Origin: Thozetella sp. PMI_491
Lineage: Eukaryota; Ascomycota; Sordariomycetes; Chaetosphaeriales; Chaetosphaeriaceae
Assembly (NCBI GenBank): GCA_021432635.1
Contig: MU270030.1
Location: 62,001 to 126,000, forward strand
Direction: 5' to 3'
DNA: 64,000 nt
Positions 1 to 64,000 of the stretch are shown piece after piece (position 1 is the stretch's first letter; every line of letters begins with the position of its first letter). A program made the translations under genes and the position numbers. The notes under the pieces are model-generated. The model was given only the letters and a program-made list of their open reading frames with translations, made no database searches and was not told the DNA's origin.

Positions 1-2103
1 TAGGTGTAATATCTACCCCTTCGGTTGTGTTGTATGTAGTAGATGGCTCGGTTATGAAAGAAAAGCAATAGAAAAGAAGAAATACGCTTAAAAAGTGTCG
101 GCAGTACTCAAGATAGAACTTGACCTGACTTCCCGCTGGTAGGATAAAATATGCGAAGGCCCTTTAATACCGCTCGCATTCACAATGTAGCAAAGTAAGT
201 CTATCAACAAAGACGTGAAGTCGGCCATTTTAGGGGAGTCTCCAAGAAAATTAGCGACCAAATTCTGAACCGTTCGAATATGACTGAGAAGAGAGCTTCC
301 TTATGAGCAGTTAACCGATTCCATCCTTGGCCGGTGGGTCAATAAATTGTCCCTTTCCAGTTGGGGTTCGCGCGTCACCCGGCTGGTTGACAGGGGCTGG
401 ACCACTCCCTCGGCTGACGTGGTAATCACCGCATTTTGGGGTACAGATAGAGCGATGGGATAATATAACAGGTATTAATATGATAAGAGACAGCTTCAGT
501 ATAGCAGGAGACTGTATTGGTATGGCAAAATGCCGAGCTTCTACGTCAGAAGGCCGTTTTAATATAGTAAAAGTGCAATTCTATATAGCGGAGGCGGAAT
601 TATACCAAACACTAGAACGAGTACCAGTGCAGACACGGCTCTATCTCTAGCTGAGGCGAGGCGTGGGGAAAACTTGAGCAGAAACCCCTTGACTTTAACT
701 TGAAGATTGCCGCCAGGCCAAGTTTTACCTCACCCCGCCGCCGAGGTCTCTAAACATGTTTCGTTTCCCTTCTATCTGCTATTTTATCTCCTAGAATTTA
801 GTTTCCCTTTGGCTGATCCTCGCCTGTGACACCAACCGTACTCTAATTGTAGAATAGTAGAGAATAGAAACGGATACACGTCTTGTTCACCTAACGAAAG
901 TCCTACCCCCCCACCCCACCCCCGGCTCCTTGATCAATAGTTATTATCAGAAAAGGATTTCAGCCCTCAAGGCTCCCCTGGGCTCTTCCCAGGCTGCCTA
1001 TCTTTCCGGCGAGTGAATGCTAAGCCTACTCTTGAATCTCAAGTTTGGGAGTTTGGAGTCTCTAACCTTTGCCCTTAAAGTTATAATCATATACTTATTT
1101 AATATCCATTTCTCTTGTATATTTAACCGTCTTTCAAATATACAGCGGTACCCGCGTGACTCTTAAAGATTACTCACCAAGTAATACTCCTTATTCCCTA
1201 GCTCAGCGGCGAGCTTTACCTCTGCCTCTTTTGTGACACTATTATATATCTTACAGGTCCTATACACTCGCTAGGTATAATAGTAGCCTACTATAGCGGC
1301 TCTCCCATAACCTCTTTCCAGGAAGCAGCGACAAACAATATGGAGATATTAGCCCTATTCACCAGACATATCTAGAAGTCTATATACAACCACGCTTGGA
1401 ATAAGTGTAAAACCTGCCGGTAAGAAATTTCACCCTATTAGCTTCTCGAGCTATTAGAAGTTGTCACAAAAGAAGCAGGGGTAAAGCTTGCAGCTGAGCA
1501 TCAGCACTGCCAGCTGGAAGCTGGGGAAGCTCGTCAACCGACTCGGCAAGCTGCCGAGCTCAAGAACAGGGGATCATGCTTAGGGAGCAACCTCTTATGA
1601 CCACGCACGCACACCTGTACACTAGACTAGCGGTCAAAAGAGCCAGGGAAGCATGTATTTTGTTGCAGGTGGTGAAAGGTGTAATAAAAATCGGTCTAAA
1701 TAGAACGATACAGTAGCAGCCCGTAAGGATTCGACTATTAAAGAACTGCGATAATATACCTAGGAATCACTGCTATCTATGCATATATATTGCACGTTGA
1801 TACGGTCGCCGGTTGCGGATATATAGCTAAGTGAAGATTGTAAGCATTGTGCGGACTCAGAAGATGTAAGATGTTTAGTCTAGAGGTCTCTAGAGAAGTA
1901 GAGAAGATCCCTCATATCTTAAATATATCTCGTGATATAGTTGATTAATCAAGTAGCTAAGCTTTTCGTTATCTGGGCTGTAAGAGTGTGGATATCCAAT
2001 ATATTTGATAAGTGTGAGCTTCCCCAGCATATAGGGAAAGCAAGCAAGTCTTTAACCTTAAACTTCATGAGAGCTTCTGAGTATACGTTCATTGTGATAA
2101 AAG
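1..2103. other. Gene-free AT-rich stretch
   Basis: No protein family, splice-supported gene or RNA gene can be supported here. The DNA is AT-rich in patches (about 470-600, 1080-1300 and 1730-1960) with many short TATA/TAGA runs, and in-frame stops are frequent on both strands. A C-rich run lies near 905-925. It may be decayed, RIP-affected repeat DNA, but no terminal repeats or transposase motif were found. Confidence 0.5.
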
Positions 2104-3868
2104 TCAACCTCTCTGCCTTTCACATTCGACCTTCCGCCTCCCGCCTTCCATCGACTGCACCGGGTCTCCCAAGCTTTTCAGCCTGGCGGTATCCAATTTC
2201 TTCCACGTCATAAACAACCCGAACAAGAAGCTCACGCCCCTCGAGGCAGTCGCTACCGCAAACACAACCTTCAGAGCATCCATATACGCCACTAGAACCC
2301 CATGCAGCACGCTAGGACCGAATGTGTTTTGAAGATCGGCGGCGCCAGTAGTGATGACTAGATCGGGGGACACTGTTGGTGCTTCCGTCAAGATGCTGTA
2401 GCGCAGGGTACTGGCGAATCCGGCTTGCCCCGCACTGACCATGAAAGAGCCCCCTAGCGTCTGGAACAAAAGGACAAGTGATGTCACAACCGACATATCG
2501 GACGGCTCGACGCGCGTTTGGCCTATCAGGATAGGGACGTTCATACCCATGCCGCTGCCGACACCCCAGAGGATCTGATAGCCGATCCAGCGAGCCATCG
2601 AGGTGTCGAGGTCGAGCATATATAGAAGGCCGGCGGCAATGGTAGAGATGACGCCCGAGGCTTGGAGATAAAGCGTCACAACACCCGTACCGGACATTAT
2701 ACCGCCAACAGCCATGATGGCGAGGCCACTCGCAATGATGGTGGGCAGGTAGTGAATTCCGGACGTGAGGGCATTGACTCCTTCGACGGCCTGGAAGTAG
2801 GTGGGTAGATAGTACTCCGCGATAAAGAAGCCTCCGGACAGGAAGAAAGTGACGGCGCAAGACACGGCAACATCCCTTTGGCAGGTAACACGGCTGGGAA
2901 TCATAGCATGCTCGCCTTGATACCACTCCCACAATACAAAAACTGCGGTGATGGCGACAAATACGACCAACAAACCCGCGACCTTCCCAGAACCCCAACT
3001 CTCGCCGTTACCGGCATATTGCAAAGCCAGCGTGAACGAGATACAGAAGGTCATGACTAGCGTAACGCCTACAGGGTCTAGATGCCATAATTTCGCCATG
3101 ATGGTCTCGTCTTTTACTTTCCACGATGCCGGGGTTCGGAAGAAGATGAGTAGAAAGAGAGCTGCTACGCCGCCAACAGGAAGGTTAATGTAAAAGCACC
3201 ATCGCCAGCTTAACGCGGTAGTTAACGCTCCACCGATCAAGGGCCCGGTGACCGCTCCGGTGGAAGCTGCAACGCCAATGATGCCGATATAAATGGGCCG
3301 CTTTTGCGGCGGACCAATTAGTCCGGCGACGAGGAAACATCCAGAGGACATGCCGGCAGCCCCGAAACCACTGATCGCACGGCCGATGATCAAGACTGTG
3401 GACGAGTGTGCGGTGGCAGCGACAACGCTCCCAAGCTCGAATATGGCCACCGCAGCGAGCAGAGCGGGTTTCAAGGGAAAGTAGCGGAATGCTTTCCCCC
3501 ATGATGACTGAAACCCGGCGACGGTCATGAAGTAGACGGAAGCATACCATGACAGGTCAGACAGACCAAAATCGTTTGTGATCTTCGGAATGGCGGTAGC
3601 AACGATAGTCTGGCATGGGACGAATCAGATCACGAGACGAAAGTATTAGGAGTGTTAGAGGAGAATATACCATGTCGAGCGGCATGAGGAAGACGCAGAT
3701 GGCCAAGGCCAAGATGACAGCGACTAGCCGAGCTCCTGTAGGATACTGCTCTGTGTTTATTTCTTGCGCTGCTTCCAAAACACCTGTTTCTGACGCTCTT
3801 TCGTCCAGGCCACTTGAAGGCAGTAAAGACGGCATCGGGGCTGGCGTCGTTACGCTGGCCGCTTTCAT
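2104..3868 (-). CDS. MFS drug/toxin efflux transporter, DHA2 (14-TMS) family
   Basis: Two exons: 3868-3671 and 3609-2104, with a 61-nt GT-AG intron (3670-3610), giving about 567 residues, normal for 14-helix DHA2 pumps. The spliced junction restores the helix-1 motif DMTIVATAIP (about residues 65-74), and the central motif SWRWCFYINLPVGG is typical of the family. The N-terminal 50 residues are polar and cytosolic, followed by hydrophobic helices throughout. The start at 3868 is an ATG at the head of the polar leader. Known role of the family: plasma-membrane proton-driven export of toxic metabolites or xenobiotics. It lies in the same orientation 1.45 kb downstream of a Zn2Cys6 regulator, a common pairing for inducible efflux. 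The substrate cannot be told from sequence. Confidence 0.9.
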
Positions 3869-5317
3869 TGGATCCTTTTTTGCTTCAATCGTGTCGTGGT
3901 TTTTGGGGGTTTTTTTTTGGTATTTTTAAGAGCGTCAATTTCAAGTATGCTGAATGGCGGAAGGTTTTCAGAAGTTGGGAATGTAGCCGGGAAGGATCCT
4001 TTTCCATCGGTACGTATGTTAGGCTGCACCAAACCGTGTGATTTCACGCACCTGGGTTGAAAACAGAAAAAAACGCACTGGGAGATTCCCAGTTCGATTT
4101 GCGACGACGTTGCGTTGTCGGGGAGGAACAGGATCGACACCTGTAGGCAACGGGAAAGGGAGAGTGCGAAGCATGCAATCGGCGCAGCGCGTTCATATTG
4201 CCCTTGCGGAAGGCGATTCCAACTGTCTCGGAGAGAAAACATTATTCACCCAAATAACGCTCCAAGGCAAGCCAATAGAAATGTGGTATTTATTGTATGC
4301 CGTGCTCGAGGCGGGAGTCGGGGCAACATCGGGGACATTTGGATGGGACAGCAAAAAAAGGGGGCCGCCTTGTACGGTCGCAGCACCCCGGGACACCTAG
4401 TAAGCCGAACCAAGCAAAAAAGTAAGGCTGTCAACCAAGAAGAAGCGGAAATACATCCGCACACCGTCGTATTCTCTGATCGCGCATGTCACCGCGAACA
4501 GCCTCAAGCTCCGTTCAAGATTTCTAATAGCTTGCTCTCTCATGCTAATATATAGAGAAATGGTTCTTTAGCTTATAACCCCCCTACGAGTCTTCTAGGA
4601 AACCCACTCGACCTCCTTTACACTACATGACACCTCGCTCCCACGGCACCTCCCCCTTGACTACTTGCATGGCCGGGAACGTTGTCCCGGGAAGAAAGTA
4701 AGGGGTGGTGGGTTGATGTTTTCAAGTAGGCCTACCGACAGTGCCAGTAGATAGATAAAGGTGTGAGAGATAGCCCTGGGACATTTCAGGCACAACGGCT
4801 ATTGAACTGCTGTATACCATCAAGGTGAAGGCATCAAGATACCTGTATGCTAGGTGCCGGGTCGCCAGGCTCCGTGTATATCTGGAGCGAGAGCTGACAA
4901 GCCTGAAACTAGCTTCGCGGGGTAGCAATCGTTATGGCGTAGCTCGGGGCTAACTATACCGTCCCGCTGGAGAGTACGATCGATTAACCTGGCCCCTAGT
5001 TGAAAACACCAAGGCCGAGATGCGGATGCTTAGCTAGGATAAAGATCTCCATGGCGGCCCGGTAAAGAGTTCTTACTTCAAATCATCCGCATGCTATACA
5101 GTATACCATTTATAACTGCTCTAGGGAGGTGTGGCAAAAAAAATACTATTGTCGGACACACTAGCCCAACCTGAGGAGGAGGTGGGCAACCCCTGACACA
5201 TTTTAGGGAGAGGCTCTTATAAAACTGACAGCTATTTATATTGGTCTGAGATAGGGAGGATATGTACATCTTCTAAAATCATCTTCGTACTAATCTAGTA
5301 GACCAAAGAACTTCTAC
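3869..5317. other. Intergenic region, no supported gene
   Basis: Separates the efflux pump from the upstream regulator. Open frames around 4040-4555 on the plus strand have no recognisable domain, no hydrophobic pattern and no plausible splice partners, so they are not called. It probably contains the promoter of the pump (3869 upward) and the terminator of the regulator gene. Confidence 0.5.
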
Positions 5318-6641
5318 CTATTTATATGCTAGTTCATGGCCTACTTGAAGCTCTTTACGCGGCCACTGAAGTAAATTATCCCACCTGCAGTCTAAATCCC
5401 TTGCTGCTAGATATGCCAAGGTCTCCATAGTACCGTCTAGAAAATATCGACTCGGTGCTCGCTTCATTATGGCACACCAGTACACGAAAACCACATTTGC
5501 AGAAGCGCAACCGTTCTCTAGCATCGAGACATATTCGTCTGAGACTTTTGCTGGCCAAGTGAAAAAGTGGGCCCATAGCTGTGGTCGACATGAGACGAAC
5601 TCGGCCCATGTCTTAAGGGACCGGACGGCGGTACCGCAAATCAAGCCGCAGACCAGGCCGCAAGATGTTGTCTTTTCTTCGCCGAGAGCAGTTTCTAATC
5701 GGTCGATTGCTGCCATTGTTTCTTCTTCCTGTGGAAATCGGCATTCGCGCAGTTTCCTGTGCAGTACTTCGGCCTCTTCGGCAATGGAACGAGGAAAAAC
5801 CAGCGGGGTTGTTGCGCTACGGAGATTCCGAGGTCCGCGAAGAATTTTTAGTATGGAAGCGGGGGTGATAGTATGGCTCGGGCCGTCAAATTTGGGACTA
5901 AGGAAGCTGACATCGAAGTGGAAAAGAGTAGTGCTCATTATGAATGCCGCCACGGGCACCCAGTTTTGAAGGTTCAGGTCCGTCACGGTCGAGCGGAAGA
6001 GACTAGATGCTTTGATAGCGTGGTGGCAGGCGGCGTGGTAGTAGGAGCGGGGGTTGACGGAATCGGTGTGGCAAAGGTGCAAAGCAGAGATCGCCATAAA
6101 AGAGTGTCGAAGAAATGGGAGAGAGGTCGAAGCATGGAGTGTTTCGCGACGCCAAACTGTGCCTGAGTTTACCACCAGAGGGAATTCCAGGGACGTTCTC
6201 ACCATGTAGTGCGCCATGAGTCTAGCGCTTATGTCGTCTTCGAAGAGTGGTAGGTGGGGTTGCGCAATGATCGCTGTGCCTACGGACACAGGCCCAAGTG
6301 ACGGTGTACGTACGACAACACCATTATCTCCCTCACTCCTTCTTTGACTGGGCATCGACCAGGGACCCCGTTCGCTACTATGGGCGGTCATACTTCCGCC
6401 AGAGGCATGATTATATTGTGCCTGTGGGACGAGGTCATCCTGAGGCTGATAGCCGCAAATCTCGTCTCTTCTCCTGCAGTTGGAGCATGCTGGCGCCCTC
6501 GAGTCGCACTATGTCCCTCACAAGTCTGAGTCATCGATGCATTGCCCTGCAAGCAAGGGAGTCTACCTTGACGCGTCGTCTCTTGCATTGAGGACACCCA
6601 TTGCGCGACTTGTGGTGGAATCTTTTAGAGACACCTGCCAT
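5318..6641 (-). CDS. Zn(II)2Cys6 transcription factor, UPC2-like architecture
   Basis: Two exons: 6641-6567 (75 nt) and 6508-5318, split by a 58-nt GT-AG intron (6566-6509), about 421 residues. The intron falls inside the zinc cluster: exon 1 encodes CPQCKRRRVK and exon 2 continues CDSRAPACSNCRRRDEIC, giving the perfect spacing C16-x2-C19-x6-C26-x6-C33-x2-C36-x6-C43. The basic leader FHHKSRNG precedes it. A linker leads to a helical region (about residue 105 onward: LMAHYMV, ALHLCH) resembling the C-terminal domain of sterol-uptake-type fungal regulators. Family role: nuclear, sequence-specific activator or repressor. It is transcribed toward the DHA2 pump and away from a carboxylesterase, both candidate targets. 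A model starting at the downstream ATG (6391) would lose the whole DNA-binding domain. Confidence 0.9.
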
Positions 6642-7572
6642 GCGTCTTAAGCTCGCCAAAAGTGCTCGGGGAAATGCTAGTCGGAAGCTCGGGATTGAAA
6701 AAAGAATTAAACTATTCCGCCTGCCAATCGTTGGACCTCCTACTCAAGAAGTCAGTTATGCCGAACAAACAGTGATGCTGCGTGGAGGTTGAGGTGGCGG
6801 CAAGGTTGGAGACTGTGACCTCGTTTACGCCAGAGACCCCAGGCTAGTAGGGCATTTGGAATGTACCAGGATACTTGGGGGCCAGAGGCAGATGACAGGG
6901 GGGGCTCGCACACTAAACCTTAGGCGGACTAGCGCCATCACAAAAGTGCCGCTCAAATAACGTTAACCTCACGAATAACTGGTTACCTAAGCCTGTTACG
7001 CACCCAGCCAGCCATGATCTCAGTCCTCTGCTCCGCGCTGGATCCTACCAATGTGTTGGCGTCGGGCTACAGACTACACCCCGACTCTAAGCTCACTATA
7101 GTAGACACTAGTATCGAGGCTTTTAATCGCTCACAGCGGTAACTGTTTTGCAATCTCCATTTTCTTCGTAGAAACCGAAGCCAGGCCGCGCTACACAGAA
7201 CCTGGCGGGGAATGTATTCCTTACTGCTACTAACGTGCTATCATCTTAGCTTCTTTTCATGTTCAAGATCTGACTCGTGTTTAGGTCACCGTCGGGTGAG
7301 CGAATTGGAGCGTATATGGAGGGTAGCGACCTCCTTGAGAACCCAGCCTCTTTTATCCCAAGTTGGGATAGCCCTTCGCATGCTGTATATGCGGGGCAGT
7401 TCAGTTTATGCCAAAACAATCGAGACGAGTAGCTGACGTGCGCGTATAAAGAGACTATAAGAGGGCTGGGCTGCTTCTTATTTTCAGTAAAACTTTTGGC
7501 AGTCTCCCCAGTCACCTAGTATATCTAGTGATTTTATCCAACTCTTCTCTTAATATCTTCCTCCAAGACACG
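6642..7572. promoter_or_regulatory. Divergent intergenic promoter region
   Basis: 931 bp between the start of the Zn2Cys6 gene (minus strand) and the start of the carboxylesterase gene (plus strand), so it must hold both promoters. No other gene can be supported in it. No specific binding site is claimed. Confidence 0.5.
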
Positions 7573-9255
7573 ATGCGGTACAGCCTCTATGCGCTAGGTT
7601 TGCTGGCGTCACTCGTCGCTGCACAATTCAACACTAGCTTGAAGAGCAAGACCTCCATCGCCCGGACAAAATACGGCACGGTCTTCACTAACAACATCAC
7701 TAACGCCAGCATTTCCGTGTTCAAAGGTATCCCGTATGGAAAGCCTCCCATCAATGACTTACGATGGCGTTCTCCTTCCCCACCGGACCCCTGGCTGCGC
7801 CCAATCAATACAACCGTCAGCACTCGAGCATGCTGGGGGTTCATCGGTAGCAACACCACAGAGACGACATCTGAGGACTGCCTGTACCTTAACGTCTGGA
7901 CGCCGGCAATGACCGCATCCAATCGTCTCCCTGTGATGGTCTGGGTACACGGCGGCGGTTTTAACTACGATTCGGGTCTTGATCCCCTCTTCGAAGGAGT
8001 AAATCTTGCTGCAAAAGAGGTCGTTGTCGTCACTATTAACTATCGCCTTGGTAACTTTGGCTTCTTTGCACACCCCGGTCTGGATATAGAAGATTGCACT
8101 GGGAAGTCGGGAAATTTTGGAATTCAAGATATAATCCTAGCTCTCCGTTGGGTCAGGGGCAGCATCCAGGCCTTTGGGGGTGATTCGAGCAACGTTATGA
8201 TCTTCGGGGAGTCGGCCGGCGCCCACGCCCTTGGTCCTCTCATGGCGTCGCCTCTGAGTGAGGGTCTATATGACAAGGTCGCGTGTTCGAGTGGATCCTG
8301 GTGGGATTCTGAGCATGGGAACATGGAAAACTTTAATCAGTCTCGCCAGAGAGGCCTAAACTGGGCCGATTCGGTTGCAGGCCCCAACGCAACTCTCGCA
8401 GAGCTGCGAGCCCTTCCCGCTTGGTTTGTCCAGAACACGAGCGTGTGGCTCGGCGCTGATCCTGGCACCACCGCCTTCAGTCCCAATATCGACAACTTCG
8501 TTATACCCCGCGTGGTCCCCGCAACTTTCGCCATAGGGCGGCAGGCTAAGGTACCTATGCTCGTCGGCTTCAACGCTCGCGAGGACACATTCTTCCAAAA
8601 CAGAGCATTCGACCACAGCAGTGCTACTGAGTTCAATGATCGGCTCTTCTCGTTCCTGAACATTTCTGGAATACCCGAGAATACGATACGCTCCGGGATG
8701 GAAAAGTACTTCCCAGCCACTACTGCAATTCAGGCCAACGCTTCGTCATTCCTCTTAATTGGAGATCTCGTGATCCGACAGCAAACTTGGGAGGCTATCC
8801 ATCTCCACGAGAAGACTACTGGCCAGCCAAGTTGGCTATATTTATTCAACTATACCTCCGATTATAGCCCTATCGCTGGACACGGGCAGGACGTACCCTT
8901 TGAATTTGGCACACTGGAACCTTTTGCCCTCACTGCTCATGGATTGCTACCGGGTGCGGCCGACAGAACCTTCAGTAATTACTTGATGACTTACTACACC
9001 AACTTTGCCAAGACCTCAAACCCGAATATGCCCGACGATTTGAACGGTACCCTTCCTGCTTGGCCTGCCTACAAGTCATGCGAAGGCAATAGGACATGCG
9101 AGCCCGGTACCTGCGGACCCAAGCAAGGGTGTATTTTCCAGCTTGCAAATAATCTCTCGGTGCAAAAATTTGACTACGGCCGTTTCCGATTTATCCAGAG
9201 CTTCAGGACTGGCGGCACATTCCCAGCCAAGTGGCACGATTTTCTGGCTACGTAG
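7573..9255 (+). CDS. Secreted type-B carboxylesterase/lipase
   Basis: Intronless, 560 residues when started at the ATG at 7573. This start is chosen because the frame upstream opens only with a GTG and because it is followed at once by a signal peptide (MRYSLYALGLLASLVAA, cleavage near residue 17). Alpha/beta-hydrolase features appear in order: FKGIPYG, the oxyanion segment VWVHGGGF, the nucleophile elbow GESAG (Ser214), the acid Glu337 in GFNAREDT, and the histidine His437 in GHGQDV. Spacing and length match the carboxylesterase/cholinesterase family. Numerous N-x-S/T sites fit a secreted glycoprotein. Expected role: extracellular hydrolysis of carboxyl esters; substrate unknown. It is divergent from the zinc-cluster regulator, suggesting co-regulation. 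Confidence 0.93.
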   Translation: MRYSLYALGLLASLVAAQFNTSLKSKTSIARTKYGTVFTNNITNASISVFKGIPYGKPPINDLRWRSPSPPDPWLRPINTTVSTRACWGFIGSNTTETTSEDCLYLNVWTPAMTASNRLPVMVWVHGGGFNYDSGLDPLFEGVNLAAKEVVVVTINYRLGNFGFFAHPGLDIEDCTGKSGNFGIQDIILALRWVRGSIQAFGGDSSNVMIFGESAGAHALGPLMASPLSEGLYDKVACSSGSWWDSEHGNMENFNQSRQRGLNWADSVAGPNATLAELRALPAWFVQNTSVWLGADPGTTAFSPNIDNFVIPRVVPATFAIGRQAKVPMLVGFNAREDTFFQNRAFDHSSATEFNDRLFSFLNISGIPENTIRSGMEKYFPATTAIQANASSFLLIGDLVIRQQTWEAIHLHEKTTGQPSWLYLFNYTSDYSPIAGHGQDVPFEFGTLEPFALTAHGLLPGAADRTFSNYLMTYYTNFAKTSNPNMPDDLNGTLPAWPAYKSCEGNRTCEPGTCGPKQGCIFQLANNLSVQKFDYGRFRFIQSFRTGGTFPAKWHDFLAT

Positions 9256-9399
9256 AGTAGTCTAGAACTGGCGGCCGTGAACAGATGAGCAGCAGTATAG
9301 CTTTATAGCACAAACAAGAGGAGAACTAACTGGTGTCTACGTCATTGACAGCTAGTCGCTTGTGCTGAATCTTTTCCGCTAGCTAGTCATTTTGGCATG

Positions 9400-9830
9400 T
9401 TGATGTAGTTCACAAACTCGTCAGCCGTATGTGTGAGATGTCCGATCGCGGTGATGCGCGCGCTGGAAGGGAGCATAGAATCTTTAACTACGTTTTCATA
9501 ATGCTATTAATTTCTCGGAATTCATTCTTCAGTTCATTAAGTACGTAATTGTTCAAAGTTCTCGGGGCAACCAGTCCCAGTAGCAGCAAACGTCCCTGTA
9601 CATAGACAAGGCAAGGTGATCTTCGAGCCCGGCGCAACCTCAAAGAACCAATCCTAAAACAAATGCTTCACATTATATAGTTGGAATAGGCGATAGCATA
9701 CACTTCTACCAGGCAGCCGTTAACGGCGTGCTCCAGTTGTATATTTTCTGCAGCAACCTCGAAGTTAACGGCGTCTTGCCCTTTTGCAGTTCCGGCGAAA
9801 GCAGATCCCATATGTTTTCGATACGCCCAA
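9400..9830 (-). pseudogene. Unidentified coding-like relic or small gene
   Basis: Reading the minus strand from an ATG near 9811, an open frame contains AGTAKGQDAVNFEVAAEN and then reaches a GT donor. A pyrimidine-rich acceptor (...TTGTTTTAG) 57 nt later joins to a segment reading DWFFEVAPGSKITLP. A third open segment near 9405-9500 reads HYENVVKDSMLPSS and ends with a stop after NYINMPK. The second-to-third junction does not join in frame by any GT-AG pair I could find, so the locus is either a decayed gene or a wrongly joined small gene of about 110 residues. I do not recognise the family. Another frame is also open here, so coding is not proven. Confidence 0.3.
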
Positions 9831-11117
9831 TCGTAAACAGTTGATTTATATTATCGATATTGAAGGTTGGATCTGTCAGTGATGAGGTTCTATGGAACTT
9901 GAATTAAAATATTTAGAGGTGTCTAAGAGTAGAGTCAGCCGCAAGAGTTAAGGCGACTTCTACTCCGAGTTCTGCACGATGGTGCACCAAGTACTTTATC
10001 CTAAGGACAGCTTCATAACATTCTTGCTAAGTGGCAAAGCTTCTTATATTAGGTTTATAGGTTCCCCTTATGCTAGGTATAAGTAGGAAGTAGTTCGTTA
10101 GCTCTGACTACAAAGAGATCTACAGAGCTGTCAAGATATACATCATCGTTTAGCCAGTCTTTGCCATGATTAACATATTCTTTTAGTGTCTTAAAAGCTA
10201 CTAAGACTATCATCTTCTACACTCGTTTTAAGCTGCTATGATTGTCACAGGGGCTCAACCTATCTATTATTATATTCCTTCCACCCTGGTCGGAGCCGAT
10301 ACATATTCAACCGAGTTAATATCGTAACCTTTCTCTCCCACCATCGCTAGCCTTACGCTGTTCCGGCAGCCCTGCCCTAGAGCCGTATATATGTAGTTGT
10401 AGCGTTGGTACCGCGTTATGGCTTCTCTAAGACTACGGTGTGTGTGTGTGTGCTTTATAGTAGTAGTTTCGTCCGCTACTTCGTTGCATGCTCCCCGTCT
10501 TCATTACTTTTCTTGTTAACCGCTAGCCTATTAATATTATAATTATAGAACTACAGTGTTACTGTTTTCCCAGTTGAGTTAATCCAGAAATGTTTGTAGT
10601 TAAGAGATAAAATAGCCTTCTTAATTAGCTCTTGAACACAATTATATTGTTACAAGCCTATTATCCCACACTAGATATTATAGCTAGCTATACTTGGCTA
10701 TAGAACCTAGCTAGCCTAACCAGTGGAATCATATTTAACCGTGCTATAATAAAAAATTGAACCCGCTCACCGACAGAGTTACACTTGTAGAGGCGAATAC
10801 TATCCTAGGAAGTCGGATTTCAGCCGCGGTGCCAAGAAAAAGAACTGTGCATATTACTCTTCCTTGTATATATAAAGAGAAGAGTTGTATTGTATTATAT
10901 CATGTGAGAACCGGAGGCCATAGTGCTATAGTCCACTTATAACCACAATGATACAGAGGCGTTTCTCGTCACGTTTAGCTCGCCCAAGGTGAAAGTGTAC
11001 ATTAATATAGGGGAGGGAGGTGTGGAAGAGAAGGGCAGGGTTCGTGGTGAAGACTAACATTAGACAATTTCTGGTCAAGTGCTACTCTCTTTAGGGGGTC
11101 GCACTGAATTGAGACAT
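9831..11117. other. AT-rich gene-free stretch with (TG)n microsatellite
   Basis: No gene is supported. The sequence is AT-rich with many TAG/TAA triplets on both strands. A (GT)n microsatellite lies at about 10438-10452. A short open frame at 10757-10942 has no recognisable content. Together with the preceding relic this looks like decayed DNA, but no terminal repeats were identified. Confidence 0.45.
10438..10452. repeat. (GT)n microsatellite
   Basis: Uninterrupted alternating G/T of about 15 bp in the AT-rich gap. No function is inferred. Confidence 0.8.
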
Positions 11118-12992
11118 TTATACCAAGACGATTCGCCTTTTCCCTTCGGAAAAGAGTGGCACAATATCAATATAAACATGGAATAGGCCACATCTCTCGT
11201 AAATTTCTTCCACTCCTTGCGCGCTTGCCAGTAGCAATAACTCCCAAGCAGTACTTTCCAGCCTCTCTGTTGCTAATGTTATGATTAGATGTCTAGTTCC
11301 ATCTAGAGGTGTCGTAGTAGGGTCGTCGAGGTAAACAGTAAGATTTCCGATATCAACATGTGACTCGCCTGATCTCGGTAATATTGCAGGCTTAGCTCGC
11401 TTCCATTGTACCTCTCGGTAGTGGGCCATAAGCGTGAGACTAGCATGTACACACTGTCCTACCGGATTCGCCTCGTTTACTAGAACAAGCTCGTACGCCT
11501 CCATATCAACGACTGATTGGATACTGACTAGGTGACCGCAATCATGCTGAAGGACTGGCCCACCCACGGCTGCCCAGCTCCAGCTCGGAATGCTGGTCTG
11601 TCTTGAACCTCCACCGACTGTTGGCGCAAATCTGCGCTTCACCTCTCCCCGTCGTGGGTTGGACCAAAGTAAGCTTTCAGGCAAAGATTTCCAAAAGTGG
11701 CCAGCAATGTAGAAATCATCCAACCGGCTCGCCATCCGTGTGGCAATGGCAAAGAGCGTTACTAGCTTGTCCTTTTGTGGGTAAGTGAGCTCGCGTCTCA
11801 TATAATCCTCATGAATGCGGCACCAAAGATCATATAGGCTCTTCCTATCTGTAGCACCCGGCGGGATGCCCTTATCTAGAAAAGCAGAGGTCCAGGTTCT
11901 TGCTAGGTCGGTAGAGACTCAAACGAGACCTTTAGGGAGCGACTCGCTTGCGTACTGGAGCTGATTGCAGTCCCAGAAAAGTTCACCGGCGCCAAAGCTA
12001 ATCACACGAGACGCGAAGAGACGCTCTTGCATAGCCCATGCGCGACTTGTTAGAGACTGGTTGTATAGCGCTACTTCGTAGTAGTCTGCAGGTACGATGA
12101 CGCAACTGCGGTCTTGCCATTCGGTTTCGTATACTCGCATTCTCGCTAGAAAGGGACGACCGCTATTCCGCGGATGCCCTTTGAGGCAACTTTCTCCTGG
12201 GCTTGCAGCTTGTGTCATGGAGATGTTGACAGGACAGTTGGAGTAGACATGCTCCATCTTGGCTGACTCGGTGAGGCAGTCCTCGTCGCTACCTGGGCCA
12301 GCTTGAATAATACATAAGGAATCGATCCAGATGTAGCTGATTGAGAGACCCTTTACTAAGTCAATAGCTTCTTGAAAAGCGACAAGCAGGTCATGATATG
12401 ATATACCTGAGCGCAGGTTATTCTGGGTCCGTGCAGTGAGGCGAATAAAGTCCGGACTGGGACCCCAGCAACAGCTCAACGCTGCGTAAGGTCCGGACGG
12501 CGTTTCCTGATCGGTCATAATGAGCCGTACAGTAGTCTCCTCCAGACGTAGCAGCTGTGAAAGATATGACTCGGGCCGCATGTTCCATGGGCATGTATCA
12601 TGGGTATGTAGGCATTCGTGCATCCATTTCTGAGCTGCTCTGGTACCCGCGTAGAGTGGTACTCCGTACTTTCTATCTCCAATGTCGACAAATGTAGCTT
12701 CCCTGGAAACTAGAAACCCTTTCTCGAGATGTACGGGCTTATCTAAAGCAGGGTCGAGGGTGATATTTGGACTCGCGACGAAGTGGTTCTCTACGTAGCC
12801 CCGATATTGGTACGAGCCGACAGGACAGTTTTCAAGAGTACCTGCCTGCCTCAACGCCCATTTAAGCAGAGGCTTGCAGATAGAGCAATCACTCTTTGCA
12901 GCATTGACTAAAGAGTCGATATTGAGATGGTGGTGACTATACATGCCAAGACTGGGATTGCCCAGCATTGAGGTACACGTTGGACAGATCAT
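11118..12992 (-). CDS. HET-domain protein with an in-frame TGA, possibly inside a 54-nt intron
   Basis: The ATG at 12992 opens a frame with all HET-domain hallmarks: YAALSCCWG, YIWIDSLCI, and SRAWAMQERL with the following LFWDC segment. The frame meets a TGA at 11919-11921, yet the same frame continues open to 11118 with typical HET C-terminal content (LYDLWCRIHEDY, LTYPQKDKL, SIPSWSWAAVGG). Two readings exist. (a) A 54-nt intron 11929-11876 (weak donor GTCTCG, good acceptor CTTTTCTAG) is spliced in phase, giving about 606 residues. (b) The TGA is a nonsense mutation, for example CGA to TGA, truncating a 624-residue protein after 357. Family role: allorecognition and heterokaryon-incompatibility cell death. 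The two AGGTACC/CCTAGGTA boxes at 13074-13102 lie just upstream. Confidence 0.75.
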
Positions 12993-14039
12993 TGTGAACT
13001 TGTTGGTCCAACAGGTTTATGCTCCACATTGGTTTGTTAAGTGAAAGCTTCGTGAAGTGAAGGGCGAAGTTATAGGTACCTTAGCTCCAGGTAACCTAGG
13101 TATTGGGCGTAGTCTTACATTGGCTCCATAGAGGAATGGCGCCACCTGCACGACGATGTAAGGGATAACGAGGTAGGTAATTGAAGGAGTTTGCGGTAAG
13201 CGCGGCTGAAATAGATGGAGGCAGCCACGTCTTGCATCGCTGTCTGAGGCTAGCCTATCTCGGACAAGCTTTACAGCTCCCACCACACTACGAAGCTGTT
13301 AAATCGCCCTGGGCTTATCGGTATATCGCCGTAGACTAAACCGCATCCAGTATTCGACCCTCGCGTATTACGCCACCTCAGCCACAGCTGCCAGCTGGCA
13401 CTAATCTTAACACAAGCCACTAATCACTACTTCTATATACCAAGACTCTACTCTTTAGATAAAAGCTTAAAGGCATACTAATCATCCAGAAGTAGAAAAT
13501 ATGTGGTTAGACCTGATTTGGCGGAGTAGGATCCCCCCTCCTCCTCCCACCCCCATCAACGCAGTTTTGAGGGTTTACAAATGGCTCAACGATCCGTCTC
13601 GGTTCAATAATTAGCAGAATATGCGCCACTTAGAACCAGTTGGCCGCGACATTGACGCCAATACCGTTGCCGCTATACGACTTGACTTAAACTCATTGCG
13701 GCATATGTGTAAATTGGGTGATACATCTAGGCTCATTGACTTACTTACATTCTACTGCGACTTGCCTACACGATTTGTTAATGCATAGTCTGCGCAACTA
13801 AGCTACTTACGGAGGAGCAGCGCGTCTGATAATACAACAGAGGTTACATGGTAGTGGGCAAATGATTTCGGCAACATTGACCACAACAATGATCCAAACG
13901 ATCTAGAAATGAACTAGGGTGCAGCCCCTTGCGGCTTTATCGTGTTGGATGGCCTACCACGTTCCATACACAAAACATTCCACGAATGTTACCGTGATTC
14001 AGCTGGAGGAACCAGCTAAGCCCAGGAACCTGGTTACAA
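12993..14039. other. Intergenic region upstream of the HET gene
   Basis: No gene is supported. It contains the presumed HET promoter with AGGTACCTTA (13074-13083) and GGTAACCTAGGTA (13090-13102). A CT/CCT-rich run lies near 13530-13555. Confidence 0.45.
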
Positions 14040-14269
14040 CTAACATGATAATCCTGGACCAGATCTTCAACGGTTCTGAGGAGAAAATTCGTGTCCACTG
14101 CGACTACCCGCACTATTCACCAGAATGCGATCAAGTATTCTATAAAAGTGCCAAGGCCAATATAATTAGTCTTCCAGTCCACGTAGCCGGGGACGTTAAG
14201 CCACGGTCGTTTCTATGGTCCAGGATCCTGACCCTTAATTCAACCCTTCGAAAGAAGAAAGAAAATTGA
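14040..14269 (+). pseudogene. Remnant of a killer-toxin-like chitinase C-terminus
   Basis: In an open frame running from 13919 to 14269, the segment from about 14090 reads VHCDYPHYSPECDQVF, then a block with IISLPVHV. This resembles the conserved C-terminal segment of subgroup-C (LysM/killer-toxin-like) fungal GH18 chitinases, where a CDY...PPxC..VF block is followed by DTI.RLP.HVG. The rest of a chitinase (GH18 domain, LysM, chitin-binding) is not visible upstream, and the consensus glycines after HV are lost, so I read it as a decayed fragment. The assignment is from memory of the family and is tentative. Confidence 0.35.
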
Positions 14270-14694
14270 TTTCCTAAGATAGTCGTGGTACACGAGGTGG
14301 GAAACCGTCCCACGTTTCTCTGTTTGCTAAATTTCTTGACTAATGGGGTTACCTCGTCAAACTTGACTATCATTAGGAAGACCCCAGCTCGTTGGTGCGC
14401 TAAGAAAATGGCGCAGGAATCTAGTAGTACTTCATTATCAGGTTGCAACTGTTGTACTATAGAAGTAGCGCCAGAGATGCGACAATGTGGCTGGTATTGC
14501 ACAGGTGGTTCGGCGGGTCTTTGAGGCTTTGTGGCTAGGCAAATAGTCATATTTAATATCCTGGAAATATTTAAGAGGCCGTGCGTCTCTATACATTTAA
14601 TCTCAAAGCATATCTCCATTCCTTGGGCCCAGCTGTTTGCACCTTGCCTTAGCTAGTATGAGCAAAGCAGCACCACTCTAACAAGAGCAGAGCA

Positions 14695-16628
14695 TCACGG
14701 ATGCTCGATATGAGCCACATCCTCCTTCATCTCCAGTTCCTTTCTCTCCTCCATGGCGGGATCTATTAAGCCTGAGATGTCCGTTTTGTGAAACAACCTA
14801 GGCGGCACATTATTCGCAAACAGCCGATCAATGTCTTCTAGGTTGCGGCCGCGGCAGTCAGGGACGAAAAAGTAGGCAAATACAAAAGATAGCAGAACCA
14901 TAGAACCGAATATAAACCCAACCTTGCTTTGCAGATTGGCGTAGGGCGCGTTTAGTAAGTATGGAAGCGTAAATGTGACTAAGATCTGCAGAGAAACAGC
15001 GAGAATCTGAGCGGACCGGATGGTATGGTCGCGGTGGGCCGTACTGGAAATTTCAGAGTTTAGAGTCTGAGTGACCGCAGCCCATCCGCCGTTATATCCC
15101 AAATCTGTGATGATTATGCAAGCGCAAATACCGGCCCGGACGCTTGAGCTAGGATTGGGGATTGTTCCAAGCGCGCCCATGGTGATCATGCCTAGCATTT
15201 GGAAGGTAGCACCTATGAATAGAATTTTTCTAATCTTGATTAGCGGTTAAGTCGTAGCATGTTTAAAAAAGCAACAACTCACCGGCGCCCGATCTTGTCA
15301 GAGAAATAACTTGTTAAACAGTTTACTAAAATCCCGAGGCAAGAAGAGGTGACTCGGAAGTAAAACTGATTGAAACTTTGGAGACTCTTGACGAAAACAG
15401 CACCGTAGGTAGAACCGAATTGCTGACCAGTGCCTTGGAGAAAGAAGTTGCAGCCGAGTGTGATTAAAGTTCGTTTACGGCTCATGCCCTTCAGGAAGTT
15501 GAGTTCGAAAAATGGTTCAGGCTTCTGTTCAGCATGGATTCCAGCGAGCATGACCCTATACTCTTGCTCGATTTCTTCGTCGGTGAAGGCGCCTTCACGT
15601 AGCAGTTGCAAATTTCGACGGGCTTCTTCGTCACGATCTTGCGTAATCAACCATCGTGGAGACTATCAACTCGTCAAGATCCACTCTGCTAATAGGAACC
15701 TCGAGCTAAATGAGCAGATAAGGGGTTGGATAACTACCTCTGGAATGGACCATGTGCCGATAAAGACAACTGTCGGCACAGTAAAGTAAAGACCAAATGG
15801 AATCATCCACTGTGCATTAGAGTCAAGGTATTGAGTTCCGCTAGCGATTGCATTTATCACCAGTCCGCCAATCTGTTTTATCAGTTATCACTATGTGTTC
15901 ATCCCCTATGGGGTTATGCCGACTTACTATTAGCGCAAGATGATACGTTCCAACGACCATCCCGCGCACTTTTCTGGGGGTGATTTCGGATTGGTAAACC
16001 GGCACGACCGAAATCTCCATGCCTACATATAGAAAGTTAAGGCATCGCCCGGCCATTATTTGATCTTTGTTCTTCGACGTGATGATGATAATGGCACACA
16101 TAATTGCCCATGCACTCATTGAGATCATGCAAATCCGCCGTCCGAAATGCTTGCTCACCATTGAGCCAGCGACGATACCTTGTCTGTCTGTTATTAACCC
16201 GGTCCGACTAAGAATAGCTACGGCCAAATACGCACCTACAGCGAATAAAACGAAGGGTAGACCGTTGAACAAAGCGAGCCATTCCGTAGGCAGAAAATAA
16301 GACTTGGTCTTGGGGTTGTATTCCCCGAATTGTCTTGCGAAATCTTTTCGGTATTCTGTTAGCTCAATGTGCTCGAGTATACCATCTTGTCGTTCCCACG
16401 CATCGTCCTAAACGAGTGATAAACTCACAGTCCATTGACTGGATGGTGGAAAACCCCTGTAAAGTGCATCGCATCAATAATCATTACATGATATACCACA
16501 TCGGTCGAAAATACCTGATTATCGAAGCCATAGTTGAAAGGAGACGATGCTACCAATAAGCAGGTCCAAAGCAGCCTCTTGTTAAAGCATTCTAAGGCCT
16601 CTCGGACAGATAAATGTTCTGGCCCCAT
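14695..16628 (-). CDS. MFS sugar transporter (sugar-porter family), seven exons
   Basis: Exons 16628-16515, 16456-16429, 16343-16232, 16183-15928, 15872-15738, 15662-15283 and 15229-14695 join in one frame to 519 residues, the usual sugar-porter length. Exon 2 is a 28-nt micro-exon that supplies GFSTIQSMD, a signature of the fungal disaccharide/quinate-type clade. Other motifs: SKHFGRR (loop 2-3), VPVYQSEITPRKVRG (after helix 4), PESPRWL (end of helix 6, made across the exon 5/6 junction) and DCRGRNLEDIDRLF (C-terminal tail). The cytosolic tail ends in a charged Glu/Lys stretch. Expected role: plasma-membrane proton-coupled sugar uptake; substrate not assignable. It is convergent with nothing; the neighbouring sulfatase is on the same strand downstream of its promoter. 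Confidence 0.9.
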
Positions 16629-17625
16629 AGTACCGACTAAATCAAACGGAAATTGTCTGAGGGACTCAGGCTGAAGGTAGCTGCTGTTTCCAAAACTAAA
16701 GACCGGTGGAGGGAATACGACTCAAGCAGCATTCAGGGCTTGTTGGCAGATAATTATAGGTCCAGGTCCAAGCGGATGCCAAGACCGTCCCGTCTTGATC
16801 TACAAAGGACCGGGAGACCTCCCCATGGGGTTCTCCACTTCCTCAGCAACCATGATTAATTGGAATGGCTGAAAGATGGATTCCCCCACAAGTGCTCGTC
16901 GCGCCGTTCTTGCCAGGGAACTAGGCCGGGGAACTACCCGCCCTTCGACTAGTTTTCAGCTTCCCCGCAGTACCTGGTTGGCCCTTGCCTTTTCGTCTCT
17001 CTGGACTAACCTCAATCCCGGATCATCGCAGCGCGGTAGTCGGACTCGGCCATAAACTCGGTAGTCGGTCCGCTAGTCGGTCCGCTAGTCGGCCATGGGA
17101 CTCGGTACTCGGAGTCCTTGAAGCGAGCTGTCCAGTTTCTTATTGCAGAGATAATTCACCGCAGCCACTAGAGAATCAAGCTTGCAGGTTTGGAGTTCAC
17201 AGCCTGGATGATCAGCAGAAACGGCGGAACATGCAACGCTACATTGTAGCTGATCTTAGGGTCTTCACGTATTATTTGCAAGTGAGTGAGCGTGTATTCC
17301 CAATTCAGCTAGCAGATAGTTATTTGAGAGCAAAAGTAGTGCCATGTAGGTGATATCATTAGGTTTCTTCTGTCCTCCGCCGCAATATCTGGGTGGTTTT
17401 ATAGCAGGTAATTGGATTCCCCCGAAGCTCTAGAAGGGGGCCTGAGGCGAGATTTCTCTCTAGGTCCAGCCAGCTAAGTAGAAAACCCAATTGTTAGGAT
17501 ACTCTGCCAGGCTTAAATGCTCATGGGAGATTGTAGGGAAATCAAGATAGCAAATTTCCTTGTCAATTCCGCGTTCTCAGCTTTCTTGGCTTAGACGGTG
17601 TCGTCTACATCCTATTGGATCAGCC
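16629..17625. other. Intergenic region, sugar-transporter promoter side
   Basis: No gene is supported. It holds the sugar-transporter promoter and the 3' flank of the sulfatase gene. A short tandem repeat lies at 17062-17094. Confidence 0.5.
17062..17094. repeat. 12-bp tandem repeat (about 2.7 copies)
   Basis: The unit CGCTAGTCGGTC is repeated head-to-tail in the intergenic region, with partial copies at both ends. It lies inside a short open frame whose reading I regard as chance. Confidence 0.75.
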
Positions 17626-20289
<2,664 letters not shown>

Positions 20290-22657
20290 ATGGCTATGCG
20301 ATTAATATGCATAGTATCCAGTCTATGCTTTACCAATGCCACGTTTGCAGCAGTGGGGGGGCTGTAACACCGCACGGCCCAATATTATTCTTATAATGAG
20401 TGACAATCAAGACCGACTTATGAACTCCTGCGATTACATAATTACATACAGGCTTTTCAGTGCGAGCTAGTCGCTAAAGGGACTACATTCAATAACCGAT
20501 GAGGGGTCAAAACGCTCATAATACGAGCATTACACACGTCTAAGCTCCTGGGTTAGACCTATGTTATATATTGTGTTAAATTGTATAACCTAAAGTCACT
20601 AATTGCCCAATAGGGGAAACTATGACAAGGGGCTGACATTCGGCGAGGACCTGAATTACCTCCCTCACGGGATTACCGAGGCAGGCTACCGGGCCGAATG
20701 CTACATTTCTAACTTTGGTTATTTCTCAGAAATTGCTCACCTGTGTTTCACTATGTTAGAAAGTTTCTCGATAGATAGAACCCGGCAAACTACCTTCACG
20801 CACCCAAAGGATGGGACTATGCTGATAGTCCAGGAAACAAGCAGACATCGCGAGAGCGTTATTTTCCTGCGGAGCTCGCGACCCTACGGGGCTTACAGGC
20901 ATATGTCTGACCTACGGTTAGACCAATCGAGCCAGCCAGCCAGCCAGCTAGTATAGTAAAGGAGGAAGGAGGAGGAAAAACGAGCCACGAGGGGGGAGAG
21001 AAAAAGGCTCCTATAGCGAGATTAGCCAGCTAAAAGCTAGATCCATTATTTAGTAGAGAAAAAAGATCGTGAGCTAATTCAAGAACAGTGTACTGTACGT
21101 AGTGTTGTACCCTGTATAAGCCAGGGCCGATTTTTTAAGCCAATACACCTTGGCTACAGCGCAGGGAAGCCTTTAAGCCAATTACAGGGTTAGAGCCACT
21201 TTTTAATGGAGTAAAATGCTCGTGAGGCAATCTACGAAGAGAGCGTGGCGTTTTCAAGCACCTTAATATGGCCTTCAGCCAGATGATATGCCTTGATACT
21301 CGGATTTTGAAAGAGATTTGCTAATTTGAACCAGCTGGAACCTTATATAGGTGACTGCAACAACTATGTTTGGTCATTAAACGGCTCTAGACCCGTTGTT
21401 TATGGGGGATATCATCGACGGATACAATCAGTCAAGGCATATGTGTTTCCTCCTCTATGTGCTAGCTGACTGAGAAACTCGCCACTAATAGTCTTGGTCG
21501 ACCAAACCACCTGACAAGCCCTAATCAGACGTCGCCTTTTTATCTCATGATTACTCCTTATGCTCCGCGTCTATCGGGGTCCAACCCGCCGGTTCCTCGG
21601 AATCGATAAAATCGGACATATCTAGATGTTACCGTTTCTCGTCACGAGAATTTGAACCCGCCAGAGGCTGTCCAGGCTCAGAAAAGTGTTTTCTTTACGG
21701 AATTGTCGGTGCTGAATAGTACACAGCAGGATCATTATTACTTCCATCACCATCGCCGCCTCCAAGCGTCAATTGGAGTAGTGGAGATCACTGAGGACAT
21801 AGTGCAGGTGCCCAAGGACAGGAGGGAGATAGACAATACCTTCAGTGAGAAGACCCTTTGTCCATAATATCTCTAGTAAGTGAACTGATATTTGGCAGTA
21901 ATATATACCATCGACAACGACTACCAGATTGGGACGTTCAGACTGTCAGCAGGGAAGGCCTTGCCGTATATCATGGACAGTAATTTACCAGTGATTGTGC
22001 GTGAGCTTGGTGTTCCAGTCGGCCTCACATCAAATATCGCAAGTGCACACCTAGATTTTGCGCCAACCTTCTTGGATATCATGGGCGTGCCCCAGGAGCA
22101 GTGGCCACCATTTCTAGACCGGCGGTCACTGCTTCCCGGTTGGCATGATCCCGTACCCGACATCTCGCTTCCTTACGGAAACGCGAAGGAGATCACGCAC
22201 ATCGAGTTTGGGGGCGACAAGGTCGTGGAAGCGCTTCATCATGTTGCCTACAACAATACGCACAAAATGCTCCGCATAGTCTCCGAGCATACTGCGTGGA
22301 TGTTCGTTAAGTGGTTCAAGAACGAATTGGAACTGTACAACACTACCGTAAATCCATGGGAGATTAACAACCTAGCCAAACGTAATATTCTCGTTTGAAA
22401 TTAAACGAGTGATCCACCGATTAAACGCCATCCTCATGGTGACGAAATCCCGAGAGCAAGGCAGCTGCCGGAACCCGTGGTCTGCCCTGCAACCGACCAA
22501 CGCGGAGACACCCGTGAGTAACCTGGTAACGGCATTAGACCCCAAATATGACAACTTCTTCGCAGGATTTCCTGAAACACAATTTAACGAATGTATCCTG
22601 TACCAAGATGAAGAAAATGAAGCTCCTTTCTACCCCCGTGGCGCGGAGAATGACTAG
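20290..22657 (+). pseudogene. Decayed secreted-type arylsulfatase
   Basis: Sulfatase pieces run in order on the plus strand through several frames. 20290: ATG and signal peptide, broken by a stop at 20365. About 20372: RPNIILIMSDNQD, the metal-binding N-terminus. About 20440: an 8-bp duplication (ATTACATA twice) shifts the frame before a segment reading ELVAKGTTFNN. About 20503: GQNAHNTSITHV follows directly, so the C-x-P-x-R formylglycine segment is missing. 20616 on: NYDKGLTFGEDLNYLPHGI. 21240-21867: SLNGSRPVVYGGYH, LMITPYAP, NPPEAVQAQK. 21895-22398: YTIDNDYQIGTFRLSAGKALPY through SSARLDFAPTFLDI-like blocks. 22409-22657: the C-terminal end. At least four stops or shifts disable it. It belongs to a different sulfatase clade from the intact neighbour. 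Clade assignment is from memory; the order of blocks is direct observation. Confidence 0.8.
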
Positions 22658-23035
22658 AAAAACTGAGGCGTTAATTCTTTCCGGGATGATACTCTCATCT
22701 ATTCAAGTTAGGAAAGTGGAATTGATAAATGGCTGAGCGACGGGTCTAAAGAATATGGGCATATGAGCGAACGTTCAATGGCTAGTCTGTCATTAGAATG
22801 CTCCCTATGCGCCACTTTTTTTTTGCTTTTCCTGAGTAGCGCAGAATTCACCTGATCCAGCTACGGAGCCAGTGGTGGATCCAGCTGTGTGCGTCTACTG
22901 ATAAGGCTTATCAGTAACCCAGTAATATAATGCACAGTGAAAGCGCACAGCTAAGTTATCTCATAGCGGCAATAGTATTATGCATATAAGGCTAAGTAGT
23001 AACGGGAAGCGGTATAACATAGTCCTAAAATTAGT

Positions 23036-23260
23036 AAGTTCAAACAGGTGGTCAATGTCGACAAGCTACTTCGCGACAAGTACAGCCCTACAGAGGAATA
23101 GATAAAAGAATTACATAGAGATATCCAGGATTTACTAGCCCTGGACGTCTCCGGCTTATACCTGTTTAACATACCTGTGCGCGATTTAGTCCCCGGTAAG
23201 CTCGCGTCAGGAGCCAAGGACTATTATCAGCACTGCAACATCGAGACAGTGCGACAGTGA
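23036..23260 (+). pseudogene. Unidentified gene fragment with one internal TAG
   Basis: A 75-codon frame reads KFKQVVNVDKLLRDKYSPTEE, then TAG, then IKELHRDIQDLLALDVSGLY and LVPGKLASGAKDYYQHC before a stop. Its amphipathic, protein-like composition contrasts with the surrounding AT-rich DNA, and the TAG sits where CAG (Gln) would fit, a transition expected of RIP. There is no start codon and no known domain. It is probably the 3' end of a lost gene. Confidence 0.35.
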
Positions 23261-23373
23261 CTAAGATAATCTCCATATGTAGTAAAAGTTTCATTCATAA
23301 CTCGCTTTTATAGTGGCCCCCAAGAACACCAGGGCGCATCTGTCCCATAGGGCTAGGAGGTGACTTCTGCATA

Positions 23374-24793
23374 TCATGCGGCTCGCCTACGCCTCCAACA
23401 TTCGTAGCTGAGGCCTATCAGCATTAGGACCACGACACCAACAGGGACAAAAAACCCTGCCACGGCCGGGCTCTTCCAGAAACCGGGCGGTTCCGTTGCA
23501 TATGGAAGGGCTGTACCCGTAGGGGTACCGGAAGTCTGTGTTATGTCGTCCGTAGCCGATCCCACTGTTGTCGCAGCTGAGGCAGTGAGGGTGGTTGACT
23601 CGGCCGTGTTGGACTTGACGACCGTCAACAGGGTTGACCCAATTATTGACTCTGTCGAAGAGACGCCCATCCCCGAAGCAACTGAGGCCTCGGAGGTTGC
23701 AGATGCAGTTGCAGGGTGCACAGAACCGCCTACCAGGGTTACCAGCCCCGCGTCTCCGCTAACACTCTGGATAACCACGTCCTGTGGGCCGGCTAGGTCG
23801 CCGCTGAGGAAGACGACAAGGACGGCAGCATAACTGAGCGATGTAAGAGTTAGTAGTTAAATATCCACGTCACAGGTTCGCCAAAATGGAGGCTTTCTTA
23901 CGCCGCTGCCATGAGAAATACGTCTTTCGGGCGGACCCTTTTCCATACGAGAAAGAGGATGAGGAGAATGACGAGGACTATGACCAGTGCCAGTCGTCTC
24001 AATCTATCAATCTCGCAATACAATCCAGTCATGCCGCCGATGAGGAACAAGACAGTGAAGAAAGAAGAAAGAAGCAGGTTCCATAACGACGGGATGCTCC
24101 GTCTTGAGGGTACCTGGGGTTCGGGCATCTTCGGCTTGGTCATGGAGTTGACGGCGATTCGGTCCCGGGGGAACCCATTTTCGCCCCTATTTCCGTTGTT
24201 GGTACTATCAGAGCGACTGGAAAACTGATTGTCTGGGTTGCCGGCCATCCATTCTGGATTACATATGTCCCGGTTTCGAATCAGGGCCTGGTCTGCAGTG
24301 GCGGATTAGAGCAGTCGGAACTGCAGAGTGGAGTATGCCTACAGTAGCTTTCTAGCCGGGCATCCAGCTCGCCCAACATCTTCATATCATTATTCGCTTC
24401 CACGGATCCGGGGTCGTCTGCATACATCCTCGCGAGCTTCCGCGCGACTTTCCGAGGCGAGGTGGGGCTTTGGGGCGACCGCGCACTGACGAGGGCCGAA
24501 TGCTTCTCCCCAAGTCTCTCCCATTTCTCTTCTAGCGCTGCAATCATCTCCTCCTTAAACATCATGTCGATCTCAAGCAGCCGGTCGAACGGACCTGGCT
24601 CGTAGCCAGTGAGGGACTTGGCCCACGATATCTGAGTCTTGGTCGTATCCTTCGATCCGACGGAAGCCCTGGTACCGCTGTTACTGGCGCTCCGTCCCGG
24701 CGTGGAGCCTTTGCGTGACATGGCGACTTCGCAGAAGAAACTATCGTGGCCTGGCGGAAGGTCTTCTTGGCTGTCGACTATAAATTGGTCCAT
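23374..24793 (-). CDS. DUF6594-type membrane protein
   Basis: Three exons, 24793-24343, 24292-23902 and 23833-23374, with introns of 50 and 68 nt, give 433 residues. The first half is soluble and charged, with the family-like segment PFDRLLEIDMMFKEE (about residue 70) and a helix LEEKWERLGEKH. Then come clustered membrane helices at about 219-241, 251-267 and 277-290; the third is created by the exon 2/3 junction (KDVFLMAAAYAAVLVVFLSG), matching the terminal helices of DUF6594 proteins. Unusually, a Ser/Thr-rich stretch of about 90 residues follows, then a fourth helix (FFVPVGVVVLMLIGL) and an Arg-rich cytosolic end. The alternative start at 24721 has the better ATG context. Function unknown; these proteins are common near HET loci. 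Confidence 0.75.
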
Positions 24794-27130
24794 TCGCCAT
24801 CGGAGAGTGTTTTTCAAGCCCAGACTGGTGCACCCTGGGGAAATATAGGCAGCCTACGAATTAATATCCGAATTGAGCCTGGAAGGAAGCCTGACCGAGG
24901 CAATAAATGAATTAGTACTTGGCATTGGTTGCCTAGGGCCTGAACGAGCCAATGGTTGCACAGAACACTTTCGGCAATGGCCGGCCCCTTAACCTACCAT
25001 GGTGTCTTCGCAGGTCTGTCTACTTATCTACACAATTGCCTTCGAGCGCCTCAATTTCTAGTTCGAACATCTGCGCCACAATACCTAGCGCTACTGGTAG
25101 TGTTGCGCACAAGCGAACCTAGTTGTTCGTGTATTTACCACACCAAATATTCTAGGGTGGCTTCAATCTAAGTGCACTAGCTGCCATCAACAACCTCCCC
25201 TGGGTTCAATATGATGTTAATATGCGCCTCTCTGGACCATTGATCCGGATTTGTGTGTGGTCTTGTCATGCTTTAATTCTCCGATCTCTCTTCGACCCCT
25301 TCCAAGAGAGCGGGGTGCTCAATGGCCTCGCGCGCTTCCACCGAATCACCCCACCGCCATTTGAAAGATCCCCTTTAGAGGCTATATTCCGAATGAGAGG
25401 ACCAAACATACCCTAACCCTGGTAAGATTTGTGCACTTTGCCCGACCAGTTGCAGCAGCTCTCGCAATTTGACAGCCGGGTTAACATAGGACAACCTTCT
25501 GATTTCTTCCCCTCGCAATTAATTTTGCACGGTTGCATCCTTCCAAGACGACTACAGAAATTATGCGTATCTGAAAAAGAGGTTACAATAATGCAGTAGA
25601 AGTTCGGAGTGCAGCCTCATCGTCGCAATCTCTTGCGCAGCCTCTTGGTAAGTTGAACCCCTGTATCTCTGGGAGCTGGGAAGGTCATATCCTCTGGTAG
25701 ACCCCTCAAACACAGGCGGGAGAGCCAGAAACATAACAACTCGGCCCCAGCTGTGGCGGACGGTTCACCAATTACGCCGAGCACCAATGTGTTGCATGAA
25801 AGCCCTCGTCAGCTAGCAACTGCACCAGTGGTGGAAACTCAAACGCGGCCGCTAGTGACGACTAGCCTACCAACGCAAAAGGTCTCCAGCTTGTCCACGC
25901 CCCCAAAACTCTAGATCGCTGCATACGGTAACCTCCTAGAGAACAGAAACACGAAATCGCTGGCCTAGTCGTATCTAAAGGCCCTGCCGAGGCCTCCAAA
26001 CTCTCGCCGAGGACACAAGCATCCCGGCCTGGGATCTGACGATCTGATAGACCCCAATAAGCTCTAACCGCTGATGGAGAAGCTTGCGAGAGAGGAAATG
26101 AGAAAGTGATCATTGCGTTCAAGATTACGAAGAGAGTTGGCGACTGTGTCGAAGCAATTCTGGCTCCGAAGCCAGTGGTCGAATTGGTCGTCCAAAACGT
26201 GGCCTAGCATCCGTACCCCCCCCCCCCCTTCTTCTTCTCTCCCTTGCAGGAGATCCCAAGTGTTGATAACATAGGCTTGCCAAGAGTATAAGAATATAAT
26301 ATACCTTCACAGCATCCACAGGTACATACTGTGACCCAGGAGAGTGCCTATATTTGCCTCGGCACAATGACACCAACACCCCGCATGCATGCATGCGAGG
26401 AAGTTTAGTGACATAGGTGCTTAGGAGGTGCTGCGGACTGCTCAGTTTCTCAATTTAGATTAGAGTAACCAGAGAAGGGATCGAGCATGTTAAGGTCTAG
26501 ATAGTGTTCTAGCTACAAATCTAGTAACGCTATGGCAGCATCTGCCGTTAATTTTATAGTCCTAATCTCTATATAGCCTCCTTTCTTACTTGCTTTCTGG
26601 TCCATAACATATCTGTCTATTTATGAGCCAGCGAAGAGGAAAAGATTTCACAAACACAATAGCCTTAATCAAGCAGGTATATTAGGTTTAGCTAGTGGTT
26701 TGCAGTTTTCTAAGAATATGGGCTAGTTCTTTGTATTATTGGTGATATATAAATTGCCCGCTTATGAGGCTTTAAAATTATTACCACCAAGACTAATTGC
26801 CTCTTTTCATAATTTCAAATATGCATCATAGTAAGGGGTCGAGGTATACCCTCCATTGCATTTACATTATCGCACAATAACAGCAACGGCTTAGTTTCGA
26901 GTGGCGTAGTTAAATCCCACTAGCTAAGTAGAGTCGAGGGAAATTGCTCTCAAACACATTATTATGGCCGAACCAATTTCAAATACGGCCCATTCGCTTA
27001 TATAACTAGCAGGGAGCTAATTATCTTCTGAGGGTGAGGTTGCTAACTGGGCTTCTCTTAGTACAGCAGTTTTCCGGAAGCTTAATCTGAACGAGCGAGG
27101 GACGCAAGTATACGCAGTACGTCTCGAGAC
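24794..27130. other. Long intergenic region, no supported gene
   Basis: 2.3 kb without a convincing gene. A plus-strand open frame from about 25573 to 25914, with no ATG at its head, reads polar Ser/Thr/Pro-rich content (HESPRQLATAPVVETQ) and ends in a stop; it could be a broken disordered region but has no domain. A run of 13 C lies at 26216-26228 and a (CATG)n-like CATGCATGCATGC at 26384-26396. The segment 26400-27060 is AT-rich. Confidence 0.45.
26216..26228. repeat. Poly-C tract (13 C)
   Basis: Homopolymer followed by a CT-rich stretch. Length may be unreliable in the assembly. Confidence 0.8.
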
Positions 27131-27901
27131 TCAGATTGACTTGACCTCTCCACCATCCATTCTCAGCATCGAGCCAGTCATCCACCTCGCTGGCGGCGAC
27201 ACGAGGAATGCCATCAGCTCAGCAACTTCGTCGGGTGCGCCGTAGCGCGCGATACCCACGTCAACCGGGAATTTGGCTGTTGCCTCTTCGACGCTCATGT
27301 TGTGCTGTGGCGCCCAGTGCTCAAGGTAGGTTTGGCGCCGGCTAGTCATGACAGGCCCTGGTAGTATGCTGTTGACTTGTACGCCGTCAGCTATGCCGCG
27401 ATCTGCGAAGGCCTTAGCCAGCGCCACGATGGCCGCATTGACGGTGGCGACGGCTGCGTACGACGCCTTGGGCAGCTGCGCCGAATTCCCCGACATCATA
27501 ACCACTGCCCCCGAACTAGCTCGGAGCGCCGGCCACGCCGCGATGGTGAGGCGGCGGGCACCGTGGAGCTTGAGAGCAAAGCCAAGTTCCCACTGCTCGT
27601 CCGTCATCTCAAGAATATCCACCTGTGGCACAGCCCCTGCAATGTTGAGTAGAACGTCGATTTGCCCGAATTCGGAAATAGCGCGGTCGACGACTTGGCG
27701 TGCTCCCTCTGGCTCAGAGAGATCCATGTCAATAATTACGGTAGATGCTCCAGCCTTTCTCGTCTCAACTGCTGTCAGCTCGAGATTAGCGCGGTCACGC
27801 GCAACCAGCACAAGATGGCTGAAGTCTCTCGCAAGTCGTATTGCTGTGGACTTGCCAATTCCCTGGCTAGCACCGGTAACGATAGCAACCTTTCGGGCCA
27901 T
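27131..27901 (-). CDS. Short-chain dehydrogenase/reductase-like protein with atypical active site
   Basis: Intronless, 256 residues, ATG at 27901. The Rossmann signature TGASQGIG (residues 9-16) and NIAGA (86-90) are intact, and the C-terminal LRMDGGE matches classical SDRs. Ser137 (VVMMSGNSA) occupies the catalytic serine position. However, the motif expected as Y-x-x-x-K-A-A reads VATVNAA, so Asn155 sits at the lysine position and Val151 at the tyrosine position; the nearest tyrosine is Tyr148. The fold and NAD(P) binding should be kept, but canonical dehydrogenase chemistry is doubtful unless Tyr148 substitutes. Possible roles: altered mechanism, isomerase-like activity or a regulatory pseudoenzyme. 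No pathway neighbours help: both flanks are long gene-poor stretches. Confidence 0.88.
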   Translation of the reverse strand: MARKVAIVTGASQGIGKSTAIRLARDFSHLVLVARDRANLELTAVETRKAGASTVIIDMDLSEPEGARQVVDRAISEFGQIDVLLNIAGAVPQVDILEMTDEQWELGFALKLHGARRLTIAAWPALRASSGAVVMMSGNSAQLPKASYAAVATVNAAIVALAKAFADRGIADGVQVNSILPGPVMTSRRQTYLEHWAPQHNMSVEEATAKFPVDVGIARYGAPDEVAELMAFLVSPPARWMTGSMLRMDGGEVKSI

Positions 27902-29708
27902 GATGCGTCAGCAGTATAGAAGGGCATGAAAGATTGATATTTCCAACTTGTTCGATCTAACTTCAGCAATGAAGCCTGCTATGAATATTCGCAAATCTGC
28001 CGGTACATAAATAGCCAAATGACCTTTAAATGGTAGAAGGGAGTGACGCAGGTGACTCATGTTTGAAAAAGGCATGGGTCTCTGTCATACCTACATCCCG
28101 GGATCTTTTCCGATCTAGGCAAACTATGCGACCACTCGCGCCTTGCCAGTGACGATGATGATGATCTGACCACCATTTAGGATAAGTCGGGTAAGGTGAC
28201 ATCCAATGTTCACCCCGTGCAGACAGATGATGCTGGCCATGTCCACCATTCTAGTTTGGCACCATCAGTGCCTAGATAGCTGGGAGTTTCGCTAGGCACC
28301 GGTTAAGGGCAAAGAGGTAGTGCGAAACCGGTAAAGTTTAGGATTTTCATGCACTGCTACATTTATGTTAGCCTCTCGGATATCTATCCCTAATCTTAAA
28401 TTGCTTTTAGCCATCGATGTATTTCTTCCTGGCCAAGTATTGTGGAGTAAATGAGGCAAACTGCATTAGCGACCACTAGTTTAAGCATGTAGTAGGATAT
28501 AATTTCTCAAAGTTGCGGTGGGTAATATACAAGAGCTAGGCATAAGATGTAATACGGACTTCAGCCTGTCAATACTTGTTGGTAGGGACAGGGTTCTCTC
28601 AAATTATGCATGGGAAATGACGCTCATGGCTCAGCGCACGCCTATTAAAAGAGGCACGATCTACGGTACCAATTGGCTTTAAGAGTTATGGCTGGAGCAC
28701 AATCCGGGTTTCCCAGGATATCGAAATAAAGAGTACTTACCTCGGCTATATCTCATTCAGCGGTGTGTTCTCGCCACCCCAGATATTAAAGGCGTGGTGG
28801 CACTCACAGTTTAAAATGACCGACAAAGATTATGGTATGCAGCTTGGTGCACCATCTCCTCTTCTTATCTGCTATGAACGATCTGAACATAGGCGATATA
28901 CATGGCGTCCACGAGAATTTCAAAAGCCAGATGGTTCAAAAGAGCAAGGCCAACACGGATGCCGTAAAGCCGTTGGAACGGAGACATCAGTACAAGCGTC
29001 ATTACTCATCCCATAATGTTCTCACGCAGGATGAGCGCAAACATGAAGCTATGTGCTAACAGCCTAGAGTTATCACAGCGGCATCGTACGGGGAACAGGA
29101 GACTCCAGGGCCTATAATCAGAGCCACGAGTGATAAAACATAAGCACTATAATAGTAAAAGATTTGAAAGAGTGTATTAAAGCGCGGTTTATTTATATAA
29201 ATAACTAGTTGTCTCTATAAATTTATTGTAGAAGTAGTTTTAGGTTACTTCCTGATTAAAGGGAATGAAAAAGAAAAGGACCCATAACTATTTGTCCTAT
29301 ACATAAGCAAAACAGCTGGTTGCTTCAAACGACTACACTAAGAACTGATATTCTTACTGCTAATAATTAGTTTAAGCATAGCAGCGGACATCTAGTCTAT
29401 TTCCTGATTACTACCATTTTAATATTCCCTGATTCTAGAATAAGTGTCCTCAATTAGGCTGTCGTGGGTAAATTACTGCTCAGCTTTCGTCGCTACGCTG
29501 GAGCACGTCCGGCCGCGACAACCTCTACTCCGCTATCGCCGGTCATTCGGAACGTAGCAGCCAATCCGGCTCCGGTAGAGTATGCAGGCAACACCTCGCC
29601 ACTGCACTGCCACACTTGATCAACTTGGGGGAGGCCCAGAAATCAGCGACCCATTTTTTGTTTTGTCTCTCATCCGCCCATGCATCCATCGATAGCGTAG
29701 CGGCTGCC
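27902..29708. other. Intergenic region, no supported gene
   Basis: 1.8 kb between the SDR start and the HET start. Short overlapping open frames at 28765-29059 show no domain or splice partner. The segment 29140-29440 is AT-rich. It holds the divergent promoters of the two flanking genes. Confidence 0.45.
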
Positions 29709-31728
29709 ATGGACGAAACCCCGAACACACAAGCGGTTTGCGAGCTAATATATCGCCCGCTTGATAAATCGAACCGCGAGATCCGCTTGATTAACATCCT
29801 CCCCAGCAGCGACACCGAAAGCGACGTGTGTTGCGAGTTATTCACTACGTCCCTCAATTCAAAGCCACGCTACAGCGCGCTCTCTTATGTCTGGGGCTAC
29901 TACGGCGACACTGGCACCATTTTGCTGAATGGCCATGAATTCTCCGTCACCAACAATCTGCTGGCTGCGCTTCGGACCCTGCGCGGCGCCTACCACGAGG
30001 TTCGCGTATGGGCCGACGCCGTCTGCATCAACCAGATGGACAAGACGGAACGAATGCACCAGGTCGAGCTGATGCAGGATATATACAGATCCACACGGAG
30101 AGCTTTTGTTTGGCTTGGCGACGCCGAAGCGCAGAGCCTTAACCAGGTCCCTGCCGACTGTCTGACATGGTCGGGCAGTGTGTCCGACAACGCGAAAATC
30201 GCCCTGCTGCTGAAGCAGCCGAGGCCCGGAGCGGAGTTCATGTTCGGCGCTCTGAGCCTCTTGGCGCAGAATGATCTGCATCTGTCTGCACTTGGGTCGG
30301 AGGGTGCCTCCTCATTACTGGAATCGCTTCATCACTTAGGCATATTTCCATGGGTAGGTACTTTACAGTAACTAACTGCTTGGTTATGCACTGACATGAC
30401 ACGTGATCTAGTGGCATCGAATCTGGGTCGTGCAGGAGACTATATTGCCGAAAGAAGTTACAATTTGTCTTGGTCGCTTCAGAGCTCCTCTTTGGATGGT
30501 CTCCCGAGCAGTACAGAGCTTGGCAAAGCATGTTAGCACCTGTTGCAGCTCTCACATAGTTGACGCGCGTTATGTCCAAGGAATAGACCCCGAGCACAGA
30601 GAACTATCGCCTTCCTTGGGCCTTCTGAACCAGGAACTGGCGGCATTGGCAGGAATTGAGGATTTGTTCAGGTCGAACCACAAGCTAACGCTGCTCTCCT
30701 TGCTTCTGCGTTTCTGTCAACGGCAAGCCTCGGACCCCCGGGATATTATCTATGGGATGCTCGGCCTTGTCACCCATTGGGATGGTGACGAGCCTATCAC
30801 TCCGGACTATTCCAAACCGCTAGAGGTGCTCTTTCGGGAGGTTTCCCTTCGATTCATCCAGTCATCATTCGAGGCGCTAAGCTTCGCCGGTACTGTGGCC
30901 CTGCGTACGGATCCGTCCGCCTACTTGATGCACCAATGGTCGAGCTGGATCGTGGATTGGAGGACCATCCATCTCAATTACGGCGCAACCAAGGCAAGAG
31001 ATGCGCTGGGTCGCTACTATCTCTATAGCGCCTCCAGCCGTGTCCACGAAGCACCAATCCCGTATGGACCCGTTTCCGGTCTTCCTGGGAGGCATGCCCT
31101 GTCATTCCAGGGAATATCGGTTGGAAAGCTCGAAGCCATTGCTCGGGTAGAGTTCTCTGCCTCACATCAGCTGGATCAGATTGTCAGGGGAATGCCAGAC
31201 CGCCTGGGCTTGGAAGGTAACAAAACCGTTTTGGAGGCCGTGTGTCGCACCATATGCTGGGACTCGATCCCCAACGATATCGAAGGTGGTCTTGCCGAAA
31301 GATCAAAGATGCGAAGAATATTCCCGGCCGATCTGGAAGCTATTAGACAGCGTCTCGGTCGTGACATCTCCTGGGATGATGATGTATACGAATTCTTACC
31401 CCCGAGCCGCAGAGCAAGCCTGAAGAACCAGCGAACCCATCTCTTCCGCACAGACAGCAACTCCTTGGGATGCCTCGAATCGCACAGCATGTTCGACGTA
31501 GATCAAAGCGGCTCACTGCTGAATGGCTCTATGAACTGCGAGGTTTTTATTCTTCTAGGGAGCAGGGTGCCACTAGTTCTTCGGCCCTTAGGAAAGTTCA
31601 CCTCTGATAGGAGTGGGCAAAAACAATACTACCAACTGGTGTCACAATGCTATGTCCATGGCCTAATGGACGGTGAGGTATTCGAACGGCAGGTGGCGGC
31701 GGAGACTATAGAGATATGCTTAGTGTAG
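29709..31728 (+). CDS. HET-domain protein
   Basis: Two exons, 29709-30353 and 30412-31728, with a 58-nt GT-AG intron (30354-30411), give 653 residues. The start is the ATG in GCCATGG at 29709. The HET domain shows YSALSYVWG (about residue 59), RVWADAVCINQMDKTER (about 100-116), RRAFVWLGD (about 135), and the junction-spanning FPWWHRIWVVQE (about 213-224). The C-terminal part carries the usual SDPRDIIYGMLGL block. Expected role: allorecognition and incompatibility signalling in the cytosol. It is intact, unlike the doubtful HET gene at 11.1-13.0 kb, and is the only gene in a 4.7-kb stretch. Confidence 0.92.
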
Positions 31729-32612
31729 AAAGTATGTAAGCCAATTTGAGGGAGTAACTGCATGTACTGATTAACACAGCTGCACGATTTAATTATTGTT
31801 TTAATTATAAGCTAATTGAGAATGGGGTATCATTAAGCGCTGTTAGCTATAGCTGCTTTCTACTCTAGCAGACTTTATGTCTCGGCTCCAAAACCTATCC
31901 GTGGGAAGACCAAGACACATCAGAATTATACATATATAAACTATAGTTAGTAGCACAACTAATAGCACAGAGATTTGCTACCATATCTCATTAATTTAAG
32001 TGGGAGTGGAAATACGACTTACGCCATCGTTCTTACATCTCAATCTAGATTATCCACTCTCCCAATCAGCCTTTATAGTAATTTTAGAATAAATACATAA
32101 GCCACTTTTCTTGAGGGTAAAAAGGCCTTCTATTTATTTTTAAAAGAACTCCCGCGAGTTACAGACAACTATAAGTCCTAACCCCTAGCTTTGAAGCTCA
32201 AGCGTCAAAGTCATAGTATTATATACGAGGCAGTCTTATAATAAATTCCTTACGAGTGGAGAAGATACCGATATATCTACTGGTGGCATCCCTAGCAGAA
32301 GTTTAGACAGTGGTAGAAGCTAGAATATGGCAATAACTATTGGGAACAGGACTGGCTCCATGACTAATTCTGGCGTATCTAGCATGATAGACTGCCTAGA
32401 CATAATTGGATATAACAATATTCTCGTTCTACTTGAATTTATCCTTGTAATGCAAGTTAAACTATGTTCTAGACATTTATAAAAATTAAATTATAGAACT
32501 CGCCCTTCACAGTAGCCCCCCCCCCCCCCCCTCTCTTGTGCCTTGAAAAATTCTTCCCCGAAATCTTTCTGGCAGGCAGTCATATAGGCTAATCTGCGCA
32601 GTCTCAGTAGAT
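31729..32612. other. AT-rich intergenic region with poly-C tract
   Basis: AT-rich, no gene supported. A run of 16 C at 32516-32531 lies just beyond the 3' end of the siderophore transporter. Confidence 0.5.
32516..32531. repeat. Poly-C tract (16 C)
   Basis: Homopolymer in the 3' flank of the siderophore-transporter gene; length may be assembly-sensitive. Confidence 0.85.
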
Positions 32613-34553
32613 TTACAGCGACTTGCGATAGGCATCCCTCCACTTATAATACCACTTAGTTTGTTGATCCTCCGCGTTGTTAATCTCCGATTGGGGCATG
32701 TCCACTCTTTCACCATCTAGGCCCGTGTTGGTAATAGCATTCTGCTGCTTGCCAAGGTAGAAATCAGGCATAAAGAGAGTGGCAATGACGGGTATGGCAC
32801 TGAATATGAGGGCTGTGATAACAATCAGACCATTGACCTGGGTGTATGCGCGGATTGCACCTTGTCTGATCGGGTCATCGAAGATATAGTTGCGCAGCTT
32901 AGTGATGGAGCCATAGAGCTTCTCGATCGTTGACGTAGGGGTGGTAGCGGGCATCTCCTCATGCATTCTCTCAAGCATCTGGCTTGTCCAGATTGCAGAG
33001 GAGACAGCACTGCCGACAGAAGACCCCAGAGTTGACCATAGCGAGAGCAGTGCGATGACCGTGGCCATGTCTTCATGCGGGACGGCAGCCTGGCTTCCCA
33101 CGCGGGCACCGACGACATTGAACGATCCCAAGCAGAAGATTAGCTGGGCGGCAATCAAGCGGCCCGTGTCCGTAGTCATTGTGTTCGCTCCAGCATTGAC
33201 CAGGAGCCCGTATCCGAGCATCCTTGCACCGGCGCCAAACAACATCATGGTTTTGTACCGATGAGTGTACCGCTGGAGCAGACCAACAAAAGGGCCAAGG
33301 ATACTAAGCCCCATAGTGGTGATGCCTAGGAAGATCGTCCATTGGTACGTCGTCCAGTCCTTGATGACGTACATGTACGAGGAGAAATAAGTGTTTCGGA
33401 CTGCAGAAGCTGTCTGGTTGAAGGTGTAAACTGTGACGGCAGCGAGGAAAGCACGATTCTGTAAGATATTTTTTGTCATTAGGGGTTTGGGGGCCAGGTA
33501 GACCTCGAAGGCGACGAAAGCTATAAGCAAGACAAAGCCAATGGCGAGCATGGTAATAATGCCAGAGTTGCCCCATCCGCCATCGAATTGCTTAGCGAGA
33601 GTAAAGGGCAGCAAGAGTAGGGCAAAAGCCGCGCCGAGTATGACGAGTCCAATGATGTCGATGTCAATGAGGCCTTGATATGACAGCTTTGCCCATTGCG
33701 CGATGCCCTTTGTCTTGCCGGCCAACTCGGCGGGTCCAGTCCTGTCTTGTCTTGAGCCTGCCATGGTCACCATCCCAAGCTTCTCTCCCTTGCGCTGCAT
33801 GACATACAGCGTAACAATGGCTGGTGTAAGCAGGACGGGCATCAAGATTGCAAACATGCCCAGACCCCACCGCCAATTGTCGACAAATGCCTCTGTAATG
33901 AAGCCACTGACGGGAACGGTGACGACGAAAGGCACTGACATCAAGGCACCAAAAAAGCCTCTCCACTCCAGCGGGGTCAGGTCACCGACTATGATATCGC
34001 TGAGGAGGTCGAGGCCGGACTTGCCCACGGAAGTGAAGCACATGCCCATCGTGTAGGCTGCAAAGGTACTGGAGCTCGCCGCGACAGCAAATCCAACGAC
34101 GTAGAAGACAAGGATGACAGTGTAGGTGGTAGGGCGTGAGGTGATGTCAGCTAGCTTGCCGATAAAAGGCTTGCTGATTGCCCGGATGATTGAGCTGGCG
34201 GTGCTTACGGCTGCTAGCGAACTATGCTCCCCGAAGGTCGAGGCAGCCATAGTGGTGAAAATGGTGGAAGTAATGCTTTGGTCGAGTGCGTAGGCGAACA
34301 TTGTCAAGCCGATTGAAATCCCTAGAAGCCAGAGCAAGACCTTTCCAGAGTGGCCTGATTGATAGAGGACCTTGTTGAACGCCTCAACTCTGCTCACACC
34401 GGGTCCGCTGGGAACCCTATTTTGGTCGTTGCGGATCTCTTGTTGCTCTTTTGGTGAAACCTTCAGAGACTCATTTTCGGGGGCAAAGGTTCGAGAATCT
34501 AATGAGTGACGGGCATCGACGTCCGTTCCATTGACGGCTGCCGAAGGTGACAT
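32613..34553 (-). CDS. Siderophore-iron transporter, ARN/SIT (MFS) family
   Basis: Intronless, 646 residues, ATG at 34553. A polar cytosolic leader of about 75 residues is followed by fourteen hydrophobic segments. Family marks include the first-helix motif MFAYALDQSITST, the SSIIRAISKPFIGKLADI block, GKSGLDLLSDIIVGDLTPL and NWRWGLGMFAI, all typical of fungal siderophore:proton symporters of the MirB/Sit1 type. Expected role: plasma- or vesicle-membrane uptake of ferric hydroxamate siderophores. Regulation is suggested by a perfect GATA-type iron-repressor site 175 bp upstream (34728-34736). The ligand (ferricrocin, fusarinine, coprogen or a xenosiderophore) cannot be told. No siderophore biosynthesis gene is near. 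Confidence 0.93.
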   Translation of the reverse strand: MSPSAAVNGTDVDARHSLDSRTFAPENESLKVSPKEQQEIRNDQNRVPSGPGVSRVEAFNKVLYQSGHSGKVLLWLLGISIGLTMFAYALDQSITSTIFTTMAASTFGEHSSLAAVSTASSIIRAISKPFIGKLADITSRPTTYTVILVFYVVGFAVAASSSTFAAYTMGMCFTSVGKSGLDLLSDIIVGDLTPLEWRGFFGALMSVPFVVTVPVSGFITEAFVDNWRWGLGMFAILMPVLLTPAIVTLYVMQRKGEKLGMVTMAGSRQDRTGPAELAGKTKGIAQWAKLSYQGLIDIDIIGLVILGAAFALLLLPFTLAKQFDGGWGNSGIITMLAIGFVLLIAFVAFEVYLAPKPLMTKNILQNRAFLAAVTVYTFNQTASAVRNTYFSSYMYVIKDWTTYQWTIFLGITTMGLSILGPFVGLLQRYTHRYKTMMLFGAGARMLGYGLLVNAGANTMTTDTGRLIAAQLIFCLGSFNVVGARVGSQAAVPHEDMATVIALLSLWSTLGSSVGSAVSSAIWTSQMLERMHEEMPATTPTSTIEKLYGSITKLRNYIFDDPIRQGAIRAYTQVNGLIVITALIFSAIPVIATLFMPDFYLGKQQNAITNTGLDGERVDMPQSEINNAEDQQTKWYYKWRDAYRKSL

Positions 34554-34727
34554 GGTGGCTGAGACTGGCCTACGAAATTGTAGGTTGAATATGGATGGTT
34601 ATGGACGGCCTAAAAATGGCTCTGGTTTCCAGCCAAAATTGAGGATGTAATGGAGAAAGGGAACTGGGGCCGGACAAGCAGACTCACAACCGAGATGTTG
34701 GGCTTAGCAGCTTTTACAGTCCTCCCG

Positions 34728-34736
34728 TTATCAGAT
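34728..34736 (-). promoter_or_regulatory. Putative SreA/Urbs1 iron-repressor site
   Basis: The plus strand reads TTATCAGAT, the exact complement of ATCTGATAA and a perfect match to ATCWGATAA, the reported site of fungal GATA iron repressors. Two partial copies follow at 34738-34745 (ATCTGATC) and 34748-34756 (ATCTGATTT). It lies about 175 bp upstream of the transporter ATG, the right place for iron repression. Confidence 0.65.
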
Positions 34737-34756
34737 CATCTGATCTAATCTGATTT

Positions 34757-36922
34757 TTTTCTCCGGAGGGGTTCGCCGATCCACCTCCCGTGCTTGTCAT
34801 ACTTTCTGACCTCATGCTGCTTCCCTATCAAACCTCGCCAAGACAACTAAGGCACCTAGCCGAGGCAGCCAAGGCAAGTCTACCCAACGGTTTAGGTGGG
34901 CAGTACTCCGTACGCGGAGAAGCTCGCTTTGCGACATGGGATGCGTGCTTTTATGGGTCCAATAAATCACGGTTTCTAACCCTTTCTAGTGAGGTATGTC
35001 AGTAGTAATCTTACGGCCGGCAGCATCCCCAGACACAACAGCTTCGGAGTACAGCCCATACATCATCTATACTCTGGCAAACTGGCTATTCAGTGGCGCT
35101 CTAGTGGCCTAGCGATCATACGCAATGCAGCACGGTAACCAGTATTAGAGAGTGGAATTTTATTACCTACCTTCACGACTTAATTTCCGTACCATGCACG
35201 CGGGAACCCTTGCCAAGCGCTGTAAACAAACTAAGAAAATTTTATTACTCTTGCCATAGCGAAAGTGGTGGGGCCTGGCGGCCGACCCAGGTCGCACTAA
35301 AAAATAGGACGCCGTAAGACCCACCCACCCACACACGTATCAGCTATTTCACAATATTCACGTACTAAATATCTTTCCAAGTTTACTGTAGCCAGGCTAG
35401 GCGTTGCTAACATCTAGCCACTGCTTAGCTCGCCCTTGTACCAACTGACTTGCTGCACCTCAATAAGTCGGCCTAATCAGACGGGGTCGCTGACAACGTA
35501 GTACAGGGTTATATCCAGAGCTGCCGATACCGTCATTGAGCCTGCACCGCTTATCGCACGCGCTTCTTCTACCAGACGAGCCATGCTCTTCTCCGCCAGT
35601 GGAACAATCGCATCTAGTATGGGGTGGAAGATGTAAAGCTATTGATCGGCTTCTTGCTGCGGTTGTGACGCTCAACCATGGTAGAGCCGTATTTAGGGAA
35701 TGACCGGAACTCCTCCCTCCAACTTACATTTTAGCTTGTCCCTGGTCAATATCGCCTCCTCGTATTATCCAGGTCGGAGATACCTGTGACATCACTTCCC
35801 AAGATGTCCTAACTCGAGTGTGCAGTGGCAGTTTAGTTATAATTAACCGCTCCCTCGCTCTCAAACCCATCTATGTCCAAGTCATTCGCCATTGGCCCTA
35901 GGGTTATTGATTCCTAGAAGTGTTCAAAAGGGCCTATTAAAAGAAAGCGGATGTCCTCGTCCCCATGGAGAGTTATTCTATCCTTCTCCCCAAATAAATC
36001 GCTAATGGATCTACTGTAGCCACGGTGGTAGACAGAAACAAACATCAAGATACAACAGAGCCAGGTGCCCGAGAAGTCTCCGGTGATGGGTCGCTTTGAG
36101 AGGAACGATGTAGAACATGGATAGACCCGAGTTTGTCAGCGAGGTTATGCCACTGGGAGGGTCCCTGGATAGGTATTCACGGGCATGTCGTCAGCTCCAT
36201 GTCGGGGCCTGTGAGTGGGTGGCTCGGAAAGCGGCTCAGTCGCGCTGCTGCAACCCCGACTGGACGCAGTGTCGGCCGCCCACATGCGTTCTCAAAAATA
36301 CAAGAAGAGTGACGAATACTCCCCACGGAGCGACGGGCCCACTCCCTGACCTCGCGCCTCAGATGCCCGCCGATCTCCCGTTCCTTCATTGAACAATCCA
36401 TTCACTCGAACTTCTCCTAACCAAAATAGCATGCTATAATGAGCGCCACGCTGGCATACCAATTGGATCGCCTAACTGCGGATAGAGGACGCAACAGCGC
36501 CGAAAATATTCATCCTGCTATCGGCCAAGTGTCCGTCCGCCGCAAGTGGGACGGAATAGGGAAGCACGCGGCATTACTAAGACCCCACACCACACCGAAC
36601 TGCATATCCTGCATGTATGGAATGCTTCGTATAATTATTAATACTGCTTCACCTGCGCGTTTTGCTCACAAGCCGCGTGGGATGCAGGCTACGCCGCAAT
36701 TCGGCAAAAATCTCTGGCTCTCTTCTAGGGAGTAAAAATCATCGTGATTCAACGGCTGCTTGGAAATGAACTTGATACCCCACTTAACAACCCTCAGTAA
36801 ATAGACGAAGTCTTTGCCTACAATAGAGTATAAATATCAGGTCCCAACCCCCAATATTGCATTGTAGTCTCCATAGCATAACGATAAGATCAACATATCA
36901 CAACTCTGTTTTCCCAGACGAA
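34757..36922. other. Long intergenic region, no supported gene
   Basis: About 2.2 kb without a convincing gene. Overlapping open frames at 36117-36401 on both strands and 36439-36735 lack domains. It contains the promoter of the reductase that starts at 36923. Confidence 0.45.
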
Positions 36923-38190
36923 ATGGCACCGACGAGCTTTTCCATCCCTCGCGGCTCTTGGGTTCTTGTCACCGGAGCTAACGGTTATATTGCATCTCAC
37001 GTCGTGGATACTCTGCTAGGTTTGGGCTTCCGCGTTCGGGGCACCATTCGAGAAGATAAGCCGTGGCTGGTACAATTCTTTGAGGAAAAGTACGGAAAGG
37101 GGAAGTTTGAGAGCGTCGTGATTCCAGTTATGGAAGAGGATGACGCCTTTGATGCGGCCATGGAAGGCGTTAGCGGAGTTGTGCACTTAGTAAGTGATCG
37201 CATATCCGATCAGTCGCTGTTTCCGAGAACTTTGCTGAATCTTCGAAGGCAACTGATGTTAGTATGAACGCAAACCCGCACACAGTCATAGCGAATGTAA
37301 AGCAGGCAACGACCAACGCCCTCGTCGCCGCTACGAAACACAAGTCCATTAAGCGCTTCGTACTTACGTCATCATCCTCGGCCGCTATTATTCCGAAACC
37401 CAACGTGAAGGGGATTACTATTGACAAGAGTCCGCGCTTTCTTTGTATATCGGCACTCCATAACGAGATGCTGACATGTGTTTAGGCACTTGGAATGACG
37501 AAGCTGTGTCTGCAGCATGGAACAACTCTGCTCCGGAAGGGCAGCAGGGGTACTATGTATATGCAGCATCCAAAACGGAGGGTGAACGCGCTGCTTGGAA
37601 GTGGGTGGCCGAGGAAAAGCCCCAGTTTGTGTTGAATACAGTTCTGCCGAACGCCAATGTAGGCATTGATATCCTTCTTCTCGACCCCTCCTAGAGTCGA
37701 GAACCGCCGCTAACCTAGCTGCAAGTGGGGCAAGATTTTTGTTCCAAGTGAGCAGAGTGGATCTACCATGGGATTTGTCCGTAACTTCTTCAAGGGAGAC
37801 TACTCGGCAATGCAAATGCTACCGCCAGGTGCGTGTTGTCAAGCTTCGTGCCGTGATCGATGATCCAAGAGACTAACTATACTTCTAGAATACTACGTGG
37901 ACGTCGGGGACTGTGCCCGACTGCATGTTTCCGCATTGCTCGATAGCTCTGTCGAGAATGAGCGCATCTTTGCATTTGCGAGAGAGTTCAACTGGACCGA
38001 TGTCATATCAATCCTACGCAAGCTTCGGCCGGGCAGAGAGCTTCCAGACCCTCCAGAGAATGAAGGCCGCGATTACACTGTTGTCGTGCCACAGAAGAGA
38101 GCGGAGGCACTGCTGAAAAGTTTTTTCGGCCAGTCTGGCTGGACTGACATGGAGCAAAGCCTAGCAGAGGGTATTGAAGATATTCCGTAA
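36923..38190 (+). CDS. NADPH-dependent aldehyde/ketone reductase (extended SDR, DFR/GRE2-like)
   Basis: Five exons, 36923-37189, 37249-37444, 37486-37658, 37726-37828 and 37889-38190, join in frame to 346 residues. The N-terminal dinucleotide motif VTGANGYIASHV (16-27) is followed by GTIRED (NADPH-type). TSSSSA (129-134) supplies the catalytic serine, and Tyr180-x3-Lys184 (VYAASKTE) is created by correct splicing of exon 3. Exon 4 supplies the substrate-loop segment (WGKIFVPSE, STMGFVRNFF) and exon 5 YYVDVGDCARLHV. These match the dihydroflavonol-reductase/methylglyoxal-reductase-like extended SDRs. Expected role: cytosolic reduction of an aldehyde or ketone. Intron 2 is only 41 nt, the shortest here. 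The gene lies 1.5 kb before the nitrogen cluster and may or may not belong to it. Confidence 0.88.
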
Positions 38191-39666
38191 ACTTGTTTTT
38201 GTTGGGAACGTACACTAAAGCTGCTAAGAAACATAGCTGTGGGTCAAGGATCTTGCAAAATATAGCGGTTACAAACTGTGCTGATCCTGATCCTCATATA
38301 AATTTGGAGAGGACTGACTTGCCCCATTTCTTTTGAAAGTCATCCCACCCTTTTTTGAACCTTTATGTAGTAGAGGGCCTAACAGTTTGCTGCTTAGACC
38401 CCCGGCTATATGTACGTACGACGGCGGTTATCTCCAAAACGCTTCCTCCGAAGCCAGATGCCAGTCGGGTCATATCGGGACGAGTGGCGAGTGGCTCACG
38501 GCGCCGAAGGTGTGCAATTGTACCTTTTTTCGATACAGGTTTCTGTGGTGCATGCTTCTCCGGTGTAGTAGGTGCGCCGAACCGGCGGTCCGGGTAGCCT
38601 TATACGGCCGGCGTAGCCCTGCTAGATAACCGGTTCCGTACACCTCAGTGCACATACCCCGTCACTCTGTTGGCTAGGTGATTTGCTTGATTCATTAATT
38701 GTGCCTAAGATGCCGAGCATAGCATCCGCTATGCGAGACAATTGTGCTTGTTCACTTGTGCTGGTTCACTCGTGCTGGACAGAGTTTACTATCCTACCAC
38801 ATATATATATGTTCTTCACGCTTTTTAATCTATCTTAGATATATTTTGCGGTCAACTTCTCCTTTGACACACTTACAACAACACTATAAATGCTTGGAGG
38901 GTAGAAATTAAAAGTTGGTGTAGAATAAGTGAGTTCAGCTATAACCCTATATTGGAAGGAGAAGCAATCGTTTTGGGATTTTATAGCGGATAAAGATAAT
39001 CGTGTTTCCCCCAACTTACAAAGCGTTTAGTGCTGTAGTGGCCCAAATACACTAGTAGTTGGGTTAAGGCTACCCTGTAAAATAGGACTTTTATCGTGCG
39101 GTTACCAATTGTCGTAGGAAGTAGACTCCGAGATAAGGCCCAGGATGATAAGCGAAGAGTCGAGCGTTGCCAACAAGATGGAGTCTAGCCGCACCACACC
39201 TGGTGATTGACTTAACCTGGAGAAAGGCGCGGATTGGGAAGAAAGCTTATGACGAACATTCCACAGGGTCATGCGTATGTATTGCATCTCTCAGAATCCC
39301 GCGCAAACCTCCCTCTTTTTTTTTTCTTTTTTCTGAACAGATTTGGGCACGCTGAGACTGGTGGGATCCACTGAGTGACTACGATGATTGATTGCCTGCA
39401 TGTGACTTGGCCCGAGTAAGGTAGCGTAGCTAGCGTATCTGGTGAGATAAGATGTCTTACACATAGTTAGCGGGCTTTGATAAGGCCTTCTCCGCTCCAG
39501 ACAACCTTTTATCTCTTATCTTGAATCGGTCCCCGCAGGCCCGCGGAATGCCCAATTTCAATTGCATCCCAGGCCGTGAACTGGAAATGTCACCACCACT
39601 GTAGTGCAGACGGCGCAATGCTATATGCGTGTACTCGCGATGCCGAAGCAAGCAGGGCATCGGCCT
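38191..39666. other. Intergenic region upstream of the nitrogen cluster
   Basis: No gene is supported. It holds an imperfect short tandem (TTGTGCTTGTTCAC then TTGTGCTGGTTCAC) near 38740-38770, an (AT)n run near 38802-38811 and a T-tract near 39315-39333. The promoter of the following regulator gene lies at its right end. Confidence 0.45.
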
Positions 39667-41869
39667 ATGACATTCACCGGGTAATTATGTCCGCCCTCCG
39701 AAACTCTCCACACGTCTGGCTCTCTGACTGTGTTTAGATGCTGGACCTGCAAGGCGCGAAGGGTTCGGTGTGACGAGAGACCAGGATCATGTCGGAACTG
39801 TGCAAAGAAAGGCGTTGCCTGCGGTGGCTACGATATCAAATTGCAGTGGGTAGCCGACCCATTCGCCCAGCTCAGCGCAATGGCGCCAAGCACCCAAGGA
39901 CGACGAAGTATCCGACTAGGTACGGGCTATGACCGTCCTTCCGGTCTACGCATGCCTAAAGTTGACAAGTTCTTAGACAAAGTCATCGGCCAGAGGTACC
40001 GCATAGAGGAGATTGATAGTTTCATCTCAAAGATAGACAACAGCGCAGCTTCTGGGGTTTCGTCAACAGAGGGACCATTCTCAACTTTCCCTGTCCATGA
40101 CGGGGACCAAGGGCAAGGACAAACTCTGAGTGGATCGCTCCAAGATTGCCCTGTCTTTGTCGAAAGCCAGGAGGAGGAGAGCTCTGATCTATGGCTATTT
40201 GACGGACTTTCCCGACAGGACAATTTTAGTACAGACATCGCTTCCGAGATGGAGAGGAGAGAGCTTCATCTTGTTGCAGCACCGGCAATTTCCACCATGC
40301 CCCACGATTGGTCGGCCGATCCGTTTACTGGCATATTCGACATAGCTTTCATTGATGAAAGTGCTTGCGAGGCGGCTCAGACCAAGGTCGATGAGCACAA
40401 TACTGTGTCGGTGAACGAGGTATCGGGTACCAAACCACCCACCGTCGCCAGGTCTGCGAAACCCCAGGGCGATGACAATGCGCAGCAAACGGAAAATGCT
40501 ACGTCCCGGGAGGCCACCTCTGCCACCATCGAATCAGATCAGCCGCCTATCCGACATATTTCAAGTAGCCTATTTGGAAATATTGAGGTGGACAAGTTGA
40601 TGCACCATTACCGTGTGCATATTGCAGAGCTCCTTCAACCAGTTCTTCATCCTCACAATCCATATCACAACTTGTACTTTCCTAGCGCACTCGAAGGCGC
40701 TCACTTCTATACGTCGGGGGCGACTGGGAAAACAGCAAATGTACATTCGGCGCTGTATCACGCGGTGTCCGCCTCTGCAGCTTTCCATCTGTGGAACTGT
40801 GACGTAGCACAGACCAGGTACCGAAAGATTGGTGTTGAACATAAACAACATGCACTCCACTACCTCCAAGCGACAATAGAGTCCTCGAGGCCTGGCGCAG
40901 ACTACAAAATCGTCATCATGGTGATGCTGTCTCTAGTAACAGCAGGGGTGAGGCCTCCTCGATCTCTGGTTGGCATAGCCAAGACGATAGACTAACACGT
41001 GCTAGGTCATATCGGGCGATGATGACTTTGCTATGCATTTAGATGGAACAAAACAGTTGCGCAATTTGCGGAAACGCTGGAGAATCATGAGCAGCCAAAC
41101 TAGGCAACTGAACGACATCAGTACTTTTCTAACATTGATGGCTCGTACGATAAACTTCCAGCCCGTGCCATCGCCGGTGCTCGACAGCGGAAATGGCCAG
41201 CCCGCGGCTATGGAGGATGAGAGCATCGGGAGCGTCAATTTGGAATACATGTACGGCGTCACACCTACCATCGCAGCAGCCATCCAGGAGATATGCGGAC
41301 TTGCGGAACGCCTGGAACGCTATGACTGCAACAAAGAACAGCATCTCCTACCAGAAGACCTCCTTATGTCGTGTGAGGCCTTGGGCGACAAGCTTCTTGC
41401 CTGGAGCCTTGAGTCCGAGAAGCCAGTTACGATATCGGCGTCTGGCGAGATGTCCACCATTTTCAACTACCACGCAAATGCATGGCACTCAGCCGCATGG
41501 ATCTACTATTGTCGGCGCATACAACACTACAAGACCGAGGATCTCGCGGAAGAAGTAAGACGAGTCGTCGAGTATATGCATGCAGTCGAGGACACGAAAG
41601 TGAGCTCGAAATCCGACAGTACGAATAGGATGGCTCCGATTACATGGCCGATGTTTATTGCTTCGTGCCACGCGAAAGGGATCGAGCGAGATGCGTGTAG
41701 AAGATGGTGGGAGCGAGTTAGGCGGTACGGAATCGCAAATAATGAGAAGCAGTGGGTTATCGTACAAAAGATCTGGAAGAGAGAAGACGAAATGGAACCG
41801 AACGACTGCAGCATCACCATCTGGACTGATCTTTTTGACAGTTTAGGCAGCAGATTGCTGCCCATATAG
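39667..41869 (+). CDS. Zn(II)2Cys6 transcription factor, ArcA-like
   Basis: Three exons, 39667-39680 (14 nt only), 39738-40947 and 41006-41869, give 695 residues. The tiny first exon supplies the ATG and MTFTG; joined to exon 2 it makes GCWTCKARRVRCDERPGSC and the rest of a perfect cluster C6-x2-C9-x6-C16-x6-C23-x2-C26-x6-C33, followed by GGYDIKLQW (34-42). That trailing motif is typical of the ArcA group named after the Aspergillus arginine-catabolism activator. A long acidic/polar linker leads to a fungal-specific C-terminal domain (about residue 290 on: IEVDKLMHHYRVHIAELL). Expected role: nuclear regulator. It stands at the left end of eleven nitrogen-metabolism genes that include an agmatinase-type ureohydrolase, so it is the obvious candidate pathway regulator. 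Confidence 0.9.
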
Positions 41870-42113
41870 CTACCCGCTGCTTGCTGGTAATAAATAGAGA
41901 AAGAAAAGCCTGCAATCTGCAGCCTTCCAGCAGTGCTGCCATGACAAATAAATCCATGGTAGATGGGCTCGAAGTCTTCGTTTGTCAAATTTTACAATAT
42001 CGAATTATGGAAAGGTTGATCTATTTGATAACATCGTGCCAACTGCAGGTAAGGAGACTCTGATGGACCCACACAGCCTATTCCCTGAGACCCCCGTAAC
42101 CCATGAGCCTTAG

Positions 42114-42139
42114 TTACCTAGGTACTTCGTACCTACCTT
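42114..42139. promoter_or_regulatory. TACCTAGGTA-type motif array
   Basis: TTACCTAGGTACTTCGTACC and flanking bases contain palindromic TACCTAGGTA and repeated TACCT half-sites about 290 bp upstream of the class II aldolase start. Related arrays occur at 13074-13102, 44721-44730, 45115-45139, 49161-49170, 51417-51448, 51581-51597 and 57973-57985. It is either a regulator site or a dispersed short repeat. Confidence 0.4.
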
Positions 42140-42424
42140 GAAGGCACGCAAAATGAGCCTAGTCCAAACCCTTTTGTACGACATTCGGCATCTCCCCTGC
42201 GACCAATTTCTCACCCCTGGCTCGGAGTTGCCTGCTGAATCCGCGCAACTCCGGGAGTCTGTTTCCTATTATTGACGGATATTTGATTCGAGCAGAAACC
42301 GATGAATACTAGTACACCTGATACGAGCGTATAAGTGTTAAGCGTAGATGGGTGGCATTTTCATCTGCTCGCGATTGCGTCTGGCGGCGCCCGAACACAA
42401 CAACTTAGCCACACTGTAGCAACA

Positions 42425-43478
42425 ATGGCAGCTATAGCCGAGACCGAGACCGCGCCTTCAGTCTTGTACAGCAGGCTTTCGACCGAGCGCATCCATGTCG
42501 CGGACTCTTCGGACCAGGCAAAGAGACCCCGGGTAGAGGACACGTTCATAACTAGCCTCTGGACCCTCGACGGCAGTGGTAGCACGCTTGGGAGAAGCGC
42601 TCCCATAGAAGGCATTCCCATCTTCAAAGACGCCTACGAAAATCGCAAGTATGCTCTAGAGCACATGGCAGGAGCCTTTCGGGTAATTGCCCGAAAGGGG
42701 TATCTCGAAGGCACTGCGGGTCACATTTCTGTTCGAGATCCGGTTGATCCCGATACGTTTTGGATCAATCCGTAAGAAACATACCAAATCTGAACATCGC
42801 ATGTTTTTTGACACTTTTCCGACAGATTAGCGTATCACTTTGGGTTGATCAAGGTCAGTGATCTTGTGCAGGTCAACATGAAGGGCGATATTGTAGGAGG
42901 AAACCGCGTACGTCGTTCCCGTTGTTGACGTCCCAAGTCTCTCCTGCCTTCTAACACTGCGGAAGGCGTGCATCAATCTTGCAGGCTTCAATATCCACGC
43001 CGCTCTTCACCGTTTGCGGCCCGACGTACATGCCGCCTGCCACTTCCACAGCATACATGGGAAGGCTTGGTCATGCTTCAATCGCCCCTTGGAATTGTTG
43101 AATCAGGACTCTTGCACATTTTATAACGACCATGCCATCTACGATGCGTTTGGTGGTATTGCATTCGAAGCCGAGGAAGGCGCCAACATTGCCGCTGGGC
43201 TTGGTAACAAGCGGTGTGCGATTCTAAGAAACCATGGTCTTCTCACCACCGGGAAGACAGTTGATGAGGCGGCTGCCCTGTTTACATTGATGGAAAACAC
43301 GTGTCGTGTGCAGCTACTTGCAGAAACCTCTGCGGCGTCGGGGATCCCTAAGCATTTTTGCCCCCACGAAGAAGCGGAATACACCTACAGACTCACAACT
43401 CCGGAGGCGATGTGGCTAGAGTTCCAGCCCGATTATCAGTACGAGCTGCACAAATCGAAGGGGGATTTCTTGCTATAG
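42425..43478 (+). CDS. Class II aldolase/adducin-domain protein
   Basis: Three exons, 42425-42771, 42826-42907 and 42966-43478, give 313 residues. The second intron (42908-42965, donor GTACGT, branch CTAAC, acceptor GGAAG) is preferred because it restores CINLAGFNIHAALHRLRPDV, the conserved segment before the metal site. The zinc ligands lie in ACHFHSIHGKAWS and in RNHGLLTTGKTVDEA, with EHMAGAFRVIARKGY and GTAGHISVRDP at the N-terminal end of the domain. Expected role: metal-dependent cytosolic aldolase, decarboxylase or epimerase-like enzyme acting on a hydroxy-acid or sugar-like intermediate. It is tail-to-tail with the ketopantoate-reductase-like gene, 62 bp apart. In the cluster it could cleave a carbon skeleton after transamination and reduction (inference). 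Confidence 0.9.
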
Positions 43479-43540
43479 ACTTTCATTGAGAAATATGTTT
43501 ATCCTTTCGAGTGACCCTGCAGTTCGATGTGACAGCCACC

Positions 43541-44575
43541 CTAGGGATGCGCCGATTTGAACGTCTCTTGTTTTGCCTTGAGAAGCTCGTACAATATATC
43601 CAGAATGCAGGTCTTGACACCAAGCCTTCGTGCTATGCGCAATGGATTTCCCAGTATGACCTCGATCTCCATTGGCCGCCCCTTTATCGCATCAATTTGC
43701 ATGCTGGGCCTGAGGCGAACGTCCTTGTCGGTGAACATCATCATTTCCTCCTGGATCCCATCGCTCAATTTGTAGCCTGCTGCTTCTGCAACAGCCACTA
43801 TCTCATCCATCGCAGGACGTATCAAGGCACGGTTGCAGCCTGTATCCAGTATGGTCCCCGAGTCCACGTTGGTTAAAGCACAAACCGAATTGAAAGGGGA
43901 ATTCCATACGAGCTTTCGCCATCTGTGCCACACAATATCGTCCACAACAACACACTTGGAGCCTCCGGCCTCGTACAACTTGGAAAACCTGCTGCAAAAG
44001 TGGTCTTGATTCGCGCCTAGGGGGGCCGGCTGTGGAAATGGAGCAAGGTAGAGCACATCAGGGTCGTTATGCAGGACCTTGTGACCATTCAGCTCACAGC
44101 CTATCATTGTGACCCCGGAGAGAAGGATGCTTTCCGGAAATGCTTCGATGAAAGGCTGCTCTATATCAAGGCCATTCTGGATCAAAACGATGGATGTAAC
44201 TCGCGGGGTGATTGCCGTTTGGATAATCGCCGGGATAGAATAAACATCCGGTAAACTTTTCATGGCTACCACGACGTAATCGAACGGCCCATGGGCCAGC
44301 GAGTCTGGAACAGATTTCTCGACTTGTGAGCAGCCCGTTAGCTTGTTTCATTTGAAAGGATTGCCACCAGCTGTTTACGAACCATTGTCCGGCTTCCACT
44401 GCGGAATTTCTCCGTGCTCAATGCTCCGTATGTGGAAACCTAAAGACTTGACAGTCTCATAATTAGATCGAAGCACGACGGTGACATCGCAAAGACCTGA
44501 TTTGTGCAATTCAAAAGCACACATTGTGCCAACAGCACCACAGCCAACCACTAAAATTTTGGCTCGTGCTGGCAT
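43541..44575 (-). CDS. Ketopantoate reductase-like protein (ApbA/PanE)
   Basis: Two exons, 44575-44383 and 44322-43541, with a 60-nt intron (44382-44323) containing a GCTAAC branch site, give 324 residues. The start at the ATG at 44575 places the NADP motif KILVVGCGAVGTMCA at residues 6-20. The chosen acceptor restores WKPDNVEKSVPDS and then FDYVVVAMKSLPD, the usual order in PanE proteins. IVLIQNGLDIEQP (active-site lid) and the helical C-terminal domain with KLVWNSPFNSVCAL, where the lysine and asparagine are catalytic in the family, are present. Known reaction: NADPH reduction of ketopantoate; fungal paralogues also act in other 2-oxo-acid reductions. In this cluster reduction of a 2-oxo acid made by the aminotransferase is plausible (inference). 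Confidence 0.92.
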
Positions 44576-45425
44576 GGTGAATTGGTGAATCGACGTTGAC
44601 AATTACTACGTAGGGAGTGCTAAAGCGGCCAGTTCGATCAATCCTGATGCAATCCTTCATTGCACTAGTTAGTTGGGCTCGAGCAATACTCATGTTGTCG
44701 TGCTTCTGGGATCTAGGTGCCGGTACCTTAGCTTGGCCAACGTGCCGGATGTGGGTTCAGCCGTATCAAGGACGGGGCTGACGCAGCCTCGGGATAGATA
44801 TTAATCACTAAGAACCGATTATTGGCTACTAACCATAACGGATCAACACATCGGCCTTGGTCTTGCAAAGCTGGGGATTCTCTAAGCTACGGCGCCCCCG
44901 GGGTTCTAAACAGGGCTCAGGGCTATAATTACGGGGTAGAGCAAACAATTCAACCTCTAGCTTCACATGACGGAGCGCAAATGTCTCAAACGAGCGGTCG
45001 AGGCGAGACTTGATTTTGCCCCACATGTAATCGATTCTTTTTTCCACCATCGCACACCGCAGGCAACCCGCCTTTGGACCTGGCTGAGTTAGTATGAAGT
45101 GGGCCGCGCTAACCAAGGTACTTAGGTACCTAGGTAGGTGATGATGCGCTCCGCAGTAAATGTGGGTCTCGTTCGGAGTTGCCTTCCTTTCGATAAACTC
45201 TCGCTTAGGAGTGCATTACAGTACGGTAACGCGGAGTTACCTTCCCTTCGGAAAAGCCCCACTAGGAAAGTGGTTCGTCACGACATCGTAGACTGCACGA
45301 CCTTAACGGCCAAACGCGAATGGCGATCTCACTCGCATCGGAAGCCTCCAGGCAATATTGTAGCTACCTGTGAAATCGCTGCTGTTTTCCAGATCAAGAA
45401 CGTGGCCGTTTGGTAGACTGTCATC
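44576..45425. other. Intergenic region with TACCTAGGTA motifs
   Basis: No gene is supported. It contains CGGTACCTTA (44721-44730) and a dense array of AGGTACTTAGGTACCTAGG and GTAGG half-sites at 45115-45139, upstream of the ketopantoate-reductase-like gene and beyond the 3' end of the ureohydrolase gene. Confidence 0.5.
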
Positions 45426-46730
45426 TCAGAGCTCTTCCTTTGACTTTTGTGATCTCCCCGCGTCTTTGGATATGACCTTCTCGAGAATCGGCTCAGCCTG
45501 CCACTGAGGGGGCTTGCGAGCGGGACCCAGGCCTCGCTCCTTCATGCCTCTGCTCACTATACTCGTCAACATCTCGTAGATGACCTGTGCGGCCGCCAAG
45601 GCTGTCTGCCCGCCTCCCCCGTCATACGACGGACTGACCTCGACGACGTCGGCTCCCACAATGTTCAAGCCCTCCACGCCGCGGAGAATCCGAATTAATT
45701 CTCTGGTCGTCCAGCCTCCCGGCTCCGGCGTCCCGGTCCCTGGAGCTAGACCTGGGTCGATCACATCGATGTCGACGGATAGGTACACCGGAATTTCCGT
45801 GCCCATTCTCTCCATTATGATATCAATGATGCCCTGAGCCCCAATGTCATCGATCATGTCCGCCTCGATTCTCACAAACCCCTGACGTGAGTCGTCTTCG
45901 TAATCGCCGTAGTCGTTCCCGGCGAGTCTACTTCGCAAGCCGCCGTGAACGGAGCTCCCGTTGCGGATGAGCCCCTCGGAGCTAGCCATCCAGAACATGG
46001 TACCGTGGGTGAAATCGGACTGGGAATGCTCATCCTCCGGAATCCAGGTACTGGGGTATTTGCCTGGGTGTAAAGTATCTAGATGTGCATCGAAATGAAG
46101 CACGGCGATAGGCTGGTCGTACGCCTGCTTGAGTGCACGGAGAGCGGGAAGAACGACGCTATGGTCCCCTCCCAGGGTGATAAGCTTCGGCTTCACTCCA
46201 GGAGTTGTGGATGGCCGAGAGAGAAGTTCTTCGTAAGCAAGCGTCATCTGCCGGAGCGCGAGGTTGTTATCAAATGGGGTAATTGGGATATCGCCGCAGT
46301 CGATGATGGAGGCCCACGAATGGAAAGGATTGATCCCGGCACGGTGATTGAAGCCGCGGAATGACGTCTGACGACCTGATGCCGCTCGAATGGCACTTGG
46401 GCCAAACCGAGCCCCGGGCCGGTAGCTAACAGCCGTGTCGAATGGGGCCCCGATGATGCTTACATCAAACACCTGAGACGGCACGGTTAAGCATCGAACG
46501 TGTTTTAGGTGGGCGAAAGTTGCTATGCCGGAAAATGGCCACTTTCTCTGTCAGTCTTGGTAGCTGAAGATGACCACCATTATACTCACATCTGTTCCCC
46601 ACATGGCTTCCAGCTCATCCAGACGTCCGTCATCAGGTTGGTCGTTGTGAACGGAGTGTCCGTAGACGGCATGCCGACGACACAGCAGGGCTAGGAGAAT
46701 TGAGTCTCTCAGATATCGCTGAATTGCCAT
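45426..46730 (-). CDS. Agmatinase-type ureohydrolase (arginase family)
   Basis: Two exons, 46730-46590 and 46541-45426, with a 48-nt intron (46589-46542), give 418 residues. Splicing restores [20 protein letters not shown], the conserved N-terminal block of fungal agmatinase-like proteins. Manganese ligands are complete: His174 (GGDHS), Asp198, His200 and Asp202 (DAHLD), Asp304 and Asp306 ([10 protein letters not shown]); [10 protein letters not shown] lines the active site. [12 protein letters not shown] is the usual agmatinase segment. The first about 25 residues (SILLALL, then AVYGHS) look like a weak secretory leader, as in many fungal homologues. Known reaction: release of urea from agmatine or a related guanidino compound. 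It is next to an amine oxidase, which would accept the resulting amine. Substrate preference within the family is uncertain. Confidence 0.93.
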
Positions 46731-47205
46731 CCTGAAAATTTGCAGGCCTGTTAGAATAGAGTCGGTGACGAGGGACGGGTGGGTGCATATATGCATCATC
46801 CAAATTGGAAATAAACAGCTAATCCACTGGCGCCGGCCTAGCGCATTGCATGCTTTAGGGCTGGCGAAACGGGAATGCATCGGAGCTAGGACGCTCTAGC
46901 CCCCAACAAGGCACCAGGATCCCTACGTCTCTCGGCATTTCTTTCCTTATCGATGGGGCAGAGCCTGTTTTTTCCGGACTTCAAACCGTCTATTAAGGAG
47001 CTGCCAGGCTCTAACAGATCTTGCATCGACTCTGGGTGGCTCCAAAGAGGATTTTTCCGTCTGCTTACGTGTAGTAGTGGCCGCTTGTCTCTGGTGACAT
47101 CCGTCTTGTCTTGCTACAGGTTTAGGGCCATCGCATATTTACAACTTTTTTTAGAGCACCTGTGATTCATACTCGATAGTTCACGTGAAGAAATCGGTCA
47201 AACTA
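46731..47205. other. Intergenic region (ureohydrolase promoter)
   Basis: 475 bp between the ureohydrolase start and the 3' end of the amine oxidase gene, both on the minus strand. No gene is supported. It must contain the ureohydrolase promoter; one CTTATCG (CGATAAG) GATA-type core is seen at about 46947. Confidence 0.45.
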
Positions 47206-48679
47206 CTACAAGCGCGTGTCATCCGATGACAGGCTCTCCATCGCTTGTGCGGCTCCGCGCTTCCCACTTCGCAGTGCCCCTTCCATATACCCACGCCACT
47301 CATTCGTGAGTTCGGTTCCGACAAAGTAGATGCCATGGAAGCTCTCATGAACCCGCTCGCCGTCGTCCCCAGCGCCTATGGTACCGGGAGGGCCGGTGGC
47401 AACGGGACAACCCCACCCAGCCCATGGGTCGTTTGTCCAGTCCGAGGTGACAGATCCCAAGAACTCGGATTTGACTGCCTCATGGCCCACGGCAAATAAG
47501 GAGCCTAATTGCTTCAGCACAGCTTCCCTGCGGTCATTTTCATCCAGGGCCAACCACGCTCGCCCGGGCCCCGCACACATGAAGCACGCCAGCGCGTAAT
47601 TTCCCTGCTCATCGACAGAGACATCCCTACTGTGGTTGACCGGGCCCCGAAAGCTCTGTACCAAGCCACATGCACCCTGCTGTCGCCAGAAAGGGGTTTT
47701 AAACAGGCAAATAAACTTGACAAAACATCCGTAGCGCGCGGTCGTGATGTACACCTGTTTATGGCGAGGCAACGACGGGCTGAAGGTTACATCCTTGTAT
47801 GCAGGACTGGGGATACTGATAATGACTCTTCGTGCCTTGAATGTCTTGCTAGCTGTGGTGGTCACATCGTATAGCTTTGAAGTCTGTCGTACAATCGAGC
47901 TTACTGGAGAATCGAGCTTGAGTGATCCCGCAGGCAGCAGGTCCGCCATACCAATGGAGATGGATTGTGTGCCATTACAGAGACGAAGATGCTGTGCTCC
48001 GTGCTTATCGTCGGACCGTAGGTTCACAACACCAAGCCCACCGCGGCAGATCTCCAGGTAGGCAAGAGCGGACACGTCGCTTGCATCTTGGCCGAGTGTA
48101 CCGCGGCACCAAAGCCGGGCCGTAAGCAGGGCAAGGCGACCCGCGCCCCCATCCCGGCACCATTGCTCAAATGTGATGTTATCAAGCTCAGTACGTTTTG
48201 GCTGTTTGAAGTTTTCAGGCTGAAGTGATGCGGCCTCGACTCTGTCACGCATTGCTTGAATATTGTCGACGTCTGCAGCTTCGAACTGGAGGCGGGATAA
48301 GCGTTGAGGTCATACTGTTCGCTATAGTAGGGGGCCAAATTATAGCGCATACCATCGGTGTCGTGCCGAACGGAAAAAAGTGACATTTCCCATCCAAGTC
48401 TTCGCTGGCTACTAGGCCTTTGATGTTCTGCACGACGGGATGCAGGCCAAATCTCTCGCAGTAACCCCAAACAAGCGACTGGTTTGTGTCGTTCAGCCAG
48501 GCTGCCCCGACCTCCTGTACCCCGCGTCCGTCTAGGCGCTCGACCGAGAGTGTTTTTCCGCCGACACGGTTGCGAGCCTCAAGCACAAGCACCGAACGAC
48601 CGGCGTCGTGCAGATCTAATGCTGCCTGTAAGCCGCTCAGGCCAGCTCCAACGATGATTACGTCAAGGACGTCTGCCAT
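47206..48679 (-). CDS. Flavin-containing amine oxidase (MAO-like)
   Basis: Two exons, 48679-48353 and 48285-47206, with a 67-nt intron (48352-48286), give 468 residues. The FAD dinucleotide motif VIIVGAGLSGLQAALDL (8-24) is followed by EARNRVGGKT (about 34-43) and GAAWLN. The C-terminal FAD-contact block reads GIYFVGTELTNEWRGYMEGA, as in fungal MAO-N-type enzymes; no C-terminal membrane anchor or peroxisomal tripeptide is evident (ends DDTRL). Expected reaction: oxidative deamination of a primary or secondary amine to an aldehyde, ammonia and hydrogen peroxide. It is directly upstream of the agmatinase-type gene on the same strand, making putrescine or a related diamine a natural candidate substrate (inference). 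Confidence 0.93.
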
Positions 48680-49397
48680 AGTTGTTCGAGCTTGGTGATT
48701 TCAAAGGGATAGCAGAATTTGTAGCAACATGGAGATATTTACATGATCGAACGCTCCAATACTAGCCGCTGCTTTGCGTGATTTCTACATGGAAGCCTCG
48801 GACTCTCACCGGGGTTACGGCGCGATATCGCGTCAAGGTCTTCCGAGAATTAGCATGATTCCACTCCTCCAGATTTCCTTATCACAGATACTTACATACC
48901 ACCTTACCTGGATAAGAAATGCGGGACTGCTGCGGCGTTAGTGTTGCTGGGGTGCTGCGTATGTTCTATGATCTGTCTGCTGCCGGTCGCGTCTCTGGGT
49001 TGCTATGGGGCTAAAGGGCAGGAGACTCCGAGAGGTGCGGGGGTCTTACTCGGGTCCAGACCCGCAGAACCCGCGACTATTGCCACATCGTTATCAACGC
49101 TCACGAGACCAGCGATAGATACGGTTTCTGGACCCTAGTACAACTTGCCCAAGTACAAGCTAGGTACCTTGCGTTAACGGAGCAGCAGCTGGTTAAATTA
49201 AAAGAGACGGATTTTATTGCAATTTTAACCCGGGCCGGCGCTCGGATGGATGTGAATTGTGGCATATGCCTGCAAGGCCTAGGAAAGAGTAGTCGCTATG
49301 AGAAAGTTGGGTTCGGCAATATACTGTGTAACTATCTAGAACTCTACCAAACTCGTCGGGTTGACTTTATCTTGGCCGAAATAGCCACTGAAAAGCT
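48680..49397. other. Intergenic region (amine-oxidase promoter)
   Basis: 718 bp, no gene supported. It contains TAGGTACCTT at 49161-49170, one of the recurrent palindromic motifs of this region, about 480 bp upstream of the amine oxidase start. Confidence 0.45.
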
Positions 49398-51332
49398 CTA
49401 CCAATTCTCAATGACCTCTCTGTCGGTGCTTCCACCCGCTGTCTCTGTGGCAGCAGCCAGTAGATCGTCTTCCCGTAGAATATCATCAATCTTAGCCCCG
49501 TCCGCAATGGCCCAAAAATCGGCACAAGCCGCCACAAAGGACAGCGTCTTGGACGACAGCGTTCTTTCCTCGACCGCTGCGAAGCAGAAACGTAGGAACC
49601 GGAAGCCGCCAGTGTCCTTGACGGCGTCCGTCGCCGCAAAGTCCCCGCCTGGTACCGTCAGTATTCTGTAAGGATGGCCGGTGCAGAAGGTCCACAGCGC
49701 CAACATTAACCTCTTTGGATCAACCTGTGACGCGAGAGAGTGATTATGAATCTGAATCTGGACCCAGAGGAACATCCCGCCCATGGGCCAAGCGAAGCTG
49801 AACATCTCCACTCGACCCGTCTCGTTGGTGATGAATCTCTTCTCTTCGAGAATGGTAGCCATTGTCATCATGCGGCGTTCGTTCGTTGAGCGAAGGCCGG
49901 CGAGCCAGTCAACCCATCCCTTCACCCCCCACGTCGCCGCCTGCTCACCAGCATCCACAAATGCAGCTTCGCCGTGAGAATGGCCGCCGAAGTCACCCAG
50001 CAATTTCGCCACGACGGCTTGTGTTAGCCCAGAAGGCTGCTGGCTGGTCCCATCGGTTATACGAAAGAGCTGCTCGCAGACGCTAGGCTGCGCAGTGAAC
50101 CAGCCTAGCCGGCAACCCGGCGCAATGGTCTTGGAGAAAGAATCAAGCCGGATTACGCGCCCATCGTTGTCAATACTGAGAAAACTTGGTGGTAGCTCGT
50201 CTAGGAATGGGTATCCGGTTGATCGACCGCCCAGGGACTCTTTAAGGTAGTTGTGATGCGGGTCAGCAGGAAAATTCGGAGACACTGGAGTTCCACGGTG
50301 CTTCAACGAGTTTGTGTTTGCGGAGGCGTAGTAGAGATTCCAGTATGGATCATCTTCGATAATGATGATGTCGAATTGCGAGCAAATCTTATAAATGTCC
50401 TGACGCCTGGGGAGAGAGAGCACGCTAGAAGTCGGATTTTGACCCGTTCTATAGTTTTCTCTCGTCTTAGTCTGCCGGCCCGGATGAAAAGAAAAAAAAA
50501 CGAGGAAAGTTGGAGACCAGCTGGGATGAGAAGAACTCACGGTATGAGATACAAAACGTGGGGCATTTTGCCTCGGGACACGTCCCAGTTTTTTACGACA
50601 TCAAGAAGCCCGCCGGGTCCGTGGGCTAACAGCCCTTCCATGTCCATTTTTACAGGCACAACATTTACGTCTTTCGGTCTGATCTGGGCAATTGGGGGCG
50701 CATAGACAAACTCTTCCACGAGTAAACCCTCTCGGTCCGAAAAGTCGTTCACGTCTTGGTCCCAAGGGTTGAAGAGGAGCTCGTAGATTTTAGCAAGCCC
50801 GTCCGCCGACCCTCCGTTGATTAGGACGTCAGCACCGCCGTCGTAGGGTATGTTTGGATGGTATACCGAATTGGCTAGCTTTTTGAGCCATGCATGGAGA
50901 GGTGGATATCCTTGGGCGCTACCATATTGAAGTGCGGTGTCCAGATCGATGCGGCGGATAGAGTTTGGACCGGCAGCGGTTCGCGGAATCCGCAGATTCG
51001 ACGCGGCCATATTTCCCACTTCTGGACGAGAGTTCCCTGGGTCCGGGCCACGAAGGCTCCCTGGCGCGACGGTTAGAAGCTCCATCGTGTCGAATGGAAA
51101 GTTCCCGGGAAAGGGCAAGCCTAAGCGCGATGTCAGATAGCAAGTCTTGAAATCAGATCAAAAGTCGCTGATAGCAATGGAGAAACATGCCTCCGGCTAG
51201 ATTGCCCATTTCGGGGATGCGAAGGAATCTGTAGTACTCCTTGAGGACATTTGGGGCTCGCTTTTTAGAAGCCTTCGAGAAGTGATGCGCAAAGCTCCGC
51301 GGCTTCGGCCGCAACTGATCCTGGTTCTGCAT
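49398..51332 (-). CDS. PLP-dependent aminotransferase, aromatic/aminoadipate (ARO8) type
   Basis: Three exons, 51332-51191, 51120-50541 and 50448-49398, give 590 residues. Intron 1 (51190-51121) begins GCATGT and is a GC-AG intron: it joins MGNLAGG to LPFPGNFPFD, the conserved N-terminal arm of ARO8-type enzymes. The alternative start inside exon 2 would lose this arm. Intron 2 is GT-AG and restores YLIPTGQNPT. The PLP lysine is Lys347 in SFSKTIAPGCRLGW, preceded by IIIEDDPYW. Fold type I, dimeric, cytosolic. Known reactions: transamination of aromatic amino acids, kynurenine or 2-aminoadipate. It shares a 491-bp divergent promoter with the SDR gene. In the pathway it would convert an amino acid to a 2-oxo acid (inference). 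Confidence 0.93.
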
Positions 51333-51823
51333 GGGACCGGAAGAGATCCTGGGTTGGAAAGCGACGTAAAGGCACTTTAGGGCACTACAAAAAGCACGAG
51401 ATGTGTAGCTTATATAGCTAAGGTACCATAGGTAGGTAAGGTAGGTGCAAATAGAATATTTCTAGTGATGCCCAGTTGAATTACGTAACAAGGAAATGAA
51501 AATACGGCAACGACTTTAGGTACGTAGAGCTAGTACCTCGACCACCCCCCATAAGTCTATATCTCTACCATGCTATATCTGTACCTGAGGTACTTTACCA
51601 AGCGTATGTGGGTCGGACCGCACTAAACCGGCCTTGGCTAGCTGCCCATCGATGAAGCCCGCAGGGAAAGGTTCTAGATAAGCAGGGCTGCTCCGCGAGA
51701 TCATTAATTATCCGAAGTTATGCTATTTGCGCCCAAGCGCCCAGTTCCCTGGAGTTGATAAACTTCGCAATTTAGGCCAGCATTTCACAGCTCAGGAACC
51801 GCCACGCCGGTACAGGACTCACA
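51333..51823. promoter_or_regulatory. Shared divergent promoter with AGGTACC/GGTAGGTA motifs
   Basis: 491 bp between the divergently transcribed aminotransferase and SDR genes. It carries AAGGTACCATAGGTAGGTAA and a further GGTAGGT (51417-51448), TAGGTACGTA (51517-51526) and GTACCTGAGGTACTT (51581-51595). The density of this motif is the highest in the window, suggesting a common regulator for both genes, but the motif may also be a dispersed short repeat. Confidence 0.45.
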
Positions 51824-52888
51824 ATGCCTTACCAACTGAAAGGCCGACGCGTACTTGTGACGGGCGGCAGCCGAGGTCTCGGTGCACTCATCTGCGAGAA
51901 GTTTGCCGAACAAGGTGCCCATGTGATGGTGAACTACGTCGTCAACGAAGAGTCGGCTCGCAAAGTCGTCAAGCGTGTAGAAGACCATGGAGTCAATGGG
52001 TTTCTCGTCCAAGGGGTCAGGCCCCCTGGCGGCGCTTTGTCCCCTCTTGGCCCGCTACCATGCAGTCGACTGACTGTTCACAGGACGCGGGTATAGCGGA
52101 AGACAATGCCCGCGTTGTCAAGGAAACAGTCGAGAAGTTAGGCGGCTTGGATATCCTGATAGCCAACGCTGGATGGACCAAGTTCTCGGACTTCAAGGAC
52201 CTTAATTCGTTGAGCTTGGATGAGTGGAATAAGGTGCGTTCTCTCAATGACCAGAGCCTGATTGCTCATTTCTCGCTCAAAACTTACGATCGTAGTGCTG
52301 GGCGACCAACACTCTGAGCCATCTCCAGCTCATGCAGCATGCTGGGCCAATTTTCAATGCCAATCCAGAGGGTGGTGTTTATCTCATCACTTCGTCTATA
52401 GCAGTACGTGTTGGTTCGTCCTCGTGTTAGGCGCTCTTGGCTAACCCTTTTACCTCTTAGGGCTGTACACAGAGCGGAAGCAGCATGGCGTACTCAGTAA
52501 CGAAAGCAGCGGGGCTTCACTTGATGAAGTGCCTGGCTGCCACCCAAGGACCAAAGCTGCGAATCAATGCGATCCTTCCCGGTCAGCTCTTGACAGAGTG
52601 GGCAAGTTTCTTCCGTGTTGCTGTTACTATCGGTGGCTAGATATCTAACGGCTCCAAGGGACTGCGATTCACCGAAGAGCAGCTCGCAGAGGAGAAAAAT
52701 GAGTCTATACTGAAACATGAGGTTGGTTCGAGAAACCTTTCCCACTAGCGTTGCCTAACACATGATTGTAGACCTACCTCGACGACTGCGCTGACACATA
52801 CATAATGGCGGCAAAAAACAACTCTATGACAGGTCAGCAGATCGCCATAGATGCCGGCCTTGTTACGGCATGGGGATCCCGTTTCTGA
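51824..52888 (+). CDS. Classical short-chain dehydrogenase/reductase
   Basis: Six exons, 51824-52015, 52084-52233, 52296-52403, 52461-52601, 52659-52721 and 52772-52888, give 256 residues in one frame. VTGGSRGLG (12-20) binds NAD(P), LIANAGW follows in exon 2, Ser147/148 (LITSSIA) and Tyr161-x3-Lys165 (YSVTK) form the catalytic triad, and INAILPG and the C-terminal AIDAGL are canonical. Intron 4 (52602-52658) is a GC-AG intron with the ideal donor GCAAGT, needed to join LLTEW to GLRFTEEQL. Expected role: cytosolic NAD(P)-dependent oxidation of an alcohol or reduction of a carbonyl. Divergent from the aminotransferase with a shared promoter, so it probably acts in the same pathway. Substrate unknown. 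Confidence 0.93.
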
Positions 52889-53448
52889 TCGAGATAAGGT
52901 GCCGACTGTGCATTGTTGTGACTTCGAAGACTCCGGATTCGTCCTTCGCCTCCCAGGCTAGCGATAGGATACTTAATTTAGAACTTGCCCAAAACATTGT
53001 CGTGCTAAAGTGCAAAGGCCGTTAGGCAAAATCCAGCCTGGATTCCTTCGCCCACTTTCTTCCTAGCGTCCGATAGCCCGGCCTGACCTTGAATACTACA
53101 GTATATGCCGCGGGCTTCGTCTGCGGGGTTTTTGCATGCAGTCCCCCGTAGCCTAACCTGCCGATCCACTTATTAAACAGTAGGAAAGAGACTCCGAATG
53201 CTCTATAGTGAGCCTTGGCAAATAAAGAGACAAGCAACAGACTCCGAGATCTTAGCTGCACTAGCTTAGGTCTAATAAAGACATGTTCTCCGCTTTCAAG
53301 TCCGTGTTCTCACCAGTTATGCAGGAGACTGCGAACGAGGTTGCTTAGCGCTGCTTCATTTTGTGGAAACTAAGTTTGAGTTGGGCTAGTAAGGTAATTA
53401 TTAGTTCGGCTTTTATGACTGGGAAACTAGTCCTCATGTCAGCCAAAT

Positions 53449-53502
53449 GGGCTCGAACCCTGGGCTCGAACCCTGGGCTTCCGGCTTGCGTACCACGTAC
53501 GC
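53449..53502 (-). repeat. Duplicated 13-mer with tRNA-like arms (possible tRNA relic)
   Basis: GGGCTCGAACCCT occurs twice head-to-tail (53449-53461 and 53462-53474). On the minus strand each copy reads GGTTCGAGCCC, like a T-arm/B-box. It is preceded by GCGTACGTGGTACGC (53502-53488), which can fold like a D-arm with the GTGGTA loop. Only about 14 nt separate the arms, too few for an anticodon arm, so this is not a functional tRNA; a decayed tRNA or tRNA-derived repeat is possible. Confidence 0.35.
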
Positions 53503-53602
53503 CATGTCCGCGGGCTCGGGTTCCCACCATTTCTCCACAAAAGCAATGAGAGGGTCAAAGAACCAATCATTTGCTTGACTGGCGGCCACTCCTCTCTATT
53601 GC

Positions 53603-54031
53603 TTATCTTTGGGTTTCCTCGGCTGGACCCTCTGCCAGTTCGCTTGCAATACGGGCATTCCCAGGGAGTACAGCTCCTCGATCATTTCGTCGCCGCTGCC
53701 TCTGGTTATCTTATCCCGCGTGGGCGTTGCACTGTCGCTGATGGAAGAAGCGTGGAAGTCCCAGAAGGTAAAATGGGAAAATCGTATTTCGTAGCTCACA
53801 GCTTCTCGGCCAACAAAAAGCGAGTCGAGGCTCTTTATACGAAAGTTCGGGAGGTATAGCACAATATAGTAGACCATTACACCCCCGTACCCTTTTATGG
53901 GCCAGTTCTTGTTGAAACATTGGACTTGGGTCAGGGCCTGGCCGCTATCAAGAGCTAGCTCCGAAGAGATTCCACAATTTCTCATCTCCTCGATATCATT
54001 CCTTATCTTTGAAACATAGGATTAGCTATCT
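53603..54031 (+). promoter_or_regulatory. Cluster of GATA sites upstream of the permease
   Basis: HGATAR cores on the minus strand occur at 53603-53608 (AGATAA), as an overlapping pair GGATAAGATAA at 53706-53716, at 54003-54008 (AGATAA) and at 54026-54031 (AGATAG), within 600 bp of the permease ATG. Closely spaced pairs are typical of AreA-type nitrogen control. Single GATA cores are frequent by chance, so the pair is the stronger evidence. Confidence 0.45.
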
Positions 54032-54196
54032 TTCCAGCCGAGGTCTTCATCTCCAAGTGCTGCAACCGCTTGCATATAGATATTGCCGGTCTAGGACGCT
54101 TATACTACATCATAGAGTTGCCTCATTCTTCTCGATATCTTGAGCCCATTTGGTCCTACTACTCAAAAGCAAGCGATATACAAGGAGAGGGATACT

Positions 54197-56058
54197 ATGG
54201 AAACCAATCAACCCGAGAAGAGTAGTCCCATGTCAGACAACGGCAGCGCAGCCGATGTCGAGGTCATTCCTCTTGCGCCGACTGATAACAGCCAGACTCA
54301 GCGCGGCTTGAGTCCCCGACACGTCCATCTGATGGCCATCGGCGGTGCTATCGGCACAGGTCTCTGGGTAGGTCATTAACAGAATCCCACTAGGCCACAT
54401 GAAAGACAGTATTGAACAAGGTTCTAACCGCGTGAAATGTGTACAGGTGGGCATTGGCAGTATCTTGAAATCGTCTGGCCCGCTGACTCTGCTGCTCGGA
54501 TACTCTTTCTGGAGTATTTTTTACGTCTGGCCCCTTTATATGTGTGTAGGCGAAATCTGCGCATACCTTCCGGTCCGTGGATCCATTTTCCATCTTGCCT
54601 CTCGCTTCGTCGATCCGGCCATGGGTTTCTCCATGGGCTGGTCCTACTTCTTCGCTAGCAGCATGCTGGTCTGCACCGAGTTCGCTGCGGTCGCCACCGT
54701 TATACAGTACTGGGACACAACCATTAATCCCGCGGCGTGGGTCGCCATATCTCTCTTCGTCTGTGTCGCTGTGAATGCCGTTGCGGTCAAGTACGAATCT
54801 GTCTTTATCGCCTTTGCTAGTTCCACTCGTTAACGTTCTGTTCTGAGCATAGATTTTATGGCGAGTCTGAATTCGTCATGGCCGTTACCAAGGTCCTCCT
54901 CCTGGCAGGCCTTGTCCTACTCACAATCATCACTATGAGTGGCGGCAACCCCCATCACGACGCATATGGCTTCCGGAACTGGGGCAATGGAAACGCAATA
55001 CTTGAGTATTACTCGACAGGCGCCACAGGGCGCTTCCTTGGATGGTGGAAAGTCGTCATTTACTGCGCATTTTCGATTGCCGGACCAGACCCGATCGCTC
55101 TCGCTGCTGCTGAAATACAGAACCCACAACGAACGATCCCCCGTGTTGTCCGCCTCGTTTTCTACCGTGTTGTTGGTTTCTATATCATCGGCGTCTTGTG
55201 CGTAGGGATTATTTGTTCTGCATCTGACCCAGGCCTAATCAGTGCCATCAGCTCTGGCGCATCCGGCGCCGGGGCATCTCCTTGGGTCGTTGGCATCCAA
55301 AATTTAGGCATCAACGGGCTCCCTAGCTTGATAAATGCCCTCATTATGCTCTCCGGGTGGTCCTGCGGGAATGCATACATGTATACCTCCTCACGCACTC
55401 TATATGGCTTAGCGAAAGGTAAACCCCAAGACTCGAATGCCTTATCAGCTCCAAATCTCACAAACCTATTACAGACGGTCAGGCACCCAAGTTCCTCGCA
55501 AAGTGTACCAAGTCTGGCGTGCCTATCTATTCCGTCCTTGTTGTTACACTGATTACCTCCATTACTTTCTTGGTGCCATCCAACAGCGCCATTACGGTAT
55601 TCTTGTGGTTTATCGACCTCACAACCGGCGCATTGGTTGTGTCCTACACCATGATGCTCGTAACCTACGTTGGCTTCTATCGAGCACGCACGGTACAAGG
55701 CCTCGACCCCTCTACACTCCCTTACCAAGCCCCATTTGGCCCATGGATCGCTTATGTTGGCATCTTCTTGGGATGTCTAGCGCTCCTAACCATGGGATGG
55801 AATTATTTCGTCCCATTCGATAAGAACGATTTCGTTACATCCTACTTTGCGCTTGCCTTCGGCTTTGTTACGTACTTTGGGTGGAAGATCATGAAGCGCA
55901 CAAAACTTGTGAATCCGGCAGAAGCTGATCTTATCGGTGGTAAAAAGGAGATTGATGATGAATGCCGTCACTGGGAGGAAGGCGGATTGTTGGAAGTGGA
56001 GAGAGAAAGGCTGGCACAGTTCAGTTTTGCCAGACGCTGCTGGGAACGCCTCTGGTAA
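54197..56058 (+). CDS. Amino-acid permease (AAT family, APC superfamily)
   Basis: Four exons, 54197-54367, 54447-54790, 54853-55418 and 55475-56058, give 554 residues with about twelve membrane helices. The ATG at 54197 starts a polar N-terminus (METNQPEKSS). MAIGGAIGTGLWVGIGSIL (built across intron 1) is the helix-1 signature. FYGESEFVMAVTKV (across intron 2) and LYGLAKDGQAPKFLAK (across intron 3) are conserved in fungal general, proline and dicarboxylic amino-acid permeases. EIQNPQRTIPR is the usual loop after helix 6. The C-terminal tail is acidic then basic and cytosolic. Expected role: proton-coupled import of an amino acid or related nitrogen compound at the plasma membrane. It is the only importer in the cluster, with clustered GATA sites upstream. 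Confidence 0.94.
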
Positions 56059-56715
56059 TACCCGAGTGGTCTCTGACAGCTTTCCGGTATATGGGCCTGA
56101 TGCCAGATACGAGACTCTGGCGCTGAAGGATTTAGTTGTTCTGCTGTCGTTGGGAGACGAGCGCGCCGTGATCCATTGCCTTGCCTAACAGATCTATTTC
56201 AACTAGACAAGTGCCGCTAGCAAGTCATCGTACCATTAACGAACTTGCAATTTCAAATTTATTTAATACTTGTTTTGATAGCTATGTAATGGAACTCCGA
56301 TCTCTGCGCAAGAACCATGTTTACATCTTGTAGGCCTCGCATCACCCGAGGCCTCTAGGAACCGGTTGAGCAGAGAAGTAGATGCGTTAGCTGTTTAGAT
56401 AACCCAGCAGTACTGTAATTAGAGAAAACTGATGATCGTGGCTCATTTTATCTCTCCATGTGGGTAAACTAATACAGACACAATCCCCTTTGAGCCGAGG
56501 TAGTCCGATTTTTCGTTTACCCACGATGGGTGCGTGCTTAGAGTGATTACCTGAGTAGTTTAGCCCAGCTGGGTTATCCTCGGGTAGCTGCACTATAAAA
56601 TAAGAGGTTGATTAAATCCAAGGGGTAATTATTATTTATCTCCCACTCAACAGACTGGTCACTAATCTCCCACCATCTACACTTACCGCTTACCAGGAGC
56701 ATCTCCTTGCGACAG
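56059..56715. other. Intergenic region upstream of the M20 hydrolase
   Basis: 657 bp, no gene supported. The right end carries CT-rich and CACCATCTACACTTACCG-like leader sequence just before the M20 start. Confidence 0.45.
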
Positions 56716-57933
56716 ATGTATCTCGCTCAAACAGACCAGACAGATGCAGAAATTTCTTCTGCTCCCGGTGCACTTGCACCGGACCTTTCTTTGGACAGCG
56801 CAGTTGATTTGACTCGGGCCCTGGTCAAGATAAATTCTGCCAACACTTCACATGGGATCACTCCTGGCCCAGGGGAGGTCCCTATTGCTCGGTTCATAAC
56901 GGCTTGGTTTCACCAAAGAAACATCGAAACACATTGGATTGAGCTTACAAGCGGACGACCTTCGGTGGTAGCCATCGCACGAGGATCTGGTGGTGGCAAA
57001 AGTCTAATGTTCAATGGCCACCTAGACACGGTCACGACGGCATCGTACCTCGGTGACCCTCTGAGCGGAAGAATCGAAGATGGAAAGGTTTATGGTCGAG
57101 GGTCTGCGGACATGAAAGGCGGGCTTGCAGCTGCCATGGTTGCATTGGCAGCGATTAAAGACCTCAGCCTTGGCGGGGATGTGATATTTGCCGGCGTGGC
57201 GGACGAGGAAGATGGCAGCATCGGAACCGAGCAGCTGCTCGAAAACGGGTGGAGAGCCGATGCAGCCATTGTGAGCGAGCCCACGGACCTTGATGTTGTT
57301 ACCGCCCATAAGGGTTTTGTAACCCTCGAAGTGAATATCAAGGGGGTTGCTGCCCATAGATCTCGCCCAGAACTCGGTGTAGATGCGATATCCAAAGCCG
57401 GTTATTTTTTGGTAGAGCTAGACCGCTACGCTCAACGATTACAACAAAAGACCGATGACTCGGCGGTAGGACCTCCAAGTGTACACGCCTCGGTCATTAA
57501 AGGAGGCGACGAGATATGCTCCTACCCAGCCTTGTGCACCATATCTCTAGAACGTCGTACCGTACCAGGTGAGACTGCAGAGACGGTGCGACAAGAGGTG
57601 TGCGGCATACTGGAAGACCTTGAAAAAAGCGTCCCGGGCTTCCAATATGACTTAAAGATCACTTCTACGAGGCCCTCATTCGAAATACCTATGGAACATC
57701 CGCTGGTTTCCCTAGTGAGCGAAGTGGTAGGCGACTATCTTGGTGGAAAGCCATGCCTCCGAGGGGAGAGGTTCTGGACAGATGCGGCCCTTCTCGCCGC
57801 GGCCGGCATCCCAACACTATTGCTGGGCCCTCGAGGTGAGGGCCTGCATGGCACGACAGAATGGGTCGACGCAGACTCCGTGCACGCACTGGCCGGATTG
57901 CTAACAACCATCGCGGTACGGTTTTGTCGGTAG
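56716..57933 (+). CDS. M20-family metal-dependent hydrolase (ArgE/DapE-like)
   Basis: Intronless, 405 residues from the ATG at 56716; the frame upstream opens only with a TTG. Two-metal site: His102-x-Asp104 (FNGHLDTV), Asp132 (GSADMKGG), Glu164-Glu165 (DEED) and the C-terminal His in GLHGTTEWV. The lid/dimerisation insert is marked by VAAHRSRPELGVDAI. These match the acetylornithine deacetylase/succinyl-diaminopimelate desuccinylase group. Expected reaction: hydrolysis of an N-acyl group from an amino acid or amine in the cytosol. Fungal arginine synthesis normally uses a different acetylornithine enzyme, so a catabolic or specialised deacylase role is likelier. In this cluster it could free an amine or amino acid from an N-acyl conjugate (inference). 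Confidence 0.93.
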   Translation: MYLAQTDQTDAEISSAPGALAPDLSLDSAVDLTRALVKINSANTSHGITPGPGEVPIARFITAWFHQRNIETHWIELTSGRPSVVAIARGSGGGKSLMFNGHLDTVTTASYLGDPLSGRIEDGKVYGRGSADMKGGLAAAMVALAAIKDLSLGGDVIFAGVADEEDGSIGTEQLLENGWRADAAIVSEPTDLDVVTAHKGFVTLEVNIKGVAAHRSRPELGVDAISKAGYFLVELDRYAQRLQQKTDDSAVGPPSVHASVIKGGDEICSYPALCTISLERRTVPGETAETVRQEVCGILEDLEKSVPGFQYDLKITSTRPSFEIPMEHPLVSLVSEVVGDYLGGKPCLRGERFWTDAALLAAAGIPTLLLGPRGEGLHGTTEWVDADSVHALAGLLTTIAVRFCR

Positions 57934-58633
57934 CTGTCTATCTGTCTGCACGACAGCGGGTAGAGTAGTCAAATACCTAGGTACTCATTGACGTGGCTTA
58001 AATACGAAGAAAAATCTCAGCGAAGTGTGGAATGACTATTCCACCCAATGCCTACTTCTGCCTTATGCCTTACGCGTCGATGAACCTGACCGAGAGTAAC
58101 ATGTCAAATAGAGCGACCGAAGCCCCCGACCCCCCTCGGAAAAAAAAAAAGAAAAAAGAGGAAGTGTGTTGCGAACGTCGATGCCGCTCTGCTAATCGAT
58201 GGAGACTTGCGAGCCGTCGCACCGGTTGACAAGCTAGATCGGGAGGCCACTAACACAATAGGAGGACAAGAGCCATTTCAACGCTGACTGGCAATTAATT
58301 CCTGCCACAACTTTCATTTCATCAGACTCGCGATAAGGAGCGAGTCCCAAACGGCAGGAGTCTCCGAGAGTACCTCAGCAAGGATCCACCAACCAGATGT
58401 GGGGCTCCCACGCCACGCCACGCGGGCTTGGGGCCTGCTCCCTCACCAAGTCGAACGAGAGTCTTCCCGGATAGACGGCCCCGACTACCATGACCGACAA
58501 GGGATATAAGCAATCATACAAATTCGAAGAAACAGAGGCTGCAAAAAGAAGTTTAGCAGGGAGCGATGGCATGAGCTCTCCATCACTGAGAATACATCAC
58601 TCTCTAGAATCTAAGTAATTAGCTCGGCCCGGC
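57934..58633. other. Intergenic region with TACCTAGGTA motif
   Basis: 700 bp, no gene supported. It contains ATACCTAGGTACT at 57973-57985 and an A-rich run at 58141-58157. The promoter of the dioxygenase gene is at its right end. Confidence 0.45.
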
Positions 58634-59837
58634 ATGGAGACACTTCGAAGAACGCGGCCTGACGGTACGGAGGAAATTCGAACTGGACTAGGATGGCGAG
58701 CCGTTGCGCTGCAGGACAAAGATTCCTTACTCGAAATCCCAATCGTCGACCTAGCCGACATGTACCACGAAGATATCAACAAGCGCAAGGTTGTTGCTAA
58801 AGCAATGTGTGACGCCTGCATAAACTTTGGCTTCTTCTACGCCAAAAACCACGGGCTTCCCGATGACGAAGTCGCTAGGGTCTTTGCTGATGCGAAGCGG
58901 TTCTTTTACGACCTGCCGCTCGAGGAAAAGCTGGAGCTCGACACGGCGAAACACGAGCACTACTGGGGATATTATCCAACTCGGGTGGATACGGAGCACC
59001 CAGCCGGAAATAGTAAATATCTGCGGCCTAGTGCAAACATATCCAGATTTGCCGAGTCGCTAACTCCATAATGCGTAGATCTCAACGAAGGTATGAACTT
59101 TGGATACGAACCATCAATCGACCCAGAGGCGCGAGAGGGTGCCCAGGGTTTCAACTATTGGCCGAGGGAAAGCCGACTGCCCGGTTTTCAGGCCAGCACT
59201 AAAGAATACATGACCCGAGTTTTGACCTTGAGCCGCACGATGATCCGGATGTTCGCCCTCGGACTCGACTTAGACGAGCATTATTTCGACCACATGGTGA
59301 CTGAGCCGTACTCGATTCTCAAGATGTGCTTCTATCCCGCGTCGGTGGGAGAGGCGGCTAGCCCATCCAGCCTGCGGCCACATACCGACCCGGAGCTGCT
59401 CACTATCTTGCTACAAGATGATATACCCTCTTTAGAGGTCTTATCGAGCTCCGGAAATTGGATCTCGGCGAAGTCTATCCCGGGAACTTTTGTCGTCAAT
59501 GTGGGGGATTCCATGTCGATTCTGACCAACGGTGCTTTCGTTTCCACGATGCATCGAGTGCGCAACTCTTCGGGACGCGATCGCTACTCGGTTCCATTCT
59601 TCCTAGGTGGTACGAAACACAATGGCGACCTCAAAAGTGCAAGAAAGCCCCGTAGCTAACGTTTCGACAGCCAATCGAGAGGCAGAGCTCAACGCGCTTC
59701 CAAGGTTTGTAAGCTCCGAGACTCCCGCACGTTTCCGCCCAATTTCTTCGGAAGACTACATCCGCCGCGCTCTCCAGCTGTATTACTCAAAATCCGGAGT
59801 TGAGATGGACCTTGAGACCATTGAGACTAAAGCTTAA
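58634..59837 (+). CDS. 2-oxoglutarate/Fe(II)-dependent dioxygenase (IPNS-like fold)
   Basis: Three exons, 58634-59012, 59079-59606 and 59671-59837, with introns of 66 and 64 nt, give 357 residues. The DIOX_N-type region (IPIVDLADMYHED, CDACINFGFFYAKNHGLPDD, about 35-75) is followed by the double-stranded beta-helix core. The iron ligands are His228-x-Asp230 (LRPHTDPELL) and His285 (TMHRVRN); Arg295-Tyr-Ser297 (RYSVPFFL) binds 2-oxoglutarate. Splicing restores SVPFFLANREAELNALP. Expected reaction: hydroxylation, desaturation or oxidative cleavage of a small molecule. It is convergent with the amidase gene and downstream of the M20 gene on the same strand. Hydroxylation of an amine or amino-acid intermediate is plausible; substrate unknown. 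Confidence 0.93.
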
Positions 59838-60113
59838 ATTTTCCAACGAGATGGTGAATGAACCTTTGGGTCTACGTTCTATCTAAAGATATTGCAGCTT
59901 AGTCTCTTTATTTAGCTCTGCAACTGATAACACAAGTTGACAAGAATCTTCTAAACAAATATAGAACTAGTTTGGTTTCATGTAAATATATTTCCCTCTA
60001 CGGAGGGGTTTGAATGTGCAATTCACTACAATATATAAATTGATGGGTGTTTAGACATTTAAAACTTACTGTAAGTTATTGATTTTGATTAAAAAATTTA
60101 GCTCAGGATGTTG
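59838..60113. terminator. Convergent 3' flank, AT-rich
   Basis: 276 bp between the 3' ends of the dioxygenase and amidase genes. It is AT-rich, with several A/T tracts and TTTAAAACTT-like segments, as expected for overlapping polyadenylation regions. No gene is supported. Confidence 0.4.
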
Positions 60114-62005
60114 CTATTTTCTGCCAATAGCTCGCTCAATCTCCACCAAAGCAGCAATGACCTTTTCCTCCTGGTATCTGCGACCAACTATCTGTAAGTT
60201 CACTGGGGCATCCGCGTATTTCTCCGGGCTATAAAGATTGTAACAAAACTTATCTTCCTCATTCAGCGGTGTGTAGCTTTCGTCTTTCTTGTCTGCGTCC
60301 GGATCCACGGCTGTGACTGGGAAGACAACTGCAGGATAATCCAGCAGGTTCCACTGCGACGTATACCCCCAGTATCGTGATTGATCGTGTGGTGTGGCTG
60401 CGCCGAATGATGGTGGGCAAAGAATCACGTCGACCTCCTTGCCATTTGCACTGGCCGTATTGCTCCAGTGGCGGGCGTACATCTCACGATACGAGTCGCG
60501 CTCCGCGCACAGCTAGGCACGCAGGTTAGCAAGTCCCGCTGTACGAAAAGAAATTGGTAAAGAAGCAGAGGGTATTAGCGTATACTTGCCTTCCAAAGGT
60601 GAAAAATGTCGCACTTCTTGACGGTTTTTTGTTCGTTGATGATGAACTCGGTCAGCGGCAAGACCGGTTCACCTCCTTCCTTTAGTAGCCCGAGGACCTC
60701 TTCTCCGCCGTCCGGCCAATAGAGCGCCGCAGTGATGTCCCAGGCCCTCTTGTGGTCTAGGTCCTCGCATTTCCATTCGACCACCTCCATCCCTGCGTTC
60801 TTACAGGCCTCGGAGACCTCGTGAAGCGCTCGGATCATGGGAGGATGAGGCTTAACCACGCCGTCCCACCACTGGACGGCAACTCTAATCGGGCTCGAGA
60901 ATCTGTAGGGTGTCCACTCCTTGACCACTAGCGAAGGGTCTAGACGCCATGGTTGGGATGCCAGAACCACTTTCATGAACAATTCTATGGAGTCTCGGTT
61001 CGCAGCCATCGGGCCGAGGGTCGAATGAATGGTTTCTCGTCCAATCATGTGAGACCGTTGACCACCACAGGGGATTCGCTTCGAAGTCGGCCTGCTACAG
61101 TTAGATTCTCGCGAATGCCAGGCGCTCTCGGGATTTTACTTGAAGCCGTAGATCCCACTGTGTGCTGCCGGGCAGCGAATGCTTCCCCCAATATCTCCAC
61201 CGACACCCTGACGCAGTGCTGTTAGATAGGCAAGCCCGCAAGCCGCGCGGATCATAGATTTCCTTACCAGGAGGCTGCCACGCATCCCAATCAAGGCTCC
61301 TTCACCCCCGCTACTACCGCCAGGCGTTAGGTCGCGGTTGTATGGGTTCACTGTCCGTCCATATATGTTACTGTGGGTTTCGAGGTGCATGATAGTCTGC
61401 GGTTGGGTAGTACGTGCATAAAATACGCAGCCAGCATCCCATAAGGTGTCGTACAAGGGATTGGACCCATGAGGCCTACCCACCCAGGCGACGTACGACG
61501 CGTTGGAAGTTGCGTTTGCGCTCTTGGCTCCATGATGCTCTTTCGTAGACACCGGCAGTCCATGCAAGGGTCCGCAAGGTTCCGGCAGTGAGTCGAGATA
61601 TCGAGCTCGCTCGATTGCCTCATCCCACAGCAGCTCGGTAAGGCAATTTGTCTACAGCCGGCAGGGTTAGTTGAGTGACAAGAGGATTTGAATGGTAAAA
61701 GAAGGCGAAGGATCACTGACTGCAAGGTGAGCCACCGCTGCTCTACGCAAAAAGGCTCTCGCGACTTCCTCTGCCGACACTTGGCGAGTTCTCAGCCTCT
61801 CTAGTAGTTCCGTCGCTGAGTAAGCCTGGGTAAATTCCAATTCCCTCTCTGTAAGTACTATCTTCGGCAGCTCTTGGGAGTTCCGAGGCAAAGGATCCGG
61901 CAAGCCCATGAGGGGGGGCTGGACTTGCTTCAGCGACTCGTCTCGCCGGGCCCTTGCTATCGATGCCTTAGCTTCCCAAGGCTCTTTACTTCTGCTGTCA
62001 GCCAT
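60114..62005 (-). CDS. Amidase-signature family hydrolase (FAAH/acetamidase-like)
   Basis: Five exons, 62005-61721, 61651-61268, 61207-61140, 61091-60590 and 60512-60114, give 545 residues, the usual fungal acetamidase length. The catalytic triad is Lys132 (VSTKEHHG), cis-Ser208 (GGSSGGEGAL) and nucleophile Ser232 (GGDIGGSIR); the 24-residue Ser-Ser spacing equals that of FAAH. The last intron (60589-60513) is a GC-AG intron with donor GCAAGT, required to join HLWK to LCAERDSYREMY. No signal peptide, so cytosolic. Expected reaction: hydrolysis of a carboxamide to acid plus ammonia or amine. At the right end of the nitrogen cluster it could release an amine from an amide conjugate (inference). 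Confidence 0.93.
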
Positions 62006-64000
62006 CTTGCGATTCCTAGAGGAGATCTTGATGATGCGAAGATCGGACTACCAGCTTATCCCACTGGACCGAACTTCGGAGGCAGCGGTCCGGCCTTTCT
62101 TCGACGCTTCCCCTTCAGAGGGGTTTTACAAGATGTGTACAAGCTTGGTTCAACAGTAGCAGAAAAATTGAAAGGCGACGACAGCAGAACTCACGACCTT
62201 GGTCGTTGAAACAGCCAGCACTGCGCCTCCTCGGAAGCTAGAATGGGCGCAAGATAACGGCAATGCCTGGCATGAGATGCACGGAGCTAGCTATTTATTC
62301 CCGAGTCCATGGCTATCTTGGCGTTATCGAAGAGCCCCGCAGGAACCGGGAGCCCGCAGCTGCGAAGGCCGGTGGCGGAGACTAATAGGTTCACGTGAGG
62401 AGAAGCATTCTCTCTGGTCTCGCGGTTATGTAAATTCATAGTTAATCTAGGCCTAGAGTTTAAGCTTCAGGTTTCTTTTAAGAATGCACGATGGAAGGAC
62501 TCTAAACACGCAAGTGAACTGGTCTAGTGTTCCCACTTGCTAAATTATTGGGAAGACCAGTGCTCGCTCACATCTTGTCCCTGGATTGACGCCCTGAAAC
62601 TGTGGAACCGATCTCGTTATCAAAGGGCTGGCTTCCGTAAGCGGAGTGGTATCCATGTGGATTACTTTCTTCGCGGCCCTTCAAAAGTGAAGTGAAAGGG
62701 GTTAGCCTTCAATTGGTAGCAGCATTCCTCCCGATACGGAATTAGTCGACAGTCTTCTCTTCGCATCAAAAATGCTGCAGGTGGCTTACCTTCGATACCT
62801 CTTTCAATGCTCGTTCCGGTCAAGAGCCCTTTTCGACCCTGCGACTGCCTATAAGAACCAAAAAGAAACTTCCGCCCTGATATTTAACGATAAATATTCA
62901 AATCTTAACATTGTACTAGCATCGTGAACTTGTGAGTTTATGGTAGCTTCGAAGGTCGCCTAAAATTCACCGCTTGCCTACTTAGACGAGCAGCTGCCCA
63001 AAAGCAGCTGAGCCACCTCTTGCTCTTATTCCTGCTCAAGTACCATCTAGAACGTTGTTACACAAAATAGAACAATCGTAACACAATTAGCAATATCACT
63101 GCGCAGTAACTCCTAGACCGAGTTGCTATAAAAGAAGGAAGCTTCGTCGGCATTTAGATGGTTTGTATCTTTACTTCTATTTCGAAGTTTTCATAATGAA
63201 TAATTGAGCCAATTAGGCCACTCCCTCGCTGATACCGAGCAGGATTCTTCTTGGTTTGATTTAGCTGGTTGTTTGGGCAAAGGTTTCACCAATAATATCG
63301 GGGTGTATAAGTCATATCGTAAATTAGGGGTTCTCCCACTTCTGTAGCACGGGACTGTACTTACCGCCTTACCCAACACCGAGGTGGCATAGGCTGATTT
63401 TGCTGGGACTCTACCAGAGTCCCGCGCAAAGCATGGGGTATCACGGGCATGGCCTCGGCAGTTGTCGTAGGCGCCGGGTTCACTGTAAGGCCACGGCTGA
63501 ACCCGAAGATCAATGGACATTCAGGGAAACCCTGTTTCCTAATGCGGCCCTGGGTCTACAGAGAATTCTTTTTGGACTAGGAGAGGAAAACCCATGTTGA
63601 TCTCCTGGATTTTGACATCTCTCAGTAGTGATATGGGTCCGCCCAAACAAGTTACTTGTAAATCCCACACCAGCGAGCCTGAGCATACCAACACAAGACA
63701 AGAAATCTTTTGAAAAGGACAACACCAGTTCTCCGATGCTGCCGCTATCTTCACGGCCGCACAGATCCTATTCATTATCTCCTATCATTGCACTATAGTA
63801 TACTCCACACCGCTTCAAAGAGTTTAGAGTTTAAAATGGTTCTGCACACAAGCGACTTCCTAGAAGCATAGCTAGGCATTCCTTCACAAGTAACGACCAG
63901 TTCGACGGCAATAGCCGGAATCAAACTCCCTCTGTGCTCCGTTTGACCACCTAGGTTTGATTATCGCGGTTTTGTTGGCTCCGCCTTTTTTAGTAGAATA
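62006..64000. other. Terminal stretch, no supported gene
   Basis: 2 kb to the window end. It includes the amidase promoter at its left end. Minus-strand open frames at 63191-63520 and 63510-63775 and plus-strand frames at 62199-62441 and 63400-63600 have no recognisable domain, no splice partners and mutually overlapping frames, so none is called. A gene truncated by the window edge cannot be excluded. Confidence 0.45.

What the first reader, a model, noticed from the sequence alone, without database searches (positions are those of the whole stretch)
39667..62005. Eleven-gene nitrogen-compound cluster: candidate guanidino/amine conjugate catabolic pathway
Eleven consecutive genes each encode a nitrogen-metabolism function: ArcA-like regulator, class II aldolase, ketopantoate-reductase-like enzyme, agmatinase-type ureohydrolase, flavin amine oxidase, ARO8-type aminotransferase, SDR, amino-acid permease, ArgE/DapE-type M20 hydrolase, 2-oxoglutarate dioxygenase and amidase. 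No unrelated gene interrupts them. The order of chemistry is coherent: import, amide or N-acyl hydrolysis, urea release, amine oxidation or transamination, then reduction and aldol cleavage. I know of no described fungal cluster with this content. Substrates worth considering are acylated agmatine or other plant phenolamides, and opine-like or guanidino amino acids. A biosynthetic cluster is the main alternative, although no NRPS, PKS or terpene synthase is present.
Basis: partly seen in the sequence, partly recalled or inferred. Interest (0 to 1): 0.85.

Follow-up and report, generated by a model that had tools for sequence, protein, structure and literature searches.

The report
Fungal gene cluster scavenging guanidino nitrogen
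Eleven neighbouring genes in a fungus look like a nitrogen-scavenging pathway for arginine-like compounds, and the supposed aldolase in it is probably an oxygen-using decarboxylase that works with its neighbour.

Summary
The eleven genes are real, intact and uninterrupted in the genome of Thozetella sp. PMI_491. The cluster has a smaller sibling on contig C117 that shares regulator, "aldolase" (ALD), ketopantoate-reductase-like enzyme (KPR), permease and ureohydrolase (41.6, 80, 60, 37 and 50% identity) plus an M20 hydrolase and a 2OG/Fe dioxygenase of other families. ALD and KPR share a contig in 5 of 9 species found in both best-120 protein lists. The regulator's two close paralogues both sit beside a ureohydrolase gene or remnant. 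GATAAG, the core site of nitrogen-control GATA factors (recalled), is the hexamer best enriched in the promoters of both clusters jointly.

I propose aminotransferase, KPR, ALD, ureohydrolase: arginine, 2-oxoarginine, (R)-2-hydroxy-5-guanidinopentanoate, 4-guanidinobutyrate, then GABA and urea. Clustering and nitrogen control are supported; step order and substrate are inferred. A new variant of known fungal nitrogen-catabolic clusters.

The parts
39667..41869 (+). TF: Zn2Cys6 + Fungal_trans_2 (PF11951) regulator, 695 aa; exons 39667-39680, 39738-40947, 41006-41869
   Evidence: close own-genome paralogues on C117 (43% in the longest segment) and C8 (36-41% by segment), both beside a ureohydrolase gene or remnant
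42425..43478 (+). ALD: PF00596 protein, 313 aa, TqaM/NovR type with three metal His (169, 171, 233) and Gly150 in place of the aldolase Glu; exons 42425-42771, 42826-42907, 42966-43478
   Evidence: 43% identical to TqaM over 261 residues
43541..44575 (-). KPR: ketopantoate-reductase-family 2-oxoacid reductase, 324 aa; exons 44383-44575, 43541-44322; convergent with ALD, 62 bp between the two genes
   Evidence: (TIGR00745 186.1 bits, cut-off 141.35)
45426..46730 (-). URE: ureohydrolase (agmatinase/guanidinobutyrase family), 418 aa, hydrophobic N-terminus (by eye) and C-terminal KEEL; exons 46590-46730, 45426-46541
47206..48679 (-). FAO: flavin amine oxidase of MAO-B/putrescine oxidase type with Cys402 at the covalent-FAD position, ends -TRL; exons 48353-48679, 47206-48285
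49398..51332 (-). AT: Aro8-type aminotransferase, 590 aa; exons 51191-51332, 50541-51120, 49398-50448; first intron GC-AG
51824..52888 (+). SDR: classical short-chain dehydrogenase, 256 aa; exons 51824-52015, 52084-52233, 52296-52403, 52461-52601, 52659-52721, 52772-52888
54197..56058 (+). PERM: amino-acid permease (PF00324), 554 aa; exons 54197-54367, 54447-54790, 54853-55418, 55475-56058
   Evidence: closest own-genome paralogue on C46 (66-79% by segment)
56716..57933 (+). M20: ArgE/DapE-family hydrolase, 405 aa, one exon
   Evidence: TIGR01910 242.1 bits, cut-off 217.6
58634..59837 (+). 2OG: Fe(II)/2-oxoglutarate dioxygenase (DIOX_N + 2OG-FeII_Oxy), 358 aa; exons 58634-59012, 59079-59609, 59671-59837
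   Evidence: HxD...H at 228, 230, 285
60114..62005 (-). AMI: amidase-signature hydrolase (PF01425), 545 aa; exons 61721-62005, 61268-61651, 61140-61207, 60590-61091, 60114-60512 (the 60-nt in-frame intron 61208-61267 is inferred)
38900..39666 (.). Stretch upstream of the regulator, 5 GATAAG sites; one of ten cluster promoter stretches that together hold 14

Best explanation
The eleven genes are a nitrogen-catabolic cluster under a pathway regulator and general GATA-factor nitrogen control. Its conserved heart is regulator, TqaM-type decarboxylase (ALD), 2-oxoacid reductase (KPR) and ureohydrolase, with a permease. Proposed working: PERM imports an amino-acid-like guanidino compound; M20 and AMI free it from acyl or amide conjugates. 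AT removes the alpha-amino group to give a 2-oxo acid, and KPR reduces this to the (R)-2-hydroxy acid. ALD uses O2 and a three-His iron site to cleave it to CO2 and the acid one carbon shorter. URE then releases urea. For arginine this reads arginine, 2-oxoarginine, (R)-2-hydroxy-5-guanidinopentanoate, 4-guanidinobutyrate, GABA plus urea. FAO, SDR and 2OG would process side substrates or the released amine. Shown: gene identities, intact reading frames, linkage, the sibling cluster, promoter enrichment, loss of the aldolase residues. Inferred: that ALD decarboxylates, that it follows KPR, and arginine as substrate. Rough odds: functional unit 0.85; catabolic 0.7; KPR-then-ALD 0.5; arginine or a close guanidino acid 0.3.
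For: Sibling cluster C117: TF, TauD, ALD, KPR, PERM, URE, M20D, with ALD-KPR again convergent. ALD and KPR with equal contig length in 5 of 9 species present in both best-120 lists; locus tags two apart in Rhinocladiella mackenziei and five apart in Neonectria ditissima. ALD best PDB matches are TqaM 235 bits, 9n43 225, 4xxf 205, NovR 183, against about 40 for E. coli-type FucA entries. FucA E73 to G and Y113 to Q in ALD, TqaM and 11 relatives, three His kept. TqaM decarboxylates a 2R-hydroxy acid (PMC11880133 passages) and NovR/CloR use a 3-His iron site on 2-oxo and 2-hydroxy acids (PMC13111500 passages). URE scores best against proclavaminate amidinohydrolase and guanidinobutyrase. GATAAG: 14 seen, 2.9 expected in the window's promoters (rank 2 of 1956 hexamers); 6 seen, 1.0 expected in C117's (rank 4 of 1425). 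All three loci of the TF clade (C16, C117, C8) have a ureohydrolase gene or remnant. On C80 a 2OG dioxygenase lies beside a ureohydrolase, with a permease-like gene next to it. A ketoarginine-to-4-guanidinobutyrate route is described for K. lactis (PMC7439472 passage).
Against: The C117 sibling lacks AT, FAO, SDR and AMI, and its dioxygenase and M20 are of other families, so these may not belong to the core. None of 22 distant bacterial ALD relatives (31-38% identity) has a KPR match in the DNA held, at most 6 kb on each side. In 4 of the 9 shared species the listed ALD and KPR have different contig lengths. ALD passes the NCBIfam model named class II aldolase/adducin family protein (301.4 bits, cut-off 255), which is a family label and not an activity. 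URE has a hydrophobic N-terminus (by eye) and KEEL, so it is probably ER-luminal, while I noted no such signal on ALD or KPR; the product would have to cross a membrane. TqaM's natural substrate is a 3-amino-2-hydroxy acid, not a guanidino acid. AT is Aro8-like, a broad family with no sign of arginine specificity. No CGG dyad is enriched in the promoters. GATAAG is missing from 5 of the 15 promoter stretches, among them ALD and KPR of the window. AGGTAC is even more enriched than GATAAG in the window's promoters and is unexplained. Linkage of all eleven genes in any other species was not testable.
Confidence: 0.4

Rival explanations
1. A small biosynthetic cluster: TqaM-type ALD, KPR, dioxygenase and aminotransferase build a non-proteinogenic (perhaps guanidino or alpha,alpha-disubstituted) amino acid or a small alkaloid without an NRPS.
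For: ALD's best characterised relative makes 2-aminoisobutyrate. A 2OG dioxygenase is present, as in the tqa route. AT has a weak NCBIfam match to MppQ of enduracididine synthesis, 75.7 bits against a cut-off of 540. The close ALD subfamily is patchily distributed.
Against: No NRPS, PKS, terpene synthase or TqaF-like HAD hydrolase among the eleven genes. Amino-acid permease, ureohydrolase and GATA enrichment fit nitrogen use. AT's match to Aro8 (189 bits) is far stronger than to MppQ (51 bits).
Confidence: 0.25
2. Two or more adjacent, separately working modules: a conserved guanidino module (TF, ALD, KPR, URE, perhaps PERM) and an unrelated amide/amine module (FAO, AT, SDR, M20, 2OG, AMI).
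For: Only five of eleven genes have homologues in the C117 cluster. The nearest own-genome paralogues of PERM (C46) and M20 (C16:1119 kb) lie elsewhere.
Against: The C117 sibling also carries an M20 hydrolase and an Fe/2OG dioxygenase, though of other families. GATAAG occurs in 7 of 10 window promoter stretches, spread over both halves.
Confidence: 0.3
3. Free-guanidine route: the 2OG enzyme hydroxylates arginine or homoarginine like EFE or plant homoarginine-6-hydroxylase, releasing guanidine, and URE is a guanidine hydrolase.
For: The 2OG enzyme's best PDB match is Anc357, a reconstructed relative of the EFE family. A 2OG dioxygenase lies next to a ureohydrolase again on C80. Two 'agmatinase 2' entries, which I recall as guanidine hydrolases, are among URE's matches.
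Against: Anc357 itself has depressed EFE-type activity and large changes at the arginine site (PMC12329707 passages). The metal Asp-to-His spacing is 55 residues, too short for the EFE loop 209-237. URE scores 178 and 176 bits to proclavaminate amidinohydrolase and guanidinobutyrase against 125 and 104 to the 'agmatinase 2' entries.
Confidence: 0.08
4. Chance neighbours: nitrogen genes that happen to lie together.
For: Several of the families are large in this genome: 83 permease and 90 amidase exon-level matches.
Against: Sibling cluster, ALD-KPR linkage in other species, and joint promoter enrichment.
Confidence: 0.05

Closest known systems
Kluyveromyces lactis arginase-independent route (arginine, ketoarginine, guanidinobutanal, 4-guanidinobutyrate), as described in the discussion of PMC7439472 (passages read)
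   Same: A transaminase and a guanidinobutyrase-family ureohydrolase at the two ends; same proposed intermediate, 4-guanidinobutyrate.
   Different: There the oxo acid is decarboxylated to an aldehyde and oxidised. No decarboxylase of that kind and no aldehyde dehydrogenase family was found among the eleven genes; KPR plus a TqaM-type protein stand in the gap. I know of no report of clustering there.
TqaL/TqaF/TqaM of tryptoquialanine synthesis (PMC11880133, PMC10764440; passages read)
   Same: ALD is 43% identical to TqaM over 261 residues, with the same three His and the same Gly for the aldolase Glu.
   Different: No NRPS or HAD hydrolase among the eleven genes; the 2OG enzyme was not compared with TqaL; a KPR partner could supply the 2-hydroxy acid in place of TqaF.
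Aspergillus niger and Candida parapsilosis guanidinobutyrases (PMC10833137, passages read)
   Same: Length (418 against 422 aa in A. niger) and broad family; the A. niger sequence itself was not at hand.
   Different: URE is in a separate clade from the genome's own other copy on C13; substrate untested.
NovR/CloR (PMC13111500, passages read)
   Same: Same protein family with a 3-His iron site; oxidative decarboxylation of 2-oxo and 2-hydroxy acids.
   Different: NovR/CloR do both steps alone on an aromatic substrate; here a reductase sits next door.
Aspergillus nidulans hxn nicotinate cluster (recalled, no call)
   Same: A fungal nitrogen-catabolic cluster with a 2OG dioxygenase, an SDR and an amidase.
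   Different: No xanthine-dehydrogenase-like or cyclic-imide hydrolase gene among the eleven.

Membership tests
Class II (fuculose-phosphate) aldolase | Catalytic Glu (E73 of E. coli FucA; its role is recalled) | tested here: not met
   Gly in ALD, in TqaM and in the 11 other aligned relatives (FucA)
Class II (fuculose-phosphate) aldolase | Three metal-binding His (H92, H94, H155; roles recalled) | tested here: met
   H169, H171, H233 of ALD
NCBIfam class II aldolase/adducin family (NF004855, subfamily) | Score above curated cut-off | tested here: met
   301.4 bits against 255; a family label that TqaM-type proteins may share
TqaM/NovR-type non-heme iron oxygenase | Three-His site without the Glu, and closest sequence relation | tested here: met
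TqaM/NovR-type non-heme iron oxygenase | O2-dependent oxidative decarboxylation of a 2-hydroxy acid | not testable with these tools
   needs enzyme assay
Fungal guanidinobutyrase/agmatinase family | Arginase-fold metal motifs (GGDHS, DAHLD, DIDVIDP) | tested here: met
   present in URE; near-identical motifs in the C117 copy by eye
Fungal guanidinobutyrase/agmatinase family | ER-type signals: hydrophobic N-terminus and C-terminal K/R/H-D/E-EL | tested here: met
   URE ends KEEL; 116 of 122 rows (best 120 hits plus C117 and C13 copies) end so; N-termini judged by eye on a part of them
NCBIfam agmatinase (TIGR01230, equivalog) | Score above curated cut-off | tested here: not met
   163.3 bits against 174.3
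Guanidinobutyrase | Activity on 4-guanidinobutyrate | not testable with these tools
   needs enzyme assay
Ethylene-forming enzyme | Long loop 209-237 with Glu215 between the metal Asp and His | tested here: not met
   Asp-His spacing 55 residues in 2OG; loop described in PMC12329707 passages; EFE's His268 recalled
tqa-type biosynthetic cluster | NRPS and TqaF-like HAD hydrolase alongside the TqaM homologue | tested here: not met
   none among the eleven genes nor among the seven of C117
GATA-factor-controlled nitrogen-catabolic cluster | GATA sites enriched in promoters | tested here: met
   against a crude non-coding control and shuffles
GATA-factor-controlled nitrogen-catabolic cluster | Induction when nitrogen repression is lifted | not testable with these tools
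   needs RNA-seq
Arg81/ArcA regulators | Zn2Cys6 plus PF11951 domain | tested here: met
   closeness to Arg81/ArcA within this large family is recalled, not tested

The most novel reading that the evidence does not exclude
KPR and ALD form an oxygen-dependent chain-shortening module: a 2-oxo acid is reduced to the (R)-2-hydroxy acid, then cleaved by a three-His iron enzyme to CO2 and the acid one carbon shorter. Coupled to an aminotransferase and a ureohydrolase it would be a new arginine (guanidino-acid) catabolic route in fungi that needs neither thiamine decarboxylase nor aldehyde dehydrogenase.
Probability: 0.27. Interest if true: 0.7.

Novelty: new variant of a known kind. Interest (0 to 1): 0.48.

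Why it matters
Many of the fungal relatives listed are labelled class II aldolase or fuculose-phosphate aldolase, yet the 12 aligned here lack the aldolase Glu. If this subfamily works as a decarboxylase next to a 2-oxoacid reductase, a common mis-annotation is corrected and a testable amino-acid chain-shortening route appears. It would also suggest how some filamentous fungi could make 4-guanidinobutyrate, and it offers a defined locus to test GATA control of guanidino-nitrogen use.

Tried and rejected
Rejected: aldol cleavage by ALD. EFE-type ethylene/guanidine chemistry as first choice. TqaM-style 2-aminoisobutyrate synthesis, since a HAD hydrolase and an NRPS are absent from the eleven genes.

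Led nowhere: bacterial neighbours of ALD relatives (22 loci, 0 with a KPR match in the up to 6 kb held on each side). CGG dyads in promoters (none enriched at the threshold set). AlphaFold model of ALD from the 12-row alignment A1: mean pLDDT 37.9, used for no fold search. Rfam: no match in 36000-64000. The first gene finder was over-trained; left free it chained or missed genes, but bounded by homology it gave usable models. A smoothed one still chained genes when left free and was used bounded. Literature: no paper held 4 of the 5 terms ketopantoate reductase, class II aldolase, gene cluster, fungal, agmatinase; one held 5 of 6 related terms, an Ashbya metabolic re-annotation seen only in the listing. 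ER targeting of fungal agmatinases is not new: a Fusarium graminearum agmatinase with an H/KDEL signal enriched in an ER fraction (PMC5347122 passage) and S. pombe Agm1/Agm3 in the ER (PMC12479844 passages). C. albicans Agt1 and Gbu1 were predicted secreted (PMC7439472 passages).

Limits: other fungal genomes could not be opened, so eleven-gene synteny is untested. In the other 4 of the 9 shared species the lengths differ, which may reflect different assemblies. GATAAG was first seen in a broad dyad scan, then ranked against all hexamers; the control is crude, being stretches of 200 bases or more without ORFs of 90 codons. Of nine ureohydrolase loci listed in the genome I read five (C16, C117, C8, C13, C80). 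Permease-like genes on C8 and C80 and the genes flanking the cluster were named by eye, without a family search, and the first two gave no match to PERM.

Full report
Observation. The window is fungal: contig C16:62001-126000 of a 72.3-Mb assembly whose proteins are those of Thozetella sp. PMI_491. Pfam on reading-frame fragments identifies all eleven functions. Splice models built by script and by eye give eleven intact proteins. ALD, KPR and URE are identical to the public proteins; the other eight were not compared. The stated coordinates are exact at both ends. Left of the cluster lie an aldehyde-reductase-like gene (36923-38190), an MFS transporter and a HET-domain-like protein (ORFs); right of it a LysM/GH18 chitinase-like gene (ORFs). 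These neighbours were named by eye.

A sibling cluster. ALD, KPR and URE each hit contig C117. The 90 kb of C117 that I read (20001-110000 of 111,610) hold, in 59.8-72.2 kb, TF, TauD dioxygenase, ALD, KPR, permease, ureohydrolase and an M20 hydrolase, in that order. Identities to the window's genes: TF 41.6%, ALD 80%, KPR 60%, URE 50%, PERM 37%; TauD and the M20 of C117 have no BLASTP match at 1e-3 to the window's 2OG or M20. AT, FAO, SDR, AMI, 2OG and M20 have no tblastn match at 1e-4 on that 90 kb. In both clusters ALD and KPR are convergent neighbours. Of 18 ALD, 9 KPR and 9 ureohydrolase loci listed in the genome, only C16 and C117 have all three together (the tool calls such counts lower bounds).

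Other species. Among the best 120 ALD and best 120 KPR relatives, nine species appear by name in both lists. In five (Thozetella itself, Xylariales sp. PMI_506, Colletotrichum costaricense, Neonectria ditissima, Rhinocladiella mackenziei) the two proteins share a contig length; in Neonectria and Rhinocladiella the locus tags are five and two apart. In four (Pachysolen tannophilus, Clonostachys chloroleuca, Penicillium atrosanguineum, P. malachiteum) they do not. The close ALD subfamily (68-81% identity) is spread patchily over about eight genera.

The regulator. In the own genome the TF has two close paralogues, C117 (43%) and C8 (36-41% by segment); the next match is at E 3.6e-9. On C8 a permease-like gene precedes the TF paralogue and a ureohydrolase remnant follows it. 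So all three loci of this TF clade carry a ureohydrolase gene or remnant. On C80 a permease-like gene, a 2OG dioxygenase (24% to the window's) and a ureohydrolase are neighbours. The permease-like genes of C8 and C80 gave no match to PERM. The copy on C13 sits among genes with no match to the other ten. I read five of nine ureohydrolase loci.

ALD is not an aldolase. Its PDB matches are TqaM (235 bits), 9n43 (225), a protein named fuculose-1-phosphate aldolase 4xxf (205), NovR (183), others from 98 bits down, and the L-fuculose-1-phosphate aldolase entries at about 40. Aligned with E. coli FucA, TqaM and eleven relatives, FucA E73 is Gly and Y113 is Gln in every other row, while H92, H94 and H155 are kept; the roles of these FucA residues are recalled. 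TqaM turns a 3-amino-2R-hydroxy acid into 2-aminoisobutyrate by decarboxylative oxidation (PMC11880133, passages). NovR/CloR use a three-His iron site to decarboxylate 2-oxo and then 2-hydroxy acids with O2 (PMC13111500, passages). That ketopantoate reductases yield (R)-2-hydroxy acids is recalled, and matches the stereochemistry of TqaM's substrate. Hence the proposal that KPR feeds ALD.

URE. It matches proclavaminate amidinohydrolase (178 bits), guanidinobutyrase (176), agmatinases (152-157), guanidinopropionase (155) and two 'agmatinase 2' entries (125, 104), and misses the NCBIfam agmatinase cut-off, 163.3 against 174.3. In a 122-row tree (best 120 hits plus the C117 and C13 copies) it falls in a six-row clade (SH-aLRT 100) with Colletotrichum tamarilloi and unnamed sequences, inside a 35-row group (97) whose named members are Chaetothyriales (order recalled). 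The genome's C13 copy groups with Xylaria and relatives (99) (quick method, no bootstrap). So it is not a recent local duplicate of C13; old paralogy or horizontal transfer are both open. 116 of 122 rows end in [KRH][DE]EL, fitting published ER location of some fungal agmatinases.

Other enzymes. FAO aligns with MAO-B and putrescine oxidase, with a Cys at the covalent-flavin position and Pro where MAO-B has Tyr398 (residue roles recalled). AT is Aro8-like. M20 passes the ArgE/DapE family cut-off. The 2OG enzyme is nearest to Anc357 of the EFE reconstruction paper, but lacks room for the EFE loop. None of these fixes a substrate.

Nitrogen control. A scan of hexamers in ten promoter stretches of the window cluster (6,905 bases) against 21,763 bases of crude non-coding control ranks GATAAG second of 1956 (14 seen, 2.9 expected). 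In five promoter stretches of C117 (2,495 bases) it ranks fourth of 1425 (6 seen, 1.0 expected). By summed rank no other hexamer does as well in both. Against dinucleotide shuffles, 0 of 300 and 2 of 300 reach the observed counts. It is absent from the ALD, KPR and M20 promoters of the window and the KPR and M20D promoters of C117. GATAAG as the core of AreA-type sites is recalled. AGGTAC ranks first in the window cluster, is not among the top eight in C117, and is unexplained.

Reading. A fungal route arginine, ketoarginine, guanidinobutanal, 4-guanidinobutyrate is described for K. lactis (PMC7439472, passage). The cluster has both ends of such a route, an aminotransferase and a guanidinobutyrase-family enzyme, and between them KPR and a TqaM-type protein rather than a decarboxylase and aldehyde dehydrogenase of the usual kind. 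I therefore propose reduction followed by oxidative decarboxylation. What speaks against it is in the Best explanation section: no AT in the sibling, no bacterial linkage (0 of 22), ER-type targeting of URE, and unknown roles of several genes.

Verdict. A real cluster with a conserved core, probably nitrogen-catabolic. New variant of a known kind.

Noticed in passing
G000:C8:488272-493535 (L057): Permease-like gene (by eye), TF paralogue and a C-terminal ureohydrolase remnant side by side: perhaps a decayed relative of the cluster.
   Followed up: partly
G000:C80:139016-144800 (L061): Permease-like gene (by eye), 2OG/Fe dioxygenase and ureohydrolase as neighbours, another combination of the same functions.
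   Followed up: partly
window 45426-46730 and its best 120 relatives: This fungal ureohydrolase family carries C-terminal KDEL-like signals almost throughout (116 of 122 rows); two papers place members in the ER.
   Followed up: partly
window 45426-46730: The cluster ureohydrolase groups with Chaetothyriales rather than with the genome's C13 copy; Rhinocladiella (Chaetothyriales) also has ALD and KPR two locus tags apart. Horizontal transfer is possible.
   Followed up: partly
window promoter stretches within 38900-62700: AGGTAC/GTACCT is the most enriched hexamer in the window cluster's promoters (15 seen, 1.9 expected) and is not among the top eight in C117.
   Followed up: no
window 47206-48679: The amine oxidase ends in -TRL, which resembles a peroxisomal targeting signal (the resemblance is recalled).
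   Followed up: no
window 49398-51332, 51824-52888 and 60114-62005: GC-AG introns in AT (first), SDR (fourth) and AMI (last) models.
   Followed up: no
window 36923-38190: Aldehyde-reductase-like gene (by eye) directly left of the regulator; could be a twelfth member.
   Followed up: no
L060 (G000:C16:124001-132000): LysM/GH18 chitinase-like gene (by eye) to the right of the amidase marks the likely cluster edge.
   Followed up: no
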